The position numbers and the translations under genes are program-made. The notes below the pieces were generated by a model. That model searched no databases, was not told the origin of the DNA, and saw nothing but the letters and a program-made list of their open reading frames with translations. From Tetradesmus obliquus (taxonomy: Eukaryota > Chlorophyta > Chlorophyceae > Sphaeropleales > Scenedesmaceae), in contig CP126198.1 in assembly GCA_030272155.1 (NCBI GenBank), positions 1,736,001 through 1,800,000 on the forward strand: a stretch of 64,000 bases of DNA, given 5' to 3'. Shown one piece after another: positions 1 to 64,000 of the stretch (the stretch's first letter is position 1; the number at the start of each line of letters is the position of its first letter).

Positions 1-2561
1 GCAGGTCCCCTGCTAGCCCAGGCCCTTCGCCTGGCTTCCGGGAGCGGGAAGAGATGGACAGGCACCGGCACCGCAGCCGGCACGGGCCGCCGCCGCCCGA
101 ACATTACATGCGGCACCCGATGGACCGCCCTCCGCCAGAGCACTGGCAGCAGCAGCAGCAGCAGCAGCCTGGCCCCAGGCCGCGCGAGTTTGAACGCGAG
201 AGGGAGTGGCGGCGGGAGAGGGACCGTGAGATCTCTCGGGAGCGTGAGCGGGAGCGGCGGCCCGAGCGGCGAGCAGAGCAGCAGCAGCAGCAGCAGCAGC
301 AGCGGCGGCGGCAGGCACGGCATGCTGGCGAGCAGCGGGGCACCAGCAGTACGCCATCAGAGACCCCCGGCAGCGGCAGGCGGGAGGACGCAGCAGCAGC
401 AGCAGCAGAGCCTGCTCGCAGGGGCAAGTGGGATAAAGCGCCACCTGAGGGTGCTGCTGCTGAGGGCTTGCACTCGGATTGGGCCGCTTTTGTGTCTGCA
501 GACGGCAACGGCAGTGCCAAGCGCCAGCAGCAGCAGCAGCATGACAAGGCTGCTGAGTTAGAGCAGCTGCTGCAGCAGCAGCAGCAGCAGCAGCAGCAGC
601 GCCGGCAAGGGCAGCAGGGCCCTAGGGGCCGCAGCACGACGCCGGAGGAGCAAAGGGGCAGCCAGGTGGGTGGTGTGAGCAGCACTGCGACATGCGCTTG
701 CAAACGCGAGCTAGTGCTATACGCCTGGCGGCAACTGTGGCTGGAGCTGCAGGACAGCAGACTTCATTGATCACCTTTGCGACATGCGCTTGCACACAGC
801 AAGTAGGCGCTACATGCCTAGCGGCGGTTGGCGTAGTGCGAAGTAGACATGCGAGGCAACACGCTGCTGTTATTTCTGGAGCCGATGCATGCGGCGACTG
901 TCACTGCAGACCATAGCGTTGAAGGTGACGCATGCGTTCTGCCGGCTGTGCGACAGTGTTGTGATGACACTGCACTAACAACCTGTCATAACGCTGCCTT
1001 TGCGCTGCATGCACTGTGCTGGCCTGGCGCTCCCGCAGCAGCCGCAGCAGGAGCCGCAGCTGCACGCCCTGAGTGCCGCCGCCACCACCCATCTTTGCAA
1101 CACACTGCATCAATACACTGCCGCACTTTGTTTGCCATTTGTTTGCAGGCTGGGCGTAGCCGCAGCAGCCGCAGCCGGAGCCGCAGCAGCCGCAGCAGGA
1201 GCCGCAGCAGGAGCCGCAGCTACACCTTCTCAGTGCCGCCGCTGCCTTTTGCCTTGCAAGCAACTGCACTAACAAACTGCCGCATTGCTGCATTCTTGCT
1301 GTGTAATGTGTACAGGCCTGGCGCTCCCGCAGCAGCCGCAGCAGCAGCCCCAGCCGCACCATTTCAGTACCGCCGTTACCACGCATTGTTGCAAAACACT
1401 GCATCAACACACTGCCGCACTTTGTGTGCCGTTTGTTTGCAGGCTTGGCGTAGCCGCAGCAGGAGCCGCATCTACTCTCCAGCGCCGCCGCTGCCATTCG
1501 CCTTGCAAGCAACTGCACTAACAAGTTGCCGCAATGCTGCATTCTTGCTGCGTTACGTGTGCAGGCCTGGCGCTCCCGCAGCAGCCGCAGCTACACTCCC
1601 ACAGCTCCTCCGCTGCTGCCCGGGGCACCCCCTCCACCTCCATTGCAACACCCCTCCACTGCTCTGACACACTGTCGCACCAATCTGACGCATGCACTGT
1701 GCAGGCGCTCCCGCAGCAGCCGCAGCAGCAGCCGCAGCCGCACCCCTTCAGTACCTCCACTGCTGCCCGGCTTGCAAGTAACTGCACCAACAATTTGCTG
1801 TGTCGCTGCATGCAATGTGCAGGCCTGGCGCTCGCGCGGCAGCAGCAGGAGCCGCAGCAGGAGCCGCAGCTACACTCCCTCAGCTGCTCCGCTGCCGCAA
1901 GGGGCACCGCCACCACCACCACCAGAAGATGCCAATGCAGCAGCTGCCGCGCCTGCCGGCGGCAGGAAACAACAGCAGCAGCAGCAGCAGCAGCGGGGCT
2001 TGGATGAGCTGCCGTACCTGGCAATGGCTGTGGAGATGTTCCGGCAGGGGCTGCTGCCCCGCGGCTGCAAGTTTGACAGCACACTGGGCATGTACCAGCT
2101 GGACCCCAGGACGGTTCCTCCAGGGGAAAAGCCCGGCGAGTGAGTTTTACATATGGCGTTGACGACTATTGTTGATTCATTGAGTTATTTGCTGGCTTTT
2201 CCTGTCAATCTTGGGTTCGTGCAAGACCTTTTGAGCTGTTGGTTGTGGAAGTGTGCACCTGAGCTGAGCGGCTGGTCAGCGGACTGCAGCTGCAATTTCA
2301 ACAGCACGCTGGGCATGTACCAGCTGGACACCAGGGCAGCAGCAGTGAACCAAGGAGAACAGCAGAATGAGTGCTTGGGATATGTGTACTGGTAGCCGAT
2401 GATCAGTCATTTAATGTGCTTTTCCGGGCTGGTTTGGGACCTTTCAAGTTTGTTTTGAGGACGTGTGTGCCAGCTGAACCGCAGGAGAGCAGGCTGCAGC
2501 GCAAGGTGGGCACCACAATCGCCTGGTGTGTGGCTGGAGCACTGGCAGCTGACTACAACCT

Positions 2562-2598
<37 letters not shown>

Positions 2599-2998
2599 AG
2601 GTGGCACCTTGTGAAGCGTGCGAATGAGGAGCAGGTTGCGCCGCAGCTGCCTGCTCGGGAGCTGGCTGCTGCTGAGGGCAGGCTGGGAGGGGTGGAGGCT
2701 GATGTGCAGGCCAAGGTGAGCAGGCTTTTGCTGCTGCTGCTGCTGCTGCTGCTGTTGTGGTCTTGTTTGTGCGTTTGACGTGTGCTTTGTGTGCTGGCTG
2801 TTGCTGAGGGCAAGCTGTTCATCTTCTGCTTCGGGTGGTGGCAGGCTGGGAGGGGTAGAAACGGATGTGCGGGCCTAGGGAGGTGGGCTGCTGCTGCTGC
2901 TGCTGCTGCTGCTGTGTGCGCGGTTGGTTTGTGTGCTGGCTGCTGCTGAGGGCAGGCTGGGAGGGATGCAGGCGGATGTGCGGGGCAAGGTGACCAGA

Positions 2999-3030
<32 letters not shown>

Positions 3031-3305
3031 ATGTGTGTGGTTGTGTGTGCGGGAGTCGCTCCGTTTGGTGATTGCTGAGGGCAGGCTGGGAGGGGTGGAG
3101 GCTGATGTGCAGGGCAAGGTGAGCAGAAGTTTGCTGCTGCTGCTGCTGTGCTGTTATTCTTTGTACGTTATGACTTGTGCTTTGTGCACTGGCTGCTGCT
3201 GTGCTGTTGTTCGTGTGCAATTGTTTCACTTTGTGTGTTGGCTGCTGCTGAGGGCAGGCTGGGAGGGGTGGAGGCGGATGTGGGGGCCAAGGTGAGTAGA
3301 TTTCT

Positions 3306-3337
<32 letters not shown>

Positions 3338-4488
3338 GCTGTTTATTCTTTGTGCGTTTAACTTGTGCCTTGTGTGCTGGCTGCTGCTGTGCTGTTGTTC
3401 GTGCGCAATTGTTTCGCTTTGTGTGGTAGCTGCTGCTGAGGGCAGGCTGGGAGGGGTGGAGGCTGATGTGGGGCCCAAGGTGAGCAGAAGATTGCTGCTG
3501 CTGTTGCTGCTGTGCTGTTGTTCGTTGTGCGTTTAACTTGTGCTTTGTGTGCTGGCTGCTGCTGTGCTGTTGTTCGTGCGCAATTGTTTCGCTTTGTGTG
3601 GTAGCTGCTGCTGAGGGCAGGCTGGGAGGGGTGGAGGCTGATGTGGGGGCCAAGGTGAGCAGAAGATTGCTGCTGCTGCTGCTGTGCTGTTTATTCTTTG
3701 TGCGTTTAACTTGTGCCTTGTGTGCTGGCTGCTGCTGTGCTGTTGTTCGTGCGCAATTGTTTCGCTTTGTGTGGTAGCTGCTGCTGAGGGCAGGCTGGGA
3801 GGGGTGGAGGCTGATGTGGGGGCCAAGGTGAGCAGAAGATTGCTGCTGCTGTTGCTGCTGTGCTGTTGTTCGTTGTGCGTTTAACTTGTGCTTTGTGTGC
3901 TGGCTGCTGCTGTGCTGTTGTTCGTGCGCAATTGTTTCGCTTTGTGTGTTAGCTGCTGCTGAGGGCAGGCTGGGAGGGGTGGAGGCTGATGTGGGGGCCA
4001 AGGTGAGCAGAAGATTGCTGCTGCTGCTGCTGTGCTGTTGTTCGTTGTGCGTTTAACTTGTGCTTTGTGTGCTGGCTGCTGCTTTGCTGTTGTTTGTGTG
4101 CAACTGCTTCGCTTTGTGTGGTGGCTGCTGCTGAGGGGAAGCTGGGAGGGGTGGAGGCGGATGTGCAGGGCAAGGTGGGCAGGCTTGCGTTCAGTCCTGT
4201 GTTGGCCAACCTATGTCCTTCTGCGATTACAACCCTTGTATGTTGCTCCTGTCCGTGCCCAACTGTAATATTTCTGTGTAGTATGTCTGCCTCACTCTGG
4301 CTGCACCCACTGCAACCCCTGATCAACTGCTGCCGCTGTCCTCCACGCCCTGCACGCCCCACAGCTGGCGCTGCTGTGCCGCGTGGCTGGCCTTGCGTCA
4401 ACAGATGACATGCGCGCCTCACCCCTCAAGTTCATGAAGCGCCTCGTCACACTCGTGCGGCCCTTCCATCACCTCACTGACGGCTTTC

Positions 4489-4522
<34 letters not shown>

Positions 4523-6106
4523 CGCTTTCCACGCCCCAACAGCTGGCACTGCTGTGCCGCGTGGCTGGTCTAGCGTCAACAGACGACATGCGCGCCTCAC
4601 CGCTCGAGTTCATGAAGCGCCTCGTCACACTCGTGCAACCCCACTACTACCCCAAAGACTGCTTAGACTATGAGTTTGTACCCGACTCAGCAGCAGCAGC
4701 GGACACATCAGCAGCAGCAGCGCCAGCTGGCATGCCACACAGCAGTGGGGTGTGGGGAGCTAGCCCCTTCAACCCCAGCCAGCAGCAGCAGCAGCAGCAG
4801 GGGCCGGCGCTGCGGCTGCAGGCAGTGCAGGTGATGATGAGTTGGCAGGGCAAGGCAGCTGCAGCAGCAGCAGCAGATCCCAGGCAACCAGCTGCCAGTG
4901 CGTCCCCAGCAGCAGCAGCAGAGATAGAAGCTGGGGAGGTGCCGCCGCCGCCACCCCCACCACCCCCACCGCCACCTGAGCTTGCTGATACCGCGGCTGG
5001 CTCAGCAGCAGCAGCTGCAGCAGCCGCCGGCGCTGCAGGCGGTACAACTGTACCGCTGCCAGTGATGACTGTACCGCCTTTTGCGCTGTCAGAGCAGGAC
5101 TTAGGGCCTGAGGGCATCCAGCAGCTGCGGCGGCTGCTATGGGCGCGCGCGGCAGCAGCAGCAGCGGAGGTGCCGCTGCCGGCTGTTGCGCAGCAGCTGC
5201 TGGATCCGGAGGATCCTGCTGCAGAGTGGGTGGTGCTGCAGGAAGGGAATGTTACGGAGAGCCGTGGCGGCGTTGGCGTAGCTGTGGCAGTCGTTCCAGG
5301 TGGGCGGGGTTTAAGATGTTGCTGATATAGGGTTTAGGGGGTACAGTATGTGGAGTGGGTGGTGCTGCAGGAAGGAAATGTCACGGAGAGCCGCGGGGGC
5401 GTTGGCATAGCTGTGGCTGTTGTGCCAGGTGCGTGGGGTTTTAGCTGTTGCTAACACAGGGTTCAGAGGATGCAGTGTGTGTGTTGCAGAGCGGGTGGTT
5501 CTGCAGGAAGGGAATGTCACGGAGAGCCGTGGGGGCGTTGGCGTAGCTGTGGCGGTCGTGCCAGGTGGGTGGGGTTTACAATGTTGCTGATCCAGGGTTT
5601 AGGGGATGCTTTGTGAGTTGCGGAGTGGGTGGTGCTGCAGGAAGGGATTATCACGGAGAGCCGTGCACCTGTCGGCATTGCTGGCGGTCGTGCCAGGTGC
5701 GTGATTGAGTTGTTTTGGATCCAGGGTGAAGGGGATGTGGTGTGTGTGCGTGCGTGTTGCGGAGTGGGTGGTGCTGCAGGAAGGCAATGTCACGGAGAGC
5801 CGCGGCGGCGTGGGTATTGCTGTGGCGGCCGTGCCAGGTGGGCTGCAAAGGTCTGAGCTGCATGTTGTGTGTTGTGGGTACTTCCGCGGCTGCGTGAAGG
5901 CCCAGCAGGCGTGCAACGGAAGTGTAGCCAGCAGCAATGCGGCAGAACGGCGTCACTGTGCCTTGTCACATCACACGTTGCGCTGAGCATGCAGATGCCT
6001 TTCTGGTGCTGTAGCGACATCGGACTCGTACATGCGCTCCTGCCAAGCACTTTCGGCTTAACCACATCCTTCTGCCTCTCACTGCGCTTGCATCTGCTGC
6101 TCCTGC

Positions 6107-6154
<48 letters not shown>

Positions 6155-9100
6155 AGCCATGGGTGGCGTGCGCGGCAACCTGGGTGAGCTGCGGGCGCGT
6201 GCTGCTGCTGGCAAGCTGGCCTGGGGTACCAGCATCGGCCGCGCAGCAGACAAGCTGGTGCTGCCGCTGCGCCAGGTGCGGTTTGGGCAGGGTTTGGCTG
6301 CCAGCTGTGCTACTGCTGGCTGTGCATGCTGCTGGTTGGTTGGTGCAAGCATCAGACGGTTTTTGACATAGCATATCTTGCTGGTTAGTGCCTGTTTAGT
6401 TTTTTTTCTGCTTTGTATGAGTGTGCGCGGCAACCTGGGTGAGCTGCGGGCGCGTGCTGCTGCTGGCAAGCTGGCAGGGTTTGGCTGCCAGGTGTACTGC
6501 TGCTGCTGTGCATGTTGCTGGTTGATCAGCGCACATAATCTACACTTTGAAGAACTCAAGTGTCTTGCTGGTCAGCGCCTGTTTGTTTGTCTGTACTGAG
6601 TGGGCGTGCTGCTGCTGGCAAGTTGGCCTGGGGCACCAACATCGGCCGCGCAGCAGACAAACTTGTGCTGCCGCTGCGCCAGGTGCGTGGCGTCGTTCCC
6701 GTTGCTTGCGCTAAACCAGCCAGCAAGACCTGTACTGGCGGGGTGTCAGCAGCATGCCTGCCTTCCTGCTGGCCAGTCGCAAGCGCCTCACCGCACATTC
6801 TGCCCTGCTGCGCTGCACTCTTCCACATGCTGCTGGTTTTTAACCTTGCAGGAGCCCTACACCCAGCAAGACCTGTACTGGCCAGGCGTCAGCAGCATGC
6901 CCGCCTTCCTATTAGCCAGCCGCAAACTACCCCCTCTGCTGCCCCCTCTGCTGCTGCTGCTGCTGCCTCACTGCACATGCTGCCCGGCTGTGCTGCACTC
7001 TTCTTCATGTACCTCAGGAGCCTTACAGCCAGCAAGACCTGTACTGGCCAGGCGTCGGCAACATGCCCGCAATCCTGCTGGCAAGCGCTACCATCTTCTT
7101 TGTTCTGTGCTGAAGCTTTGTCTGTATCTTGAATGCATGCAGGAGCCCTACACCCAGCAAGACCTGTACTGGCCAGGCGTCAGCAGCATGCCGTCATTCC
7201 TAATAGCCAGCCGCAAGCTGACGCCTCTGCTGCCCCCCTGGCAGCCACCACACAGCAAGCCAGCTGCAGCAGCAGCAGAGGCTGCGGTGGCAGCAGCAGC
7301 AGCAGCGCTGCCGGGGCCGTTGGCTGTGCCGGCGCAGGTGCTGCTGCAGCAGCGGTGTGCTGCTGCGCTGGAGCAGCAGGCGCCTGTGGAGCAGGAGCTG
7401 CGGGGGGCTGAGCGGCATGTGATGGGCCTTGCGGCGAGTTTGGAAGCACCACAGCAGGGCTTTGCAAGGTGAGCAATGCGGCTGTGTTTTTGTGGTGGGT
7501 TTCTGCTGGGGTATGGCCAAAGAAAGGGGTGCTGTGCGTCATGTGATGGGCCTTGAGGCGGAGGCTGTTCGTGCTTGAGATTTGTGGGCAGTGTGCTGCT
7601 GCGCTGGAGCAGCAGGGGCCTGTGGAGCAGGAGGTGAGGGGTGCTGAGAAGCATGTGATGGGCTTGGCAGCAGCTTTGGAGGCACCACAGCAGGGCCTGG
7701 CGCAGGGCTTTGCAAGGTAAGCAATGCAGCTGTGTTGCTGTGGTGGGCAACAGGAGAGGAGCAATGGGCAGCTGGGCGTTTTGTTTGTAGGGTTTGTGGG
7801 GTTGGTATAGTGCTGCGATGTATGTTCTAGTGCTTTACAATATGCTTGCAAACTGTGCTTGATGCTGCGCGGCGCTAATGCTGCTGCCCACGTGCGCTGC
7901 GTGCTGCTGTCTTGTGCTGCTCTTGGCACTGCAGCGCTGCATTGGTTGCCCAGCAGCTGAAGCAGCAAGCACCAGCCCAACAGCAGCAGCAGCAGGAGTC
8001 TTCTGCAGCCCCTGGTGGCAGCAGCTCAGCAATCAAGCAGCTGCTGCAGCAGCGTATCAGCCAAGTTGCTGCAGAAGTGGACTTTGGGCCACTGCCAGCA
8101 GCAGCAGCAGCAGCAGCAAGTGCTGCTGCTGCAGGTGGTGCTTCTTCTGGCGCTGCTGGCACCCAGCATGCCTCACCACAGCAGCAGCAGCAGCAGCAGC
8201 AGGCAACGCAGGGTGCGCCAGCAGCAGCAGCAGCAGCAGTGACGCAGTCTGCTGATGTGGACACGCAGGAAGCCGCAGCTGCAGCAGCAGCAGCAGCAGC
8301 AGAGCAGCAACAGCAGCATCAGGCTATGCCGGCGGCTGACGAACCTCCAACACAGCAGCAGCAGCAGCAGCTGGAAGCTGCAGGCACTGCCCCTGCTGAT
8401 GTTGCAATGCAGGAAGCTGACGTGGCAGCAGCAGCAGCAGCGCCATGTGCTGCTGCTGCTGCTGCTGACGAGGCTGCAATGCTGGCTGACCCAGCTGCTG
8501 CTGAGATGCAGCGCACGTTGGGGCTGGCAGCTGCTGTGCTGCGCGTGGTGTCGACGCTGTGGCAGCTGCGCATGGAGGCGGCTGTGCAGGCCAGGTGAGC
8601 GAAAGTGTTTGGCTTGGTAGTAGTATAGCATTGCCCCTCTCCTGGACTGCACAGCAGCCTCCATGTGCAAAGCTGATGAATGGTGTACAGTCCACACCCT
8701 TTCCTTCATTTGCATTCCCTTCCCTTTGCAGCTGGATCCAGTCTCCGTGCACAGCCGGCAGGATCAACCCCATATGCTCAGCCAAGCTGGCCACTGTTGT
8801 TGGGTGTACCATGCTCGCTCACCTTCCCCTTGTTCCTGCCTTTAGTGGTGCCTAACAGACACGGTAGTCACATGCATTCATTTTTGGCTCTTTGTCACAT
8901 CTGGCTGCCTTGATGCCATCTGCTTGCAGGGCTGTCGCGCCCGACAGCATGACATTTGGCCCACCGCGCCGCTGCCCTACCCCTTGCTCATACATACCTG
9001 CTGTCATTTTTCCCACATTTAAAAACCATTTCCTGCTGCCCTTGCATTGCGTTCTTATTTGCAACCACAGGGCTGCCGCGCCGGACAGCGTGACGTCCGG

Positions 9101-10638
9101 CCCCCCGCCGCCGCTGCCCTACCCCTTGCTCACTTACAGTTCGCCTGGCATCTTCCCCGCACGTAATTCATTCCCTGCTGCCCTTGCATTGCGTTCTTTT
9201 TTTGCAACCGCAGGGCTGCTGCGCCGGACAGCGTCACCTTCGGCCCCCCGCCGCCCCTGCCCTACCCCTGTGGTCATTCACATGCGGCGTCCTGCTGCTT
9301 CTCTTGCCCTACCTGACAATCTTTTGCATGCTCACATCCACTCCTGACTGCCTTCCTTTCGTCTTGCAGCAGCACTGCGCCGGACAGCGTGACCTTCGGC
9401 CCGCCGCCGGCGCTGCCCTACCCCTTGCTTGTTCGCATGCTGCTTCCTGCTGCTTCTCTTGCCCTACCTGACAATCATTTGCATGCTCACATCTGCTCCT
9501 GACTGCCTTCCTTTCGTCTTGCAGGAGCACTGCGCCGGACAGCGTGACGTTCGGCCCCCCGCCGCCGCTGCCCTACCCCTTGCTCACTCACATGTTTTGC
9601 TGGCAGAGTACCACCACAAATGTGTTCCCTGCTGCCACTGTGTGACATCTTCCCTGAATTTTGCAGGGCGTCCGCGCCCGACAGCGTCACCTTCGGCCCG
9701 CCGCCGCCGCTGCCCTACCCCGCAGCCCTCAACGCAGCGCTGGTGCACCACTGCATGGGCCTCTCTGCCGGCAGGGGCAGCAGGGCCAGCCTCAAGCTGA
9801 AGGAGCTGCTGCTGGAGCTGCTGCCAGTGTCGGCAGAGCAGCAGCGGCTGGCTGGTGGCGGGGCCTTGGGGGTACGGAAGCTGCTGGTGCCCCAGCAGCA
9901 GCAGCAGCAGCAGAGGGGGCAGGTGCAAGGCAAGTCCCAGCAGCAGCAGCAGCAGCACAAGGCGGCGGCAGCAGCGGCGCACAGGGCGCAGCAGCCGGCA
10001 GAGGCTGCAAAGCAGCAGAAAGGGCAGCTGGCAGGCAGCAAGCGGCCCGCGCCAGCAGCAGCAGGGGCTGCTGCTGCTGCTGCTGCTGCTGCTTCGGGCA
10101 GCGGCGCTGGGCCGCCGGCTAAGATACGCAAGCAGCAGCAGCAGCAGCATGGCCAGCAGCAGCGGCTGCCAGGCCAGAAGGCTGCTCCTGCTGCTGCTGG
10201 CGCTGATGCAAAGCCTGCGGCAGCAGCAGCAGCAGCAGCAGCGCCTGCTGCTGCTGGTGTGCCAGATTCTCTGGGGGCAGGCGGCTTGAAAGTGCCAAAG
10301 GCGTACCATGACGCTGCTGCCGCTGCTGCTGCACATGCGGGCGCTGGGCCGGCCCTGTTAGATCAGGTTACGCTGCATCAGCTGCGCAACTGGCAGCATG
10401 ACAAGGCGGTTGCATGCAAGGCAGCTGGGCTTCGGGAGTGGCGGCTGCTGCTGTCTGATTTGATACAGGAGCAGATGGAGCAGTTGATACAACAGCTTGA
10501 ACAGGAGGAGGGCGCGCATTGGTTCATCCAACCCGTGAACACGAACCAGCTGCCAGATTATGCGAAGGAGGTCGCTTACCCCATGTGCTTGGACTGGATC
10601 AAGCAGGCGCTGCACAACGGGCAGTACAAGCTGGAGCC

Positions 10639-10680
<42 letters not shown>

Positions 10681-10912
10681 GCCGCCGCTGCGGCTGCACG
10701 GCTGGCAGAGCCTCTACGCGTTTGCGCACGATCTGCAGCTGATTGTGAGCAATGCCCGGCAGTACAACGGGGGCAAGCCGGACAATCGCGTGGTGCTGGA
10801 TGCTGCTGCTGCGCTGCAGAGCAAGGCAGTGATGGCGTGGAGCAGGGTGCAGGCGAACATCAGCAGCAAGCTGAAGCAGCGGCTGGAGGCGCACCGGCAG
10901 CAGCAGCAGTAG
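1..10912 (+). CDS. RS-rich protein with C-terminal bromodomain (5' end outside window)
   Basis: The first exon is open from base 3, so the true start lies left of the window. My exons: 1-665, 1823-2139, 2601-2715, 4543-5299, 6157-6275, 7143-7468, 7935-8594, 9667-10912. All junction phases agree, giving 1,400 codons and TAG. The N-terminus is rich in Arg-Ser and Arg-Glu, with further RS repeats in exon 2, typical of nuclear RNA-processing proteins. Exons 4 to 8 carry many Gln, Ala and Pro runs. Around window residues 1270-1385 there is a bromodomain-like module: a ZA-loop stretch PVNTNQLPDY, then YPMCLDWI, then F..DLQLIVSNARQYN with the asparagine expected to bind acetyl-lysine. A poly-Gln run (10640-10679) is inserted between its helices. 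The inferred role is a chromatin reader linked to RNA processing. The bromodomain is seen; the overall family is not recognised. The introns hold about 30 decoy exon fragments. Confidence 0.8.
1012..1822 (+). repeat. Decoy array: six copies of RS exon start
   Basis: The intron between exons 1 and 2 of the bromodomain gene holds six partial copies of the start of exon 2. Each is an acceptor GCAG followed by a TGGCGCTCCCGCAGCAGCCG-like run and a proline-rich stretch. They begin near 1018, 1147, 1315, 1442, 1564 and 1703, and the functional copy is at 1823. Because they encode RS repeats they look like extra exons. However, several run into stops, and only the last copy joins in phase to the downstream exon. 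Confidence 0.8.
2280..2345 (+). repeat. Decoy copy of exon 2 end
   Basis: This is a partial copy of the stretch encoding KFDSTLGMYQLD from 2066-2105, placed in the following intron. It keeps 'CAGCACGCTGGGCATGTACC' with few changes and then diverges. Confidence 0.75.
2716..4180 (+). repeat. Decoy array: nine copies of exon 3 end plus donor
   Basis: The segment GAGGGCAGGCTGGGAGGGGT and the donor after GCCAAG recur nine times downstream of the real exon (real copy at 2677). Copies start near 2840, 2951, 3080, 3253, 3441, 3616, 3789, 3964 and 4136. The later spacing is nearly constant at 172-175 bp. Each unit also carries a short CTG run and a TTGTTCGTGCGCAATTGTTT-type spacer. This is a tandem satellite made from an exon end plus its intron start. 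Confidence 0.9.
4360..4465 (+). repeat. Decoy copy of exon 4 start
   Basis: The copy begins CAGCTGGCGCTGCTGTGCCG and matches the first ~95 nt of exon 4 (4543 onward), including the stretch encoding STDDMRASPL and the sequence up to LVTLV. It lies one unit upstream of the real acceptor. Confidence 0.85.
5344..5845 (+). repeat. Decoy array: four copies of exon 4 end plus donor
   Basis: Four copies of the last ~75 nt of exon 4 (encoding EWVVLQEGNVTESRG...), each followed by a GTG-type donor, lie in the next intron. They start near 5353, 5487, 5623 and 5762 at ~135 bp period. Confidence 0.9.
6108..6156 (+). repeat. (CTG)15 tract abutting a 3' splice site
   Basis: An uninterrupted CTG run reads directly into CTGCAG, the acceptor of exon 5 (6157). 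There is no separate polypyrimidine tract. Confidence 0.85.
6418..7085 (+). repeat. Decoy copies of exon 5 (two) and of exon 6 start (three)
   Basis: Pieces of exon 5 recur at 6420-6474 (start of the exon fused to later intron sequence) and 6600-6684 (end of the exon plus donor). Copies of the exon 6 start (encoding YTQQDLYWPG) recur near 6711, 6853 and 7020 ahead of the real exon at 7143. Thus donor-side copies of the upstream exon and acceptor-side copies of the downstream exon sit in one intron. Confidence 0.85.
7530..7720 (+). repeat. Decoy copy of exon 6 end plus donor
   Basis: The copy repeats the stretch encoding CAAALEQQ and ...HVMGLA, ending TTTGCAAG followed by a GTAAGC donor (real donor is GTGAGC at 7469). 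A shorter fragment of the same exon is seen at 7536-7562. Confidence 0.8.
8925..9610 (+). repeat. Decoy array: five copies of last-exon start
   Basis: Five copies of acceptor plus GCGCCGGACAGCGTGACSTT-like sequence (encoding APDSVTFGPPPPLPYP) lie near 8929, 9071, 9213, 9369 and 9525; the real exon starts at 9667. Period is about 140-157 bp. Exonic parts are very similar, while the intronic linkers (pyrimidine-rich) vary more. Confidence 0.9.
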
Positions 10913-12099
10913 CTGTTGATGCTGTGCTGTCAGTGGGCTGTGCTGCTGCTCACCTTTTGACGCGTTCAGCGAGTATTGAGCGCTTGATGAGCTAGCTGTT
11001 GTGCATTAGTAAAAATTCCTTGCCCTTTTGTGGCTTATCTTCTTTGGGGGCTGCCATCAGCCCGTGCCCCCTCTCGGGCATCAGAAGCAGGCAACATTGC
11101 TGCCGCAGCAACGCATTGGCTGCACAGCCACATATGTGCAGCTGTGCATGACCAGGGTCCTTCGGGATCCTGGCTTTGTCCAGATTTGTCACTTTACATG
11201 TGTTCTTGCCCACTTGGCAGCATCAGGCTTGCAGGCAGCATTGCTGCAGTCTGCTTTTGCGGACTGTGCTTTTGCAAACTTCCTGAGTGCAGTCTCTACA
11301 TAGGCAAGTTGGTGGATCGTGTCAGTGAAGGCTGATTGGAACACCACAGTTGTAACTTGCACAATGCAGCACGCCCATCAACGCGAACGCAGCCAGGTGT
11401 GTACACGCACATCCTACACGGCTGCAGCCAGCTGGCTGTGCACTGGGAGATTGAAAAGCAAGCCAAGCACCTGATTGTGCGTGCAGGCCGTGCAGCTCTC
11501 AAACAACAGCCACCACATCATCATGTTACCCATCAAGCCATAGCAACAACGCCATCAGACCCGCGCCCCAATGGAGCGGCAACAGAAAAGAGCACTACAA
11601 CAGCCACCACAATACAAGTCGTGCCGTCGGCGCCAGCTGCTGACCTGCAAAGGCGTTATTCCAAAAGTAGGCGGTCTAGACAGATCTGCCCTCACACAGT
11701 GCTGCTTCCATGTACTTTAAATGCAGCAAAGGTGCTTTCACTGGGCACCAGCAAACCCGCCTGCCCCAGAACACAGCCCGCCTGCTAGCTGGGCAACAGC
11801 CGCCTTTGCTGAAAGACTGGAGCACCAAAATAGTGCAGGGACACCGCAGCACCCTTATGCAGAGCACCAAAGCAGTATGCCGTGGTATACCAGCCAGGCC
11901 CATTGATTAACAAACCCCACAGCTTGTCCGAACAGCAGTAATCCCCCGCAGGCCGGCGGTACTGCGAACTTGCAGGGTGTGAAACACCTGCCAGATGCCA
12001 GCCGCATTTACGCAGTCGCTCTAGAACAGCAGCCGCACAAATGCAACTTTAATAACAACGACGGTAACAACTGTAACAGCGCCTTCAATAACAACAACC
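10913..12099. other. 3' flank of the bromodomain gene; no further gene seen
   Basis: This is the convergent gap between the bromodomain gene and the lactone oxidase gene. It holds the likely 3' UTR of the former, with a TGTAA motif at 11351. The short open frames have no recognisable domain, and the sequence becomes A/C-rich toward the repeats at 12100. Confidence 0.6.
11351..11355 (+). terminator. TGTAA polyadenylation motif, bromodomain gene
   Basis: TGTAA is the usual green-algal polyadenylation motif. This one lies ~440 nt after the stop codon at 10912. Confidence 0.45.
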
Positions 12100-12739
12100 G
12101 AAGTGACAATCAGCCTGGCTGCATGACATTGCGCATCTAGCGGTACGTATAAAGTGGCCCGCACTGCTCCATCGACCTCGCATGCTGCACCTTACAAACA
12201 CAGCTCTCCGCCCCAGCCTTAAACCCTTCAGCACCGCAGCACTTGTCCAGATCCACACCCTGCCAGGTCCACCTGTCAGGCGCTAAGTCAGCAAACTTGC
12301 CGGTGGGGTCCAGCTGCTTTCATCAGAACAACAGCAAACTTCAGATAACAACAAAAGCTGGGCCTGGCTGCGTTTTGGCACCAAAGAATCTTAGCGGTAC
12401 GTATAGAAAGGCGCCGGCCCACATTGCTCCATCGATCTTGCATGCTGCACCTTGCAAGAACAGCCCTCCGCCCCAGCCTTAAACCCTTCAGCACCGCAAC
12501 ACTTGTCCAGATCCACACCCTGCCAGGTCCACCTGTCAGGTGCTGAGTCGGCAAACTTGCCGGTGGGGTCCAGCTGCTTTCATCATAACAACAATAGCAA
12601 CTTCAATAACAATAAAAGCTGAACCTGGCTGCGTTTTGGCACCACAGAATCTTAGCGGTACGTGTAGAAAGGCGCCGGCCCACACTGCTCCATTGACCTC
12701 GCATGCTGCACCTTACAGGCACAGCCCTCCGCCCCAGCC
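12100..12739 (-). repeat. ~260-bp tandem array made of the lactone oxidase 3' end
   Basis: Units 12479-12739 and 12219-12478, plus a partial unit at 12100-12218, are near-identical. Each carries the coding end (encoding DPTGKFADSAP and WTWQGVDLDKCCGAEG on the minus strand), a TAA, and trailing sequence. The CDS ends in the first unit on the minus strand (stop at 12654-12652), so the others would be 3' UTR or alternative 3' ends. Confidence 0.9.
12192..12196 (-). terminator. TGTAA motif, lactone oxidase gene
   Basis: TGTAA on the minus strand ~455 nt after the stop, in the last, incomplete unit of the 3' array. The same motif is in frame inside the coding end (12713-12717). Confidence 0.35.
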
Positions 12740-12959
12740 TTAAACCCTTCAGCACCGCAGCACTTGTCCAAATCCACACCCTGCCAGGTCCACCTGTCAG
12801 GGGCTGAGTCAGCAAATTTGCCGGTTGGGTCAAGCTGCTTTACGGCGCAGCCAAAGTGGCACCAGTTGTCGCCAAACATTGCGTCGCCGTGCCAGCAGCC
12901 GGGGTCTGGCCAGCCAGCCTTGCCCCAGTGAAGGCGCGGAGGGCCCCTGCGGACAACAG

Positions 12960-13008
<49 letters not shown>

Positions 13009-14530
13009 TCAACCAAGTGGACAGAGACACCAGGCTGGGTGGGGCGGGGTCGCGCTAGCCGGCCTTGCCCCAGAGGAGACGGGGCGGGCCCCTGGGGTAA
13101 ATCAGCGATGGCAGTGGATGAGACAAGGTAAATGCAAAGACAATGCGGTCAGGTGTTTGAAACAACGTGTGTGAAGGACAGGCAGGCAAGTGCTGATAAC
13201 TTAGCCAGCACGTAAATGTTATGACGTCATGCCTTGCCGGGCATAAACACAGAAACTTATGTATTGGTCACTGACAACATGCATCGGCCTGGCTGTTGCG
13301 GCGTGCTGCTTAATGCGGAGCGGATTAGCGGCTCGCTGGGCTAGTGCCTGGGGGCGGGTTCAGTCCCGAAAGTGTATTGTATTGTATTATTGTAATGCCT
13401 ACACACTGCATTGCAGTGATGGCTGCTGCCGGCATAGCTGCATAAAGGGCCCCAGCCTGATGTACACAGCCAGGGCGTTTGCTGGACCGTGCTTTGGCTG
13501 TTAGGAACAGCAAAACATGCAGAAGTGACACTGTGAGCACAGCGTGCGCACGTCACTCACTGCGAGGTGCAGGCAGGGTCAGCGGTGAGCGCAGCCATGA
13601 CCTTCTTGAAAGCTGGGTTGGTTTTGCGGCCCGTGTTGTAGAAGAGGTAGCCCTCAATGTTGAGGTACATGAAGGACCTGCGACTCCCGATCAATTAAAC
13701 CCAACACTACATTACAGAAAGAAGTAACACTGTGATACACAAAGTGCCCATGCTGCCCGCCAAGGCACTCACTGGGAGGTGCAAGCTGGGTCGGCGGTGA
13801 GTGCTGCCATGACCTTCTTGAATGCGGGGTTGGTTTTGCGGCCCGTGTTGTAGAAGAGGTAGTCCTCAATGTTGAGGTACATGCGTGGGCCATCGCCGGT
13901 GTGGCTGAGAAGTCCGTCTTCTTTGTTGATGAAGCGGATCAAAGGTGCAGTGCGGAAGCCCTTGTCCAGAGGCCTGCAGATTATCATTGAGCAGCGGCAG
14001 TAATGCAAACGTTGGCCATCATACATGGTGACATTACTGGTTGCTGATGATCGGATGAGCGGCCTGCAGTAGGAATGCAGCAGCAGCGGCTGCGGCGGCT
14101 GCGACGGTGTCAACGGCAGCATTGTCGCAGACAATGCAAAAGCAGACTGCCGACATATTGTAAGTATCCCAGGCATGTAGTGCCACCATGGAGCTGCGGC
14201 AATCGCCGCCGCCCGGCCATTGGCATCAAAAGGTGGTGACTGAAAACAGTCACCCTCGCAGAACAACCAACTCTTACCGATAGTGCTGTTGGTGCCCTCC
14301 AGGTCTCCCTGGTACACCACATCCCTGGTTCCTTACATTCAAAAACATTCTGCAACACATCCAAGGCACCCTGACACAGCAACATGCACCCAAGACAATC
14401 GGAAACAGTGCAGACGAAACAAATTGGTTTCACCTTATGGTGCTGTTGGTGCCCTGCAGGTCTCCCTGGTACACCACGTCCAGCAGCTTGGCCCAGCAGC
14501 TGCCCATGGCTGACAGCGGGATGGACACCT

Positions 14531-14584
<54 letters not shown>

Positions 14585-16597
14585 CTGCCATTTAGGGGCT
14601 TGTGGCTGCGTCTGTCGTGCACCATGCACTCCCCACATCACGATGCAGCACATCCAGCGCCTGCCCTGACCGGCAAACTGCTGCGCGATGAAACTCTCAG
14701 CAGCCTCACCTCGTGCTGATCATACAGCACGGCCTGCAGCTGGCTCAGTGTGGCGCGCGGCTGGTGGATTGACATTGGCAACAAAGTACAAACAACAGCA
14801 GCAGCACCACCAGCGGCCTCACCTCGTACTGGTCGTACAGGACTGTCTGCAGCTGGCTGAGTGTCGCACGCGGCTGGTGGATGTAGATGGAAGCGGGCTC
14901 CGCTGTCAGGTTGCCAGCTACCGTTTGAATGCCCAGGCGAGTGACTTCATTCAGGCCCTCGGCCATGTTGGACGCTCCATAGAACACTGCACAGGATTGC
15001 AGCAGAGCACATCACACAGCACACCGCAGAGTTTAAGTGAGGCTCTATGTTACAGACTGCTTTAAAGACTGGCTGATGTTGTGGCATGCGGAGCGCTCTA
15101 TAGTGAGGTTGCCTGCCACTGTGTTAATGCATAGGCGAGAGGCTTCATTCAGCCCCTCAGCCATGTTGGAAGCGCCGTAAAAACAGTGTTGAGCAAAGTG
15201 AGGTGTTGCAGCAGAGCAGCAGGGGCAGCACACACAGAGGCTAACGACTCTGTAACACTTTGCATAGCAGGTTGGCTCTTTGCGTAGAGGTTTGCTGGTG
15301 TTGATGTTCATGGAAAAGGAAATGTAGCTGAGCAACAGAAAGCATGAACACAATGCTGTCCAACAGTTGCAGTGCAACTTGTGCTCACCTGAAGCGGCCT
15401 TATGTTTTGGCAGCACCCAGCGCGCCCCGACAGTCCTGGCGCTCTCGCTGTCATTCTTCGCAGCAGGCACCGCCGGGTTGACCTCACGAGACATAAACCC
15501 ATCCAGCCAGCGCTGCGCCCTCACATAGGGTTCAGCATCCGCCGCTGAACCCTCCGGCGGCGTTATAACGATCTGGCCGGACGACACATTGACATGTGCA
15601 TCAGCAGGAATAACGAGCTCTCCTAGTGCCAGCAGGTCTCCTTTTTTGCTGAAGACGGTGGTGTTGTCGGGCCGGTAGTTTTGCAGTGCTGCTGCTGCCT
15701 CGACTGGATCGGCGCTGTCAGCGCGCAGGAAGGAGACTGCTAGGAACTGCAATTGATCAAGACAGGGCAGGCAGCGCGGGCGGTTAGTGTTGTGTTGTCG
15801 GGCCGGTAGTTTTGAAGTGCTGCTGCTGCCTCTGCCGGCTGCTGCCTCGGCGCTGTCAGCCCTCAGAAAGGAGACAGCCAGAAACTGCAGCAGACAGCAG
15901 ATGTGCATGTACACAAATTTGTTGCACAGAAACAGGCCAGTAGCATTGCAGTCACTGCAACACACTGCCAGTGTGTTGCAGCGTGCTGGCAGCACGGTGC
16001 TGCTGCTGCCTCAACTGGGTCGGAGCTGTCAGCTTGCAGGAAGGAGACGACCAGAAACTGCAGTTGATCGCAGCAGGGCACGCAGCACACGCGGTTGGTA
16101 GCACACCAAGTGCGATTGCAGACAGCATACATGTGTAGCAAACCAAGCCGTCTTGCAAAGCCACCACCATTCAAGCCGCCGCACCTGGTTGTTCTTCTCA
16201 TCCTAGTTAAAGTGTGCAGCAGGTGGAAATCTTGTGCATAACGTAATTTTGTCCTGCAACACGCGCACCTGGTTCTTCTGCACCACCCAGAAGGTATGCA
16301 TGAGATGTGCAGCAAACATGAGTTCAGTAACGATAGATTTCAAAACATGCTGCAAGCCGGTCACCTGGTTCTTCTGCACCACCCAGAAGATCTGTGTCTC
16401 ATTCATCCAGTGTGGGATGCTGCCATTCGCAACATAACTCGCTGAGGCATCCTTCATCAGGGCCAGCAGCTCTGTTGGAGTGTAGGCCTTGAGCATGCGG
16501 CGCACAGGCACCTCCGGCACGATGCGGAACTGCACACGGGCCAGGATGCCTAGCTTGCCCACAGACACGCGGAAAGCCTGCAAATGAGGAAGAAAAG

Positions 16598-16643
<46 letters not shown>

Positions 16644-16732
16644 TACAGGCACAGCTAAGGGCACCTCCGGGACAACGCGGAAGTGCACGCGGGCCAGAAT
16701 ACCAAGCTTTCCTATGGACACGCGGAACGCCT

Positions 16733-16804
<72 letters not shown>

Positions 16805-19800
16805 CAGGATTCCTAAGGTGTCAGGTGGCAGCTGCTGCCGTAGTGCACGCGGGCCAGGATGCCTGGCTTGCCCAGGACATGTGCAGCGCCTGTAGCAGCA
16901 GCAGCAGAAGACAGACGACTGTCAGCTGGCAGCTGCAGCCAAACAGTTGTAGTTGTTGGCGATGATGTAAGCTAGCGGCAGCACAGCCTGCGGGCAAGCG
17001 AAGCGCATGTACTGTGGTAGTGCAGGGCGTTCGGCACTCAGCGTCATGTGAGCAGCCGTCAGCTGGCTCTGCTGCTCTGCAGGCAACCAATCCTACTTGC
17101 GCTTCGGTGCGCTGGCTGCATCATGTGCGACCGCCACACCAACAGCAGCTGCCTTGCGATGCATTAGAACAGATGAGCAGAATAGTTCAAAGCGCAGCAT
17201 CCCTCTGTGCATCATGCAGCATCCCTCAGAGTCTGTGCATCATGCAGCATCCCTGAGAGTCTGTGCATCATGCAGCATCCCTCAGAGTCTGTGCATCATG
17301 CAGCATCTCTCTGTGCATAAGTGATTGACGGCGACTCTACTGGTATCATTCAAGCAATGGCCCACTCACGCGCATGAGGAAGGGGTCTGTCTCGTTTGTG
17401 AAGGTGCGGCGTGTGCCATTGGCCAAGATGACGTCGAGCGCCAGCACCTGCGGGCGGTGGCAGCATCAGGCAGCGCTGTTGGTCATGGTGTTTGTTCTTA
17501 ACTTGCTGTCTTACATTACACCTGGTTCTCTTTGCGAGGGGGGGGGAGGGCTCTAATGCAGAGAAGAACATAGCTGTGTGCCATGGCCAGAATAACGTCA
17601 AGCGCCAGCACCTGCGCGCGGTGTGCACATCAACGGACTCGTCAGAAAGCTAGGGTGTACAAGCCAAATGCGCTGCCCAACTTGCAGTGCAGTTTTGCAG
17701 CCATTTCTGCTTGCACTGAAGTTGGGGTGCAAGCCACGCAAGACAACTACTGCATGATTGTCTCAGCAGTGTGCAGCAACTCTGCCGCACTGAAAGCATG
17801 CGCACCTGGTGTGACATGGAGTTGTGCTCCATGCTGCTGCCGTGTAATATGACTTGCGTGTTTTAGGCATTGTAAATGCACAACCGTTCACCGTGTGTCC
17901 CAGAGGCCAATGCGCCAGCCACACTCTGGTTGGACACGTCTGCCGTGCTGTAGCCGCATCAACACACCAATTTTATCTGCTTTACATGCTTAAAAACTCT
18001 GCAAACTCCATGTTTACACCATGTGACCCCTCTTTCTCTATGCGCACCTGGTTGGACATGGAATTATGCTCCATGCTGCTGCCGTGTGTGCCACAAGTGT
18101 AACAGTAATATGCTAATGCTGGTAGCATGTTATAACGCCTCTGCTGCGCACGCACCTGGTTGGACATGGAGTTGTGCTCCATGCTGCTGCCGTGTGTGCC
18201 TGTTGCCACTGCACCAGCCACGCTCTGGTACACAAACCAGGGGAAAGCGGCCAAGGTATATCCAGCAGGAGCTTTGGGCGTCACGTGGTGCCTCAAGAAC
18301 GTGAGCAGGTCGATGGTCTTCACACCTGAAAGCAAAGGGTAACCATGCATACACAAAGTTTGATTGACAGGCAAGTGTGCAGCCAGAAGGTATCACGTGG
18401 TGCCGCAGGCACATGATCAGGTCGATTGTCTTCACACATGCAACGTATGCAGTATGCATGCATGCAACCAGGGGAAAGCGGCCAAGGTGTATCCGGTAGG
18501 AGCTTTGGGTGTCACATGGTGCCTCAAGAACGTGAGCAGGTTGATGGTCTGCGCGCCTGCATGTGTGATACGGCACGCACTGAAGTCATTCAACATGCCA
18601 GCCTGTGAACAGCTTGACGAACAGGACACAACACAGGTCAGCACAGCACGGCTCGATCGCTCTGCCTCAGCACTGCTACAGGCCCAGCGCACTGCGCCTC
18701 TCCAAACAACCCTAGCCTTGCTTCACCCCACATGTCAGTTAGACTCAGCATGGCTCTCTGTCTGCCTTTCTCACCTGCATCGACCCAAACAGACTGGTCG
18801 CTCTGATTGACCAAAATGTTCAGCGACCGCCTCCTTCTCATCATCATGATGCCGGCAGAGGATGGCTTTCATCTCAGGACAAAAGCACAACAGTTCACAA
18901 TCGTAATGCCTTCATGCTGCAACAGACCCAGTGCAGCGCACTACATCAAGCCAAGAACAATGCTTGGAACCATCAAATCACCCTGTGTGCCAATTGATTT
19001 TACAGTGTCTTCCTGAGCCCCTCACCTGCATCCACCCACACAGACTGGTCGCTCTCATTCACTGAGATGTTCAGCGGCCGAATTGTGCTCATCATAATGC
19101 CAGCAGAAGATGGCTCGGGCAGGGGGTCGGGCACAGGCAGTGCAGCCGCCGCGAGTGCTGCTGCGCTCGGCACCGCATTTGCATTGCCAATGCTGCCACT
19201 CTCTGTCGCAACTGCAGCAGCTGTATCTGCAGTGGCGGCGGGCGTGGCTGCTGCTGCTGCTGCAGGTGTAGCTGCAGCAGGTGTGGCAGCAGCAGCAGCA
19301 GCAGCAGCAGGCTCCTGGAAGAGCCTCCTGCCAAGCTGCTGCGTGGAGGGGGCTGCTGCAGCAGCAGCAGCAGTGGTTGCTGCTGCTGCTGGTGCTGCTG
19401 CTGGTGCTGTTGCGTTGGGCAGTTTGGCGCCTGGAGCAACACAGAAGAAGGGCTGCAAGCGCAAGACACAAGCAGCAGGCAAGCATACACTGGTTGCAAT
19501 GACGTTGGTGCTGCGATCGCCAGGAAGCCACCTTGTGCAGCACTGTTCAGGCGCGCTTAGCAGGGCAGCAGAGCAGCCGTCTTATATGCTGCTGGAAGAT
19601 GCTGGTGTGATGGTGCAGGGGCAATCTGGACGCAGTGGTGGCGGCATCAGCGATACGCTTCTCAGAGGCCAGTGGCATTTGAACATCAGATCAGAAGGGC
19701 ATGGTGTGAATTGAGCTGTGACCATGTTCAAGTAGTTGCCTTGATTTGATGCTGACAGCGCGTTCAAACCTGTGCTGGCTTGTTATAAAATAATTATCCC

Positions 19801-20793
19801 TTAACACATATCCTCTGGAGAGCTGGAAAGCCTTAGAGCTACAGGCCACCATGCCCAACTGAAAGAGGTAGAGGGGCAGCAGCACAAACCAGAAGACAAC
19901 AGCATGTAGCACAAGGGTGCTCAGCCTGCCTGCTGCCACATGTGTATGCCCACCTGGTTCCAGGAGTGTCCCTCTGCATTGGGCATGACGTGGTCATGCT
20001 TCGCCACAGCAGCCTGCACATCCTGCAAAGTGCGCGGCCTGGAGCAGTAGTGCAGCAGCAGTGCCAGCAGCCAGACTGTGTTGGTGAGAAATTGGTCTTG
20101 TCAATGTGTGCTACGCTGCAGCAGCCTGCATATCCTCCAGTGTGCGAGGCCTGAGGCAGTGTGCAGGAGTGTATGCAGCAGCAGTGTCAGCAGCCACATT
20201 TGTCAGTGAGATGACTGTCAAAAATCTGTCAGCTTGTGCTTTGAAATTGCTGCCTGGACATCCTCCAGCGTGCGGGGCCTGGGGCAGTGTGCAGGAGTGT
20301 ATGCAGCAGCAGAGCCAGCATTCAAAATTGTCAGTGAGATATGTGTCAGAGATCTGTCAGCATGTGCTTCGCCACAGCAGCCTGCACATCCTCCAGCGTG
20401 CGGGGCCTGACGCAGTGGTTGCAGCAGCAATGGTGGCAGCAGAGATGACAGCAGCCAGCGCTACAAGGAAGGGAATGAAGCTTGCTGTCTAACTGCAGAG
20501 TTATCACATTGATGGGGGTGCAGATGCTGCTGCTGCCTCAAGCCTGGCCAGGAGGCTTGCTGGTGATGCTGAGCAGTGGCAGCAAACAGGCTGCACACCT
20601 TGCGTGCAGGATCTCACCTCACAATGAGAGTAGCGCTGGGGTCGCAGCCATGCTCATTTTGAAAATTCGTGTAGTCAGCGGGCACAGCTGCCAGTGCACC
20701 TGGCAGCTGCAGCCAGCAAGCAGAGGCTACAGCCAGCAGCACTACAGCTGTCTGCGGCCATTGCACAGCATGACACGCGCTTCGGCGCTTCAT
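12652..20793 (-). CDS. FAD-linked sugar-1,4-lactone oxidase (L-gulonolactone oxidase-like)
   Basis: Exons on the minus strand: 20793-20618, 20038-19954, 19452-19026, 18325-18156, 17447-17370, 16577-16365, 15746-15389, 14986-14823, 14528-14434, 13973-13773, 12946-12652. They sum to 754 codons in frame. The N-terminus has a hydrophobic segment (AVVLLAVASACWLQLPGALA) suited to a signal peptide; an in-frame ATG at 20856 would add 21 residues. The FAD-binding PCMH-type region shows PRTLQDVQAAV, GHSWNQ and VATGTHGSSMEHNSM (~residues 270-283). An ALO-type domain follows, with IPHWMNETQIFW, YLNIEDYLFY and the C-terminal HWGK motif (~662-665), then a Cys-rich tail as in plant gulonolactone oxidases. 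An Ala-rich insertion of about 100 residues splits the FAD domain, explaining the large size. The expected reaction is oxidation of an aldonolactone to an ascorbate-type product with electron transfer to O2 or an acceptor; the substrate cannot be told from sequence. Confidence 0.87.
12963..13007 (-). repeat. (CAG/CTG)14 tract upstream of exon 11 acceptor
   Basis: CTG run in sense orientation, 17 nt upstream of the CCGCAG acceptor of the last lactone oxidase exon. Confidence 0.85.
13555..13690 (-). repeat. Decoy copy of exon 10 end plus donor
   Basis: Copy of the end of exon 10 (encoding YNTGRKTNPAFKKVM...CTS), followed by the same CA|GTGAGT donor. It lies ~220 bp downstream of the real donor on the minus strand. 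Confidence 0.88.
14273..14332 (-). repeat. Decoy copy of exon 9 end plus donor
   Basis: Repeats the stretch encoding DVVYQGDLxGTNSTI, followed by a GTAAGA donor. The real copy is at 14487-14434. Confidence 0.85.
14532..14583 (-). repeat. (CTG)17 tract abutting exon 9 acceptor
   Basis: The sense-strand CTG run ends directly in CTGCAG, the acceptor of lactone oxidase exon 9 (14528). Confidence 0.88.
14705..15200 (-). repeat. Decoy copies around exon 8 (end and start)
   Basis: At 14770-14711 is a copy of the exon 8 end (encoding HQPRATLSQLQAVLYDQHE) with a GTGAGG donor. At 15190-15090 is a copy of its start (encoding FYGASNMAEGLNEASRL), which then loses the frame. The real exon lies between them. 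Confidence 0.88.
15780..16080 (-). repeat. Two decoy copies of exon 7 start
   Basis: Copies of the stretch encoding FLAVSFLRADSA, each preceded by an acceptor CAG, lie near 15890-15800 and 16060-15985. Both precede the real exon start at 15746. Confidence 0.88.
16180..16300 (-). repeat. Decoy copies of exon 6 end plus donor
   Basis: At 16295-16268 the stretch encoding FWVVQKNQ is repeated with a GTGCGC donor; a shorter version ends near 16188. The real donor (GTGACC, after 16365) is weaker by consensus than the decoy. Confidence 0.75.
16597..16885 (-). repeat. CTG tracts and decoy copies of exon 6 start
   Basis: Sense-strand CTG runs of ~14 units (16600-16640) and ~22 units (16734-16801) flank a copy of the exon 6 start at 16732-16665 (encoding AFRVSIGKLGILARVHF). 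A weaker copy sits near 16870-16840. The longer CTG run reads straight into the decoy acceptor. Confidence 0.85.
17199..17320. repeat. 28-bp minisatellite in lactone oxidase intron
   Basis: The unit GCATCCCTCAGAGTCTGTGC plus ATCATGCA is repeated at exactly 28 bp (17221, 17249, 17277, 17305), with a shortened first unit at 17199. Confidence 0.9.
17575..18095 (-). repeat. Decoy copies of exon 5 start (one) and exon 4 end (two)
   Basis: At 17618-17582 is a copy of the exon 5 start (encoding VLALDVILAM...). At 18094-18047 and 17848-17805 are copies of the exon 4 end (encoding HGSSMEHNSM) with GTGCGC donors, i.e. duplicates of the FAD-site codons. Confidence 0.85.
18390..18560 (-). repeat. Two decoy copies of exon 4 start
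   Basis: The stretch encoding KTIDLLTFLRHHVTPK is repeated at 18558-18470 (long, up to AAFPW) and 18437-18390 (short, diverged). Both lie upstream of the real exon at 18325. Confidence 0.85.
18770..18862 (-). repeat. Decoy copy of exon 3 end plus donor
   Basis: Encodes a diverged SAGIMM...LNILVNQSDQSVWVDAG, followed by GTGAGA. The real copy (with NISVNES) ends at 19026. Confidence 0.85.
20100..20415 (-). repeat. Three decoy copies of exon 2 start
   Basis: Copies of acceptor plus GCCCCGCACGCTGGAGGATG (encoding RPRTLEDVQAA) lie near 20408-20345, 20283-20228 and 20153-20105 at ~125 bp spacing. The real exon is 20038-19954. Confidence 0.88.
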
Positions 20794-21694
20794 CAAAAGA
20801 AAAATCTTCAAGAAACGCGGCTGCAGGTGCGATGCTGCAGTATATGGTGGTGACACCGCCTGCGGTGCGAGTGAAAATGTGGGGGCGTTCAGCGACCTTG
20901 CGCCTTCAAAACATCGGACACATCGTTTGCATTAAAAGCACCGGCGCTGCATGCTACTTAAATGTTAGCAAGCTCCCATTACATTACACGCAGGTGCTAC
21001 GTGCCGGCGACGGCAGTTATCACACCAGCCCGACTGACAGCTGCAGCAGTTGACAAGTATGAAGCGACGCACGGTGCACCTTACAAACGCCTCAACGCAC
21101 TGTTCAACAGGAAACTTACGAAACATTTCACGAGGCTTAGCGTGAGGTACAGGGGCGAAAGCAAGTACATCAGCAAGCCCATGTGGACCCAGAATGAGCT
21201 TTTGGCATGCAGCAACAGGCCCCTGCCAAGGGTTGCAGGCGCCAATCACGTGCCGTGCTCTGCGCCCCGCCGTCAGCTCACACATCTCGTCATCTCCAAG
21301 GAGTCCCTAGTTGGTCAAGCAGCGTTATCAGGACCAGCTGCTGTTGGACCTTGCCGCAAGGTAGTGCCTGGTAGCTACCAGCCTATAGAGCCCAGCATGC
21401 AGTTGATGGCTAATGGAATATGTGGTTGCCCAATGAGCCGTTCATTGGCGTGAACCGGGCTGTGTTCCTGTCGTGTAAAACACAAGTCGCGCTGATCCTC
21501 CAGCACATCCAGCATGATCAAGCATGCCATGACATTTATGAATGATGATCGTTACACACCAACCTCCCTCGCAACATTCCTGGCAGGAACCCGTCACAGC
21601 ATCCCATGAGAGCTGCCCGGGTTTATGCTGGTATGCTGGTTAATAGCCTCACATCTTCTCCCCGCTGTCAACGCTGTTGCAGCTGCTGCTGCTG
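20794..21694. other. Gap between lactone oxidase start and DnaJ end
   Basis: It should hold the lactone oxidase promoter and the DnaJ 3' UTR (TGTAA at 21556-21552). I see no credible additional gene. Confidence 0.6.
21552..21556 (-). terminator. TGTAA motif, DnaJ gene
   Basis: TGTAA on the minus strand about 140 nt after the DnaJ stop codon. Confidence 0.5.
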
Positions 21695-22489
21695 CTACTG
21701 CTGCTGCTCCGCACCTGCCTGCTGCCCTGCATCAGCCTGCTGCTGTGCTGCTGCCTGTTGCCCGCCAGGATCACAGTGCTGCTGCTTCTGCTGCTTATCT
21801 ACGCCTAGGCCTGCTTGCTCAGCAGGCGGCTGCTGCTCTGCTGCAGACCCTGCACGCTGCCGCAACCGCCGGCGTCGCTGCTCAATCTGCTGCTGCTGGC
21901 GCTGCTGATCTTGTTCCTGCGAAGGCAGCTGCTGCTGCTGCTGCTGCTGCTGATCATCCTGTGTCTGCAAGGGCGGCAGCTGCTGCTGCTGCTGCTGATC
22001 ATCCTGGGTCTGCAAGGACGGCAGCTGCTGTGGGCGCAGCAGCGCAGCCAGCTGCTGCAGCAGTGCCGCCTCTGCTGGTGCTGCCGCCTGGCCATCAGGC
22101 ACCTGTATGCAAACCTTGAAGAAGTGATGGCCATACTCCACTCCATTCACGCCTGGCTTTGCTACTCCAGCGTTGTGAGCACACAGCAGCTGCCCGTGCT
22201 GAGTGCCTGCGGCCAGGGCAGCAATGAAAGCAGGCAGGGAATGCAGCAGGAAGGCAGCAGCAGTGAGTGCCTGAGCAGCCTGCAGCAGTGATGACTGACA
22301 ACTTGTGCCCACTGCCGGCAGAGGCAAGCTCACAATGCACAGCTGCACCCTTAGCATGCCAGGGCATGCTGTTGCCACGCTCTTTTTGCATGCATCCCGC
22401 ACACTTCAAAGAGTACAAGAGTTTCCCCCTTTTTAGCACTGTGGCTTGAGATGGCAAGTACAAGACGCCCTATCTGTGCTGATGCACCA

Positions 22490-22571
<82 letters not shown>

Positions 22572-23283
22572 GCATCCAGCTGCTGTGCATTCAGCCGCTT
22601 GCACCCACCTGGTGGCACTGCCAGGTGGCACTCGCCCCGCACGGTCTTCACAGGAACGCTGTCGCCTGCAGTCACACACAACCCGGCTGCTTCATCTTTC
22701 TTTTGATCACACAAAAGGAAGAAGCTTACAAGCATGCCATGGCCGGCAAATACCGCTGGTGTGATGAAGCAACACACGGTGTACAGCAACAGAACGAAAG
22801 GGCTTAATCTACATGCATGTCGTGCGCTGTAGTGCAACGGCATGTGCTTGAACCTAGCAGTCACCTAGCAGCGCCTGGTAGAGCTGCAGGTCCAGCGTGC
22901 TGTGCAAAATCAAGATCCACAAGCGCTTCGCGTTTGTGAATGTCGTGCGCTCTGACAAATCGCATGTGCCCACATTTACACCCACCCAGCAGCGCCTGGT
23001 AGAGCTGCAGGTCCAGCGTGCTGTGCAGGTCATCCCCAACACGAGTGACACCAACCAGGCTGTACACCTGCACACAGCAGCCGGCAGCGCGTGCAGACTG
23101 TCACCACGTTTGTTGGCACTGCTGGCAGCGTGGCAATCCCATGGAGACAGCAGAGTCACAGCAAAAGACCCTTGCCCGTCGTACAGTGTTGTATCTCTAA
23201 GAAACAGAGAGCAGGCAAAGAACGTGTGCTGATTTGTATGTCACAGCATGATGCGTCCTTACGCTGCCGCCAGCCACATTCAG

Positions 23284-23326
<43 letters not shown>

Positions 23327-23392
23327 CCTCCCACTCGCAGCTTCACCAGCAGGTCCCCAGGCCGGTCCCTAAACCTGCCACAATCAGCCACA

Positions 23393-23425
<33 letters not shown>

Positions 23426-23550
23426 GCTGCCGCAATCAGAGCCACAGCCACAGCCACTGCTGCTGCTGCTGCTGCTGCTGCCATTCCCGCCTGCAGCTTG
23501 ACCAGCAGGTCCCCCAGGCGGCCCCCACACCTGCTGCGTCACAGCCACAC

Positions 23551-23583
<33 letters not shown>

Positions 23584-24829
23584 CCAATAGTGCTGCCATC
23601 TCAGTCACAGCCACAACCCACCTGCAGCTTGACCAATAGGTCCCCAGGCTTGCCCCCGAAGCGACCGCAGTGGCCCTGGCCCCTCACATGCAGCACCTGG
23701 CCACATTGCTGCTGCTGCTGCTGCTGCTGCCACTGCTGCCCTTCTCACCTGAAGTTTGACCAGCAGGTCCCCGGGCCTCCCGCCAAACCTGCCGCAGTGG
23801 CCCTGGCCCCTCACACGCAGCACCTGGCCATCCACCACACCAGCAGGCACGCGGATCTTCACGTGGCGGCGCACAGCCAGCCGGCCCTCACCGCTGCACC
23901 TGCGAAGCAGCAGCAGCAGCAGAATGAGCAGCTCTGGTGTTGCGCTGTCGCAGTAATCAGCAACGCCACACCTGCAGTATCAGGTGGACAAGGCCCCGGG
24001 GTCACCAGGCCGGCTGCTGCCACCTCAATTACTCCTGCTGCCCACTACAGCTGCCAAGCCTAATTGCTGCCGCCTGTCATCACGCCTACTGCTGCACCCT
24101 TCACCGTACAACCTACACGCTACATCCTCCACGCCTACAGCCTCACCTGCCGCACAACCGCATCTCGCTCTTGCCGCTGCCCCTGCATTCAAGCACGTCT
24201 CGCGCACAGCCAGGCGCAGGCTGCCGCCCTGCTGCTGCCAACCATCGACACGGCTGTTGGCAACTGCTTCAAAGCCTGCTGCCAACCGTTGTCACTCTAC
24301 TGCTCAATCCTAAGCCTTGATAGCAGCAACCTGCAGTTGTCAAACCTACTGCGCAGCCTCACCTGCCGCACAGCCGCAGCTCGCTCTTGCCGCTGCCCCT
24401 GCACCCCGGGCACGTCTCGCGCACAGCCAGGCGCGGGCTGCCGCCCTGAACCCACTTCTTCAGCGTGAGCTCCCCCTGGCCGCGGCACATGGGGCAGTCC
24501 AGGGACGTTGAAGCAGCATCGAAGCCGCTGCCCTGCCGACAAGAGAACAGCAACAGCAGCGACACTCAAGGTTTATGTGACATATGTGTATGGCATCATT
24601 GCTGCACCCACTTCTTCAGCGTGAGCTCCCCCTGGCCGCGGCACATGGCGCAGTCCAGGGACGTTGAAGCAGCATCGAAGCCGCTGCCCTGCCGACAAAA
24701 GAACAGCAGCAGCAGTGTCAACCCGGCAAGTCATGATATGTGTGTCACAGCAACGCTGCACTGCCCCCAGCACATGGCGCAGTCCAGGGGAGGGGACGCC
24801 GCGTCAAAGCCGCTGCCCTGCAAGCACAG

Positions 24830-24870
<41 letters not shown>

Positions 24871-27719
24871 GTGTCAACCCTGCAAGTACGATGTGTGTAT
24901 GTCACAGCAACGCTGCACTGCCCCCGGCACATGGCGCAGTCCAGGGACGACGAAGCAGCATCAAAGCCGCTGCCCTGCGCAGATCACAACAACAACAGCA
25001 GCAGCAGCAGCAACACTCGATGTTTGTGTGACATCATGTGTAAGGCATCATTGCTGCACCCAGTTCTTCAGCGTAAGCTCGCCCTGCCCGCGAGTGACGG
25101 TGCATGCTGAGCCGGTCTCTGTGCTGCAAGCTGATCAATTCACTAAGCGCACCTTGCAATCTGGGCACGTGCCCAGTGCTGCAGTGGTCACAGTGCATGC
25201 TGAGCCGGTGACTGCCTACTGGAAATCCAGCCCCAGCACTGCCTGAGCGAGCTCATTTGAAAGCCAACAAAACATCTGCAACTCCAAGGACAACGCTCCC
25301 GACATCCCCTGCAGGAGCGCCTGCCCCTGCACTGCCTGCCCCTGTACTGCAAGCTTTACAAGCTCACCTTGCAATCTGGGCATGTGCCCAGTGCTGCTGT
25401 GGTGACGGTGCATGCTGAGCCGGTGACTGCCTCCTGGAACTCCAGCCCCAGCACGGTGCTGATGTCAGCACCAGCCTCGCCAATCACGGCTGCTACGCCC
25501 TGCGCATGCACTGCAGACACACAGAGTATGCACAGCAAGGTGTGACAGCAGGTGTGTGGAAAGTGCTGTGCATGCTTCGGTGCTTGACCAGCACGGTGCT
25601 GATGTCAGCGCCAGCCTCGCCGATCACAGCCGCTGCGCCCTGCGCATGCACTGCAGCAGCACATACACAAAAAACACAGTGTAACAAATGTGCACATGCA
25701 GTAGGTCAAGCAAGTCAGTGGCGAGTTGATGTCACTGCCAGCCTCCCCGATCACGGCTGCTGCGCCCCGCGCATGCACTGCAGACACATACAACAGATAC
25801 ATGTGTGTAGTAAGGTATGACAGCAGGCGTTGTGCGGCAGGTGCTGTGCATGTGCTGAGCAACAGCATGCTTCAGTGCATCCAGCCACAACGCCGCTATT
25901 AGCCAGCAATCACGGCTGCTCCGCCCAGGACATGCACTGCAACATCACACAAACAGGCAAGTATGCGCCGCAAGGCATGACAGCAGGCATGCAGCCAAGC
26001 CCCTGCCAAGTGGTGGGCGCGCTTCATCGCATACAACACAGTATTTCAAGATACCAACGCTACAGGTGAGCTAGCTGCTGCTGTTGCTGTGCCTCTACAT
26101 CCAGCTGCAAGCTGCAGGTTGCAATACTGCATGCGGAGCCATTGCTAACATCGCAACCCCACGGCTGCATTTTGATTCGAAGCTGCCTATGCAGCACCTT
26201 ACCTTTGGCCATGAAGTCCTGCAGCAGCTTGCACTCGCCACCGCTCGGGCTTCGTCAACCAATCACACATCTGTGACTCCTGACAAAGCAGCCGTTGCTC
26301 CTTGCCTTGAAGTGCAGATGAAGCTGCCTGCCGGTGCCTGTGCCTACGTGTCTCTGCCTGTATGCCGGTGCCCTTATGCCTGTGCAGTGCCTGTGTGCCT
26401 GTGCCTGTATAATGCGCACAGGATTTCGGCCTCACCTTTGGCCATGAAGTCCTGCAGCAGCTTGTACTCCCCACCACCCAGCGCTGCCAGGCCGCGCGCA
26501 TCATACTGCTGCCGTTGCTCTGCTGACCCCAGCACCTCCGCAGCCAGCCTCACCGCCTGTGGGGCATCAGCAGGAAGGCATCAGCAGGAAGGCATCAGTA
26601 GCAGCAGACAGCAATGGTGGAGATGCCCCACAGGGACGCAGGCTAAAACAGCGCAGCACCATTGAGTTAAAGATACGCGCTGTGACGGCTTGTCAAACCT
26701 TTCCCAGCACAGTGGCCCAGCAAAAAGGCCAAAAATTGGGTGTAGTCACACCGGGAGAGTATCATACGGGGGCTCCACCAGCATGCTCAACTGTGTGATC
26801 TAGCAGCCATCTACAGCGACAGGTAATGCTGCTCAGTTGCCTGCCTGACATAGTCCCCTGTGCATTATGCACAAGTGCACCCCCCTTCCGGGAAGTGCAC
26901 AGGTGCACTGCAGACTCTGACTAGGCACAGTCTCGACACATGACTGATGGACCGCATGAGTCTACGGCATTCCACCACCCTTGCCCCCACTCGGGTTACA
27001 GCGGGTGCGCTACCACCGCCGGCAAGCAGTGGTGGCGGCAGACGTGGCTATGTACCCTGGCAGCAGGGGTCCATGTTACTACGACGGCATTGCAGCTGCC
27101 ACGTCAGCGTACGGATGCAGAATGATACCCACCAACAGGCTGCCAGCTGCTGCTAAAGGTTTTCAAATGGTATACAAAGACTAACCAAAGGGTGCGTGCG
27201 CGTCAGTGTGGGCAGTACAGTCGGTTACAGTGGTTACTGCACACAGCAGCAGCACTGCCAGTGCCATGCAGCTCAACGGCATGCTGTAGCCATCAAAGAC
27301 CCCAACGGGCAGACAGCTGCCACAAATATGCATAACAGCTGCCGAGTATCGCTACAACTGCTGCATGCAGCTGTTTAAGTGCCCACTGCATGCTACCACC
27401 AGTGCACTGGTGGTAGCATGGTGCTGCTGCCACAGCCAGCCTGTATCGAAGCTAGTCCAAGTCCTACCTGAAAGCGCTCGTGTGCCGCCACCGATGGATT
27501 TACATCTGGGTGGTACAGTGTAGCAAGCCTCCGGTAAGCACTGCGGATGTCTGCGCTGCTGGCGCTGCTGTCCACACCTAGCAGCTCATACAGGGACGCC
27601 CGAGCTGGCTTACTAAGCCTGCTGCCGCACAGGCTGCCGGAGTTGTGGCAAATGGTATTGATTATCGGTTTGCTGAAACTTCTGTAAGTTTTTAGCTGCC
27701 TAGTGGGACAAGCGATCAT
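21695..27719 (-). CDS. DnaJ (type I Hsp40) co-chaperone, organelle-type
   Basis: Exons: 27719-27468, 26556-26436, 25510-25368, 24532-24363, 23899-23749, 23067-22986, 22665-22609, 22206-21695; 496 codons in frame. Residues 1-40 are Arg/Ser-rich like a transit peptide, and residues 43-84 form the J domain with HPD at 70-72. The cysteine-rich region has all four CxxCxGxG motifs: CPDCKGSG (168), CPMCRGQG (185), CPGCRGSG (213) and CGRCSGEG (227). The C-terminal substrate-binding region follows (RIPAG-like [17 protein letters not shown]...[27 protein letters not shown]). A Gln-rich tail repeats LQTQDDQQ. It would stimulate Hsp70 ATPase in plastid or mitochondrion. A longer in-frame start at 27944 exists; the one chosen gives the usual transit-peptide length. 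It shares a head-to-head promoter with the TML gene. Confidence 0.93.
22487..22571 (-). repeat. Interrupted (CAG)26 tract in DnaJ intron 7
   Basis: Long CAG run in sense orientation downstream of the exon 7 donor (after 22609). Reading through would add poly-Gln, but the conserved VPPG|TQHGQ junction shows it is spliced out. Confidence 0.8.
22855..22928 (-). repeat. Decoy copy of exon 6 end
   Basis: Repeats the stretch encoding [15 protein letters not shown]; the splice junction is altered (GTGACT). The real copy ends at 22986. Confidence 0.85.
23278..23703 (-). repeat. Three decoy copies of exon 5 end interleaved with CAG runs
   Basis: Copies of the stretch encoding [15 protein letters not shown] lie near 23703-23621, 23530-23490 and 23390-23333. 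They are separated by CAG runs of 8-14 units, and each unit is an exon end plus a trinucleotide tract. Confidence 0.85.
24145..24230 (-). repeat. Decoy copy of exon 4 end plus donor
   Basis: Copies the part covering RLAVRETC and the third zinc motif, but the motif is broken (the second cysteine is lost). Confidence 0.8.
24608..25075 (-). repeat. Decoy copies of exon 4 start (zinc-finger exon)
   Basis: Copies of the stretch encoding [20 protein letters not shown] lie near 24697-24615, 24822-24768 and 24978-24922, ahead of the real exon at 24532. In all three the first proline of the motif is replaced (CAMC instead of CPMC). Confidence 0.88.
25050..25122 (-). repeat. Chimeric decoy joining exon 3 and exon 4 pieces
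   Basis: On the minus strand an exon 3 fragment (encoding GSACTV) runs directly into an exon 4 fragment (encoding [13 protein letters not shown]). In the gene these parts are separated by an intron of over 800 bp. The join is direct, with no intron sequence left between them. Confidence 0.8.
25150..25940 (-). repeat. Decoy copies around exon 3 (one end, three starts)
   Basis: At 25243-25152 is a copy of the end of exon 3, including TCPDCK and the donor, with an in-frame TAG. At 25652-25588, 25783-25730 and 25938-25901 are copies of its start (encoding [15 protein letters not shown]). Confidence 0.88.
26200..26255 (-). repeat. Decoy copy of exon 2 end plus donor
   Basis: Repeats the stretch encoding [14 protein letters not shown] with a GTAAGG donor; the real copy ends at 26436. 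Confidence 0.88.
27389..27420. repeat. 32-bp perfect palindrome in DnaJ intron 1
   Basis: CATGCTACCACCAGTG is followed immediately by its exact reverse complement, with no spacer. It lies 48-79 nt past the exon 1 donor, so it could form a loopless hairpin in RNA or a cruciform in DNA. Confidence 0.97.
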
Positions 27720-28106
27720 GAATATGAGCAGCTTGGCGTGTCCACGAGCATCGGTAGCCTCTACAACTTTGAAATCAATGAAAGAATGGGTTTTGGACGG
27801 GCGTCCGCACTTCTCTGCCCTCGATCGCTGTTGTCTCACTCCACTTGTCACAGTCACACATGGCCCGGGGTTATGCCTCCATTGCTGCGGATGTTCACGC
27901 TTTTGACGCATCAAAAGAAAATATGTATCACAAGACACTTTCAAGAGAATCTTACACTTATGTAGACAGCTTGATCAGGTTGATCAATAGGCAACCGCTC
28001 CAACACAAGCGAGCTACACGTTGATTGTCCTGACTTGTGACTGTAAACTGTATCTTAGCTCTGATAGACTTCACAGCAGGCCGCAAGGCCTGCTGCAGTG
28101 GTCAAG
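27720..28106. promoter_or_regulatory. Shared head-to-head promoter region of DnaJ and TML genes
   Basis: Only 387 bases separate the two start codons on opposite strands, so both promoters and 5' UTRs must fit here. I see no clear TATA box. The assignment depends on the DnaJ start at 27719 being right. Confidence 0.6.
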
Positions 28107-31100
28107 ATGGTGTTTGGTAGCGACGTGGGAGTTGTGCTGCGAGCCAGGCGCGGCAGAAACATTTTGGTGCAGTCGTAAGTGGAGCCAGAAGCACCTTAAA
28201 CACCATCCAGCTCCTGCTGCAGCTGGCAGCCACGCACTTGGCTCACTATCCTTGCTTGCACCGCTGCTGCAACACTACTGCTTTGCTGCGCACGTACAGG
28301 CATGGCCTAGATGTGAAGGCAGTCACACAAGCAGCAAATGAGGTTGCTGCTGTGCTTGAGGGCGACATGCCTTCCAGCATAGAGCTGCTGGACTTGGGGT
28401 GAGTGGTAGCAGCTGAGCAGGCAGCAGCAGCTTGCAGGACACTGCTGCAGCAGTACACTGACATGATCAAGCTGCTGCAACAGCAGCAGCGGCCATAGCC
28501 TGACCGATGCAACTTCAGATGCAATCGCACATCTGTAAACAGTGCGCTTTATCCTGGCTATGAGTTGAAGGTGTTGTGCCTGCAGCTGCCTGTGCTGAGT
28601 ACAGTTATCGTCCAACCCCCACGTACTGCAGACGTAGCATCGCAGCAGAGCAGACAGCAGCAGAGCAACAGCAGAAGCTGCAGCAGGGCGCCAGTAGCAA
28701 CGCACATGGCAGATTAGCACCACACAAATTCACACCAGTCCAGCAGCAGTGCCCTACTATGCTTGCCTTGCAGCAGCTAGCTGTGGCACTAGTCAAACAT
28801 TCACATGTTTGTTGCAGCCCAACTCCTGGAGCTGCGTTGTATTGGCCAGTGCATGCTGTTACTGTTTTCAGCAGTGTTTGTGTCAAACGTGCCAATCACT
28901 GCACACATACTGCGATAACCGCAACTGACAAACTGCGTTCTGCTTGCGTAACTGCGTGTTGCAGGGCTGGCATGCAGTCCTCGTTGGCATGTGGCCACCT
29001 GAGGGTGCTGGGCAACAGGTGCGCGCACACTCCAGCAGCAGCAACAGGCAGCAGCAGCTGCTGCAGCAACAGCAGCAGCAGCCGGAGAGGCAGCGCCAGC
29101 ACCAACAGCAGCAGCAGCAGCAGCAGGTAGTTCAGTAGTGCGGGCACAGCAGTGCCGACAGTTGCATGCTGTTGTGCTGGCCATTGTGACAGCTGGAACT
29201 TTGCAGAGGCTCCACCCCAGCAGCTGCCCTGGCAGCCAGTGGTCAATCCCTCCTGCTGAAAGTTGCTCAAGCAAACAGTGCCTGCTCAGGCCAGTGCAAC
29301 CAACCACACGCCCTCCTGCGTCTGCAATCGACACTCTTTCCCTCCCCTCCGTCACTTGCCGTCATTTCTACATGCACACTACCTGTCACTTGCTTCTGCA
29401 AGACGCTGCTGCTGTGTGTCAGTCACTGCCTCCTGCACAATGCTTGTGAACGCTACCCCTGCATGCTTTGGCAACTGTGCCCGGCTGCTGCAGCATGTCC
29501 TGCTTGTGTCTCTCTCAGTGCTCCTGCACATTGCTGCTCTGTCGGCTTGCCGTGCCGCATGTCCGTGCATATGCAGGTACGCAGTCGTGTACCGGCTGCT
29601 GCACCAGGTGCTGGTGGTGGTGGTCAGCCGGGCACACGCCAACGTGTTCAGCAGCTTGAACCTGGTGGCAGCCATCAGCAGGCTGCTGGTGGCTGAGGCG
29701 AAGAGCATCGAGCTCACACCTGAGCGGCTGCTGAAGAAGTATGCACAGGTGCGGTGATGCTCTATTGTTTGCTTGCATCCTTTGCGTCGATAAGTTAGAC
29801 AGTCTTGCAATCCTGCAAGCCTACAAGCAGGCTGCTGGTTCACTCGTGGCTCCTGCTGGCTTGCTGCTCAAAATCATTGCGGCGTGCTAGCCGTGGTATG
29901 GTTGTGTTGTGGGATGGTGGCAGGCTGCTGGTGGCAGAGGCAAAGAGCATCGAGCTGACTCCTGAGCGGCTGCTGAAGAAGTATGCACAGGTGCGCATTA
30001 TACAGTACAGTCTTGCAATAGTGTGCATCCAATGGGGCAATAAGGTCGAAACTGTGCATTCCTGCGCAGTCCGGCGCAACCAACAACCCCCTCTGAGCCA
30101 CCAATCTGCTGTTTGCAGGTGTACCTGTCAGTTGATGCGCTGGTCAACCGTGGCAGGCTGGACCTTGTTGGTGCGCTCATGGAGGCCAACAGTGCACTAG
30201 AGGGGCTGTCCCCTGATGCCCTGAAGGCTCGCAAGGCAAGGCAGGCGGCAGAGAGGCAGCAGGCGGCAGCAGCAGGCGGCCGGCAGATTCGGCAGATCGG
30301 CAGGTGCGTGTCTGGGGCCGCAGAGCGCCTGTGCTGCAGGCAGCAGTGCTTCCACGCTGTATGTGTGACTGTTCTTTAGCAGCGCATGGCGCCACATTTG
30401 CGATCATGCAGCGCCCAATGTCAGCGGTGTCGTGACAGCAGCACCCAGGAATCAGCAAAGCAAAGTGAAGCAGGTTATTCACCGAGGGTGTCCATCCTAA
30501 ACTGATGTGTGCTGCTGGCCATACGCCTGCAAACGCCGCACCAGTGCTGCGATCCCATTCCTTCATACCAAAACACAGCAAACACACGCACACACAGACA
30601 ACGTGGTGTTGCTGCCGCTGCTCCGCATGTGTCTGCAGGCGTGTGCCGCTGCCACACCATGATCACCGCCGCTTTGCATTCCTGGCCCCTCCAGAGCTCA
30701 CTTCGCTGCAGGTCAACATGCCTGTGTACCAGCTGCCCGAGCTGCCGCAGCCTGACAGACCCCCGGCGCAGCCCAGTGCCCCAGGCCTGACAGTGCCGCT
30801 GCTGGTGAGTTTGCCTGCTGTGTGCTTGTTCAGTGCTGCTAGACTCAGCTGCTCCATTTCTTGGAGCTGCACGCGATTTAAACATGGCTGGGCAAACAAT
30901 TCAAAAGTGCACCAGCTGCCCCAGCTGCCGCAGCCTGACAGGCCCCCAGCGCAGCCCAGTGCGCCAGGCCTGACGGTGCCGCTGCTGGTGAGTGTGCCTG
31001 CTGTATGCTTGCCGAGTGCTGCTAGACTGAGCTGCTCTTTCTTGGAGCCGCACGCGATCTAAGAATTGGCTGGGAAAACAGTATAAAAGTGCACCAGCTG

Positions 31101-32317
31101 CCCGAGTTGCCTCAGCCTGACAGGCCCCCGGCACAGCCAAGTGCGCCAGGCCTGGCAGTGCCGCTGCTGGTGAGTGTGCCTGCTGGGGGCTGTGCCTCTG
31201 TCCCTTCCTGCTGCCGTTTTCCTGTGGTTGAAAATACAGGTATTTTAGAAGCGAGCTGTAGAGGGGACGTCCGGCTGTTGTGTTATGGGCCTGTGTTGTG
31301 CTGTTGGTGTTTCATTGTACTGATGGCATGAGCTGCTGCCGAAGCACCAGCTGCCCGAGCTGCCTCAGCCTGACAGACCCCTGGCGCAGCCAAGTGCGCC
31401 AGGCCTGACAGTGCCGCTGCTGGTGAGTGTGTCTGCTGTATGCTTGCTGCGTGCTGCTAGACTCAGCTGATCCACACTGCCGCATGCGTTTGAACCAGGC
31501 TGCAACAAAGGTTGAAAGTGTATCAGCTGCCTGAGCTGCCGCAGCCTGACAGACCCCCGGCGCAGCCCAGTGCGCCAGGCCTGGCAGTGCCGCTGCTGGT
31601 GAGTGTGCCTGCTGTATGCTTGTTGAGTGCTGGTAGACTAAGCTGCTCCGTATTGAGCTGAAAGTAATTAGGTATGGCTGGAAAAAGGGTTGAAAGTGTA
31701 CAAGCTGCCCAACCTGCCGCAGCCTAACAGGACGCGTGCGCAGCCGAGTGCTCCAGGCCTGACTGTGCCGCTGCTGGTGAGGACTTTGTAGACACCTGCA
31801 CTGCTGCATGTGCTGCTGTGCCCTCCTGCTGCTCTGTGGAAGGGTACTGGAGCAGATATGTGGAGAGCGTGTCATTTACTGGTGGTGCTGCTGTTGTTGC
31901 TGTCACACCGGCATGAGGTGGCTGTTTGCCACTCTGCAGTTGGAATGGGTTACTGTTACAGCATGTATGACTGCCTGGTTTGTGCTGTATGCTGCGTGCC
32001 TGCTGTGATGCAGGAGGAGCAGAAGGCAGAGGAAGAGGAGAAGCCCAAGGAGGGGTGAGCTGGGCTGCTGCCTGTTCAGCTGCCGCTACCTACTGCAGAA
32101 CTTGTGCCCAGCCCAACAAAGCAGCATGCAGCTCGAAGCTGCAACGCCCAGCTCCAGCTGTGTAGTGTAAAGCCAGTAAGCACACACAACACACTCTGGC
32201 GGTCTTCCACGACCACCCCTGTTGTTTGCATCCTTCTGCTGTCAAACTGCACCAGTCTGTGTGTGCTGATGGTTTGTGCGCTACTCATTGTGTCTGCAGA
32301 GAGGCCTGGACAAGCTT

Positions 32318-32349
<32 letters not shown>

Positions 32350-34927
32350 CGTCCCCGCTGCTGCAGTACCAGGGCCCGTCGCTGCTGCTGTGTGAGGCGT
32401 GGCAGGTGGAGGTGGCTGGCAGCAGGGTGCTGAGGGCTGGCCTGGTTGGGGCTGTGCGCTGGGCAGCACCAGAGGCCAAAGCACTGGCAGGCAGCACGCC
32501 GTTCAAGCTGCAGGTGTGTGTTGGCGCATATTATATGTGTAGTGCGATTGGTGTGGTTCATGACACTACCAGGTGTGCATAAGTATTCGCTGCTGCTGCA
32601 GCAGACGCCAAGGCGCTGGCTGGCACCACGCCATGCAAGCTGCAGGTGCGCGCATTTGCATGAATTGGATGTGAGGCGTGGCAGGTGGAGGTGGCTGGCA
32701 GCAGGGTGCTGCGGGCTGGCCTGGTTGGGGCTGTGCGCTGGGCGGCACCAGAGGCCAAAGCACTGGCAGGCAGCACACCATTCAAGCTGCAGGTGCGTGT
32801 CTGTTTGTGCAACGTATTTGATCTCAGCAGATGTGCCGTTGATGTATGGGTGCGCGCTGGCCTGGTGGGCGCTGTGCGCTGGGCAGCGCCTGAAGCCAAG
32901 GCGCTGGCAGGCAGCACACCATTCAAGCTGCAGGTGCGCGTGCAATGCTATCATCGATGTGCATTGTCCGTGTGATCTTCCACAGTATCAGCTGTCACAT
33001 GCATTCGCTGAAGCGCCTGAGGCCAAGCCGCTGGCAGGCAGCACGCCATTCAGGCTGCAGGTGCGTGTCCGTTTGTGCAACGTATTTTATCACAGCAGAT
33101 GTGCCGTTGATGTATGGGCGCGCGCTGGCCTGGTTGGGGCTGTGCGCTGGGCAGCACCTGAAGCCAAGGCGCTGGCAGGCAGCACACCATTCAAGCTGCA
33201 GGTGCGCATCGGTGCATATGATATGTGTAGCGTGATTGATGTGCATCATGACATTACCAGCTGTGCATAAGCATTCGCTACTGCAGCAGACGCCAAGGCG
33301 CTGGCAGGCAGCACGCCATTCAAGCTGCAGGTGCGCATCGGTGCATATGATATGTGTAGCGTGATTGATGTGCATCATGACATTACCAGCTGTGCAGAAG
33401 CATTCGCTACTGCAGCAGACGCCAAGGCGCTGGCAGGCAGCACGCCATTTAAGCTGCAGGTGTGTGTCATTATGTGCGCAGTGCTGCATGACAGCAGCTG
33501 TGCCGTTGTGTATGGGAACGCGCTGGCCTGGTTGGGGCTGTGCGCTGGGTAGCGCCTGAAGCCAAGGCACTGGCAGGCAGCACGCCGTTCAAGCTGCAGG
33601 CAAGTGCGTATGCGCACAGTACTGCAGTACAACAGCTGCGCAAATGTGCAAGGGTGCGCGCTGGCCTGGTGTGCGTCGCCCTTTTAAACCCTCCCATCAC
33701 AACCTGCTGCACTGCCGTCAACTGCCTTGCATGCCTGCAGGCCCCTGATGCGCCGCATCCCCTGGTCGCTGCTGCGCTCAAGTGCGCCCTTGCCGTACCT
33801 TGTAAGCTCGTTCAACCATTTCAACGCCGCCACCGCATTGCACTATCGCTGTCTCACTGCCTGCAGGCCCCCGAAGCGCCGCACCCGCTGGTCGCTGCTG
33901 CGCTCAAATGCGCCCTGGCCAGCGAGCGCGGCACACGCCACGGCGCAGAACTGGGCAGCTTCCTGGCAGACACGCTGTCGCCGCTGCCAGCTGCAGCCGC
34001 ATTGCTGCAGTACAGCCTGCCTGCTCACTTTGGTGTGCAGCCGTTGATGGCTCGGCTGTCTGCAGGCTGGGTGGAGCAGCCACGGAAACAAAAACAGCAG
34101 CAGCAGCAGCAGGGTGCTGCTGCGGTGGTGCTGCTGAGCGTGCAGTACTGCATCCCTCGGGAGTTCCAGCTGGCTGCTGCTGGTGAGTGAGCAGCGAGTG
34201 CGTGTTGTTGGTGCTTGCTAGTTTCTGTCGTATTTGCTGGAGGTTGAGGGAAGCCACCATGGGTGTCCGCTGCACTTGTCTATCTTTTCTCTGATCTGCA
34301 TTTTTGTCACTGACTGTTACTACTAATGTTATACATGTTGCTGCTGCAGGCCTGACAGTCGACCTGGCAGTGCCGCAGGGCTTTGAGGCCCCCAGGCGGG
34401 TAGAGCCGCAGGGTGCCACATGGTCTGCCAGCCAGTCGCTGCTGCGCTGGCAGCTGGGGCCTGCTGCAGTGCCGCCTGGCGCTGCTGGAAGCCTTGTGGC
34501 GGCATTCAGGGTGAAGGCGGGCAGTGAGGCTGCTGCTGCAGGCATCCGCGCGTGCCGGGCGATGCTGGCGCTGCGAGGGGAAGGTGAGGGTTTGACAGGA
34601 TCCTATCTTGCTTGCGTGATGTGATGCTGAAGGCAGCTGTATCATGCACTATCTTGCGCAGGATGTTGCTCGTCAGGGCGTCACGAGCCACTGGTGCCAT
34701 TGAGTGCCACTGCAATCCGTGTGCAAGGATACTTTCAGCCACCATGCCAGCCAGAAACACCTGCTATTAGCTGCTATACTGACGATCCTGCCGGCCGTTT
34801 TGTTCCTGCAGGTGCCACGATCACTGGAGTGCAGCTGGCGCAGAGTCTTGTGGTGTCTACACCCGCTGCAGTGGAGCCAGGCTCCAACTCCTGGGGCGCA
34901 TTTGTGCTGGCGTGCCCAGCCTGCTGA
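28107..34927 (+). CDS. TML-like muniscin subunit of the TPLATE/TSET endocytic complex
   Basis: Exons: 28107-28174, 28300-28398, 29577-29748, 30119-30303, 30639-30804, 32014-32054, 32300-32513, 33867-34182, 34350-34583, 34812-34927; 537 codons, all phases consistent. The N-terminal part has a longin-like fold signature. The stretch AVVYRLLHQVLVVVV...NVFSSLNLV...LTPERLLKKYAQVYLSVD aligns by eye with the corresponding YRVVYRL...VTPEKLGRKYAEVYMALD of plant TML. The C-terminal half resembles a mu-homology domain: LLQYSLPAHF, LLSVQYCIP, LTVDLAVPQGF, LRWQLG. A charged linker with a Gln run joins them. Known role of the family: cargo/membrane subunit of the TPLATE complex in clathrin-mediated endocytosis at the plasma membrane. 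The start is the first ATG (AAGATGG context). Its introns hold about 15 decoys. Confidence 0.85.
29915..29995 (+). repeat. Decoy copy of TML exon 3 end plus donor
   Basis: Repeats the stretch encoding RLLVAEAKSIELTPERLLKK with few changes, ending in the same CACAG|GTGCG donor. The real donor follows 29748. Confidence 0.92.
30900..31780 (+). repeat. Decoy array: five copies of TML exon 5 end plus donor
   Basis: The ~80-nt exon end (encoding YQLPELPQPDRPPAQPSAPG) recurs at ~30907, 31087, 31342, 31518 and 31698, each with CTG|GTGAG. Against the real exon, the first copy differs at 6 of 81 exonic sites and at about 15 of 100 intronic sites. Confidence 0.92.
32590..33602 (+). repeat. Decoy array: eight copies of TML exon 7 end plus donor
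   Basis: Copies of the end encoding EAKALAGSTPFKLQ, each followed by a GTG donor, end near 32645, 32794, 32933, 33060, 33201, 33329, 33459 and 33600. Some include up to ~125 nt of the exon, others under 50. The intronic part between 33203 and 33330 is repeated almost unchanged after 33331, indicating a very recent duplication. Confidence 0.92.
33738..33800 (+). repeat. Decoy copy of TML exon 8 start
   Basis: CTGCAG plus GCCCCTGATGCGCCGCATCC copies the first ~60 nt of exon 8 (33867 onward) at 126 bp spacing. Confidence 0.9.
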
Positions 34928-35441
34928 GAGTGATGGGCTAGCGCTGCTATGCCTCACAGCATAAAGTTTGTTGAGAGCGTTTCATGGCCAATTTCTGAAG
35001 CAAGAAACCTGGCGGTGTGTATGCCAGGGGTGCCCTGTTGGGCAGCAGCAGTTTGCGCGGGGTGTCTCGGCGTGTTGGGATGGTCACCCGGTGAGGTGGT
35101 AGCGCGCTACCTTGATTCTTGTCGCATGTAACAATGCGGTGATTTTAATGCTTTCTGCGCATTGAGAAGGCCCGACAGCGACGGTCTAGCACAAAGATTT
35201 TGCTGCTAGTGCGATTATGTTGCGGTAACGCCCTCCCGAAGTAAACACATTTTTAGTTTGATGGATGTATTAGATGAGTTTTCTGTGCAAAACGCGCACG
35301 GTGAAGATATTTAGGACCTAGATAACTTAACGCCTTCAGCGCCTTATCATTCCCATATGATCCCGCTCTCCCCCGCATACACGTGCCTTATGCGAGATTA
35401 GACTGCAGTGTAAATTTACAGTCTAACCGCAGACAGTCAAG
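34928..35441 (+). promoter_or_regulatory. TML 3' flank and starch synthase promoter region
   Basis: Holds the TML 3' UTR with TGTAA at 35127, then an AT-richer stretch (~35200-35350) before the starch synthase ATG. No defined promoter element is recognised. Confidence 0.5.
35127..35131 (+). terminator. TGTAA motif, TML gene
   Basis: TGTAA 200 nt after the TML stop codon. Confidence 0.5.
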
Positions 35442-38400
35442 ATGCTGGCAGCACAGCAGAAGGCAGCTCAGAAGGCAGCCATGGCCTCGGCCATGCAGGC
35501 AGCACCTCGCGTGGCCACTGGCCGTAGCGTGGTTGCCAGCCGCACCATGTCCATGGGCGGTGCCAGGCCAATGAACGCACCAGCAGTGGCTCAGCGCGCT
35601 GCAGTGAGGAGGGCAACCCGCGTGCTGGTCAGCGCCATCGCCAACGGCGCTACTGCTCCCGTGGAGAAGACCTCCAACCCCATGAACATTGTGTTCGTGT
35701 CTGCCGAGGTGCGCAGCGATCTGGACCCACCTGCAACCCCAGTCATCCTCAGTCAGCCCGAGTTCCCATTTCACAGCCAACAGACATGATGCCGGGCAGA
35801 TCAAGCGCTCAAACGATGCATACATATATTTTATACTTGACAGTAGAGTGGCAGCATCCCATGTGGGCTCTGCAGTGGTGGTCAGGCAGTAGTGCCAGTG
35901 CTGTAGTACAGCAGTAGCACTGCAGGAAACACATTCTGGCAAGCCCACCTGACATGCTCACACCAGGCAGCCTACTAGGACTTGCTCTACCATATCACAG
36001 CATCCCAACCAGCGCTGCATGTGACTTTCGCGCTTGATGCATTGCGTACTATGCGGGCTCATGTGTGCCTGTGTCGCTGCTGCTGCAGGTTGCGCCCTGG
36101 TCCAAGACCGGTGGTCTGGGTGATGTGGTGGGTGGGCTGCCCATTGAGCTGGCCAAGAGGGGCCACAAGGTCATCACCATTGCCCCCAGGTGAGCCTCGC
36201 AGCATGCAGGCTTCTCAGATTCCACTGGCAGCCCCTTGCTGCTCCAGTGGTCACTGCCTGAGCACGGCAGTCATGGAAGATGATGTCGCCTGCTCAAAAA
36301 CAATGTTTGCATATATGTTTTATGTTTGAGATGCATGGGAAGGCCTTTCAGCTTGTGCGAGGGAGATGCCCGCCTCTCGACCCAGCTGGCTGAAGGGAAG
36401 CCTACCATCCCCTTGTGCATGCTCGTGCCTCAACGCCTGCTGCAATGCCTTTTTGAATATGCAGGTATGACCAGTACAGCGACTGCTGGGACACCTCCGT
36501 GGTGAGTGATCGCAGCATGCGTCCGTGGTCGCCCGCAGCCCTAGTGTGCCACCGGCTCAGGTGCTTATCCAGTTCGTATCTCGACTGCAGGTTGTGAACG
36601 TGGATGGCGAGTCCGTGCGCTTCTTCCACGCCATCAAGTCTGGCGTGCACCGTGTGTTCATCGACCACCCCTGGTGAGTTGATGAGCTGATCCACATCCC
36701 CTTTTTTTGTCGTTACGATCAACCGATGCAATGCTTTACAGAACGTGTCGCGAGTTACGCATGTCCTCTCAGTCAATGGCGCTACCTTCCCCCAGTGCTG
36801 TGCTCTGTCGACACTTTCGGCCCTTTGCAGCATCGTGATCCTTCTGTTTGCTTGCTCACAGGTTCCTGGCCAAGGTGTGGGGCAAGACCGGCAGCAAGCT
36901 GTACGGCAACCGCTCCGGCAGCGACTTCATCGACAACCACAAGCGCTTCACCATGTTCTGCAAGGCAGCCATTGAGAGCGTGAGGGCCCTGCCATTCGGC
37001 CCAGGAGAGGACTGCGTGTTCGTGGCCAACGACTGGCACTCAGCGCTGATCCCTCTGATCATCAAGGTGTGTGCGTGCACACCTCCCTGGCAGTTGCAAC
37101 TTGCAACTGTCAGCTGAAAACCCTGGAGCGGCCAGTCTGCTCTATCTGTTTGTTGTCCTACGCAATCGTGCCTGCTTTTTGTTTGTCACCTCCTGCAAAT
37201 TCTAATCTTGCTGTGCGTGAGCATCCTGTAACACTCCTGCTCTGCTGCTCCCGCTGTCCCTGCTTGCAGGACGTGTACCAGCCCCGCGGCCAGTTCAAGA
37301 ACGCCAAGGTGGCCTACTGCATCCACAACATCGCCTTCCAGGGCCGCTTCTGGCCCGAGTCCTTCAAGGACATGCAGCTGCCGCAGTCCACCATGTCCAA
37401 GCTGGGCTTCATTGATGGCTACAGCAAGGTATTTGACGAGAAGAACCCTCTGGACGATGACGAGAAGCCCAGCGACAGCTGGAGCGGCCCCTTCAACAAG
37501 CTCAACTGGATGAAGGTGTGTGCTGTGTTCTTGCCATCCTGCTGTCTTGATAGCAATGCTGTTGTGGCCAGCTGCAATTGAGTCCTGCAGCCCCTCAGTT
37601 CTGCAGCCCCTTGGAGAGTGGGTGCTGCTTTCCTGCAAGGCTGTCTTGGACCCTCGCAAGTGATGTCTTTTCCGCCTCAGCAACCCACAGCAGTGACAGC
37701 AACAGCTTGTTCCTTTGGTGTCCACGTCACTGGTGATCAGTCTCATCAACGTTCCCGTGCTTACCATCACCTGCTGCTGCTGCTGCTGCTCTTCCTACAG
37801 GCCGGCATCCTGGCAGCCGACAAGGTGCTGACTGTTTCACCCAACTACGCCAGCGAGATCGGCAGCGGCCCCGACAAGGGCGTGGAGCTGGACAGCATCA
37901 TCCGCATGGTGAGCAAGCGTCAGATTATGTAGTAAATCATTCAGCAAAACTGCGTAGGCAGCAGCCTTGAGAAAGGTGTGAGAGCTGGACAGCATCATCC
38001 GAATGGTGTGCATGCGTGGACTGCACAGCGCGTCACTTTTGAGGGGTTCGTACCATGGCAGCAGCTTGCATTGTGGCAGCTGTGTTGGCCCAGCACGGGT
38101 GCAGCAGTTGCCGGCGTACACAGAACTGGCAGTGATGCTGATAACAAGTGGCAGGCATTATTGAGCGCTTAGTGTTCAAGTATCCACATGCCATGTCTTT
38201 AGGTTGCATGCAGAGTCTGATTTATCACGGCCAATCGCTGTCTGCATGCAGGCTGGCGGCGCTGAGGGTATTGTGAACGGCATGGACGTGACCGAGTGGA
38301 ACCCCAAGACCGACAAGTACGTGCCCGTCAAGTACGACCGCAACAGCGTGTTCGAGGGCAAGGCAGCAGCCAAGGCAGCGCTGCAGGCCGAGGCAGGCCT

Positions 38401-40000
38401 GCCAGTGGACCCCACTGCGCCGCTGTTCGGCTACATAGGCCGCCTGGAGGAGCAGAAGGGCGTGGACATCCTGCTGTCGGTGAGTGCTGCTGCTGCTGCG
38501 TTCTGCTTTGGTTGTGTGCTGCTGCCAGAGCCCTTCTCCTACTCAAATTGTTGCTTTTGCGAGCTCATGGCTTCTGCTGATGTGACCTGTGGAGAGGTCA
38601 ACCTAATGAGGTTAGGTGCACGATCGCCCTCTCTGCAAATTTTAGACTCTCCTCTAGCCTTCATTTCACCTTGATGTTGCTGATGGTGCCTCCTTCATCT
38701 GCCTTGCAGGCGCTGCCCAAGATCAGCAACGCGCAGGTCATCATCCTGGGCACCGGCAAGGCCAAGTACGAGCAGCTGGTCAAGTCCATGGCCACCAAGA
38801 ACCCCAACTTCAAGGGCGTGGTCAAGTTCTCCGCACCCATGGCGCACCAGATCACAGCCGGCGCTGACTTCATCCTGGTGCCCTCCAGGTGCGGAGAGTG
38901 GCGCTGCTGTGTGCTGTGCTTTGCTGTGTTGTGCATCAGCAAAGTGACTGGCTGGGTGCACAGCAGCACGTGTTGTGCTGCAGCCTGAGAGTGAGCAGCA
39001 AGGAAGAGCTGGCTTCCAGTGCACAGGCTGCTTTTCTGTACTAGGGCTGTCTCCCTGGCTGTTATCTAGTCAACCCCAGCAACTTTCAACATCCTGCATC
39101 TACACATCGTTTACTGACGCCAACACCTTGCTGGTCATCTGCCTTTCGCTGCACAGGTTCGAGCCCTGCGGCCTGATCCAGCTGCAAGCCATGCAGTACG
39201 GCACCCTTTACTAATGCCAAACCCCTCTTGCACATACCTGCTCCATTTTTACTCGTGACAGGTTCGAGCCCTGCGGCCTGATCCAGCTGCACGCCATGCA
39301 GTACGGCACCGTGCCCGTGGTGGCCTCCACCGGCGGCCTGGTCGACACTGTGAAGGAGGGCGTCACTGGCTTCCACATGGGCGCATTCGACCCAGACAGG
39401 CTCAACCCCGCTGACGCCGACGCAGTGGCAGCCACCGTCAGCCGCGCAGCGCAGGTGAGATATTGTTATGACAAACACAGCAAAAGTTGAATGAAGCCAA
39501 GTACACTGAAAGAGTGGGTTACGCTCAACAGCACTCAGTGTGGTGTGGCAGAAGACCTGCTGTTGTATTGCTGCCTGGTGCATTTACGTTCAATGCTCCG
39601 CCAAGCTTCAAGTTCTGAGCACAGTCCTCAATATGTCAAACCAACCATATCTTACTAGCCACTTCCACGTCACTTCAATCTATCCCCGCAGGTCTTCCAG
39701 ATCCCAAGTTCAGGGAGATGGTCAAGAACTGCACTGCTGGCCACCTCTTCGCCTTCCCCACGCTTGACGTCACGCTGACACCAAAACATTATGTTTCCAA
39801 TGTTGCGTCCGCAGGTCTTCCAGACCCCCAAGTTCAGGGAGATGGTGAAGAACTGCATCAGCCAGGACCTGTCCTGGGCGGCCCCCGCCAAGAAGTGGGA
39901 GGCCATCCTGGAGGAGGTGTCCCGCGGCTGCACCGCTGCCCCAGCCAAGAAGGCCAGCGTGCCCACACCCGTGCAGAAGCAGATCCCCGTGCGCGCCTAA
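35442..40000 (+). CDS. GBSS1: Granule-bound starch synthase, chloroplast
   Basis: Exons: 35442-35708, 36089-36189, 36465-36501, 36591-36673, 36862-37066, 37270-37515, 37801-37908, 38252-38479, 38710-38888, 39262-39454, 39815-40000; 611 codons in frame, the usual length of the family. Residues 1 to ~77 are an Ala/Arg/Ser-rich chloroplast transit peptide. The GT5 catalytic domain starts [20 protein letters not shown], with the ADP-glucose-binding KTGGL at ~95-99. The C-terminal GT-B lobe has [32 protein letters not shown] and STGGL (~507-511). It elongates amylose on the starch granule in the plastid by transferring glucose from ADP-glucose. The C-terminal tail ends in [10 protein letters not shown]. 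No key residue is missing. Three of its introns carry partial exon duplicates. Confidence 0.97.
37975..38008 (+). repeat. Decoy copy of GBSS exon 7 end plus donor
   Basis: GAGCTGGACAGCATCATCCG plus AATG and a GTGTGC donor repeats the end of exon 7 (37887-37908) about 98 bp downstream. Confidence 0.9.
39130..39260 (+). repeat. Decoy copy of GBSS exon 10 start
   Basis: Acceptor plus the first 47 nt of exon 10 are duplicated at 39157-39203 with one mismatch (GCAAGCC for GCACGCC). It then runs into TTTACTAATGCC, an in-frame TAA. The duplicated unit is about 105 bp of intron end plus exon start. Confidence 0.95.
39690..39740 (+). repeat. Decoy copy of GBSS exon 11 start
   Basis: Acceptor plus GTCTTCCAGATCCCAAGTTC copies the start of exon 11 (39815) at 123 bp spacing. 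A 1-nt deletion and substitutions break the frame, so it cannot replace the real exon. Confidence 0.95.
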
Positions 40001-40532
40001 GCAGCTTGCTGCGGGGTTTGCTGGCTGGATGGATTGGCGTCTTGCAGGAGCAGCGTTATGCTGGATCTTGCTGGGTTGAATGACAGTGGAGGAGGTGTGC
40101 TGCTGCCGAGCAAGTGCTGGCGTGTGCGTGATACCTCTTGGAACAACAACAGGCATTGAGCAGCAGCAGCAGCGTGTGTGTGGATGTGGATGGTATGCTG
40201 CTTGGTGAGTCACATGTTGTGGCTTCAGTCTTTCCTTGTTCTTGATACCGTACATACAAAACCGATGAAGCGAGAGGAAACAGCAGCAGGGTGGGCCTGC
40301 CACTCGTGTGGCATGCAGCACCAGGGTTTGTGTTATAACACATAATAACACTGCTGCTAGTGGTGCTGAGTGTGTGTGGTGTCAGCTGCATGTTGGTTGT
40401 TGTACCGTCCTATGTTAGTCTCATGTTAGTAAATAACATGTTAGTGTTATCACAGTTTCGAGTGGCCGCTGCCTGCTGCTGCAGCGTCGGAACGCTGGCT
40501 GCTGCAGGGCACAAGCATTGCGTGGCGGTTAC

Positions 40533-40557
40533 TGTAAATCAGATTTCTGGGTTGTAA
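40533..40557 (+). terminator. Paired TGTAA motifs, GBSS gene
   Basis: Two TGTAAATC motifs 20 nt apart, ~535 nt after the stop codon; together a good candidate polyadenylation site. Confidence 0.55.
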
Positions 40558-41604
40558 ATCATGCATAATGCGTGTTGTTAGCTGGTCTTGTGCTGCGGGT
40601 GGGAGCGAAGAGAAGGACGGCTGTTGGTGTGCAGGCAGCAGAGGCTGCAGAGGTGCCTGCCAGCGCCCTATGAGCAGTTGTGCATTGTTTTCTGTTGCGC
40701 ATGTTGCAGGCTTGGGTAAGGTGGACGCAAAACGAACTGTTCGTTCGTGTCCTCTGTACGCTGAGCCAAATGCTGCAGCAGATTAGTAATCGGCCCATCA
40801 GGCTGCGAGGTCGTGTGGTTTTTGAACCATTCAGGAACCAACAAAGTGTGTCCTGCACAGATGTTGTCAGACGTGTCAGCTGCACTTATCCTGTGAGAAA
40901 TGGCATCATGCATTGCGCATCAACTGCCTTGGTTTCTGCGCGAGCTTTGCTCAGTTGGTGGTGTTTGTCCTTGGTGAATGTGAGTGCTATGTGCTGTCAG
41001 AGTGATGCGAGGAGATGTGCAGCAGCAGTGTGTGTGCAAGGGGCATCCAGCCTTGCTTTTGTCTGCAGCGCAGCACAGGCAGCAGTCATTTCATGCTGCT
41101 TGTTGCTGCCTGCTTGCAAGCGCACAGTTTTTTTCTCCGGAGGCGCTGCCTCTGTGCAGCCCACACTTGTGCGTGGGCGCACATGCAGTAGCAAGGGCAG
41201 ATCTACACCAACAGCTTTGAAGTTTTGCCGGGCGGACAGCCACTGTTAGGCAACACTCCAGGACAACTGTCTAGCCATGCATGCATTGTTCCAGGCACTG
41301 AGATGGCAGAAACAGATGCGCAATGCTGCTGGCTGTGCTTACATTGCGTCACAACAACATGCCATGCAGCACATGCTGATCGGGCGGGCGAGTGCTCACT
41401 TAGAGAGAGTGTGTGTGTTTTTGCCTCATCTTGATGCGCCAGTGTGCAGAGGGCGCACACTTGTGTGTGGGATTGCTGAGCTGTTACGTAACAGTTGGGA
41501 TGGCTGTTACGACAGCGTCATTTGAGTGTGGGGTACGCTGCTGCTGGCCATACGTACGTCTGCTGTGTTTGGCCATCACCTAGCTGAGAGATGCTAGCAT
41601 CCTG

Positions 41605-41609
41605 TTACA
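41605..41609 (-). terminator. TGTAA motif, membrane-protein gene
   Basis: TGTAA on the minus strand ~347 nt after the stop at 41956. Confidence 0.4.
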
Positions 41610-41955
41610 CGTGTGAGGTGGAAGCGCCCCTCAGGGCCTTGCTCCCACACAGCCGAGTGATATAAACCAAACCTCAGAACGGTCTTGCCAACCTCTGGTG
41701 GTTCCGACGTCGACGTTCATGCATCAAGTAGCGACTGCAATCGTCACTGACACTGAGCGGCTCAAAGCAGCAGTGGCAGCTGAAAAGGGAAACACTCCTG
41801 TCAGGGGCCACAAAACGCGTGCTGCCAACCTGCGTGCAAGTTCAGCGCACAGTCCTGACGAGCTCGAGTCATTCTACAAAACAGGCGGCCATACACCTGC
41901 AACTCTTGACACCTGCACTGATTGCTGTTGTCAATGCTGCCAGCACGTGCTGACC

Positions 41956-44900
41956 TCAAGAATTAGCCAATATAGAGTCCACTCTGGATGCATCATCCCC
42001 TCTGTTGCCTTCGCTGCCGCTGCGCTCTTCAATTGCCACCCCTTGAAGCTGCTGCTGCTGCTGCCCCTGCACGGCTGCCTGTCCAGCTGCCAAGCCACCC
42101 ACCTTCTCCCGGACCCCCTTCAACCTCTCAGCTGCTGCACCAGCCGCCGTCCCTGCTCGCTCCCTCAAACCCTGAACCCTCTCCCCCAACTCCGCCTGCT
42201 GAACCCTAGACCCTAGCTGCTGCGCCGCAGACTCTAAACCCTTGCCTGCTGCCTGCAGGCCTGCCTGCAGCTCCTGCTGCTCTGGAAGGGCCTCCTTGGC
42301 TCGTTCTGCTAGGCCCTTACCAGCAGCAGCAGCACGCTTGCCCAACCCTTTCAGTGCATCCAAAGCTGCCTGTGCTGCTGCGGGCTGCTCTGCTGCGCGT
42401 GAGTTGGCAACAGCTGGATTGGGCGCCTGCTGCAGCTGCTGCTTGCGGCTGCTGTCGCTTGCTGCCTGCCGCCGATCTTCGCCGGCATCAGTATTGTTGT
42501 CAGCTGCCTTGTATTGCAGCTGCTGCTCCCTGCTGCTGCTTCTTTCACCAGCATCCCGCTGCTGCTGCTGCTGCTGCTGCCGCGGCTGCCTGCCATCCAC
42601 CACAGCGGCCGGCAGCAGCTTCCTCTCATAACTGTTACTTTTGTAACTGTCGTCATCATCGCCATCAAGCTCCAGCACGCGCTGTTTGAAGGCCGCGCCG
42701 GCCCTGCCCAGCTGCTTAGCCACCACTTGTTGCCCAGGAAGCTTCGGCAGCTGCGGCTGCGGCAGCTGCACCAGGCCAGCTTGCACAGCCAGCAGCAGTA
42801 GCACTCCTGCAGACATAGCAGCGTTGCAGAGTTATGATTGCATGCAGCAATCAGAGCTGTACCAGTCCAGCTTGCACAGCCAGCAGCAGCAGCACTCCTG
42901 CAGGCATAGCAGCGTTGCAGAGTTATGATTGCATGCAGCAATCAGAGCTGTACCAGTCCAGCTTGCACAGCCAGCAGCAGCAGCACTCCTGCACACACAT
43001 GGCTGAAAAGTTGCCAGGCACGTAAGGGAATCAGGCACAGGTTGCCGCCCGCATCACACCCGCTATCCCTGCACATACAAACATACTGACATCTGGATTG
43101 GCAATCGCTCTGTCAACATCTGGAGAGCAGCCCCCATTAGGCCCTCACAATCATCAACAGCCCAACATATGCTAGCCTGCAGCTGTCTTTTGCTCTCCTC
43201 ACTTGCCATGGCGCTGCCCGCCAGTATGCCTGGCACCATGGCAGCATGCAGGATGCACAACCCCCATCACCACAAGCCGCCTCACCTACGAGTGCGCTGC
43301 CAGCCAGTATGTCTGGCCCCAGCAGCACGCCAGCAGCCACCACCACACCCACACTGGATGTTGAGCCCCATGCATTTATGCAGGCTTTGCAACTTTCAAC
43401 TCCACAGCGACACAAACAGCATGCTAATGAAGACAAGCTCTTTCAAGGTACAAGACTGACCCACACAGATTTGCTTGACGACATTGAAAAACACTTGATT
43501 GCATTGCCGCCTCACCTACGAGTGCGCTGCCCGCCAGTATGTCAGGCCCCAGCAGCACGCCAGCAGCCACCACCACACCCACACTGGATGCAGCCAGTGC
43601 GCTGCCCATCACCGGCATGATCCTTGGCCCCAACCATGATATGCATTATCAAACTCAAAAACATTATGGAAGGCATGCGATGAAGATTACGATGAAGCCA
43701 TGCCGGTAAAGAGTAATTGTGAAACACCCTGAGAACCTCACCTACTAGTGCGCTGCCTGCCAGTATGTCAGGCCCCAGCAGCACGCCAGCAGCCACCACC
43801 ACGCCCACACTGGATGCAGCAGGATGCTCCTTGACAAACTCCAGCACCGTATAAATGCTGCTGGCGGTGGCTTCGGGATGGGAGATTGCAAGGTAGGCCA
43901 GCAGCGCCGCTATGGCGGGGTAGAGCAGGTAGCTGATGGCCAGCTGTGTATGGGTGAGTGGGTGAGGACAGATCAAGGTGGGAACAGGTTAGGTGATAAG
44001 ATGGGTTGAGAAGGTGGGACAGGTGTGATGGGGAATGTTGGCCAGCAGCAGCAGCAGCAGCAGCGGCGGGGTGCTCCTTGACAAACTCCAGCAGCGTGTA
44101 GATGCTGCTGGCGGTGGCCTCGGGGTGGGAAATGGCCAAGTATGCGAGCAGAGCTGCGATGGCGGGGTACAGCAGGTAGCTGATGGCCAGCTGCAAATAT
44201 AGGGTGGAGGCGTGGGCGAGGACAGATGAAAGTGGGAACAGGTCAGGCAATGAGATGGGCTGAGAAGGTGAGAAAGGTGTGAAAATGGGTTGGCCATCTG
44301 CGCGTGCAAGCGCTAGTGCGAGACATGAAATGCTGGCTAGGTAGGACAGCAGTGCTGCGATGGCGGTGGCAAGATGGTGGCAATGGTTGAGATGGCGAGA
44401 AATGGTGAAAGAGGAGGGGAGGGAACAAAATGGCAGCCAGCAGCTCTAAGATGCCTATGTCTGCACTACAGCAGATAGGGTATACTGATGCGCTTGCTTG
44501 GCTTACGCTGACACCCACTCTCATTGTGTCGGCTTCCACCCGCCTGCTGCCATGCTAAACCCTTTTTCACACCAGCAGGCAGCAGCAGCTGCTGCTATCA
44601 CTACATACACTGCAGCTGCAGTGCTCACCCTTATAAGCTTGGGGAACAGCAGTAGCGCCAGCACTGCTGCGCCAACCGCCAGCACTGGCGAGTGCAGCAC
44701 CGAATGCAGCGGACTGTTGTCAACCAGGAAGTCAGGCACATACACCTCTTTATGTGCTCTAACGCCCACTGTCATAGTGCCTGCTTCAACCCACCTGCTG
44801 CTATGGTACCTCCCCTTCCACCCCAGCAGACAGCAGCAGCTGCTACTAACACCGCATACACTGCAGCTGCCAATGCTTACCCGAATGAGCTTGGGGAACA

Positions 44901-45342
44901 GCAGCAGCGCCAGCACCGCTGCGCCAACTGCTAGCACTGGCGAGTGCAGCACTGAATCCAGAGGGTTGTTGTCAACCAGGAAGTCAGGCACATCAACCTC
45001 TATCTTGGCAGCAGCAGCGCTGCCAGCCGCTGAGGCAAAGTGTGCAGTAGCAAGGAGGACACTGCTTGCTGCTGCTTCTGCAGCTGTTGCTGCTGGGGTT
45101 GTTGGCGCTGACGGTTGGGTTGTTGAGGTCTGCCTGGTCTGCAACGCACTGCTGCTGCTGCTGCTGCTGCTGCTGCATGTAGTAGAGGAGTTGCCCTCTA
45201 GCAACAAGCATGATGACTGTAGCACGTCATGCGTTCTTTGCTGCTGCAGTGAAATGCTGTTGGTGACACAGCGACGCCTGTGTGCCCCTGCTGCTGCTGT
45301 TGCTGCTGCTGCAGGCAGCTGTGCACGCCTGTGACACTGCAC
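41956..45342 (-). CDS. Four-helix membrane protein with amphipathic C-terminal tail, family unknown
   Basis: Three exons (45342-44881, 43943-43742, 42806-41956) sum to 505 codons in frame. The N-terminus (Ser/Thr/Ala-rich, several Arg, no early acid) could be a plastid transit peptide. Four hydrophobic segments follow: VLAVGAAVLALLLFPKLI, LAISYLLYPAIAALLAYLAI, VGVVVAAGVLLGPDILAGSA, VLLLLAVQAGL. The last ~280 residues are soluble: a charged, Gln-rich stretch, then Ala/Gly/Glu/Lys repeats (KGLGKRAAAAGKGLAERAKEA, LRERAGTAAGAAAERLKGVR) that would make amphipathic helices like those of lipid-surface proteins. I infer a plastid inner-membrane or thylakoid protein. I do not recognise the family. The closed reading frame and the duplicated exon ends support it as a real gene. 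Confidence 0.72.
42855..43000 (-). repeat. Two decoy copies of exon 3 start (91-bp tandem)
   Basis: GAGTGCTGCTGCTGCTGGCT after an acceptor recurs twice at 91-bp spacing (from ~42896 and ~42987), ahead of the real exon at 42806. These two units are almost identical to each other. Confidence 0.92.
43188..43612 (-). repeat. Three decoy copies of exon 2 end plus donor
   Basis: The stretch encoding GVVVAAGVLLGPDILAGSAL with its donor recurs near 43600-43509, 43365-43283 and (short) 43230-43190. If included it would add extra membrane segments. Confidence 0.88.
44035..44195 (-). repeat. Decoy copy of exon 2 start
   Basis: A 135-nt copy of the first two thirds of exon 2 with its acceptor, encoding the same LAISYLLYPAIAALLAYLAI helix. 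It ends in a GCTGCTGCT run instead of continuing. Confidence 0.92.
44630..44765 (-). repeat. Decoy copy of exon 1 end plus donor
   Basis: Repeats the last ~125 nt of exon 1 (encoding VPDFLVDNSPLHSVLHSPVL...FPKLIR) with a GTGAGC donor. The real donor is GTAAGC after 44881. Confidence 0.92.
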
Positions 45343-45786
45343 AGCATACCCAGACAGCAGCGCAGTAGCTCAACCGAACGTGTCATGTAACCAGGCATGC
45401 ACTGCTCTCGCTACCGAGAGCGTAAACAAGCGAGGTGTGAAGACTTGCAGGAAGCATGTTCACAGCAGCAACAGCAGCAAGGCATCCCACCTGCACCACG
45501 CCCCGGATCGTCATCAGCCCGTTCCGTGTGGTACATTGACTCGCTCGAACATTATTCTCTGCGTTTGGTGAGATTTTGCGTGCTAGATGCATGGCAAAGC
45601 GGATCGTAGACGATGCTGAGCTGTCACGAGCATGAACGGGAACGCTGTCCTCATTCGGCGCAGCAGTACCCAAGCTGCGTTCAGTATAAGCGGAATTGCC
45701 ACATACACGTAGCAACACGACAATCTGGTGACAGTGAGACACGTTACACCGCTACAGGAGGTGTAGGGTTGTTTAGGGTCGAGCAT
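45343..45786. other. Short gap between two minus-strand genes
   Basis: The 444 bases must hold the 3' end of the APR-like gene (TGTAA at 45748-45744, only ~40 nt past its stop) and the promoter of the membrane-protein gene. Nothing else is recognised. Confidence 0.5.
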
Positions 45787-45948
45787 TTAGGAGACTGCAG
45801 TCACACCAGGATTGCTGGTGGTGCTGGGAGTGGCACTGCTACTGGCTGCACCACCTTCTAACACCACCACTTCACCCCCTGCTGCTGTTGCTGCTTCTGC
45901 TGCTGCTGGTCCAGCAGCAGCATTCCCTTCTGCTGCAGCTGCTAGTGG

Positions 45949-46007
<59 letters not shown>

Positions 46008-46970
46008 GTTTCCACTGTTGCCGCAGCCACCACAGCGCCCTGCACGCCTGCATCAATCAGCAGGAACACAGCAAGCCCAGTAAGCGGCAGCAGCAGCAAG
46101 CAGCACCTTCCAAAGGGCTTTGCATCCCCTGACCAACACCACAGCACAACAACAATCGACCCACACGGTGCGGGCCACAGCGCTCCACAGCAAACAGCCT
46201 CAAAAACACTCACGGCACTACCAAGAAGACCACACTTAGCCTGGACGCATAGCGGCTCACATCATCTCCAGACTTGCAAACGCTAGAAGCCCATATTCCA
46301 CTGCACCCAGCACAGCACAAACATTGCACTTGTAAAGCTCACCAGGAAAGCCACGCTGAATCAGACAAGCAAGCACACATTGCACAACCAAGGCTACAAA
46401 TCCTCAACCCAAGAGCATGCATTACACCGCACACAGGACAGCCAAACATTTCTTTGATAGATAAGACATTATTATACCAAAACACTCACCAGGAAGGCCA
46501 CATTGAGCCAGAAGAAAGCTGCGTGCTGCTGCCTCAACAGCTCCTCCACTGTGGCCTCACCATCCCCACCTCACACAACCAAACCTTCAAACCTAAGACG
46601 CATGCATCACACTGCACCTAGGACTGCCAACCATTCAATTGTTTTGATAACATCAACTCTTCAGACACTTACCAGGACAGCCAACAATGCAACATCTGAT
46701 ACTATACAGTCTTTAGTAAATTGATAAATTATATTCTAAAAACACTCACCAGGAACGCCACGCTGAGCCAGAAGAATGCTGCGTGCTGCTGCCCCGACAG
46801 CTCCTCCACTGTGGCCTCACCATCCCATCGGGGGCAGCTCCAGCCGCCACACACCTGCTGCTGCTGCTGTTGCTGGTGGCTGGCAGCAGCGTCAGCACCC
46901 CCAGCAGCGCACGAGCCTGCGCTGCTGTTGTCAACGCCAGCAGAGCTGTTGCTGCTGCTGGCGTTGAGCA

Positions 46971-47001
<31 letters not shown>

Positions 47002-47831
47002 GGCGGCTGGGCTGCACAGCTGTGCCACCTCTAAGCTTGCCAGCGGCTCCTGGCCCTGGGGCGGCAAGCACAGCAGACAGCAGTTAAACACTGAAAGCGT
47101 CTCAACGTCTTAAAGTGTCTAAAGCGTTATCATTGTGGACTAAAGAAGGGCCACCTCTAAGCTTGCCAGCGGCTCCTGGCCCTGGGGCAGCAAGCACAGC
47201 AAACAGCAAACACAGCCAACACAAAACACGTGTATCATTCCTCTAGTAATTGGAAGCATCCAGCAAGGGCTTTGCAGCATGTGTATGTATGTGGCTGACT
47301 CAAGCAGCGCTGATTTGACATACTCTTGCTGGCAGCAGTTACACAGGCGGCTGCGTCAGTAAATGCTGCAGCATGTGCAGCATGATGCTGTAGTGCGGCA
47401 AGAGTCAAACAGAGAGAAAGAGGGAGTGTTGCCGCAGCCCCCTCACCAGCGCCTTGGCCACAAAGTGCAGCGTATTGGGGCAAAACAAGACACAGAGAGA
47501 GACCAAGATAAACAAAATACGTAGAAAAAAATGCTGCCGCAGCCCCCTCACCTGCGCCTTTGCAAGGAAGTGCAGCATAATGGGGCAAAACGGGACACAG
47601 AGAGAGCCACAGAAACCAAGAATTGAAAAGAATGCTGCCGCAGCCCCCTCACCAGCGCCTTGGCTACAAGTGCAGCATAATGACAGAAAGTGACACGCAG
47701 AAAGAGAGCGAGAAAAATAAGGATAAAAAAAATATAACAGTGCTGCCGCAGCCCCCTCACCAGCGCCTTGGCCACAAAGTGCAGCATGGGGCCCAGCCAG
47801 TGCTTGCCGCTGTAGCGGTACTTGCGGCCCT

Positions 47832-47879
<48 letters not shown>

Positions 47880-48945
47880 GCGGCGGCAGCAGCAGCAGCT
47901 TCAGCAGAGACGCCAGTTTTGGTGTTTGCGAGAGCGACATTCATGCTGGGATGGCCCCAATCACAACCAGTCAAGAATGACACAGTGCACTGCGGATTGC
48001 AACAGCTCAGAACAATGTCTCAGCACATGGGCTGTCAGGCAACATTGCAGCTGGACTGCTGGTAACACAGCTTCCATCACATACTCATGCACTTTTCAAA
48101 CCCACGTCCAGCATCAAACCCAATTGACACAGCCAAAAAGCGTATCCAAAGCACTTGCAAGCCCGCCTCACCCGCGCGTTGACCTGCAGCACCGGCACCT
48201 CACATCAACACGCCCCAACAGGTGACCCAGCAACCAGCTGCTACACCAACTGACAAACCCAAAAGCCTACCCCTTACTGTGACAACACCAACTGACTCAC
48301 CCACGCATTGACCTGAAGCACCGGCAGCTGAAACTGAGTGCAAAACTGGAACCACCAATCAGCTTCTACACCAACTGACCAGCTGACACATCACTCCTAG
48401 ATCATTTCTAACCCGCCTCACCCGCGCGTTGACCTGCAGCACCGGCAGCGCGTGCAGGCCGTGGCTCATGAGCTGCATCAGGCTCATGTCGCTGTAGCCC
48501 ACGCTCACAAAGCGCACCTGCAGCAGCGAGCAAAATAAGAAACGACATCTGTCATTGGTGATGACATCATTCATGATGAAGAAAGCTTTTGGCAAAGGGT
48601 TGGCAAAGGGTTTGGGGATGATATGCTTCTGCAACTTGCAATGCTGAGGCATGAGGGGCACGCCAGCTGCTGCTGAACCCTCTCCAAACCAGAGAGAGTG
48701 CCAGCTGGTAAGCGCCGGGTGTCTTCCCTTGGAAGAGCTACACGAAGGCATACTGTGTACGATCAGCGTACCGCTGCGCATCATCAAAAGTTGCAAAGTG
48801 TTACATGTTCATTTGCTGTGGCTGTAACAATGTAACATGTTATTTCTGCGTCATTCGAAAGAGCTGCTGCTGCTGCCAGGGTGGTGCAGCTCACAGTGTC
48901 AGGAAAGAATGCTGGCAGGCACTCATACACTGGCTTCATGGCACT

Positions 48946-48979
<34 letters not shown>

Positions 48980-50063
48980 CAGCAGCAGGGCAGTAAAGGT
49001 CAACATGCAGATGCTTGGTGTTGCATGGCATTAGGCTACTGGTAACTGGCTTGCAAGCGAGCGACGTGGTTTGAAAACTTAGTTTTGTCTTTCATGCTCA
49101 CATCAACACAGGTCATGGGGTTCACTAGGTGTGTGCGTCATACAGCATCCAAACATTGTGGACATATTTTTTTGCTTGGCTGCAGCTGAAACCCAAAGCA
49201 TGACAAGCGCAGTGGCCGCTATGCACAGCACACTACTCCTTCGCCCATGCCGGGCCGACTTACTTGGAATGTGGACATGTAGCCAAATGGAACAGCACCA
49301 CCAGTGTAGGGCTGCTGCTGCTGCTGTTGCTGGTGCTGCCTGCCACGCTGTTGCTGCTGCTGCTGGCTTTGTTGCTTCCTGTTCCCCCTAGCAAGTCCTG
49401 TAGCCTGCAATACATAGATGTCAAACGTAACAGCAACAAGCGACAGTCTGAGCAGACAAGTGGACACAGATGTGCGCCACTTGAACCAGTGTGTACCCTG
49501 GCCATGTATGGGTGCACAGTGCCTGCCAGTAGCCTAACAAGGTAACACCCCATGCAACACATGTGTCAGCACTAGGAAGGTGCAGCCACATGTCAGCACA
49601 TACAGCGCTGCGTTTGCAGGTGCTGCCCTTCACCTTTCTTAATAACATTGGTCAGCTCATTTCTGTTGACAAGCATTCTGCAGCAAATAACTCACTGCTT
49701 GCCGGTCACTCGGATAGCCGTGTTGTTGGATGGAAAGCGCTGTGTGCTGCTGGCAGCAGCGCCTGCAGCATCGCTGTTGGCATCAGGCTGCGCCAACTCA
49801 GCTGCTGCTGCAGGTTCAACTGCCTGCTGGTCCGTAGTACTGGCTGCTCGCACTTTTCCTGATGTTGCGGCTACTGTCGCTGCTGTAGCTACTGCTGCTT
49901 CATCTGCGAGTGCTGCTGAAGCATCACAGCTTCCTGTAGTTGCTTCACACACACCAGCAGGGCCTAGTTCGTTTGTTTGGCTATGCACAGACGCCTCACA
50001 AAGCAGCAGCAGGAGCAGAAGTCGGCATGCCAGCAACAGCTGCTTCGCCTTTGGCGGGGGCAT
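45787..50063 (-). CDS. Thioredoxin-fold membrane protein, 5'-adenylylsulfate reductase-like (APRL) type
   Basis: Exons: 50063-49696, 49404-49264, 48943-48895, 48517-48422, 47829-47761, 47055-46750, 46047-45787; 430 codons in frame. A clear signal peptide ([20 protein letters not shown]) is followed by an Ala/Ser-rich linker. A thioredoxin-like domain runs from ~157: TLVVLFHLATCPHS (Cys166), YECLPAFF, the cis-Pro loop HALPVLQVN (Pro211) and KYRYSGKHW. A Gln/Ser-rich insert is followed by one membrane segment (AAFFWLSVAFLACRALWWL, ~332-351) and an Ala-rich tail (GCA repeats at 45952-46001). The order and the CPxS site match plant APRL proteins, which are endomembrane proteins of unclear redox function. 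The second active-site cysteine is Ser169, so it cannot act as a dithiol reductase. The family call is from memory of the motif order. Confidence 0.68.
46200..46690 (-). repeat. Decoy copies of exon 6 end plus donor
   Basis: The stretch encoding ...QQHAAFFWLNVAFL with CCTG|GTGAGT recurs clearly at 46560-46490. Shorter traces of GCCTTCCTGGT with donors lie near 46670 and 46345. Confidence 0.75.
47145..47190 (-). repeat. Decoy copy of exon 6 start
   Basis: CCCCAG plus GGCCAGGAGCCGCTGGCAAG copies the start of exon 6 (47055), followed directly by unrelated intron. Confidence 0.92.
47435..47670 (-). repeat. Three decoy copies of exon 5 end plus donor
   Basis: The stretch encoding LHFVAKAL with donor GTGAGGGGGC recurs near 47667, 47571 and 47466 at ~100 bp, each separated by an AAAA/GAGAGA-type linker. 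Confidence 0.9.
47831..47878 (-). repeat. (CTG)15 tract abutting exon 5 acceptor
   Basis: The sense-strand CTG run leads directly into CTGCAG|GGCCGC, the acceptor of APR-like exon 5. Confidence 0.88.
48160..48312 (-). repeat. Two decoy copies of exon 4 end plus donor
   Basis: The stretch encoding PVLQVNAR is repeated at ~48312-48294 and ~48200-48172 with GTGAG donors. The real exon ends at 48422. Confidence 0.85.
48944..48990 (-). repeat. (CTG)n tract abutting exon 3 acceptor
   Basis: An interrupted CTG run of about 14 units ends in CTGCAG|TGCC, the acceptor of the 49-nt exon 3 (48943). Confidence 0.85.
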
Positions 50064-51544
50064 GTTTCACGTATGTATTTAGAATCTTAGGATGCGACCT
50101 GTGAGCCGATCAGGCCAACAGACACGATTACAATTCTAGGTTTTCATCCGAGTGGGTGAACAACTCAACTCTCAATTACAGCCTTCCAACTCGTCACAAG
50201 CTTGTGATCGATTTTCGATGTCTCTGACCAACGAGGGAACATCACAGCATTGCCTGGAGACCGCAGTTACCACGCCGTGTCAGCCCTGGAAGGGTTCAGG
50301 GCCTGTTAGTCATGTTCCTGTTAATGACTTGAGCAGTGTCACCACTGGTGCTAAGCGCTGAAAATCAGCAAGGAAGACAGGGGCCGTGAAGCGTATCTTC
50401 CAGGGGTGAACTGCCACAGGCTCAGTGTTGGGCCATGCTGCATGCCGAGGATTCTGGGTTTCCACGCAAGCAAGCTGAGTGTGAGCCATCTATGAGCCAT
50501 ATATGGGCAGCCAACGACATATCAGCAGCTGGCACATGCTAGTTGAGCGGCTCAACCAGCTACAATGTATGTGTTACATGACAGGAACACAGCCCGTTTC
50601 TGAGCCAATACCAGCAGCCAAGATCAGCTCATGATCACTCAGACCAATCTGGTGTATGGCACATCGAAGACAGTACAGATACACCCTGATCTGCTGTTTG
50701 ACGGGTGGTCATGGCACTACAATGCAGCACCTCCAGAGCTCTTTACAAGACTGAAAGTGTGCCGCACACGCAGTGCGTCACTAGTACCACAGCACGCCAC
50801 CAGACAGGTACTCCTGACAGCAGTACTGCATCCACAGTGTGAGATTTGCAGTGATGCTACAGCAACTACATGCAGTTGTACAACGCCTCACTACCAGCAG
50901 TACCAACAACGTATATCCTGCAATACCGGAACAGCAACCAAAGATCAAAGCAAAGCAGTTCCTGCAGCTGAACATGAGCTGCATGGCCCACTTTGCCTCA
51001 TGCTGGCAGCCAGCCGCCGTGCAAGCGGCTTGCAGGAAATCGCTTGCATGCTGGCGGGCTGCCCACCACAGCAGCGCATGCGTAGCAGCATGCACACCTG
51101 TTTATTGCAATGAGTGGCAGCAGCAGCACGTTGGGCAGGGCTCTCGCCCAACCAGCACAACATATCAACAGCCGCACACATCGCAATCCTCTGCGGTCAT
51201 TCAGTGAGCGCCTCACAAGCAGCACTCACTTCACACTGGCCGCCAATGCCACGTCTCAGTTCCTGGTGCTCGTGTCTACACGATGCCCCTTACGCCGCAG
51301 ACGCGGGGTCGTGTCGCACAAAACACAGCAACATGCACAATCTAAGACAGGCAAGCCCAAGCCCTTTACCGAGACGTTTTTGTTGTTGCTGCCAGCGCCA
51401 AACGCAGTTTCGCTAGCATTTGGCAGCAGGGTCAGCTACTGCGGGCCCTGCCTGCTGTCTCCATCTTCCGAGCATGCGGCAAATGCTGGGCAAACAGCAC
51501 ACTACACTAAACCCCACTACAACAAGCGCAGACGCACATCACGA

Positions 51545-51660
51545 TAGTGCTGCTACGCAGTGCCAGTGCCCCATATGGGCTCAAGATGATACTGCCAGTG
51601 CTGCTACGCATGCCAGTGCTGCATATGAGCACAAGATACTGCCAGTGCTGCTAGGGCTTC
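51545..51660. repeat. ~50-bp intergenic tandem duplication
   Basis: AGTGCTGCTACGCA...CAGTGC...CATATG...CAAGAT...ACTGCC is present twice in tandem and begins a third time. It lies outside any gene. Confidence 0.8.
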
Positions 51661-52611
51661 CCAAGCATGGCTATGCAGCTGCCACATCGAGCGCCTCATT
51701 GAATAGCAGGTGGGTGCGCCAGCAGCAGCAGCTGCGTCATGTGTGCAGCTCGCACAGTGGCTCCAAACAACAATAAAAATACTGTTGAATTACATATGTA
51801 CTAAGCAGTGTGACGTTTGCCAGCTATATGCTCTGCACAGGTGCTCCCAGTAGAAGGCCACAGCAGGACATATATGCATGGCAAGAAAGCACACATGGCA
51901 TGTAAATAAGTTACGAACAGGTCCATGTAGGCCTGCATTATGTATTGTAACAACATTCAGTGTTATTTGGGTGGCATAACAAGCCATCGTACTTTAGCAA
52001 CTGACCCAACAGAACCAGCATGTATCAAGTGTAGCATGCCCGGCACCTTACACATAATAACACATAATAAAAGTATGATGCCAGGCGTCTTTTGGTGTGG
52101 TAAGTATTCGGAGCATCGTAAAACAACGTATGCATGTATGTAATGGCATGCCAAGGCATGACAAAAGCTGGCACGCCGCTGAAAAGCCTTGCATGCAACG
52201 CCAGCAGATAAAACACAAGGCGCTACCGCCCTCTCATTTGCGGCTGCATACTCATACAGCAGTCACATCCGCACCAGGAAGCAACCGTGCTTGCCTGGAA
52301 GCAGCGATGCATGCAACAATCTGCAGTGTGCACATGTCAGGAGCGCTGCAGCATGTTTTGCAGCCACAGAACACACTGCCTGCAACACCCAGGCAGCAAC
52401 AACTGCACAGCAGCAGCTTGCAGCAGATGCTGAGCTCCGTGCCAGCAGCTGCAGCAAGTCACTCAATACCACTGCTAGCAGATGCTCAGTAGGGTCAGTC
52501 ACTCCCAGGGCAGCAGCAGCAGCTGCCGAACACTCAGCCTCAGCAAATGTAACTGCTAGCATTGCACCAGCAGCACCGCTGCACACCACCCCTCACACCG
52601 CTCGCCAGCCC

Positions 52612-52674
52612 ACATCTGGTGTATGTTACGAAGTCGTTACTAACATAAGCCTGGTGTATGTTACGAAGCCCGTC
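52612..52674. repeat. ~33-bp intergenic tandem duplication
   Basis: CTGGTGTATGTTACGAAG followed by a YCGT.A.TAACA-like tail occurs twice in tandem. Confidence 0.8.
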
Positions 52675-54464
52675 AATAACACAGTCGGCTGCGGCCGCAC
52701 TGTTGCACACACCTCGCAGCGCATAATCATGCACGTACACAATGATGCCACTGCGCCATGGAAGTGCAGCAGAGGCGAAAGAAATTGCCTTGAAGGCATT
52801 GCCACCATCTGCGCAGCGCAGCTTCACCAAAAACATAACGTAACAATCAAACATGCCCACAGCAGTGTCCCGGCAGCCGCCAAACGAGCCTTTTTTGCAC
52901 TCACAAGCTGACTCTGTTGCAGGCTGTAAGCCACAAAAGGTCTATGCAGATCCTGCACTCCATGCAACATGGTGCCAGTGCATTGCACACCTCAGCGATT
53001 TGGGCACACGTCTGCGCTGCAGCTGTGCTAAAAAGAGCCACCCACACACGCGCGCAGGTGCGTTGCTACAGTCTCCCGGGACAGTTATGGTGTCCAAGCA
53101 CACGCAACAAACTCATATATGGTGTTGAAGTCGTACACCTGTAAGTAGTGAAGTGTCGCAAATCAATCAGACCGCAGTGTTTCTAGACAGCCGGCCAGTG
53201 CAGCACGGTTTGCTGCGTCACCGTGCACAACCAGCAGTTGTCAGCAATGCTACTGGGCAGCGTAACCAAGTGGGGCTCAACATGCGGCAACAGCAAACTC
53301 ACAACTACAACACAACTCGTGTGCTAAAACATATCGAAATGTTTGCGATAGGCCTTTCATTCGCATAAGCCGCCAAGCACCCTGCATCAGCACATCGCAG
53401 GCACAGCCGCCGCCGCAGTGTTACTCCACCAGCAAAAGAGACAGCTGTCGACACATGAAAGCGACAGCTGCTACCAACATGCAGCAGCTGCTGACACATG
53501 TATGGCCCATGTTGCTCAAGTGGCAAGCCATGCACCCATTCCATGCACAACCGTGCTGTCAAGGCTCTTCAGTCGTTACAAAGGTTGCAAAAAGGAAATG
53601 GCGCAAGCCACCTGTCATGCACTACAAGCACCGCCCGTAAGGGAGGTGACTGGCATGAACTGCGCATCGGCGCCCGCGTCCTTTGCTGACTCCCTACCCC
53701 ACACTTCCTTAGTAGAGGAAGAGTGAGAGTGTGAGAGTGGAGAGCAGCATTTGCCAGGTCGTGCGCACCCGGCAGAGAAAGAGAAAGGGAGAGAGAGAGT
53801 CAGAGAAAGACTGAGCGACACATCAGACACAGATACGCACAAGCCACCCAAGTCAGGCTCATAACCCACACACGGCGCGCACCAGAAAAAGAATAAACAA
53901 TAACACGGCCGCCTTACAGCACACACACCACACGTGCAGCGATGGCAGCACGCGGCAGAACCATGAAACCACAAAGTACCCCGAAAGCCAAGCAAAGGTC
54001 CTGCCGCAATGGCACGTGATTGCCCAGATGATAAAACACAGAACACAAAACCAGGCAGTGGCCGTCTGCAAGTGCAGCTGCAGGCCACTCACCCTGCGGA
54101 AGCCCCTACATGTGTTATAATGTTAAGATTCAAATTGTGCAAACAACGGCGCCCACAGCTGCCTTTTGTGCTGTGAGAACATCGCCCACCATGTGATTCA
54201 ACTGGACACCCCTGCAGCAAAACGACCCTGTGATTTTTTCACTGCACACAACGTAAGGTATTGGGCAGCGGCCCACGCTGCAGCGGCATTCTGTGAAGCG
54301 CCGCGTCTCCGTTTGGCACTCGTCGTGTGCTGATAAACCCCACAAAAAAAGCAAAGGCCGCCATCCAACCCACTGACATCGATCATTCACTCCCCATGAA
54401 ACATACTGCCGCACATGCGCACCGGCCGCACACCATGACACCTCACACACGCATGCATCCACGT

Positions 54465-54690
54465 CGCATGCAGACCCACGTGCAGTGCGCCCATGTCGCA
54501 CACAGACCCACGTGCATTGCAGCCGTGTTGCATGCAGACCCACGTGCATTGCAGCCGTACTGCACACAGACCCACGTGCATTGCAGCCGTACTGCACACA
54601 AACCCACGTGCATTGCAGCCGTACTGCACACAAACCCACGTGCATCGCAGCCGTACTGCACACAGACCCACGTGTGTTGCGCCCCCAGGC
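54465..54690. repeat. 32-bp minisatellite with a G-box in every unit
   Basis: Seven units of TGCACACAGACCCACGTGCA plus TTGCAGCCGTAC lie in exact 32-bp register. Every unit keeps the palindromic CACGTG core. The outer units are more diverged than the central ones. Confidence 0.93.
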
Positions 54691-56983
54691 CGCAGCAGCA
54701 ACCATAAGCGTACAGTGCAAGGTACCTCGGCACATTCTTGCTGCTGTTGTGATTATCTTAAGACACGCAGCAGCAGGGTCTCTCTTACTTTCTCAACCCC
54801 GCCCACAAAATGTCATAGCCCGTAACCAGCAAACCTGAAGGGCAGCATTTTGTCAGCCAGCAAAGAACCCCTCCAGAAAGGAGGACAAAACATAACGCAG
54901 ATTGCTCAGCAGAGTCCACTCTGCCGCTGCAGAGCAAAAGTGTGCATCCGCCTCCGCCGGATGCATCGGTTGCCTCAGCAGCAGCACAATCAGCAACTCC
55001 CTGGCCCCCGCACCCAACCAAATTGAGTGGCATATTGCCTGGCAGCCAGAGTCTGCAGGTCTGCTGCTTGCGGCAGGTGACAGTAGCCAGCAAAGCGCCC
55101 TCCACGCATGCGCAGGCACGGGCGAATTCTCGAGAGAAGATAAAGAGGCAGCAGCAGCAACAGCGCCATGCAAAAGAGTATGAGGCGGCACCAGCAACCT
55201 CATCAGCTAGAGACACGCAATCAGCAGCAAAAATACACACATGCGCACCCTGGAAGCCCGCAGCATGATTTCTACACACTCAAGCAACGGACAGCCATCA
55301 CCGAACACCTGCTGGATCGCCAGCAGCCTGTCTGTGAAATGTGCCAAGAAGCAGAAGTACTCTCTGAGCCACATACACATGCCGCAACCTCGATTTGCTG
55401 GGACTCACATGTATCGAGCACGTGCAGCAACCTGATGTGCCATGCCTGCCATTGTCTAGTGGCGGCACACAATCGAGAGCCATGCAAAGCAGCATACACA
55501 ATGAGCTACCTTCATGCACCTACTGCTGAAAGCTGTGCTGTGCAGAAGCTGCCGGCAGCTATGGCAGCTGCGGCATACCAGATGCGCCAGTGCTGTTTAA
55601 CTAGAGGCAACACAACTGCAGCATCAGCATCAGCAGCAGGAGATACCTGCACTGCCTGAGCAGCCGCCAACAGCAAGTACTTTATGCTAGCAGTTTGCAG
55701 GTATACGATGCAAGCGCCAAAGCAGAGGCGCACATGCAATGCCATCCTCTGTCTCCGAATGCTATCAAGTTCTGTACACAGCGGCAGTCCTGACAATGCA
55801 GTGCACAATCCTGACAATGCAATGCAGTGCAGCAGACCTTACCCAGGCAGCAGCTGTGACCCAGGCAGCAGCAAAGGGCCAGCCGTGCTGCCAGCCGCAG
55901 TTATGAAAACATTATCTGTATGTGTGACTGCAGGCCTTTTCATGCAGAAAGTGTGAGCCAGCAAGCCTGGTTAATACCTAAGCAGCAAACAAGGTGTCGA
56001 TGCAGCAGTGCACGGGCTGCAATGGACAGCAGCCAACACAGCGGCAGATGCATGACAACAGCCAATCTGCAGGTTCCAAAACACAACAGAGCATGGCAAA
56101 GTATGACACACTGTTGCCGGGGAACCTTGCTGAGCAGCAACAGCACATGCGCGTGGTAATTGCCCGATGCTGGCGCTTTCTAGGTGCAAGCAAACGGGCC
56201 CCGGCAGTTGAATGCAGGCAGCTGGATGCAGGGACTCTTCGATGCAGCAATCCTCGGCCACAGTTGCCAGCTAGTCACAAAGCACATGCCAAACTATAAT
56301 GCCGCTACTGAAAGTAGTACCGTCCAATCAGTGCTGCAGCAAGGTGCACCAAGTGTGCCCTGAAGCCTTGCAGGAGCCGCCATGATTGAACTGAGAGCAC
56401 AGCCTCCTGCCAACAGCTCACACATTGCACAGCTCAATTGCCACATCGGCACGCACCACTTACGTTGGCGCGTCAGATCCACGAATGATACTATTGATGT
56501 GCAATTTCTGCCGTAGCACTCACAATTGACAGCCTGCCACGTACCACAGAAACACAGCATGGGCAGGAGATACAGAGCAGCAGCACATGCTCGGGCTATG
56601 CACGGCAGCAGGCACAGTAACTTCACACACATGTCTGCATGGCACTTTGCAGCAGAGTATCGCGTGTGCACAACTGGTGCTGCAGAGAAGGGACAAAAGG
56701 GAGCCTCTAGTGTGTGATGCAAGCCCTCAAGCACGAATGCCGCAACAGAATCCTGCCCACATTGCTGTTGCTGACAGCTGCAGCAACGGCAGCAGCAAAC
56801 AATCAGCTGCGCAGCTCAGATGCAAAACAATGCACAGCTGTAGCAGCTCAGCAGCGGCTGTACAGATGCAAAGTGTGTCAGCGTATGCAAGCGCTACGCA
56901 TATGCAGCTGAAAGTCTATGTACTCATCCAAGCAAGCAAGCCAAGCCCTGAGGAGGTGACAACTGCCGACCTCCCGCACGGCT

Positions 56984-57162
56984 CCGGTCAAACCGAGCTG
57001 GTCAAACGTAACATCATTCGGTCAAACCTGACTGCAGGAGACCTGTGCATGCACAATGCATAAACAAGCTCTCTGCAGGGCATCAGAGCACAACAACACT
57101 GGCATCATAATTTTTGTTGGTGTGCTTTGACCAGGTTTGACTCAGATTGACTCAGTTTGACC
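56984..57162. promoter_or_regulatory. Cluster of GGTCAAAC / GTTTGACY motifs
   Basis: Three GGTCAAAC (near 56986, 57000, 57020) face four TTGACC/TTGACT motifs (near 57126, 57136, 57146, 57156) across ~100 bp. The core equals the W-box TTGAC[CT] recognised by WRKY factors in plants. Function here is not shown. Confidence 0.4.
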
Positions 57163-57387
57163 AGGGCTGGCATGTAGCAACTGTCGAAGTTGACAGACAC
57201 GATAGACCATGAGACTGTCCTTGAGCTGTGATCAGATCGCAGGTAAGGTCGATCACTGCTGCTGTTAGAATACTTTATTCATGCAGCATCTCCGTCACAT
57301 CTGGTGCGCAGGCGCCTACATGCAAATGGAATCGCAAATGCATCTATCATATGTGAATCGGCATCCGTTGAGCTTATCACCCCTGCC

Positions 57388-57388
57388 T

Positions 57389-57470
<82 letters not shown>
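57388..57470. repeat. (AAGC)n microsatellite, ~20 units
   Basis: Pure CAAG/AAGC tetranucleotide run over 83 bases, the only long non-trinucleotide microsatellite in the window. Confidence 0.98.
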
Positions 57471-58466
57471 CCTAGCACCAGCACAGCTAAGCAGCCAGCA
57501 ATTCCCCTGGTAAGCAAAAAAGGCGCGCACACGTCAAGCACCAGCCTTTGCAAGCAACTGGCACTCAGCATGCAGCAGACAAGCGCGAGCATCGCCTAAA
57601 AGATGCAGGGAAGCTTCACCACCAGCAGCAGGCGCTAGGTGGGGCGTTGCAGCTGCAAGCCTCACAGCAGTGGCCCACATGGCGGGCCACACAACAGCAA
57701 CAACAAAATGCCCCAGACGGTTTATACATAGCCGCCTCCACACACGTTTGCAGATCCTCAATCACCCCACGGGGCCGACACAACCACCTTAGGTCATGTT
57801 TCTGGCCGCCGTACCAAGACATAGCCCCATCCGATAAAGTAACCTTTCAGCGCCAGTGATTGTCCACGTCAAATCACTTTGGCCCCCGGAGTATGTTCAC
57901 TCCTGCACGGCCCTCCACACGATTTTCGTTGCAACAAGCACAAGACTGAATCCTCCACACATGCGGGTGCCAGTCTCCGCCTCACTGCTGCCAGCATACA
58001 CCCACCAACTCATGGAGACGGGCTATTTGCCAATAGCACTGAAAACACATGTATACACACACATCTGCATGCTGAGGCTGCCTGCCTGGAGCCTGCTTCT
58101 GTGCCGTGCAGCAGCAGCAGCAGCAGCAGCAGCGCAACCACGCACACCTAGTTGCAGGAAAATCAAGGGGATCAAAGCATTCTCTGGCGGCCTCCCTCCC
58201 ATGCCGAACGCATACACAACAGAGATGCCTGGTGCTGTTGAATCTGCGCTTAAAACCGCGCATCGGCTGCAGCGCCAAGCAGCTCAGGTCCGTGGCTGAT
58301 CTGGTGACAATCATAACCACCATCACCACCCGCACACACACGCGCACATACGCGCACATGCGCACGCACAACAGAACCCCAGCAACAAACTCAACCCCAC
58401 ACCCACTCGACCCCCAGCTCACACAAACTCGGTCACACAAGCTCAGTCACACATTTCACAGAGCAC

Positions 58467-59778
58467 CTAGTTGCCGGCATTGGGCAGCATTGCAGTGCTG
58501 CTGGCTTCGTTCCTGATGGACTGCAGCTGCTGCAGCATCAGCTGCTGCTGCTGCTGGCTGGATGGGCCTGGAACTGTGCATGCCTGACCAAAAAGCAAGC
58601 CGCTTTGCAGCGACATCTGCTGCTGCTGCTGGTGCTGCAGCTGCTGCTGCTCGAGCTGCTGCTGCTCCCTGTACGCGCCCAGCAGAGTGGCCGGCGCTGA
58701 GCCTTGGCGCCCCAGCTGCTGCTGCTGCTGCATCATAAACAACTGCTGTTGCTGCTGCTGCTGCTGCTGCTGCATGCCCATCATCATCATCAGCTGCTGC
58801 TGCTGCTGCTGCTGCTGGTGACCCTGGGATGCTCCCGGCACACCCCACCCAGCAGCACTCCCTGCTGCCGTGACCAGGCCAAAGCTCATGTTGCTGCTGC
58901 TGGTGCAGCTGCTGTTGGAGTTGACTCGCACAGTTCCTGACGGATGCTCTAACCCCGATGCTGCCGCCACAACACTCCCAGAACCCCGAGACCCCACCGC
59001 TGCCAGCGGCAGCACCGAAGCAGTCGGCGTGGCGGGCGGCCCCGCTGCTGCTGCTGCTGCTGTGCTGCCGGCTGCAGCCGCGGCGGCTGCCGCCTCAGCC
59101 TCGGCTGCAGCCGCCGCTGCTGCTGCAACTGCTGCAGCAGCAACTCCCGTTGCGCCTGTTGGCGCTGCGCTGCCCTGAATTTCGTTTGGTGTGAGCGCTG
59201 CATGGAACAGCGTCCTGAGCTCACTGCCATTTAAATAGTCCAGATCTTCTGTGCTGCAGTTTTGCAGCTCTAGCTGCACCTGCTGCACCAGCCACTGCAG
59301 CCGGCTCGCTGCTCCGCTGGACTGCCTGCGCACAAGACCGTCACCTGTTGCAAACTGCTGATGCTCGTTTTGGGCCGCTGCAGCGGCGGCTGCATTGGAT
59401 GCTGCTGCTGCAGCAGCTGCATTGACTGCACCAATTGTTGCGCCTGACACACTGCGCTGCTGCTGCTGCTGTTCAGCGTTGCTGTTATTCATGCTTGCAA
59501 GGCATGCAGACTCCATGCGGAGGTTACTCAGGGTGTTATAATAGTCAGCAATTGTAGCAGCTGCCCCAGCAGCTGCACCCGTCGCACTGCTGCCTGCTGC
59601 AGCAGATGCAGCACACGCAGCTGCTGCAAAAGCTCCGCCGTCGTAGCCTGCCGCAGCATTCACAAAGCTCCCCATCTGCACATCTAATGGTGGCGGCGGC
59701 GGCAGCAGCACAGCCCCTGCCAGGCTAGGCTGCACTGCTAATGCTGCACCATAGAGATCTGAAGCCCCACTTGCCGCA

Positions 59779-59813
<35 letters not shown>

Positions 59814-61493
59814 GCCAGGTGTGGCCGGCGGCCGCTGCTGCTGCTGCTGCTGCTGACTCATCAGCAGGCCGTCATCTTCCAGCTCCTGCTGCAGCGCAGC
59901 AATGAGCTCCGCCTCTGTCATTGGCGCATCACACAATGCACAGTCAGCAGCAGCAGCAGATGCGAGCAGCGATGCATCAGCGGCGCCGCAGCACGCTAGG
60001 TCACTGTAGCTTGGGAAGCGCAGCAGCGAGGCTTGGTGGTGGTGCACAGCCAGGCCCGGCTCCGCTGCTGTTGCTGCTGCTGCTGTTGCTGCTGCTGCTG
60101 TTGCTGTTGCTGCTGCCGCTGCTGTGGAGCTGATAGACAGGGAGGCTTGCAGGAGGCCTCCTGCAGGAGGTGCTGTTACCTCTGCGCCGGTTGCAGTGCT
60201 GAGCGTCTGCTGCTGCTGCTGCTGCTGCCCGCTGCCAGATCCCGTGCTTGTGCTGGACTCCCCACACTGCACGATCAGTGTGGTGGATGGCGTCGCTGCT
60301 GCTGCTGCTGCTGCATGCAGCAGGGGTAGCTGTGCGCTGCGGGAGCGAGTGGCCATGCCTTCTTGCTGGATGCTGTTACCCCACTGGCTGTTTATTTCCG
60401 GCAGCAGCTCTGAAGCCACGTCAGCAGCAGCAGCAGCAGCATAGCCGGGCTCCTCCTTGATGGCAACTGCTGCTGTTGCACCTGCTCCTGCTGCTGCGTC
60501 CTTGTTGTCTGCTTCAGCGAATGCAGCTTTCACGGCGTCTGCTGCAGCCTCTGCTGAGCTTGCGTGGGTGATCGGGGAGATGCTGCGTGCTGCGTCATGC
60601 GAGGTGCAGCCTTTCTTCAGCAGCTGTGCACGCGTGCCGCTGCGGCGCTTGGCCAGGCGGGCGCGGCAGCTCCTGCAAGGTGAATGATGCAACAGGAAGA
60701 AGCGGCAGCAGGCAGAGCAGCAGGGTTTGAGAGTGGGTTGCGGCGCTCTGCCAGGCGTGCGCGGCAGTTCCTGCAATAACGCAGTGGTGGGCGATGGATG
60801 CATCAGACAGCAGCAGCAGGAGCAGCAGCAGCAGGGATAGCAGACGGGCTTGAGTGTGGTGTGGTGCGGTGGTCGTTGCGCAGATGATGGCCTGCGCGCA
60901 GAATGTAGGGCAGTTGCTGTGGTAACCTCTGGACGGATCAACATGTTTTGCTTGGTTGCTGCTGCATGCGCTGCAAGCTTAAGCAGCGTGGCTGTAGCAC
61001 CACCGGCCATGCATGTCATCGCCTGCTCACCGTTTGGTGTCATCTGAAGGGAGAGGCCGCCGCAGTATGGAGGGTTGGCAAGCGCAGCAGCAGCAGCAGC
61101 AGGCAGCAGCAGCAGTCAGTGCAAAATCTTTGCAGCGTCAGTGTCAACGGCTAAGATGCACGTCTTGCTGAGCAGCAGCAGGGGGTGCTTGCTGAAGTGC
61201 AGGGTTGCTTGCAGTCATACTTGTGCAATATCCGGTTGATCTCAGGAGCAGTGCTAGATGCACAGATTGTCCTGATGCTTCTGGATGCAAGCAATTGCTG
61301 AACCGGATTTGAGGCAGCTCACTCACCGAACTTTGTCAGGCACTCAAACTTGCCGCATTGCTGGCAGAAGCGGTACACTGTGGGGTCGTCCGCTGACAGC
61401 TGCACTGCTGGCGCCTGCATGTGAGCCGTGCACGCCTTCTTCTTCAGGCAGTAACTCTTGGTCAGCTGCGTGTTGCAGTGCAGCACCTGCAGT

Positions 61494-61531
<38 letters not shown>

Positions 61532-61952
61532 TTGGTGGAGAGGTGGTTGCATGGCGCTGATGCCGCTCAGATGTGACATCAGCATGGTTGCTGAGTACCA
61601 TGCTGCATTGAGTGAAGAAGGATATTTGAACTTCAGATGTTGCAGATGACGGCTGCTGCATGCCGGTGTGGCTGCTTGTGTATGGAACTGGATGCGTCAT
61701 CCTGTTTAAATTCTTTTGGGCTCGGCTTTGGGGCTTTTGACACAGGAGCACAGCTGGCAGGCAACTTGCATGCAAGCTGCATGCAGGGTAAAGGAAACTG
61801 GATGTGATTAAAGTCTAGCCAGCATGAGCAGCTGTAGATCCGTGCTGGTGCAGCAGCATGCGCACCTGGCAGAACTGCAAACCCTCTTCATCTGCTGCTG
61901 CCTGTGGTCCGAGTGCCCCCGGCGCTGGTGCTTCGCCTGAAGCTTGATTCAT
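58467..61952 (-). CDS. SBP-box (SQUAMOSA promoter-binding-like) transcription factor
   Basis: Exons: 61952-61866, 61486-61327, a 13-nt microexon 61044-61032, and 60672-58467; 822 codons in frame. The SBP domain lies at ~28-100: zinc site 1 is Cys28, Cys33, Cys48, His51. Zinc site 2 is Cys70, Cys73 and Cys89, but the usual His after CxRF is Glu77, with Cys78 next to it. The microexon supplies DDTKR, completing KFDDTKRSCRARLAKRR, which holds the basic nuclear-localisation/DNA-contact segment. The remaining ~720 residues are Ala, Gln and Ser runs, likely activation/low-complexity regions, without ankyrin repeats. SBP factors bind GTAC-core sites; algal members include the copper regulator CRR1, but nothing links this one to copper. 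The ATG has an in-frame stop upstream. Confidence 0.93.
60728..60780 (-). repeat. Decoy copy of SBP exon 4 start
   Basis: TTGCAG plus GAACTGCCGCGCACGCCTGG copies the start of exon 4 (60672), including CRARLA, ~103 bp upstream. Confidence 0.92.
61495..61530 (-). repeat. (CTG)n tract just upstream of SBP exon 2 acceptor
   Basis: CTG run of ~12 units in sense orientation, then CACTGCAG|GTGCTG, the acceptor at 61486. Confidence 0.85.
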
Positions 61953-63497
61953 ACCTGTGAACGCATTGGTGAATCAGCGGCAGCACGTGAGGCCATGTGC
62001 ATATGGCGCGGGCAAGATAATGCGCAAGCTGGTCCGGACATGCACGGCCGGTGAAGTGATATCTTGGCATGTAGCGGTGTAAAGCACGACACGAACGCTC
62101 ACCCGTTGTTTTCAGCGCTCTGCGGCCTGCCCAGAAGTCAGTACGCTGGGTGGGGCTTTCACCACCCATGCGGGGCCCTGGGTGCCTAGCAGAAGCTACA
62201 CAGCAGATCTATATGATGGACTTCTGTGTTCTACCGTTCCTTGCGGATCGCTAGAAGGACTGGCTTGCCCCTTGAGTCTTTATACAAGCCCGCCACGGTA
62301 CGCGTGATCGAGGCATCTATGGCTATACATGTTTTATAAACGGATCTCCAAACAATGCGCCTTAGATGGGGCCACCAAGGACTATGTCGGGTACAGTACG
62401 CTCGGATTTGTTGTGGTGCGGTCAGTGAACGAGATGGCGCAGTGTTCGTACCCGAGCAATATGGTTTGAGACCACATGTACAAGCTGCTGAACGAGCAGA
62501 GAAGCGCTCCGCCAGGGCTGAGGCAAAGAAAAGGAAGTGAAAGGAACAGATACGGAAGTCTTGTTCACCTTCCAGGACATATGATGTGGTATCCGTCATT
62601 TTATCTTACATCGTCTTGTTCAAGTGGTCTGTCAGCATACCATCCGGGTTAAAGAGACCAAACACATTTTGGGCCCGCCCGACTGATTTTGGCACCTGTT
62701 GCTGCTCCGCCGCCTTCCTCTGCTGCTTAGAACAAACAACATGAATATTTTACCTTCTTATACCGTGCTAGCGCGTTGCTCCGCTTCGTTCTCTGTAACT
62801 GGCCTCGTCACCGGCATGACTGGCAGGCACTTCAGTGGGCTCACATGCCACTAGGGAAGGGGCTCCATGTGAGGGCTTTGCAGCAGCTGGATGCACATCC
62901 ATCGTACTTTTGGCAAATATTTGAGCATTTGATGGTGTTGAAGGGGGATTTGAACGGTTCTGTGCAACCAAAATCTCAGACAGCTGTCCTACAATGACCT
63001 GCTGTGCTGCCTAGGAATGGTGGCGCCACCAGACTCTGGTGGTCTGAGAGAGGACTGCACTGCAGCAGCTGCAGCCGAACCTGACGTCAAACTTCTTTAT
63101 TGTTTACGTAACACCCAGCCTATTCAAGAATAAGTTAGGCAGATATGGCCACATTTCAGCGCTCAGCCAAAGGGTGTGAGCTGTTGAACAGAACCCCATT
63201 CCGGCGCCAACATGATACAAACTCATTTAGTGCCAATGACAATCCACAAACATTACGCTCACCACGGACAGTACGCTGTGCAATCAGTGACTTTCTGCAA
63301 TCCGATTTCAATTTGTACAGCATGCAATCAGCAACATGTGGTCAATTGTCTGCCTTCAATGGAATGACAAACAACTACCTGCTGATGCGCCCAGATCCTC
63401 TTTCATCCACAATTGTGGATGCAACTATACAATTATCATCCTGCTGCTGCTGCTGTTGATCCTCGAGTCATACTTTGCTGCTTACTCACTCTGCTGC
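61953..63497. other. SBP upstream region with a compositionally different insert
   Basis: About 62000-62700 lacks CAG/CTG runs and has lower GC than the rest. A plus-strand frame at ~62229-62540 encodes FYRSLRIARRTGLPLESLYK...VIEASM, a stop, then MRLRWGHQGLCRVQYARICC...EKRSARAEAKKRK. I cannot assign it; a decayed mobile element or a foreign insert is possible. The SBP promoter and the 3' flank of the next gene must also be here. Confidence 0.4.
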
Positions 63498-64000
63498 TTA
63501 CTCCTGTGCTACTGCCAGCGCTGGCTGCATGCTGCTCCTCGCGCCCATGTCAGCACACGACTGCGACTTGCTGTACGCCCGGTGCGACAAGCCAGCAGCC
63601 GAAGCCGCGGTATAGCCGCCACCAAACCCTAGTGCCAGCCCATCAACTGGTGCCCCAGCAAAGTGTGCTGCCCGCCCCGCAGGATGCTCCGGCAGTAGCA
63701 CACTGCTGCCAGCACTGTTGCTGCTGTTGCTGTCGACGTAAGCACCTTCGCCATTACCTCTGCAAGTACTGCTGCTGCTGCTGCTGCTGGTGACGGGACC
63801 TGCACCTGCACCAGCTGCTGCTGCTACTGCAAGGCCCTCCTGCATTGCGCAAGCAGCAGCGTCTGCTGCATGGCTGCCTGGCGCACTGCGCCCCAGCAGC
63901 ACACACGCATCAGCTCTGCTGCTGCTGCCCTTGCCACTGCCTTCATCAGAGCGACCGGCATGCTTCACACTGACCCCACACGCTGCATTTGCAGAGCTAC
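63498..64000 (-). CDS. C-terminal part of an unidentified Ser/Ala/Gly-rich protein (5' end outside window)
   Basis: The frame is open from the right edge to TAA at 63500-63498, 167 residues (starting SSANAACGVSVKHAGRSDEG). It contains a poly-Ser run ([12 protein letters not shown]) and a Gly/Ala tail (GLALGFGGGYTAASAAG). No domain is visible. The length of open frame and the residue mix, like the low-complexity parts of the neighbouring genes, favour a real last exon. Splicing within it cannot be excluded. Confidence 0.5.
   Translation of the reverse strand, partial: SSANAACGVSVKHAGRSDEGSGKGSSSRADACVLLGRSAPGSHAADAAACAMQEGLAVAAAAGAGAGPVTSSSSSSSTCRGNGEGAYVDSNSSNSAGSSVLLPEHPAGRAAHFAGAPVDGLALGFGGGYTAASAAGLSHRAYSKSQSCADMGARSSMQPALAVAQE

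Follow-up and report, generated by a model that had tools for sequence, protein, structure and literature searches.

How does a splicing machinery recognize the real end of an exon when near-twins of that end lie beside it in the intron? The question is raised by a 64,000-nucleotide stretch of the Tetradesmus obliquus genome (assembly GCA_030272155.1, contig CP126198.1, positions 1,736,001 to 1,800,000; hereafter the window). Many introns of this alga contain partial, slightly diverged copies of the adjoining exon's end, usable-looking splice site included. The copies matter because real exon ends must be distinguished from them. An earlier note on the window had described such copies within introns on both strands; their presence was confirmed, and the interpretation given there was partly supported.

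The sample comprised 264 kb from five contigs of the 104.7 Mb genome. Most counts were obtained with an unsupervised, predicted gene model (m1b) that includes some copies as exons; our own gene finder repeatedly mistook copies for exons. The counts of exon versus intron similarity and of intron-side z>3 used earlier gene models, from which the splice-site thresholds of the repeat-end test were also taken. Segments shorter than 40 nt, low-complexity exon ends and pairs of fewer than 12 codons were dropped before counting.

Local repeats were almost exclusively direct, with 393 direct and 3 inverted pairs across the five regions (141 and 0 in the window). This strand asymmetry, together with shuffled controls, speaks against a chance origin. 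Repeat offsets in the five regions ranged from ∼90 nt upward with a mode at 120–140 nt, spacing within arrays was regular (e.g. 173, 188, 175, 173, 175 and 127–147), and only a few pairs in each region lay more than 3 kb apart. Copies occurred in 78 of 287 modelled introns over the five regions and in 27 of 71 in the window. The share of exonic nucleotides with an intronic copy of at least 80% identity was 11.9, 2.2, 1.5, 6.1 and 9.8% by region; the phenomenon is therefore not a property of one neighbourhood, as the earlier note had it, since all five sampled regions are affected at varying density. Local direct repeats accounted for 29.6% of intron nucleotides and, depending on the region, 0–13% of intergenic nucleotides. 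Introns with copies had a median length of 462 nt versus 218 nt for those without, although longer introns may merely offer copies more room.

Within introns of conservative gene models, 58 copies were counted in the window; with the arrays that the gene finder called exons added, the earlier figure of about a hundred is of the right order. Copies had been reported in all eight multi-exon genes; seven genes were modelled here, and each carries at least one. The genes other than that for granule-bound starch synthase (GBSS), with their copies, are as follows (positions within the window).

108..10912, + strand: gene 1, 17-exon m1b model with a C-terminal bromodomain (Pfam Bromodomain, E 2.9e-16 on the last part)
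2654..4186, + strand: array (family D8) in which a short segment of exon, EGRLGGVEADV..AK|GTGAGC, occurs ten times at a spacing of 111–188
5217..5878, + strand: array repeating the 3' end of the exon that ends at 5299 (EWVVLQEGNVTESRGG..VP|GTG), family D16, TRF; first copy with 7 synonymous and 1 nonsynonymous changes
6704..7112, + strand: 5' end of the exon starting at 7143, copied three times upstream, family D19
8923..9579, + strand: 5' end of the exon starting at 9667, copied five times upstream
12085..12841, − strand: three tandem copies of a ∼260 nt unit, each with a modelled exon (KLDPTGKFADSAPDRWTWQG..), family D12
13769..19986, − strand: gene 2, 10-exon model, no Pfam match; intronic copies near 14324, 14769, 15172, 15884, 16057, 17845, 18091 and 18867
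21695..26784, − strand: gene 3, DnaJ protein (Pfam DnaJ_C 1.1e-20, DnaJ_CXXCXGXG 4.7e-10); intronic copies near 23703, 24231, 24845, 24974, 25239, 25635, 25788, 25945 and 26242
29898..34927, + strand: gene 4, no Pfam match for the tested piece; holds the next two arrays
30721..31833, + strand: six copies of a PDRPPAQPSAPGLTVPLL-coding segment, family D7; five modelled as exons (30934–31776) of 54, 54, 72, 54 and 54 nt
32423..33605, + strand: an exon 3' end (..EAKALAGSTPFKLQ|GT) present in nine copies, spacing 127–147, families D9/D15
33732..33794, + strand: 5' end of the exon starting at 33867, copied once upstream with 6 differences, at third codon positions only
41956..50063, − strand: gene 6, 12-exon model, no Pfam match for the tested pieces
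42855..42997, − strand: two upstream copies of the exon 5' end at 42764–42806; unit 91 nt, whole unit ∼97% alike
43276..43590, − strand: two downstream copies (43506–43590 and 43276–43360) of the exon 3' end at 43742–43820; codon differences all synonymous (3 and 4)
44066..44282, − strand: 5'-end copy located upstream of its exon at 43742–43943 (LAISYLLYPAIAALLAY..); 13 synonymous and 1 nonsynonymous changes in 39 codons
44508..44749, − strand: exon 3' end ..FPKLIR|GTAAGC (44759–45001), copied once downstream
46479..46566, − strand: exon 3' end at 46739–46826, copied once downstream
47150..47208, − strand: upstream copy of the exon 5' end at 47024–47082
58467..61952, − strand: gene 7, SBP-domain protein, 3 exons (Pfam SBP 1.6e-12)
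60739..60770, − strand: old upstream copy (28/32 nt) of the 5' end of the SBP gene exon starting at 60672

The five array exons at 30934–31776 all have lengths that are multiples of 3 and are thus possibly real coding repeats. The SBP copy was missed by blastn; a sensitive alignment scored 24 versus 16 for the best of 200 shuffles. Guesses at identity, namely an FAD-linked oxidase for gene 2, a TPLATE-complex muniscin-like protein for gene 4 and a thioredoxin-like membrane protein for gene 6, found no Pfam support (for genes 4 and 6, in the pieces tested).

Which version of an exon end is real can be judged where solved homologues of the protein exist, as for GBSS in the window, three of whose ten introns contain a copy:

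35442..40000, + strand: GBSS gene, 11 exons, 610 aa
37957..38017, + strand: exon 7 3' end copied downstream, with the donor GT intact and a 1-nt indel
39153..39205, + strand: upstream copy of the 5' end of exon 10, 98% over 53 nt, AG kept
39686..39733, + strand: upstream copy of the 5' end of exon 11, AG kept, 1-nt indel

With its copies left out, GBSS aligns to 3vue_A over residues 80–585 (E 6.9e-178). Methylmalonate-semialdehyde dehydrogenase (MMSDH), encoded outside the window, likewise matched a solved homologue with the copies skipped, and no counterparts of the copies were present in the solved homologues of either protein. For these two conserved enzymes the coding path does skip the copies, as had been claimed, and from the protein homology we infer that they would be skipped in vivo. 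The eight codon counts given earlier were reproduced exactly for GBSS (610 aa plus stop, 611 codons) and not for the others; the SBP gene model, for example, has 818 aa versus 822 codons. It had also been stated that 5'-end copies always lie upstream and 3'-end copies always downstream of the real exon. All three GBSS copies, and those of one MMSDH intron, follow this order, which the gene models do not establish in general. Copies of 63 acceptors and 73 donors were found solely outside the exon's own modelled intron, presumably because the models took those copies for exons. Any tandem duplication across a junction produces the upstream/downstream rule automatically, and the rule is no evidence of design.

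Among 138 re-aligned intronic copies, 126 were partial, mostly half-exons extending from the splice junction inward, and 12 covered a whole exon; arrays modelled as exons (e.g. 30721–31833) fall outside this count and may be exceptions. The splice dinucleotide was kept in 46 of 57 acceptor copies and 41 of 50 donor copies that extend to the junction. Where it was kept, the copy scored at least as high as the real site in 20 of 46 acceptors and 20 of 41 donors; in agreement with the earlier description, many copy sites match the genuine site in strength. On average, copy sites were slightly weaker (donors, p 0.003; acceptors, p 0.07). Similarity between real end and copy tends to stop at the splice site and not at random places. 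A model-free test of repeat ends was informative only in part: 184 of 268 non-overlapping pairs shared a splice site at one end, compared with 65% of random single intervals holding a site under a looser, single-copy criterion; a sharp peak appeared for the donor alone, 3–9 nt inside the right end. Read-through of the spacer found no support, as offsets showed no excess of multiples of 3 (judged by eye). Recursive splicing at AG|GT junctions was also set aside, exon-start GT not being clearly enriched (14/47 with versus 48/240 without a copy).

The exon parts of the copies stay far more alike than the intron parts. Intron sides were alike in 44% of the 18 youngest nearest-copy pairs (third-position divergence <0.1) and in 23% of 44, 22% of 23, 19% of 21 and 40% of 5 in the successive later bins, versus 1% of random pairs. 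About half of the pairs lacked significant intron-side similarity at any exon identity (z>3 fraction 0.46–0.61 across five exon-identity bins). Depending on the divergence bin, 48–70% of codon changes between real end and copy were synonymous; since the rise of this share with divergence is partly a filter effect, neutral copies were simulated under the same filter and gave 29–50%. Broken copies also showed a synonymous excess (170 synonymous:157 nonsynonymous), those with an unalignable junction were nearly neutral (116:172), and the synonymous share was equal in copies with the splice site lost (53:34) or kept (286:178). The two youngest bins contained 1 stop codon in 18 pairs and 7 in 44, close to the 0.07 and 0.19 per pair given by simulated neutral copies; like the copies with an unalignable junction, this favours neutrality. 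Frameshifting indels occurred in 35 of 151 copies, and 47 of 55 indels were not multiples of 3, which opposes the copies as current coding exons, though codon changes lean synonymous. The lost intron sides and the synonymous excess are not what plain neutral decay of a duplicated whole unit would leave, and they count against it. Differences were unclustered (180 pairs, mean p 0.54, 5% with p<0.05), so no mosaic patches of partial gene conversion were found; whole-tract overwriting of copies by the real exon may have occurred. Tentatively, the likeness of the exon parts and their mainly synonymous differences suggest that copies arose from real exon alleles, or were overwritten by them, after these had diverged under coding constraint.

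We consider it probable that the copies are recurrent small tandem duplications spanning exon-intron junctions, mostly non-functional intronic relics that the spliceosome passes over. The repeats are direct, local and composed of intron and exon sequence, the intron part being unrecognisable in about half of the pairs. Small duplications, with a unit mostly of ∼100–270 nt, would recur across the junctions of intron-bearing genes. When an acceptor is duplicated, the real exon would gain a half-exon copy and acceptor on its upstream side; when a donor is, the half-exon copy and its donor would come to lie on the downstream side. Splicing from the outermost donor to the outermost acceptor would preserve the coding path, and junction duplications would therefore be tolerated, those within exons mostly not. 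Some would amplify into arrays of up to ten copies, lengthening the intron. As the half-exon copies have no partner splice site, exon definition (whole-exon recognition) would let the spliceosome pass over them; most copies, being half-exons, would be disfavoured by exon definition anyway. Within this explanation we infer the duplication mechanism, the copies as a cause of intron length, and their skipping in vivo together with its cause.

A different view, conceivable though we would not expect it to prove right, takes the copies not for passive relics but for a local, living library of exon ends in continuing sequence exchange with the real one: introns would grow by junction duplication and store functional exon variants, whole-exon recognition picking the real end. 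Such exchange would account for alike exon parts, lost intron parts and mostly synonymous differences even in broken copies. Copies kept by function, as half-exon decoys to which splicing factors bind and which control how fast splicing runs, how far introns are retained or how abundant transcripts are, seem unlikely. Retained splice dinucleotides with scores not far under the real ones, far more alike exon parts and fewer nonsynonymous changes than neutral would suit them, but most indels ignore the reading frame, the synonymous share is alike with and without a splice site, copy donors are weaker on average, and copy number and position differ between genes and regions; for regulatory decoy exons the frame, synonymy and splice-site results may be read as mixed hints. 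Quite unlikely, too, are tandem exon duplications that serve or once served as alternative exons (mutually exclusive or included), with partial copies as their remains. Some arrays do have whole modelled exons of lengths divisible by 3 (the five at 30934–31776), and amino-acid sequence is conserved in many copies (e.g. 13:1 at 44066–44282), yet all but 12 of the 138 intronic copies fall short of a whole exon, which is not the pattern of whole-exon duplication, and the GBSS and MMSDH homologues have no counterpart.

Synonymous-rich differences are what two diverged haplotypes would give, and haplotypes or read errors could have been stacked into false tandem copies during assembly. We find such an artefact highly doubtful: third-position divergence is broad (0 to 0.52 in 111 pairs) and not one haplotype distance, arrays reach ten copies, and the assembly has 17 contigs for 104.7 Mb. 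Intron birth through a duplicated exonic AGGT segment (the Rogers model) is disfavoured as very improbable; 14 of 47 exons with an upstream copy start with GT, giving AG|GT at the junction, but so do 48 of 240 without one, and the introns are not duplicated exonic segments between two AGGT sites, as the copies are flanked on either side by further sequence of the longer introns that contain them, and intron sequence, where it can still be made out, forms part of the copied unit. Mobile elements (introners or other) carrying or duplicating exon ends are likewise disfavoured and scarcely credible. Direct repeats around unrelated spacers would, as an argument alone, resemble long target-site duplications, but similarity tends to end at the splice site, and neither the two regions searched genome-wide nor the repeat pairs of the five regions revealed near-identical introns of a dispersed family. 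The search with 44066..44282 matched solely that copy and its real exon, and the second region matched itself and one weak exon-like sequence; for neither was a dispersed or paralogous source found, although lack of a match does not prove rarity.

The decoy exon in detained introns, such as that of OGT, is a regulated exon. Our copies are like it in being intronic exon-like sequence with splice sites (PMC12017769), and unlike it in being candidate decoys at most. In the potato RdRp gene, the 3' side of an intron and the 5' side of an exon were duplicated in tandem (Ma, Lan and Niu 2016, PMC4974935), and there as here the unit spans the acceptor and takes in part of the intron and the downstream exon. 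The event described there was a single one that created a new intron, whereas here scores of copies occur at donors and acceptors, often several per intron, and are apparently skipped. Our literature searches returned no report of such copy density, the potato case being the single comparable duplication, and the density is unusual, as claimed at the outset. For animal tandem exon duplications, ∼2% (human), 0.08% (fly) and 0.06% (worm) of exonic nucleotides are given as having a copy of at least 80% identity (PMC9013439); the 6.3% found here comes from a different method and homemade gene models. In both cases unannotated exon-like sequence is duplicated into adjoining introns, but that account treats duplicated exons, many tied to alternative splicing. 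The Drosophila intron gain described in PMC2891723, by tandem duplication of coding sequence holding a proto-splice site, is similar in that a genic tandem duplication leaves exon-derived sequence within an intron; there exonic AGGY segments turn into intron, whereas here existing introns gain half-exons.

If true, our reading makes this genome a natural experiment on splice-site choice, with one or more half-exon rivals beside the real end in 78 of the 287 sampled introns, the motif strengths often being alike; by extrapolation, if the five regions are typical, thousands of such introns would exist genome-wide. Gene annotators should be warned that copies taken as exons would inflate protein models in such genomes. 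The copies also suggest a concrete route of intron lengthening. For T. obliquus, a 108 Mb genome of 57% GC with a mean intron of 462 bp was published, compared with 230–302 bp for the four other algae in the same table, which gives no cause for the length and does not mention exon-end copies (PMC5966456). The assembly used here has 104.7 Mb and ∼57% GC, and its modelled introns average 338 bp: 505 with copies and 275 without.

The sample comprised the window and four 50-kb stretches of four other contigs (264 kb in total), drawn from a genome of 104.7 Mb in 17 contigs. Gene models were produced with a purpose-written gene finder trained on the same 264 kb, and all intron and exon counts depend on model quality. 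Pfam matches among the window genes were to DnaJ, SBP and bromodomain; no Pfam match was obtained for three other window genes, searched as models or pieces. Local repeats were identified using blastn with simple repeats masked, retaining pairs ≤3 kb apart. Direct pairs numbered 141 in the window and 20, 13, 106 and 113 in the other stretches, and inverted pairs 0, and 1, 0, 2 and 0, respectively. The earlier note had described copies of exon ends inside flanking introns, and these are real. Across the five regions, offsets of direct repeats were rare below 90 nt, with a mode at 120–140 nt and a second at 240–260 nt; nearest offsets had a median of 164 nt. Repeats covered 29.6% of intron nucleotides and from 0 to 13% of intergenic nucleotides, depending on the region. 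The interval 50064–58466, with no modelled gene and a single pair in the repeat search, agrees with a concentration of repeats in genes.

Within the gene-model set m1b (the output of the unsupervised gene finder, in which some copies were included as exons), a copy lay within the site's own intron for 47 acceptors and 51 donors (of 287 each). At least one copy was present in 78/287 introns, distributed as 27/71 in the window and 8/54, 7/50, 19/54 and 17/58 elsewhere. The copies had been presented as a phenomenon of one whole neighbourhood; they are indeed present there, but are not confined to it, occurring in all five regions. A further 63 acceptors and 73 donors had copies only elsewhere than in their own intron, which we attribute to models taking copies for exons. 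Median intron length was 462 nt with copies versus 218 nt without, although longer introns also offer more room. Among 138 re-aligned copies, 126 were partial and 12 covered the exon, and this anatomy of the exon-end copies is well supported. Five modelled exons at 30934–31776 (54, 54, 72, 54 and 54 nt) encode a near-identical proline-rich peptide; their lengths are multiples of 3, and they may therefore be a real coding repeat instead of skipped copies.

The coding path had been proposed to skip every copy. Protein homology supports this for two genes only, those encoding granule-bound starch synthase (GBSS) and methylmalonate-semialdehyde dehydrogenase (MMSDH; in one of the four other stretches, C15). 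The features concerned are:

35442–40000 (+), GBSS gene
37957–38017, GBSS copy left out of the alignment to 3vue
39153–39205, GBSS copy left out of the alignment to 3vue
39686–39733, GBSS copy left out of the alignment to 3vue
C15:1014922–1021628, MMSDH gene; five or more of its introns contain exon-end copies

With its copies omitted, GBSS gave one continuous alignment (residues 80–585) to 3vue, a granule-bound starch synthase of solved structure. The MMSDH model aligned to 9izu in two pieces, query 31–320 ending at chain residue 312 and query 403–577 resuming at residue 313; the 82 residues between them are copies mistaken for exons by the gene finder. Once these are skipped, an intron of 1,211 nt is left, in which the 3′ end of the upstream exon is copied three times; after these copies, the 5′ end of the downstream exon is matched four times, twice directly after GCAG. 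As a control, exon 7 compared with 100 shuffled introns gave a mean score of 11.2 and a maximum of 15. In one MMSDH intron, a degenerate copy sits between two well-kept copies. The GBSS copy at 39153–39205 encodes Q where the real exon has H; the residue aligned there is Q in 3vue and Y in 6gnf, both solved enzymes, so this copy may retain an older residue, at this single site.

Among copies reaching the junction, the splice dinucleotide was retained in 46/57 acceptor and 41/50 donor copies. Mean scores of these were 5.33 versus 6.16 at the real acceptors (p 0.07) and 6.38 versus 6.97 at the real donors (p 0.003); copy sites are thus slightly weaker on average. Motif strength alone fails to distinguish the real site, the copy scoring at least as high in 20/46 acceptors and 20/41 donors. 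Exon definition would be the simplest route for the spliceosome to bypass the copies, because most lack the whole exon's partner site.

The regular spacing of the arrays and the recognisable intron sides of some pairs point to tandem duplication of units that would have spanned the exon–intron junction. Intron sides were alike in 44% of 18 pairs at third-position divergence <0.1, in 23% of 44, 22% of 23 and 19% of 21 pairs in the 0.1–0.2, 0.2–0.3 and 0.3–0.4 bins, and in 40% of 5 pairs in the last bin, against 1% of random pairs. Similarity was ∼0.85 on the exon side and dropped sharply at the junction, to ∼0.5–0.6 past the splice-site consensus, declining to ∼0.35 (control ∼0.25–0.35 away from the consensus). 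On the donor side, similarity tends to extend 3–9 nt past the junction. In about half of the pairs, significant intron-side similarity was absent, whatever the exon identity.

Codon changes between the real exon and its nearest copy (111 pairs) were 48, 55, 60, 69 and 70% synonymous by rising third-position divergence bin, compared with 29–50% in simulated neutral copies passed through the same filter; incorrect frames, and genuine coding repeats counted as “copies”, introduce noise in both directions. By simulation, the observed share would fit an apparent dN/dS of ∼0.2–0.4 in the copies. The two youngest bins had stop codons (1 in 18 pairs, 7 in 44) at nearly the frequency simulated for neutral copies (0.07 and 0.19 per pair); older pairs (3 in 23, then 0 in 26) had fewer than simulated. 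In 88 families with three or more members, changes confined to a single copy were synonymous in 129 cases, nonsynonymous in 160 and stops in 5; changes confined to the modelled real exon were synonymous in 61 cases and nonsynonymous in 32 (neutral expectation, 31% synonymous). Intact copies (206:116) showed the synonymous excess, as did broken ones (170:157), and it was equal with the splice site retained (286:178) or lost (53:34). Indels in copies were frame-blind (47/55 not multiples of 3). The excess therefore looks like history rather than present use. Copies with an unalignable junction were near neutral (116:172). Already diverged alleles of the real exons seem either to give rise to the copies or to overwrite them. 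Patchy gene conversion is disfavoured, since no clustering of differences was found within copies.

Exon-end copies at this density were not reported in the titles and abstract openings of the open-licence papers that the literature searches listed. Under our homemade models, an intronic copy at ≥80% identity matched 6.3% of exonic nucleotides in the 264 kb, whereas the figures given for animal tandem exon duplications in an exonerate-based study, by differing methods, are ∼2% of exonic nucleotides in human, 0.08% in fly and 0.06% in worm (PMC9013439). The closest single event is one described in potato (PMC4974935). A published table lists T. obliquus at 108 Mb and 57% GC with a mean intron of 462 bp, compared with 230–302 bp in four other algae (PMC5966456); junction duplication may be among the reasons for this length.

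Lastly, CAG/GCT trinucleotide runs are abundant across the window (e.g. 6094–6154, 14531–14584, 16733–16802 and 22491–22570), both in modelled exons (as poly-Q or poly-A) and elsewhere. The window also has 28- and 32-nt minisatellites and a (GCAA) run ∼20 units long (17204–17311, 54454–54674 and 57389–57470), which differ from the exon-end copies.
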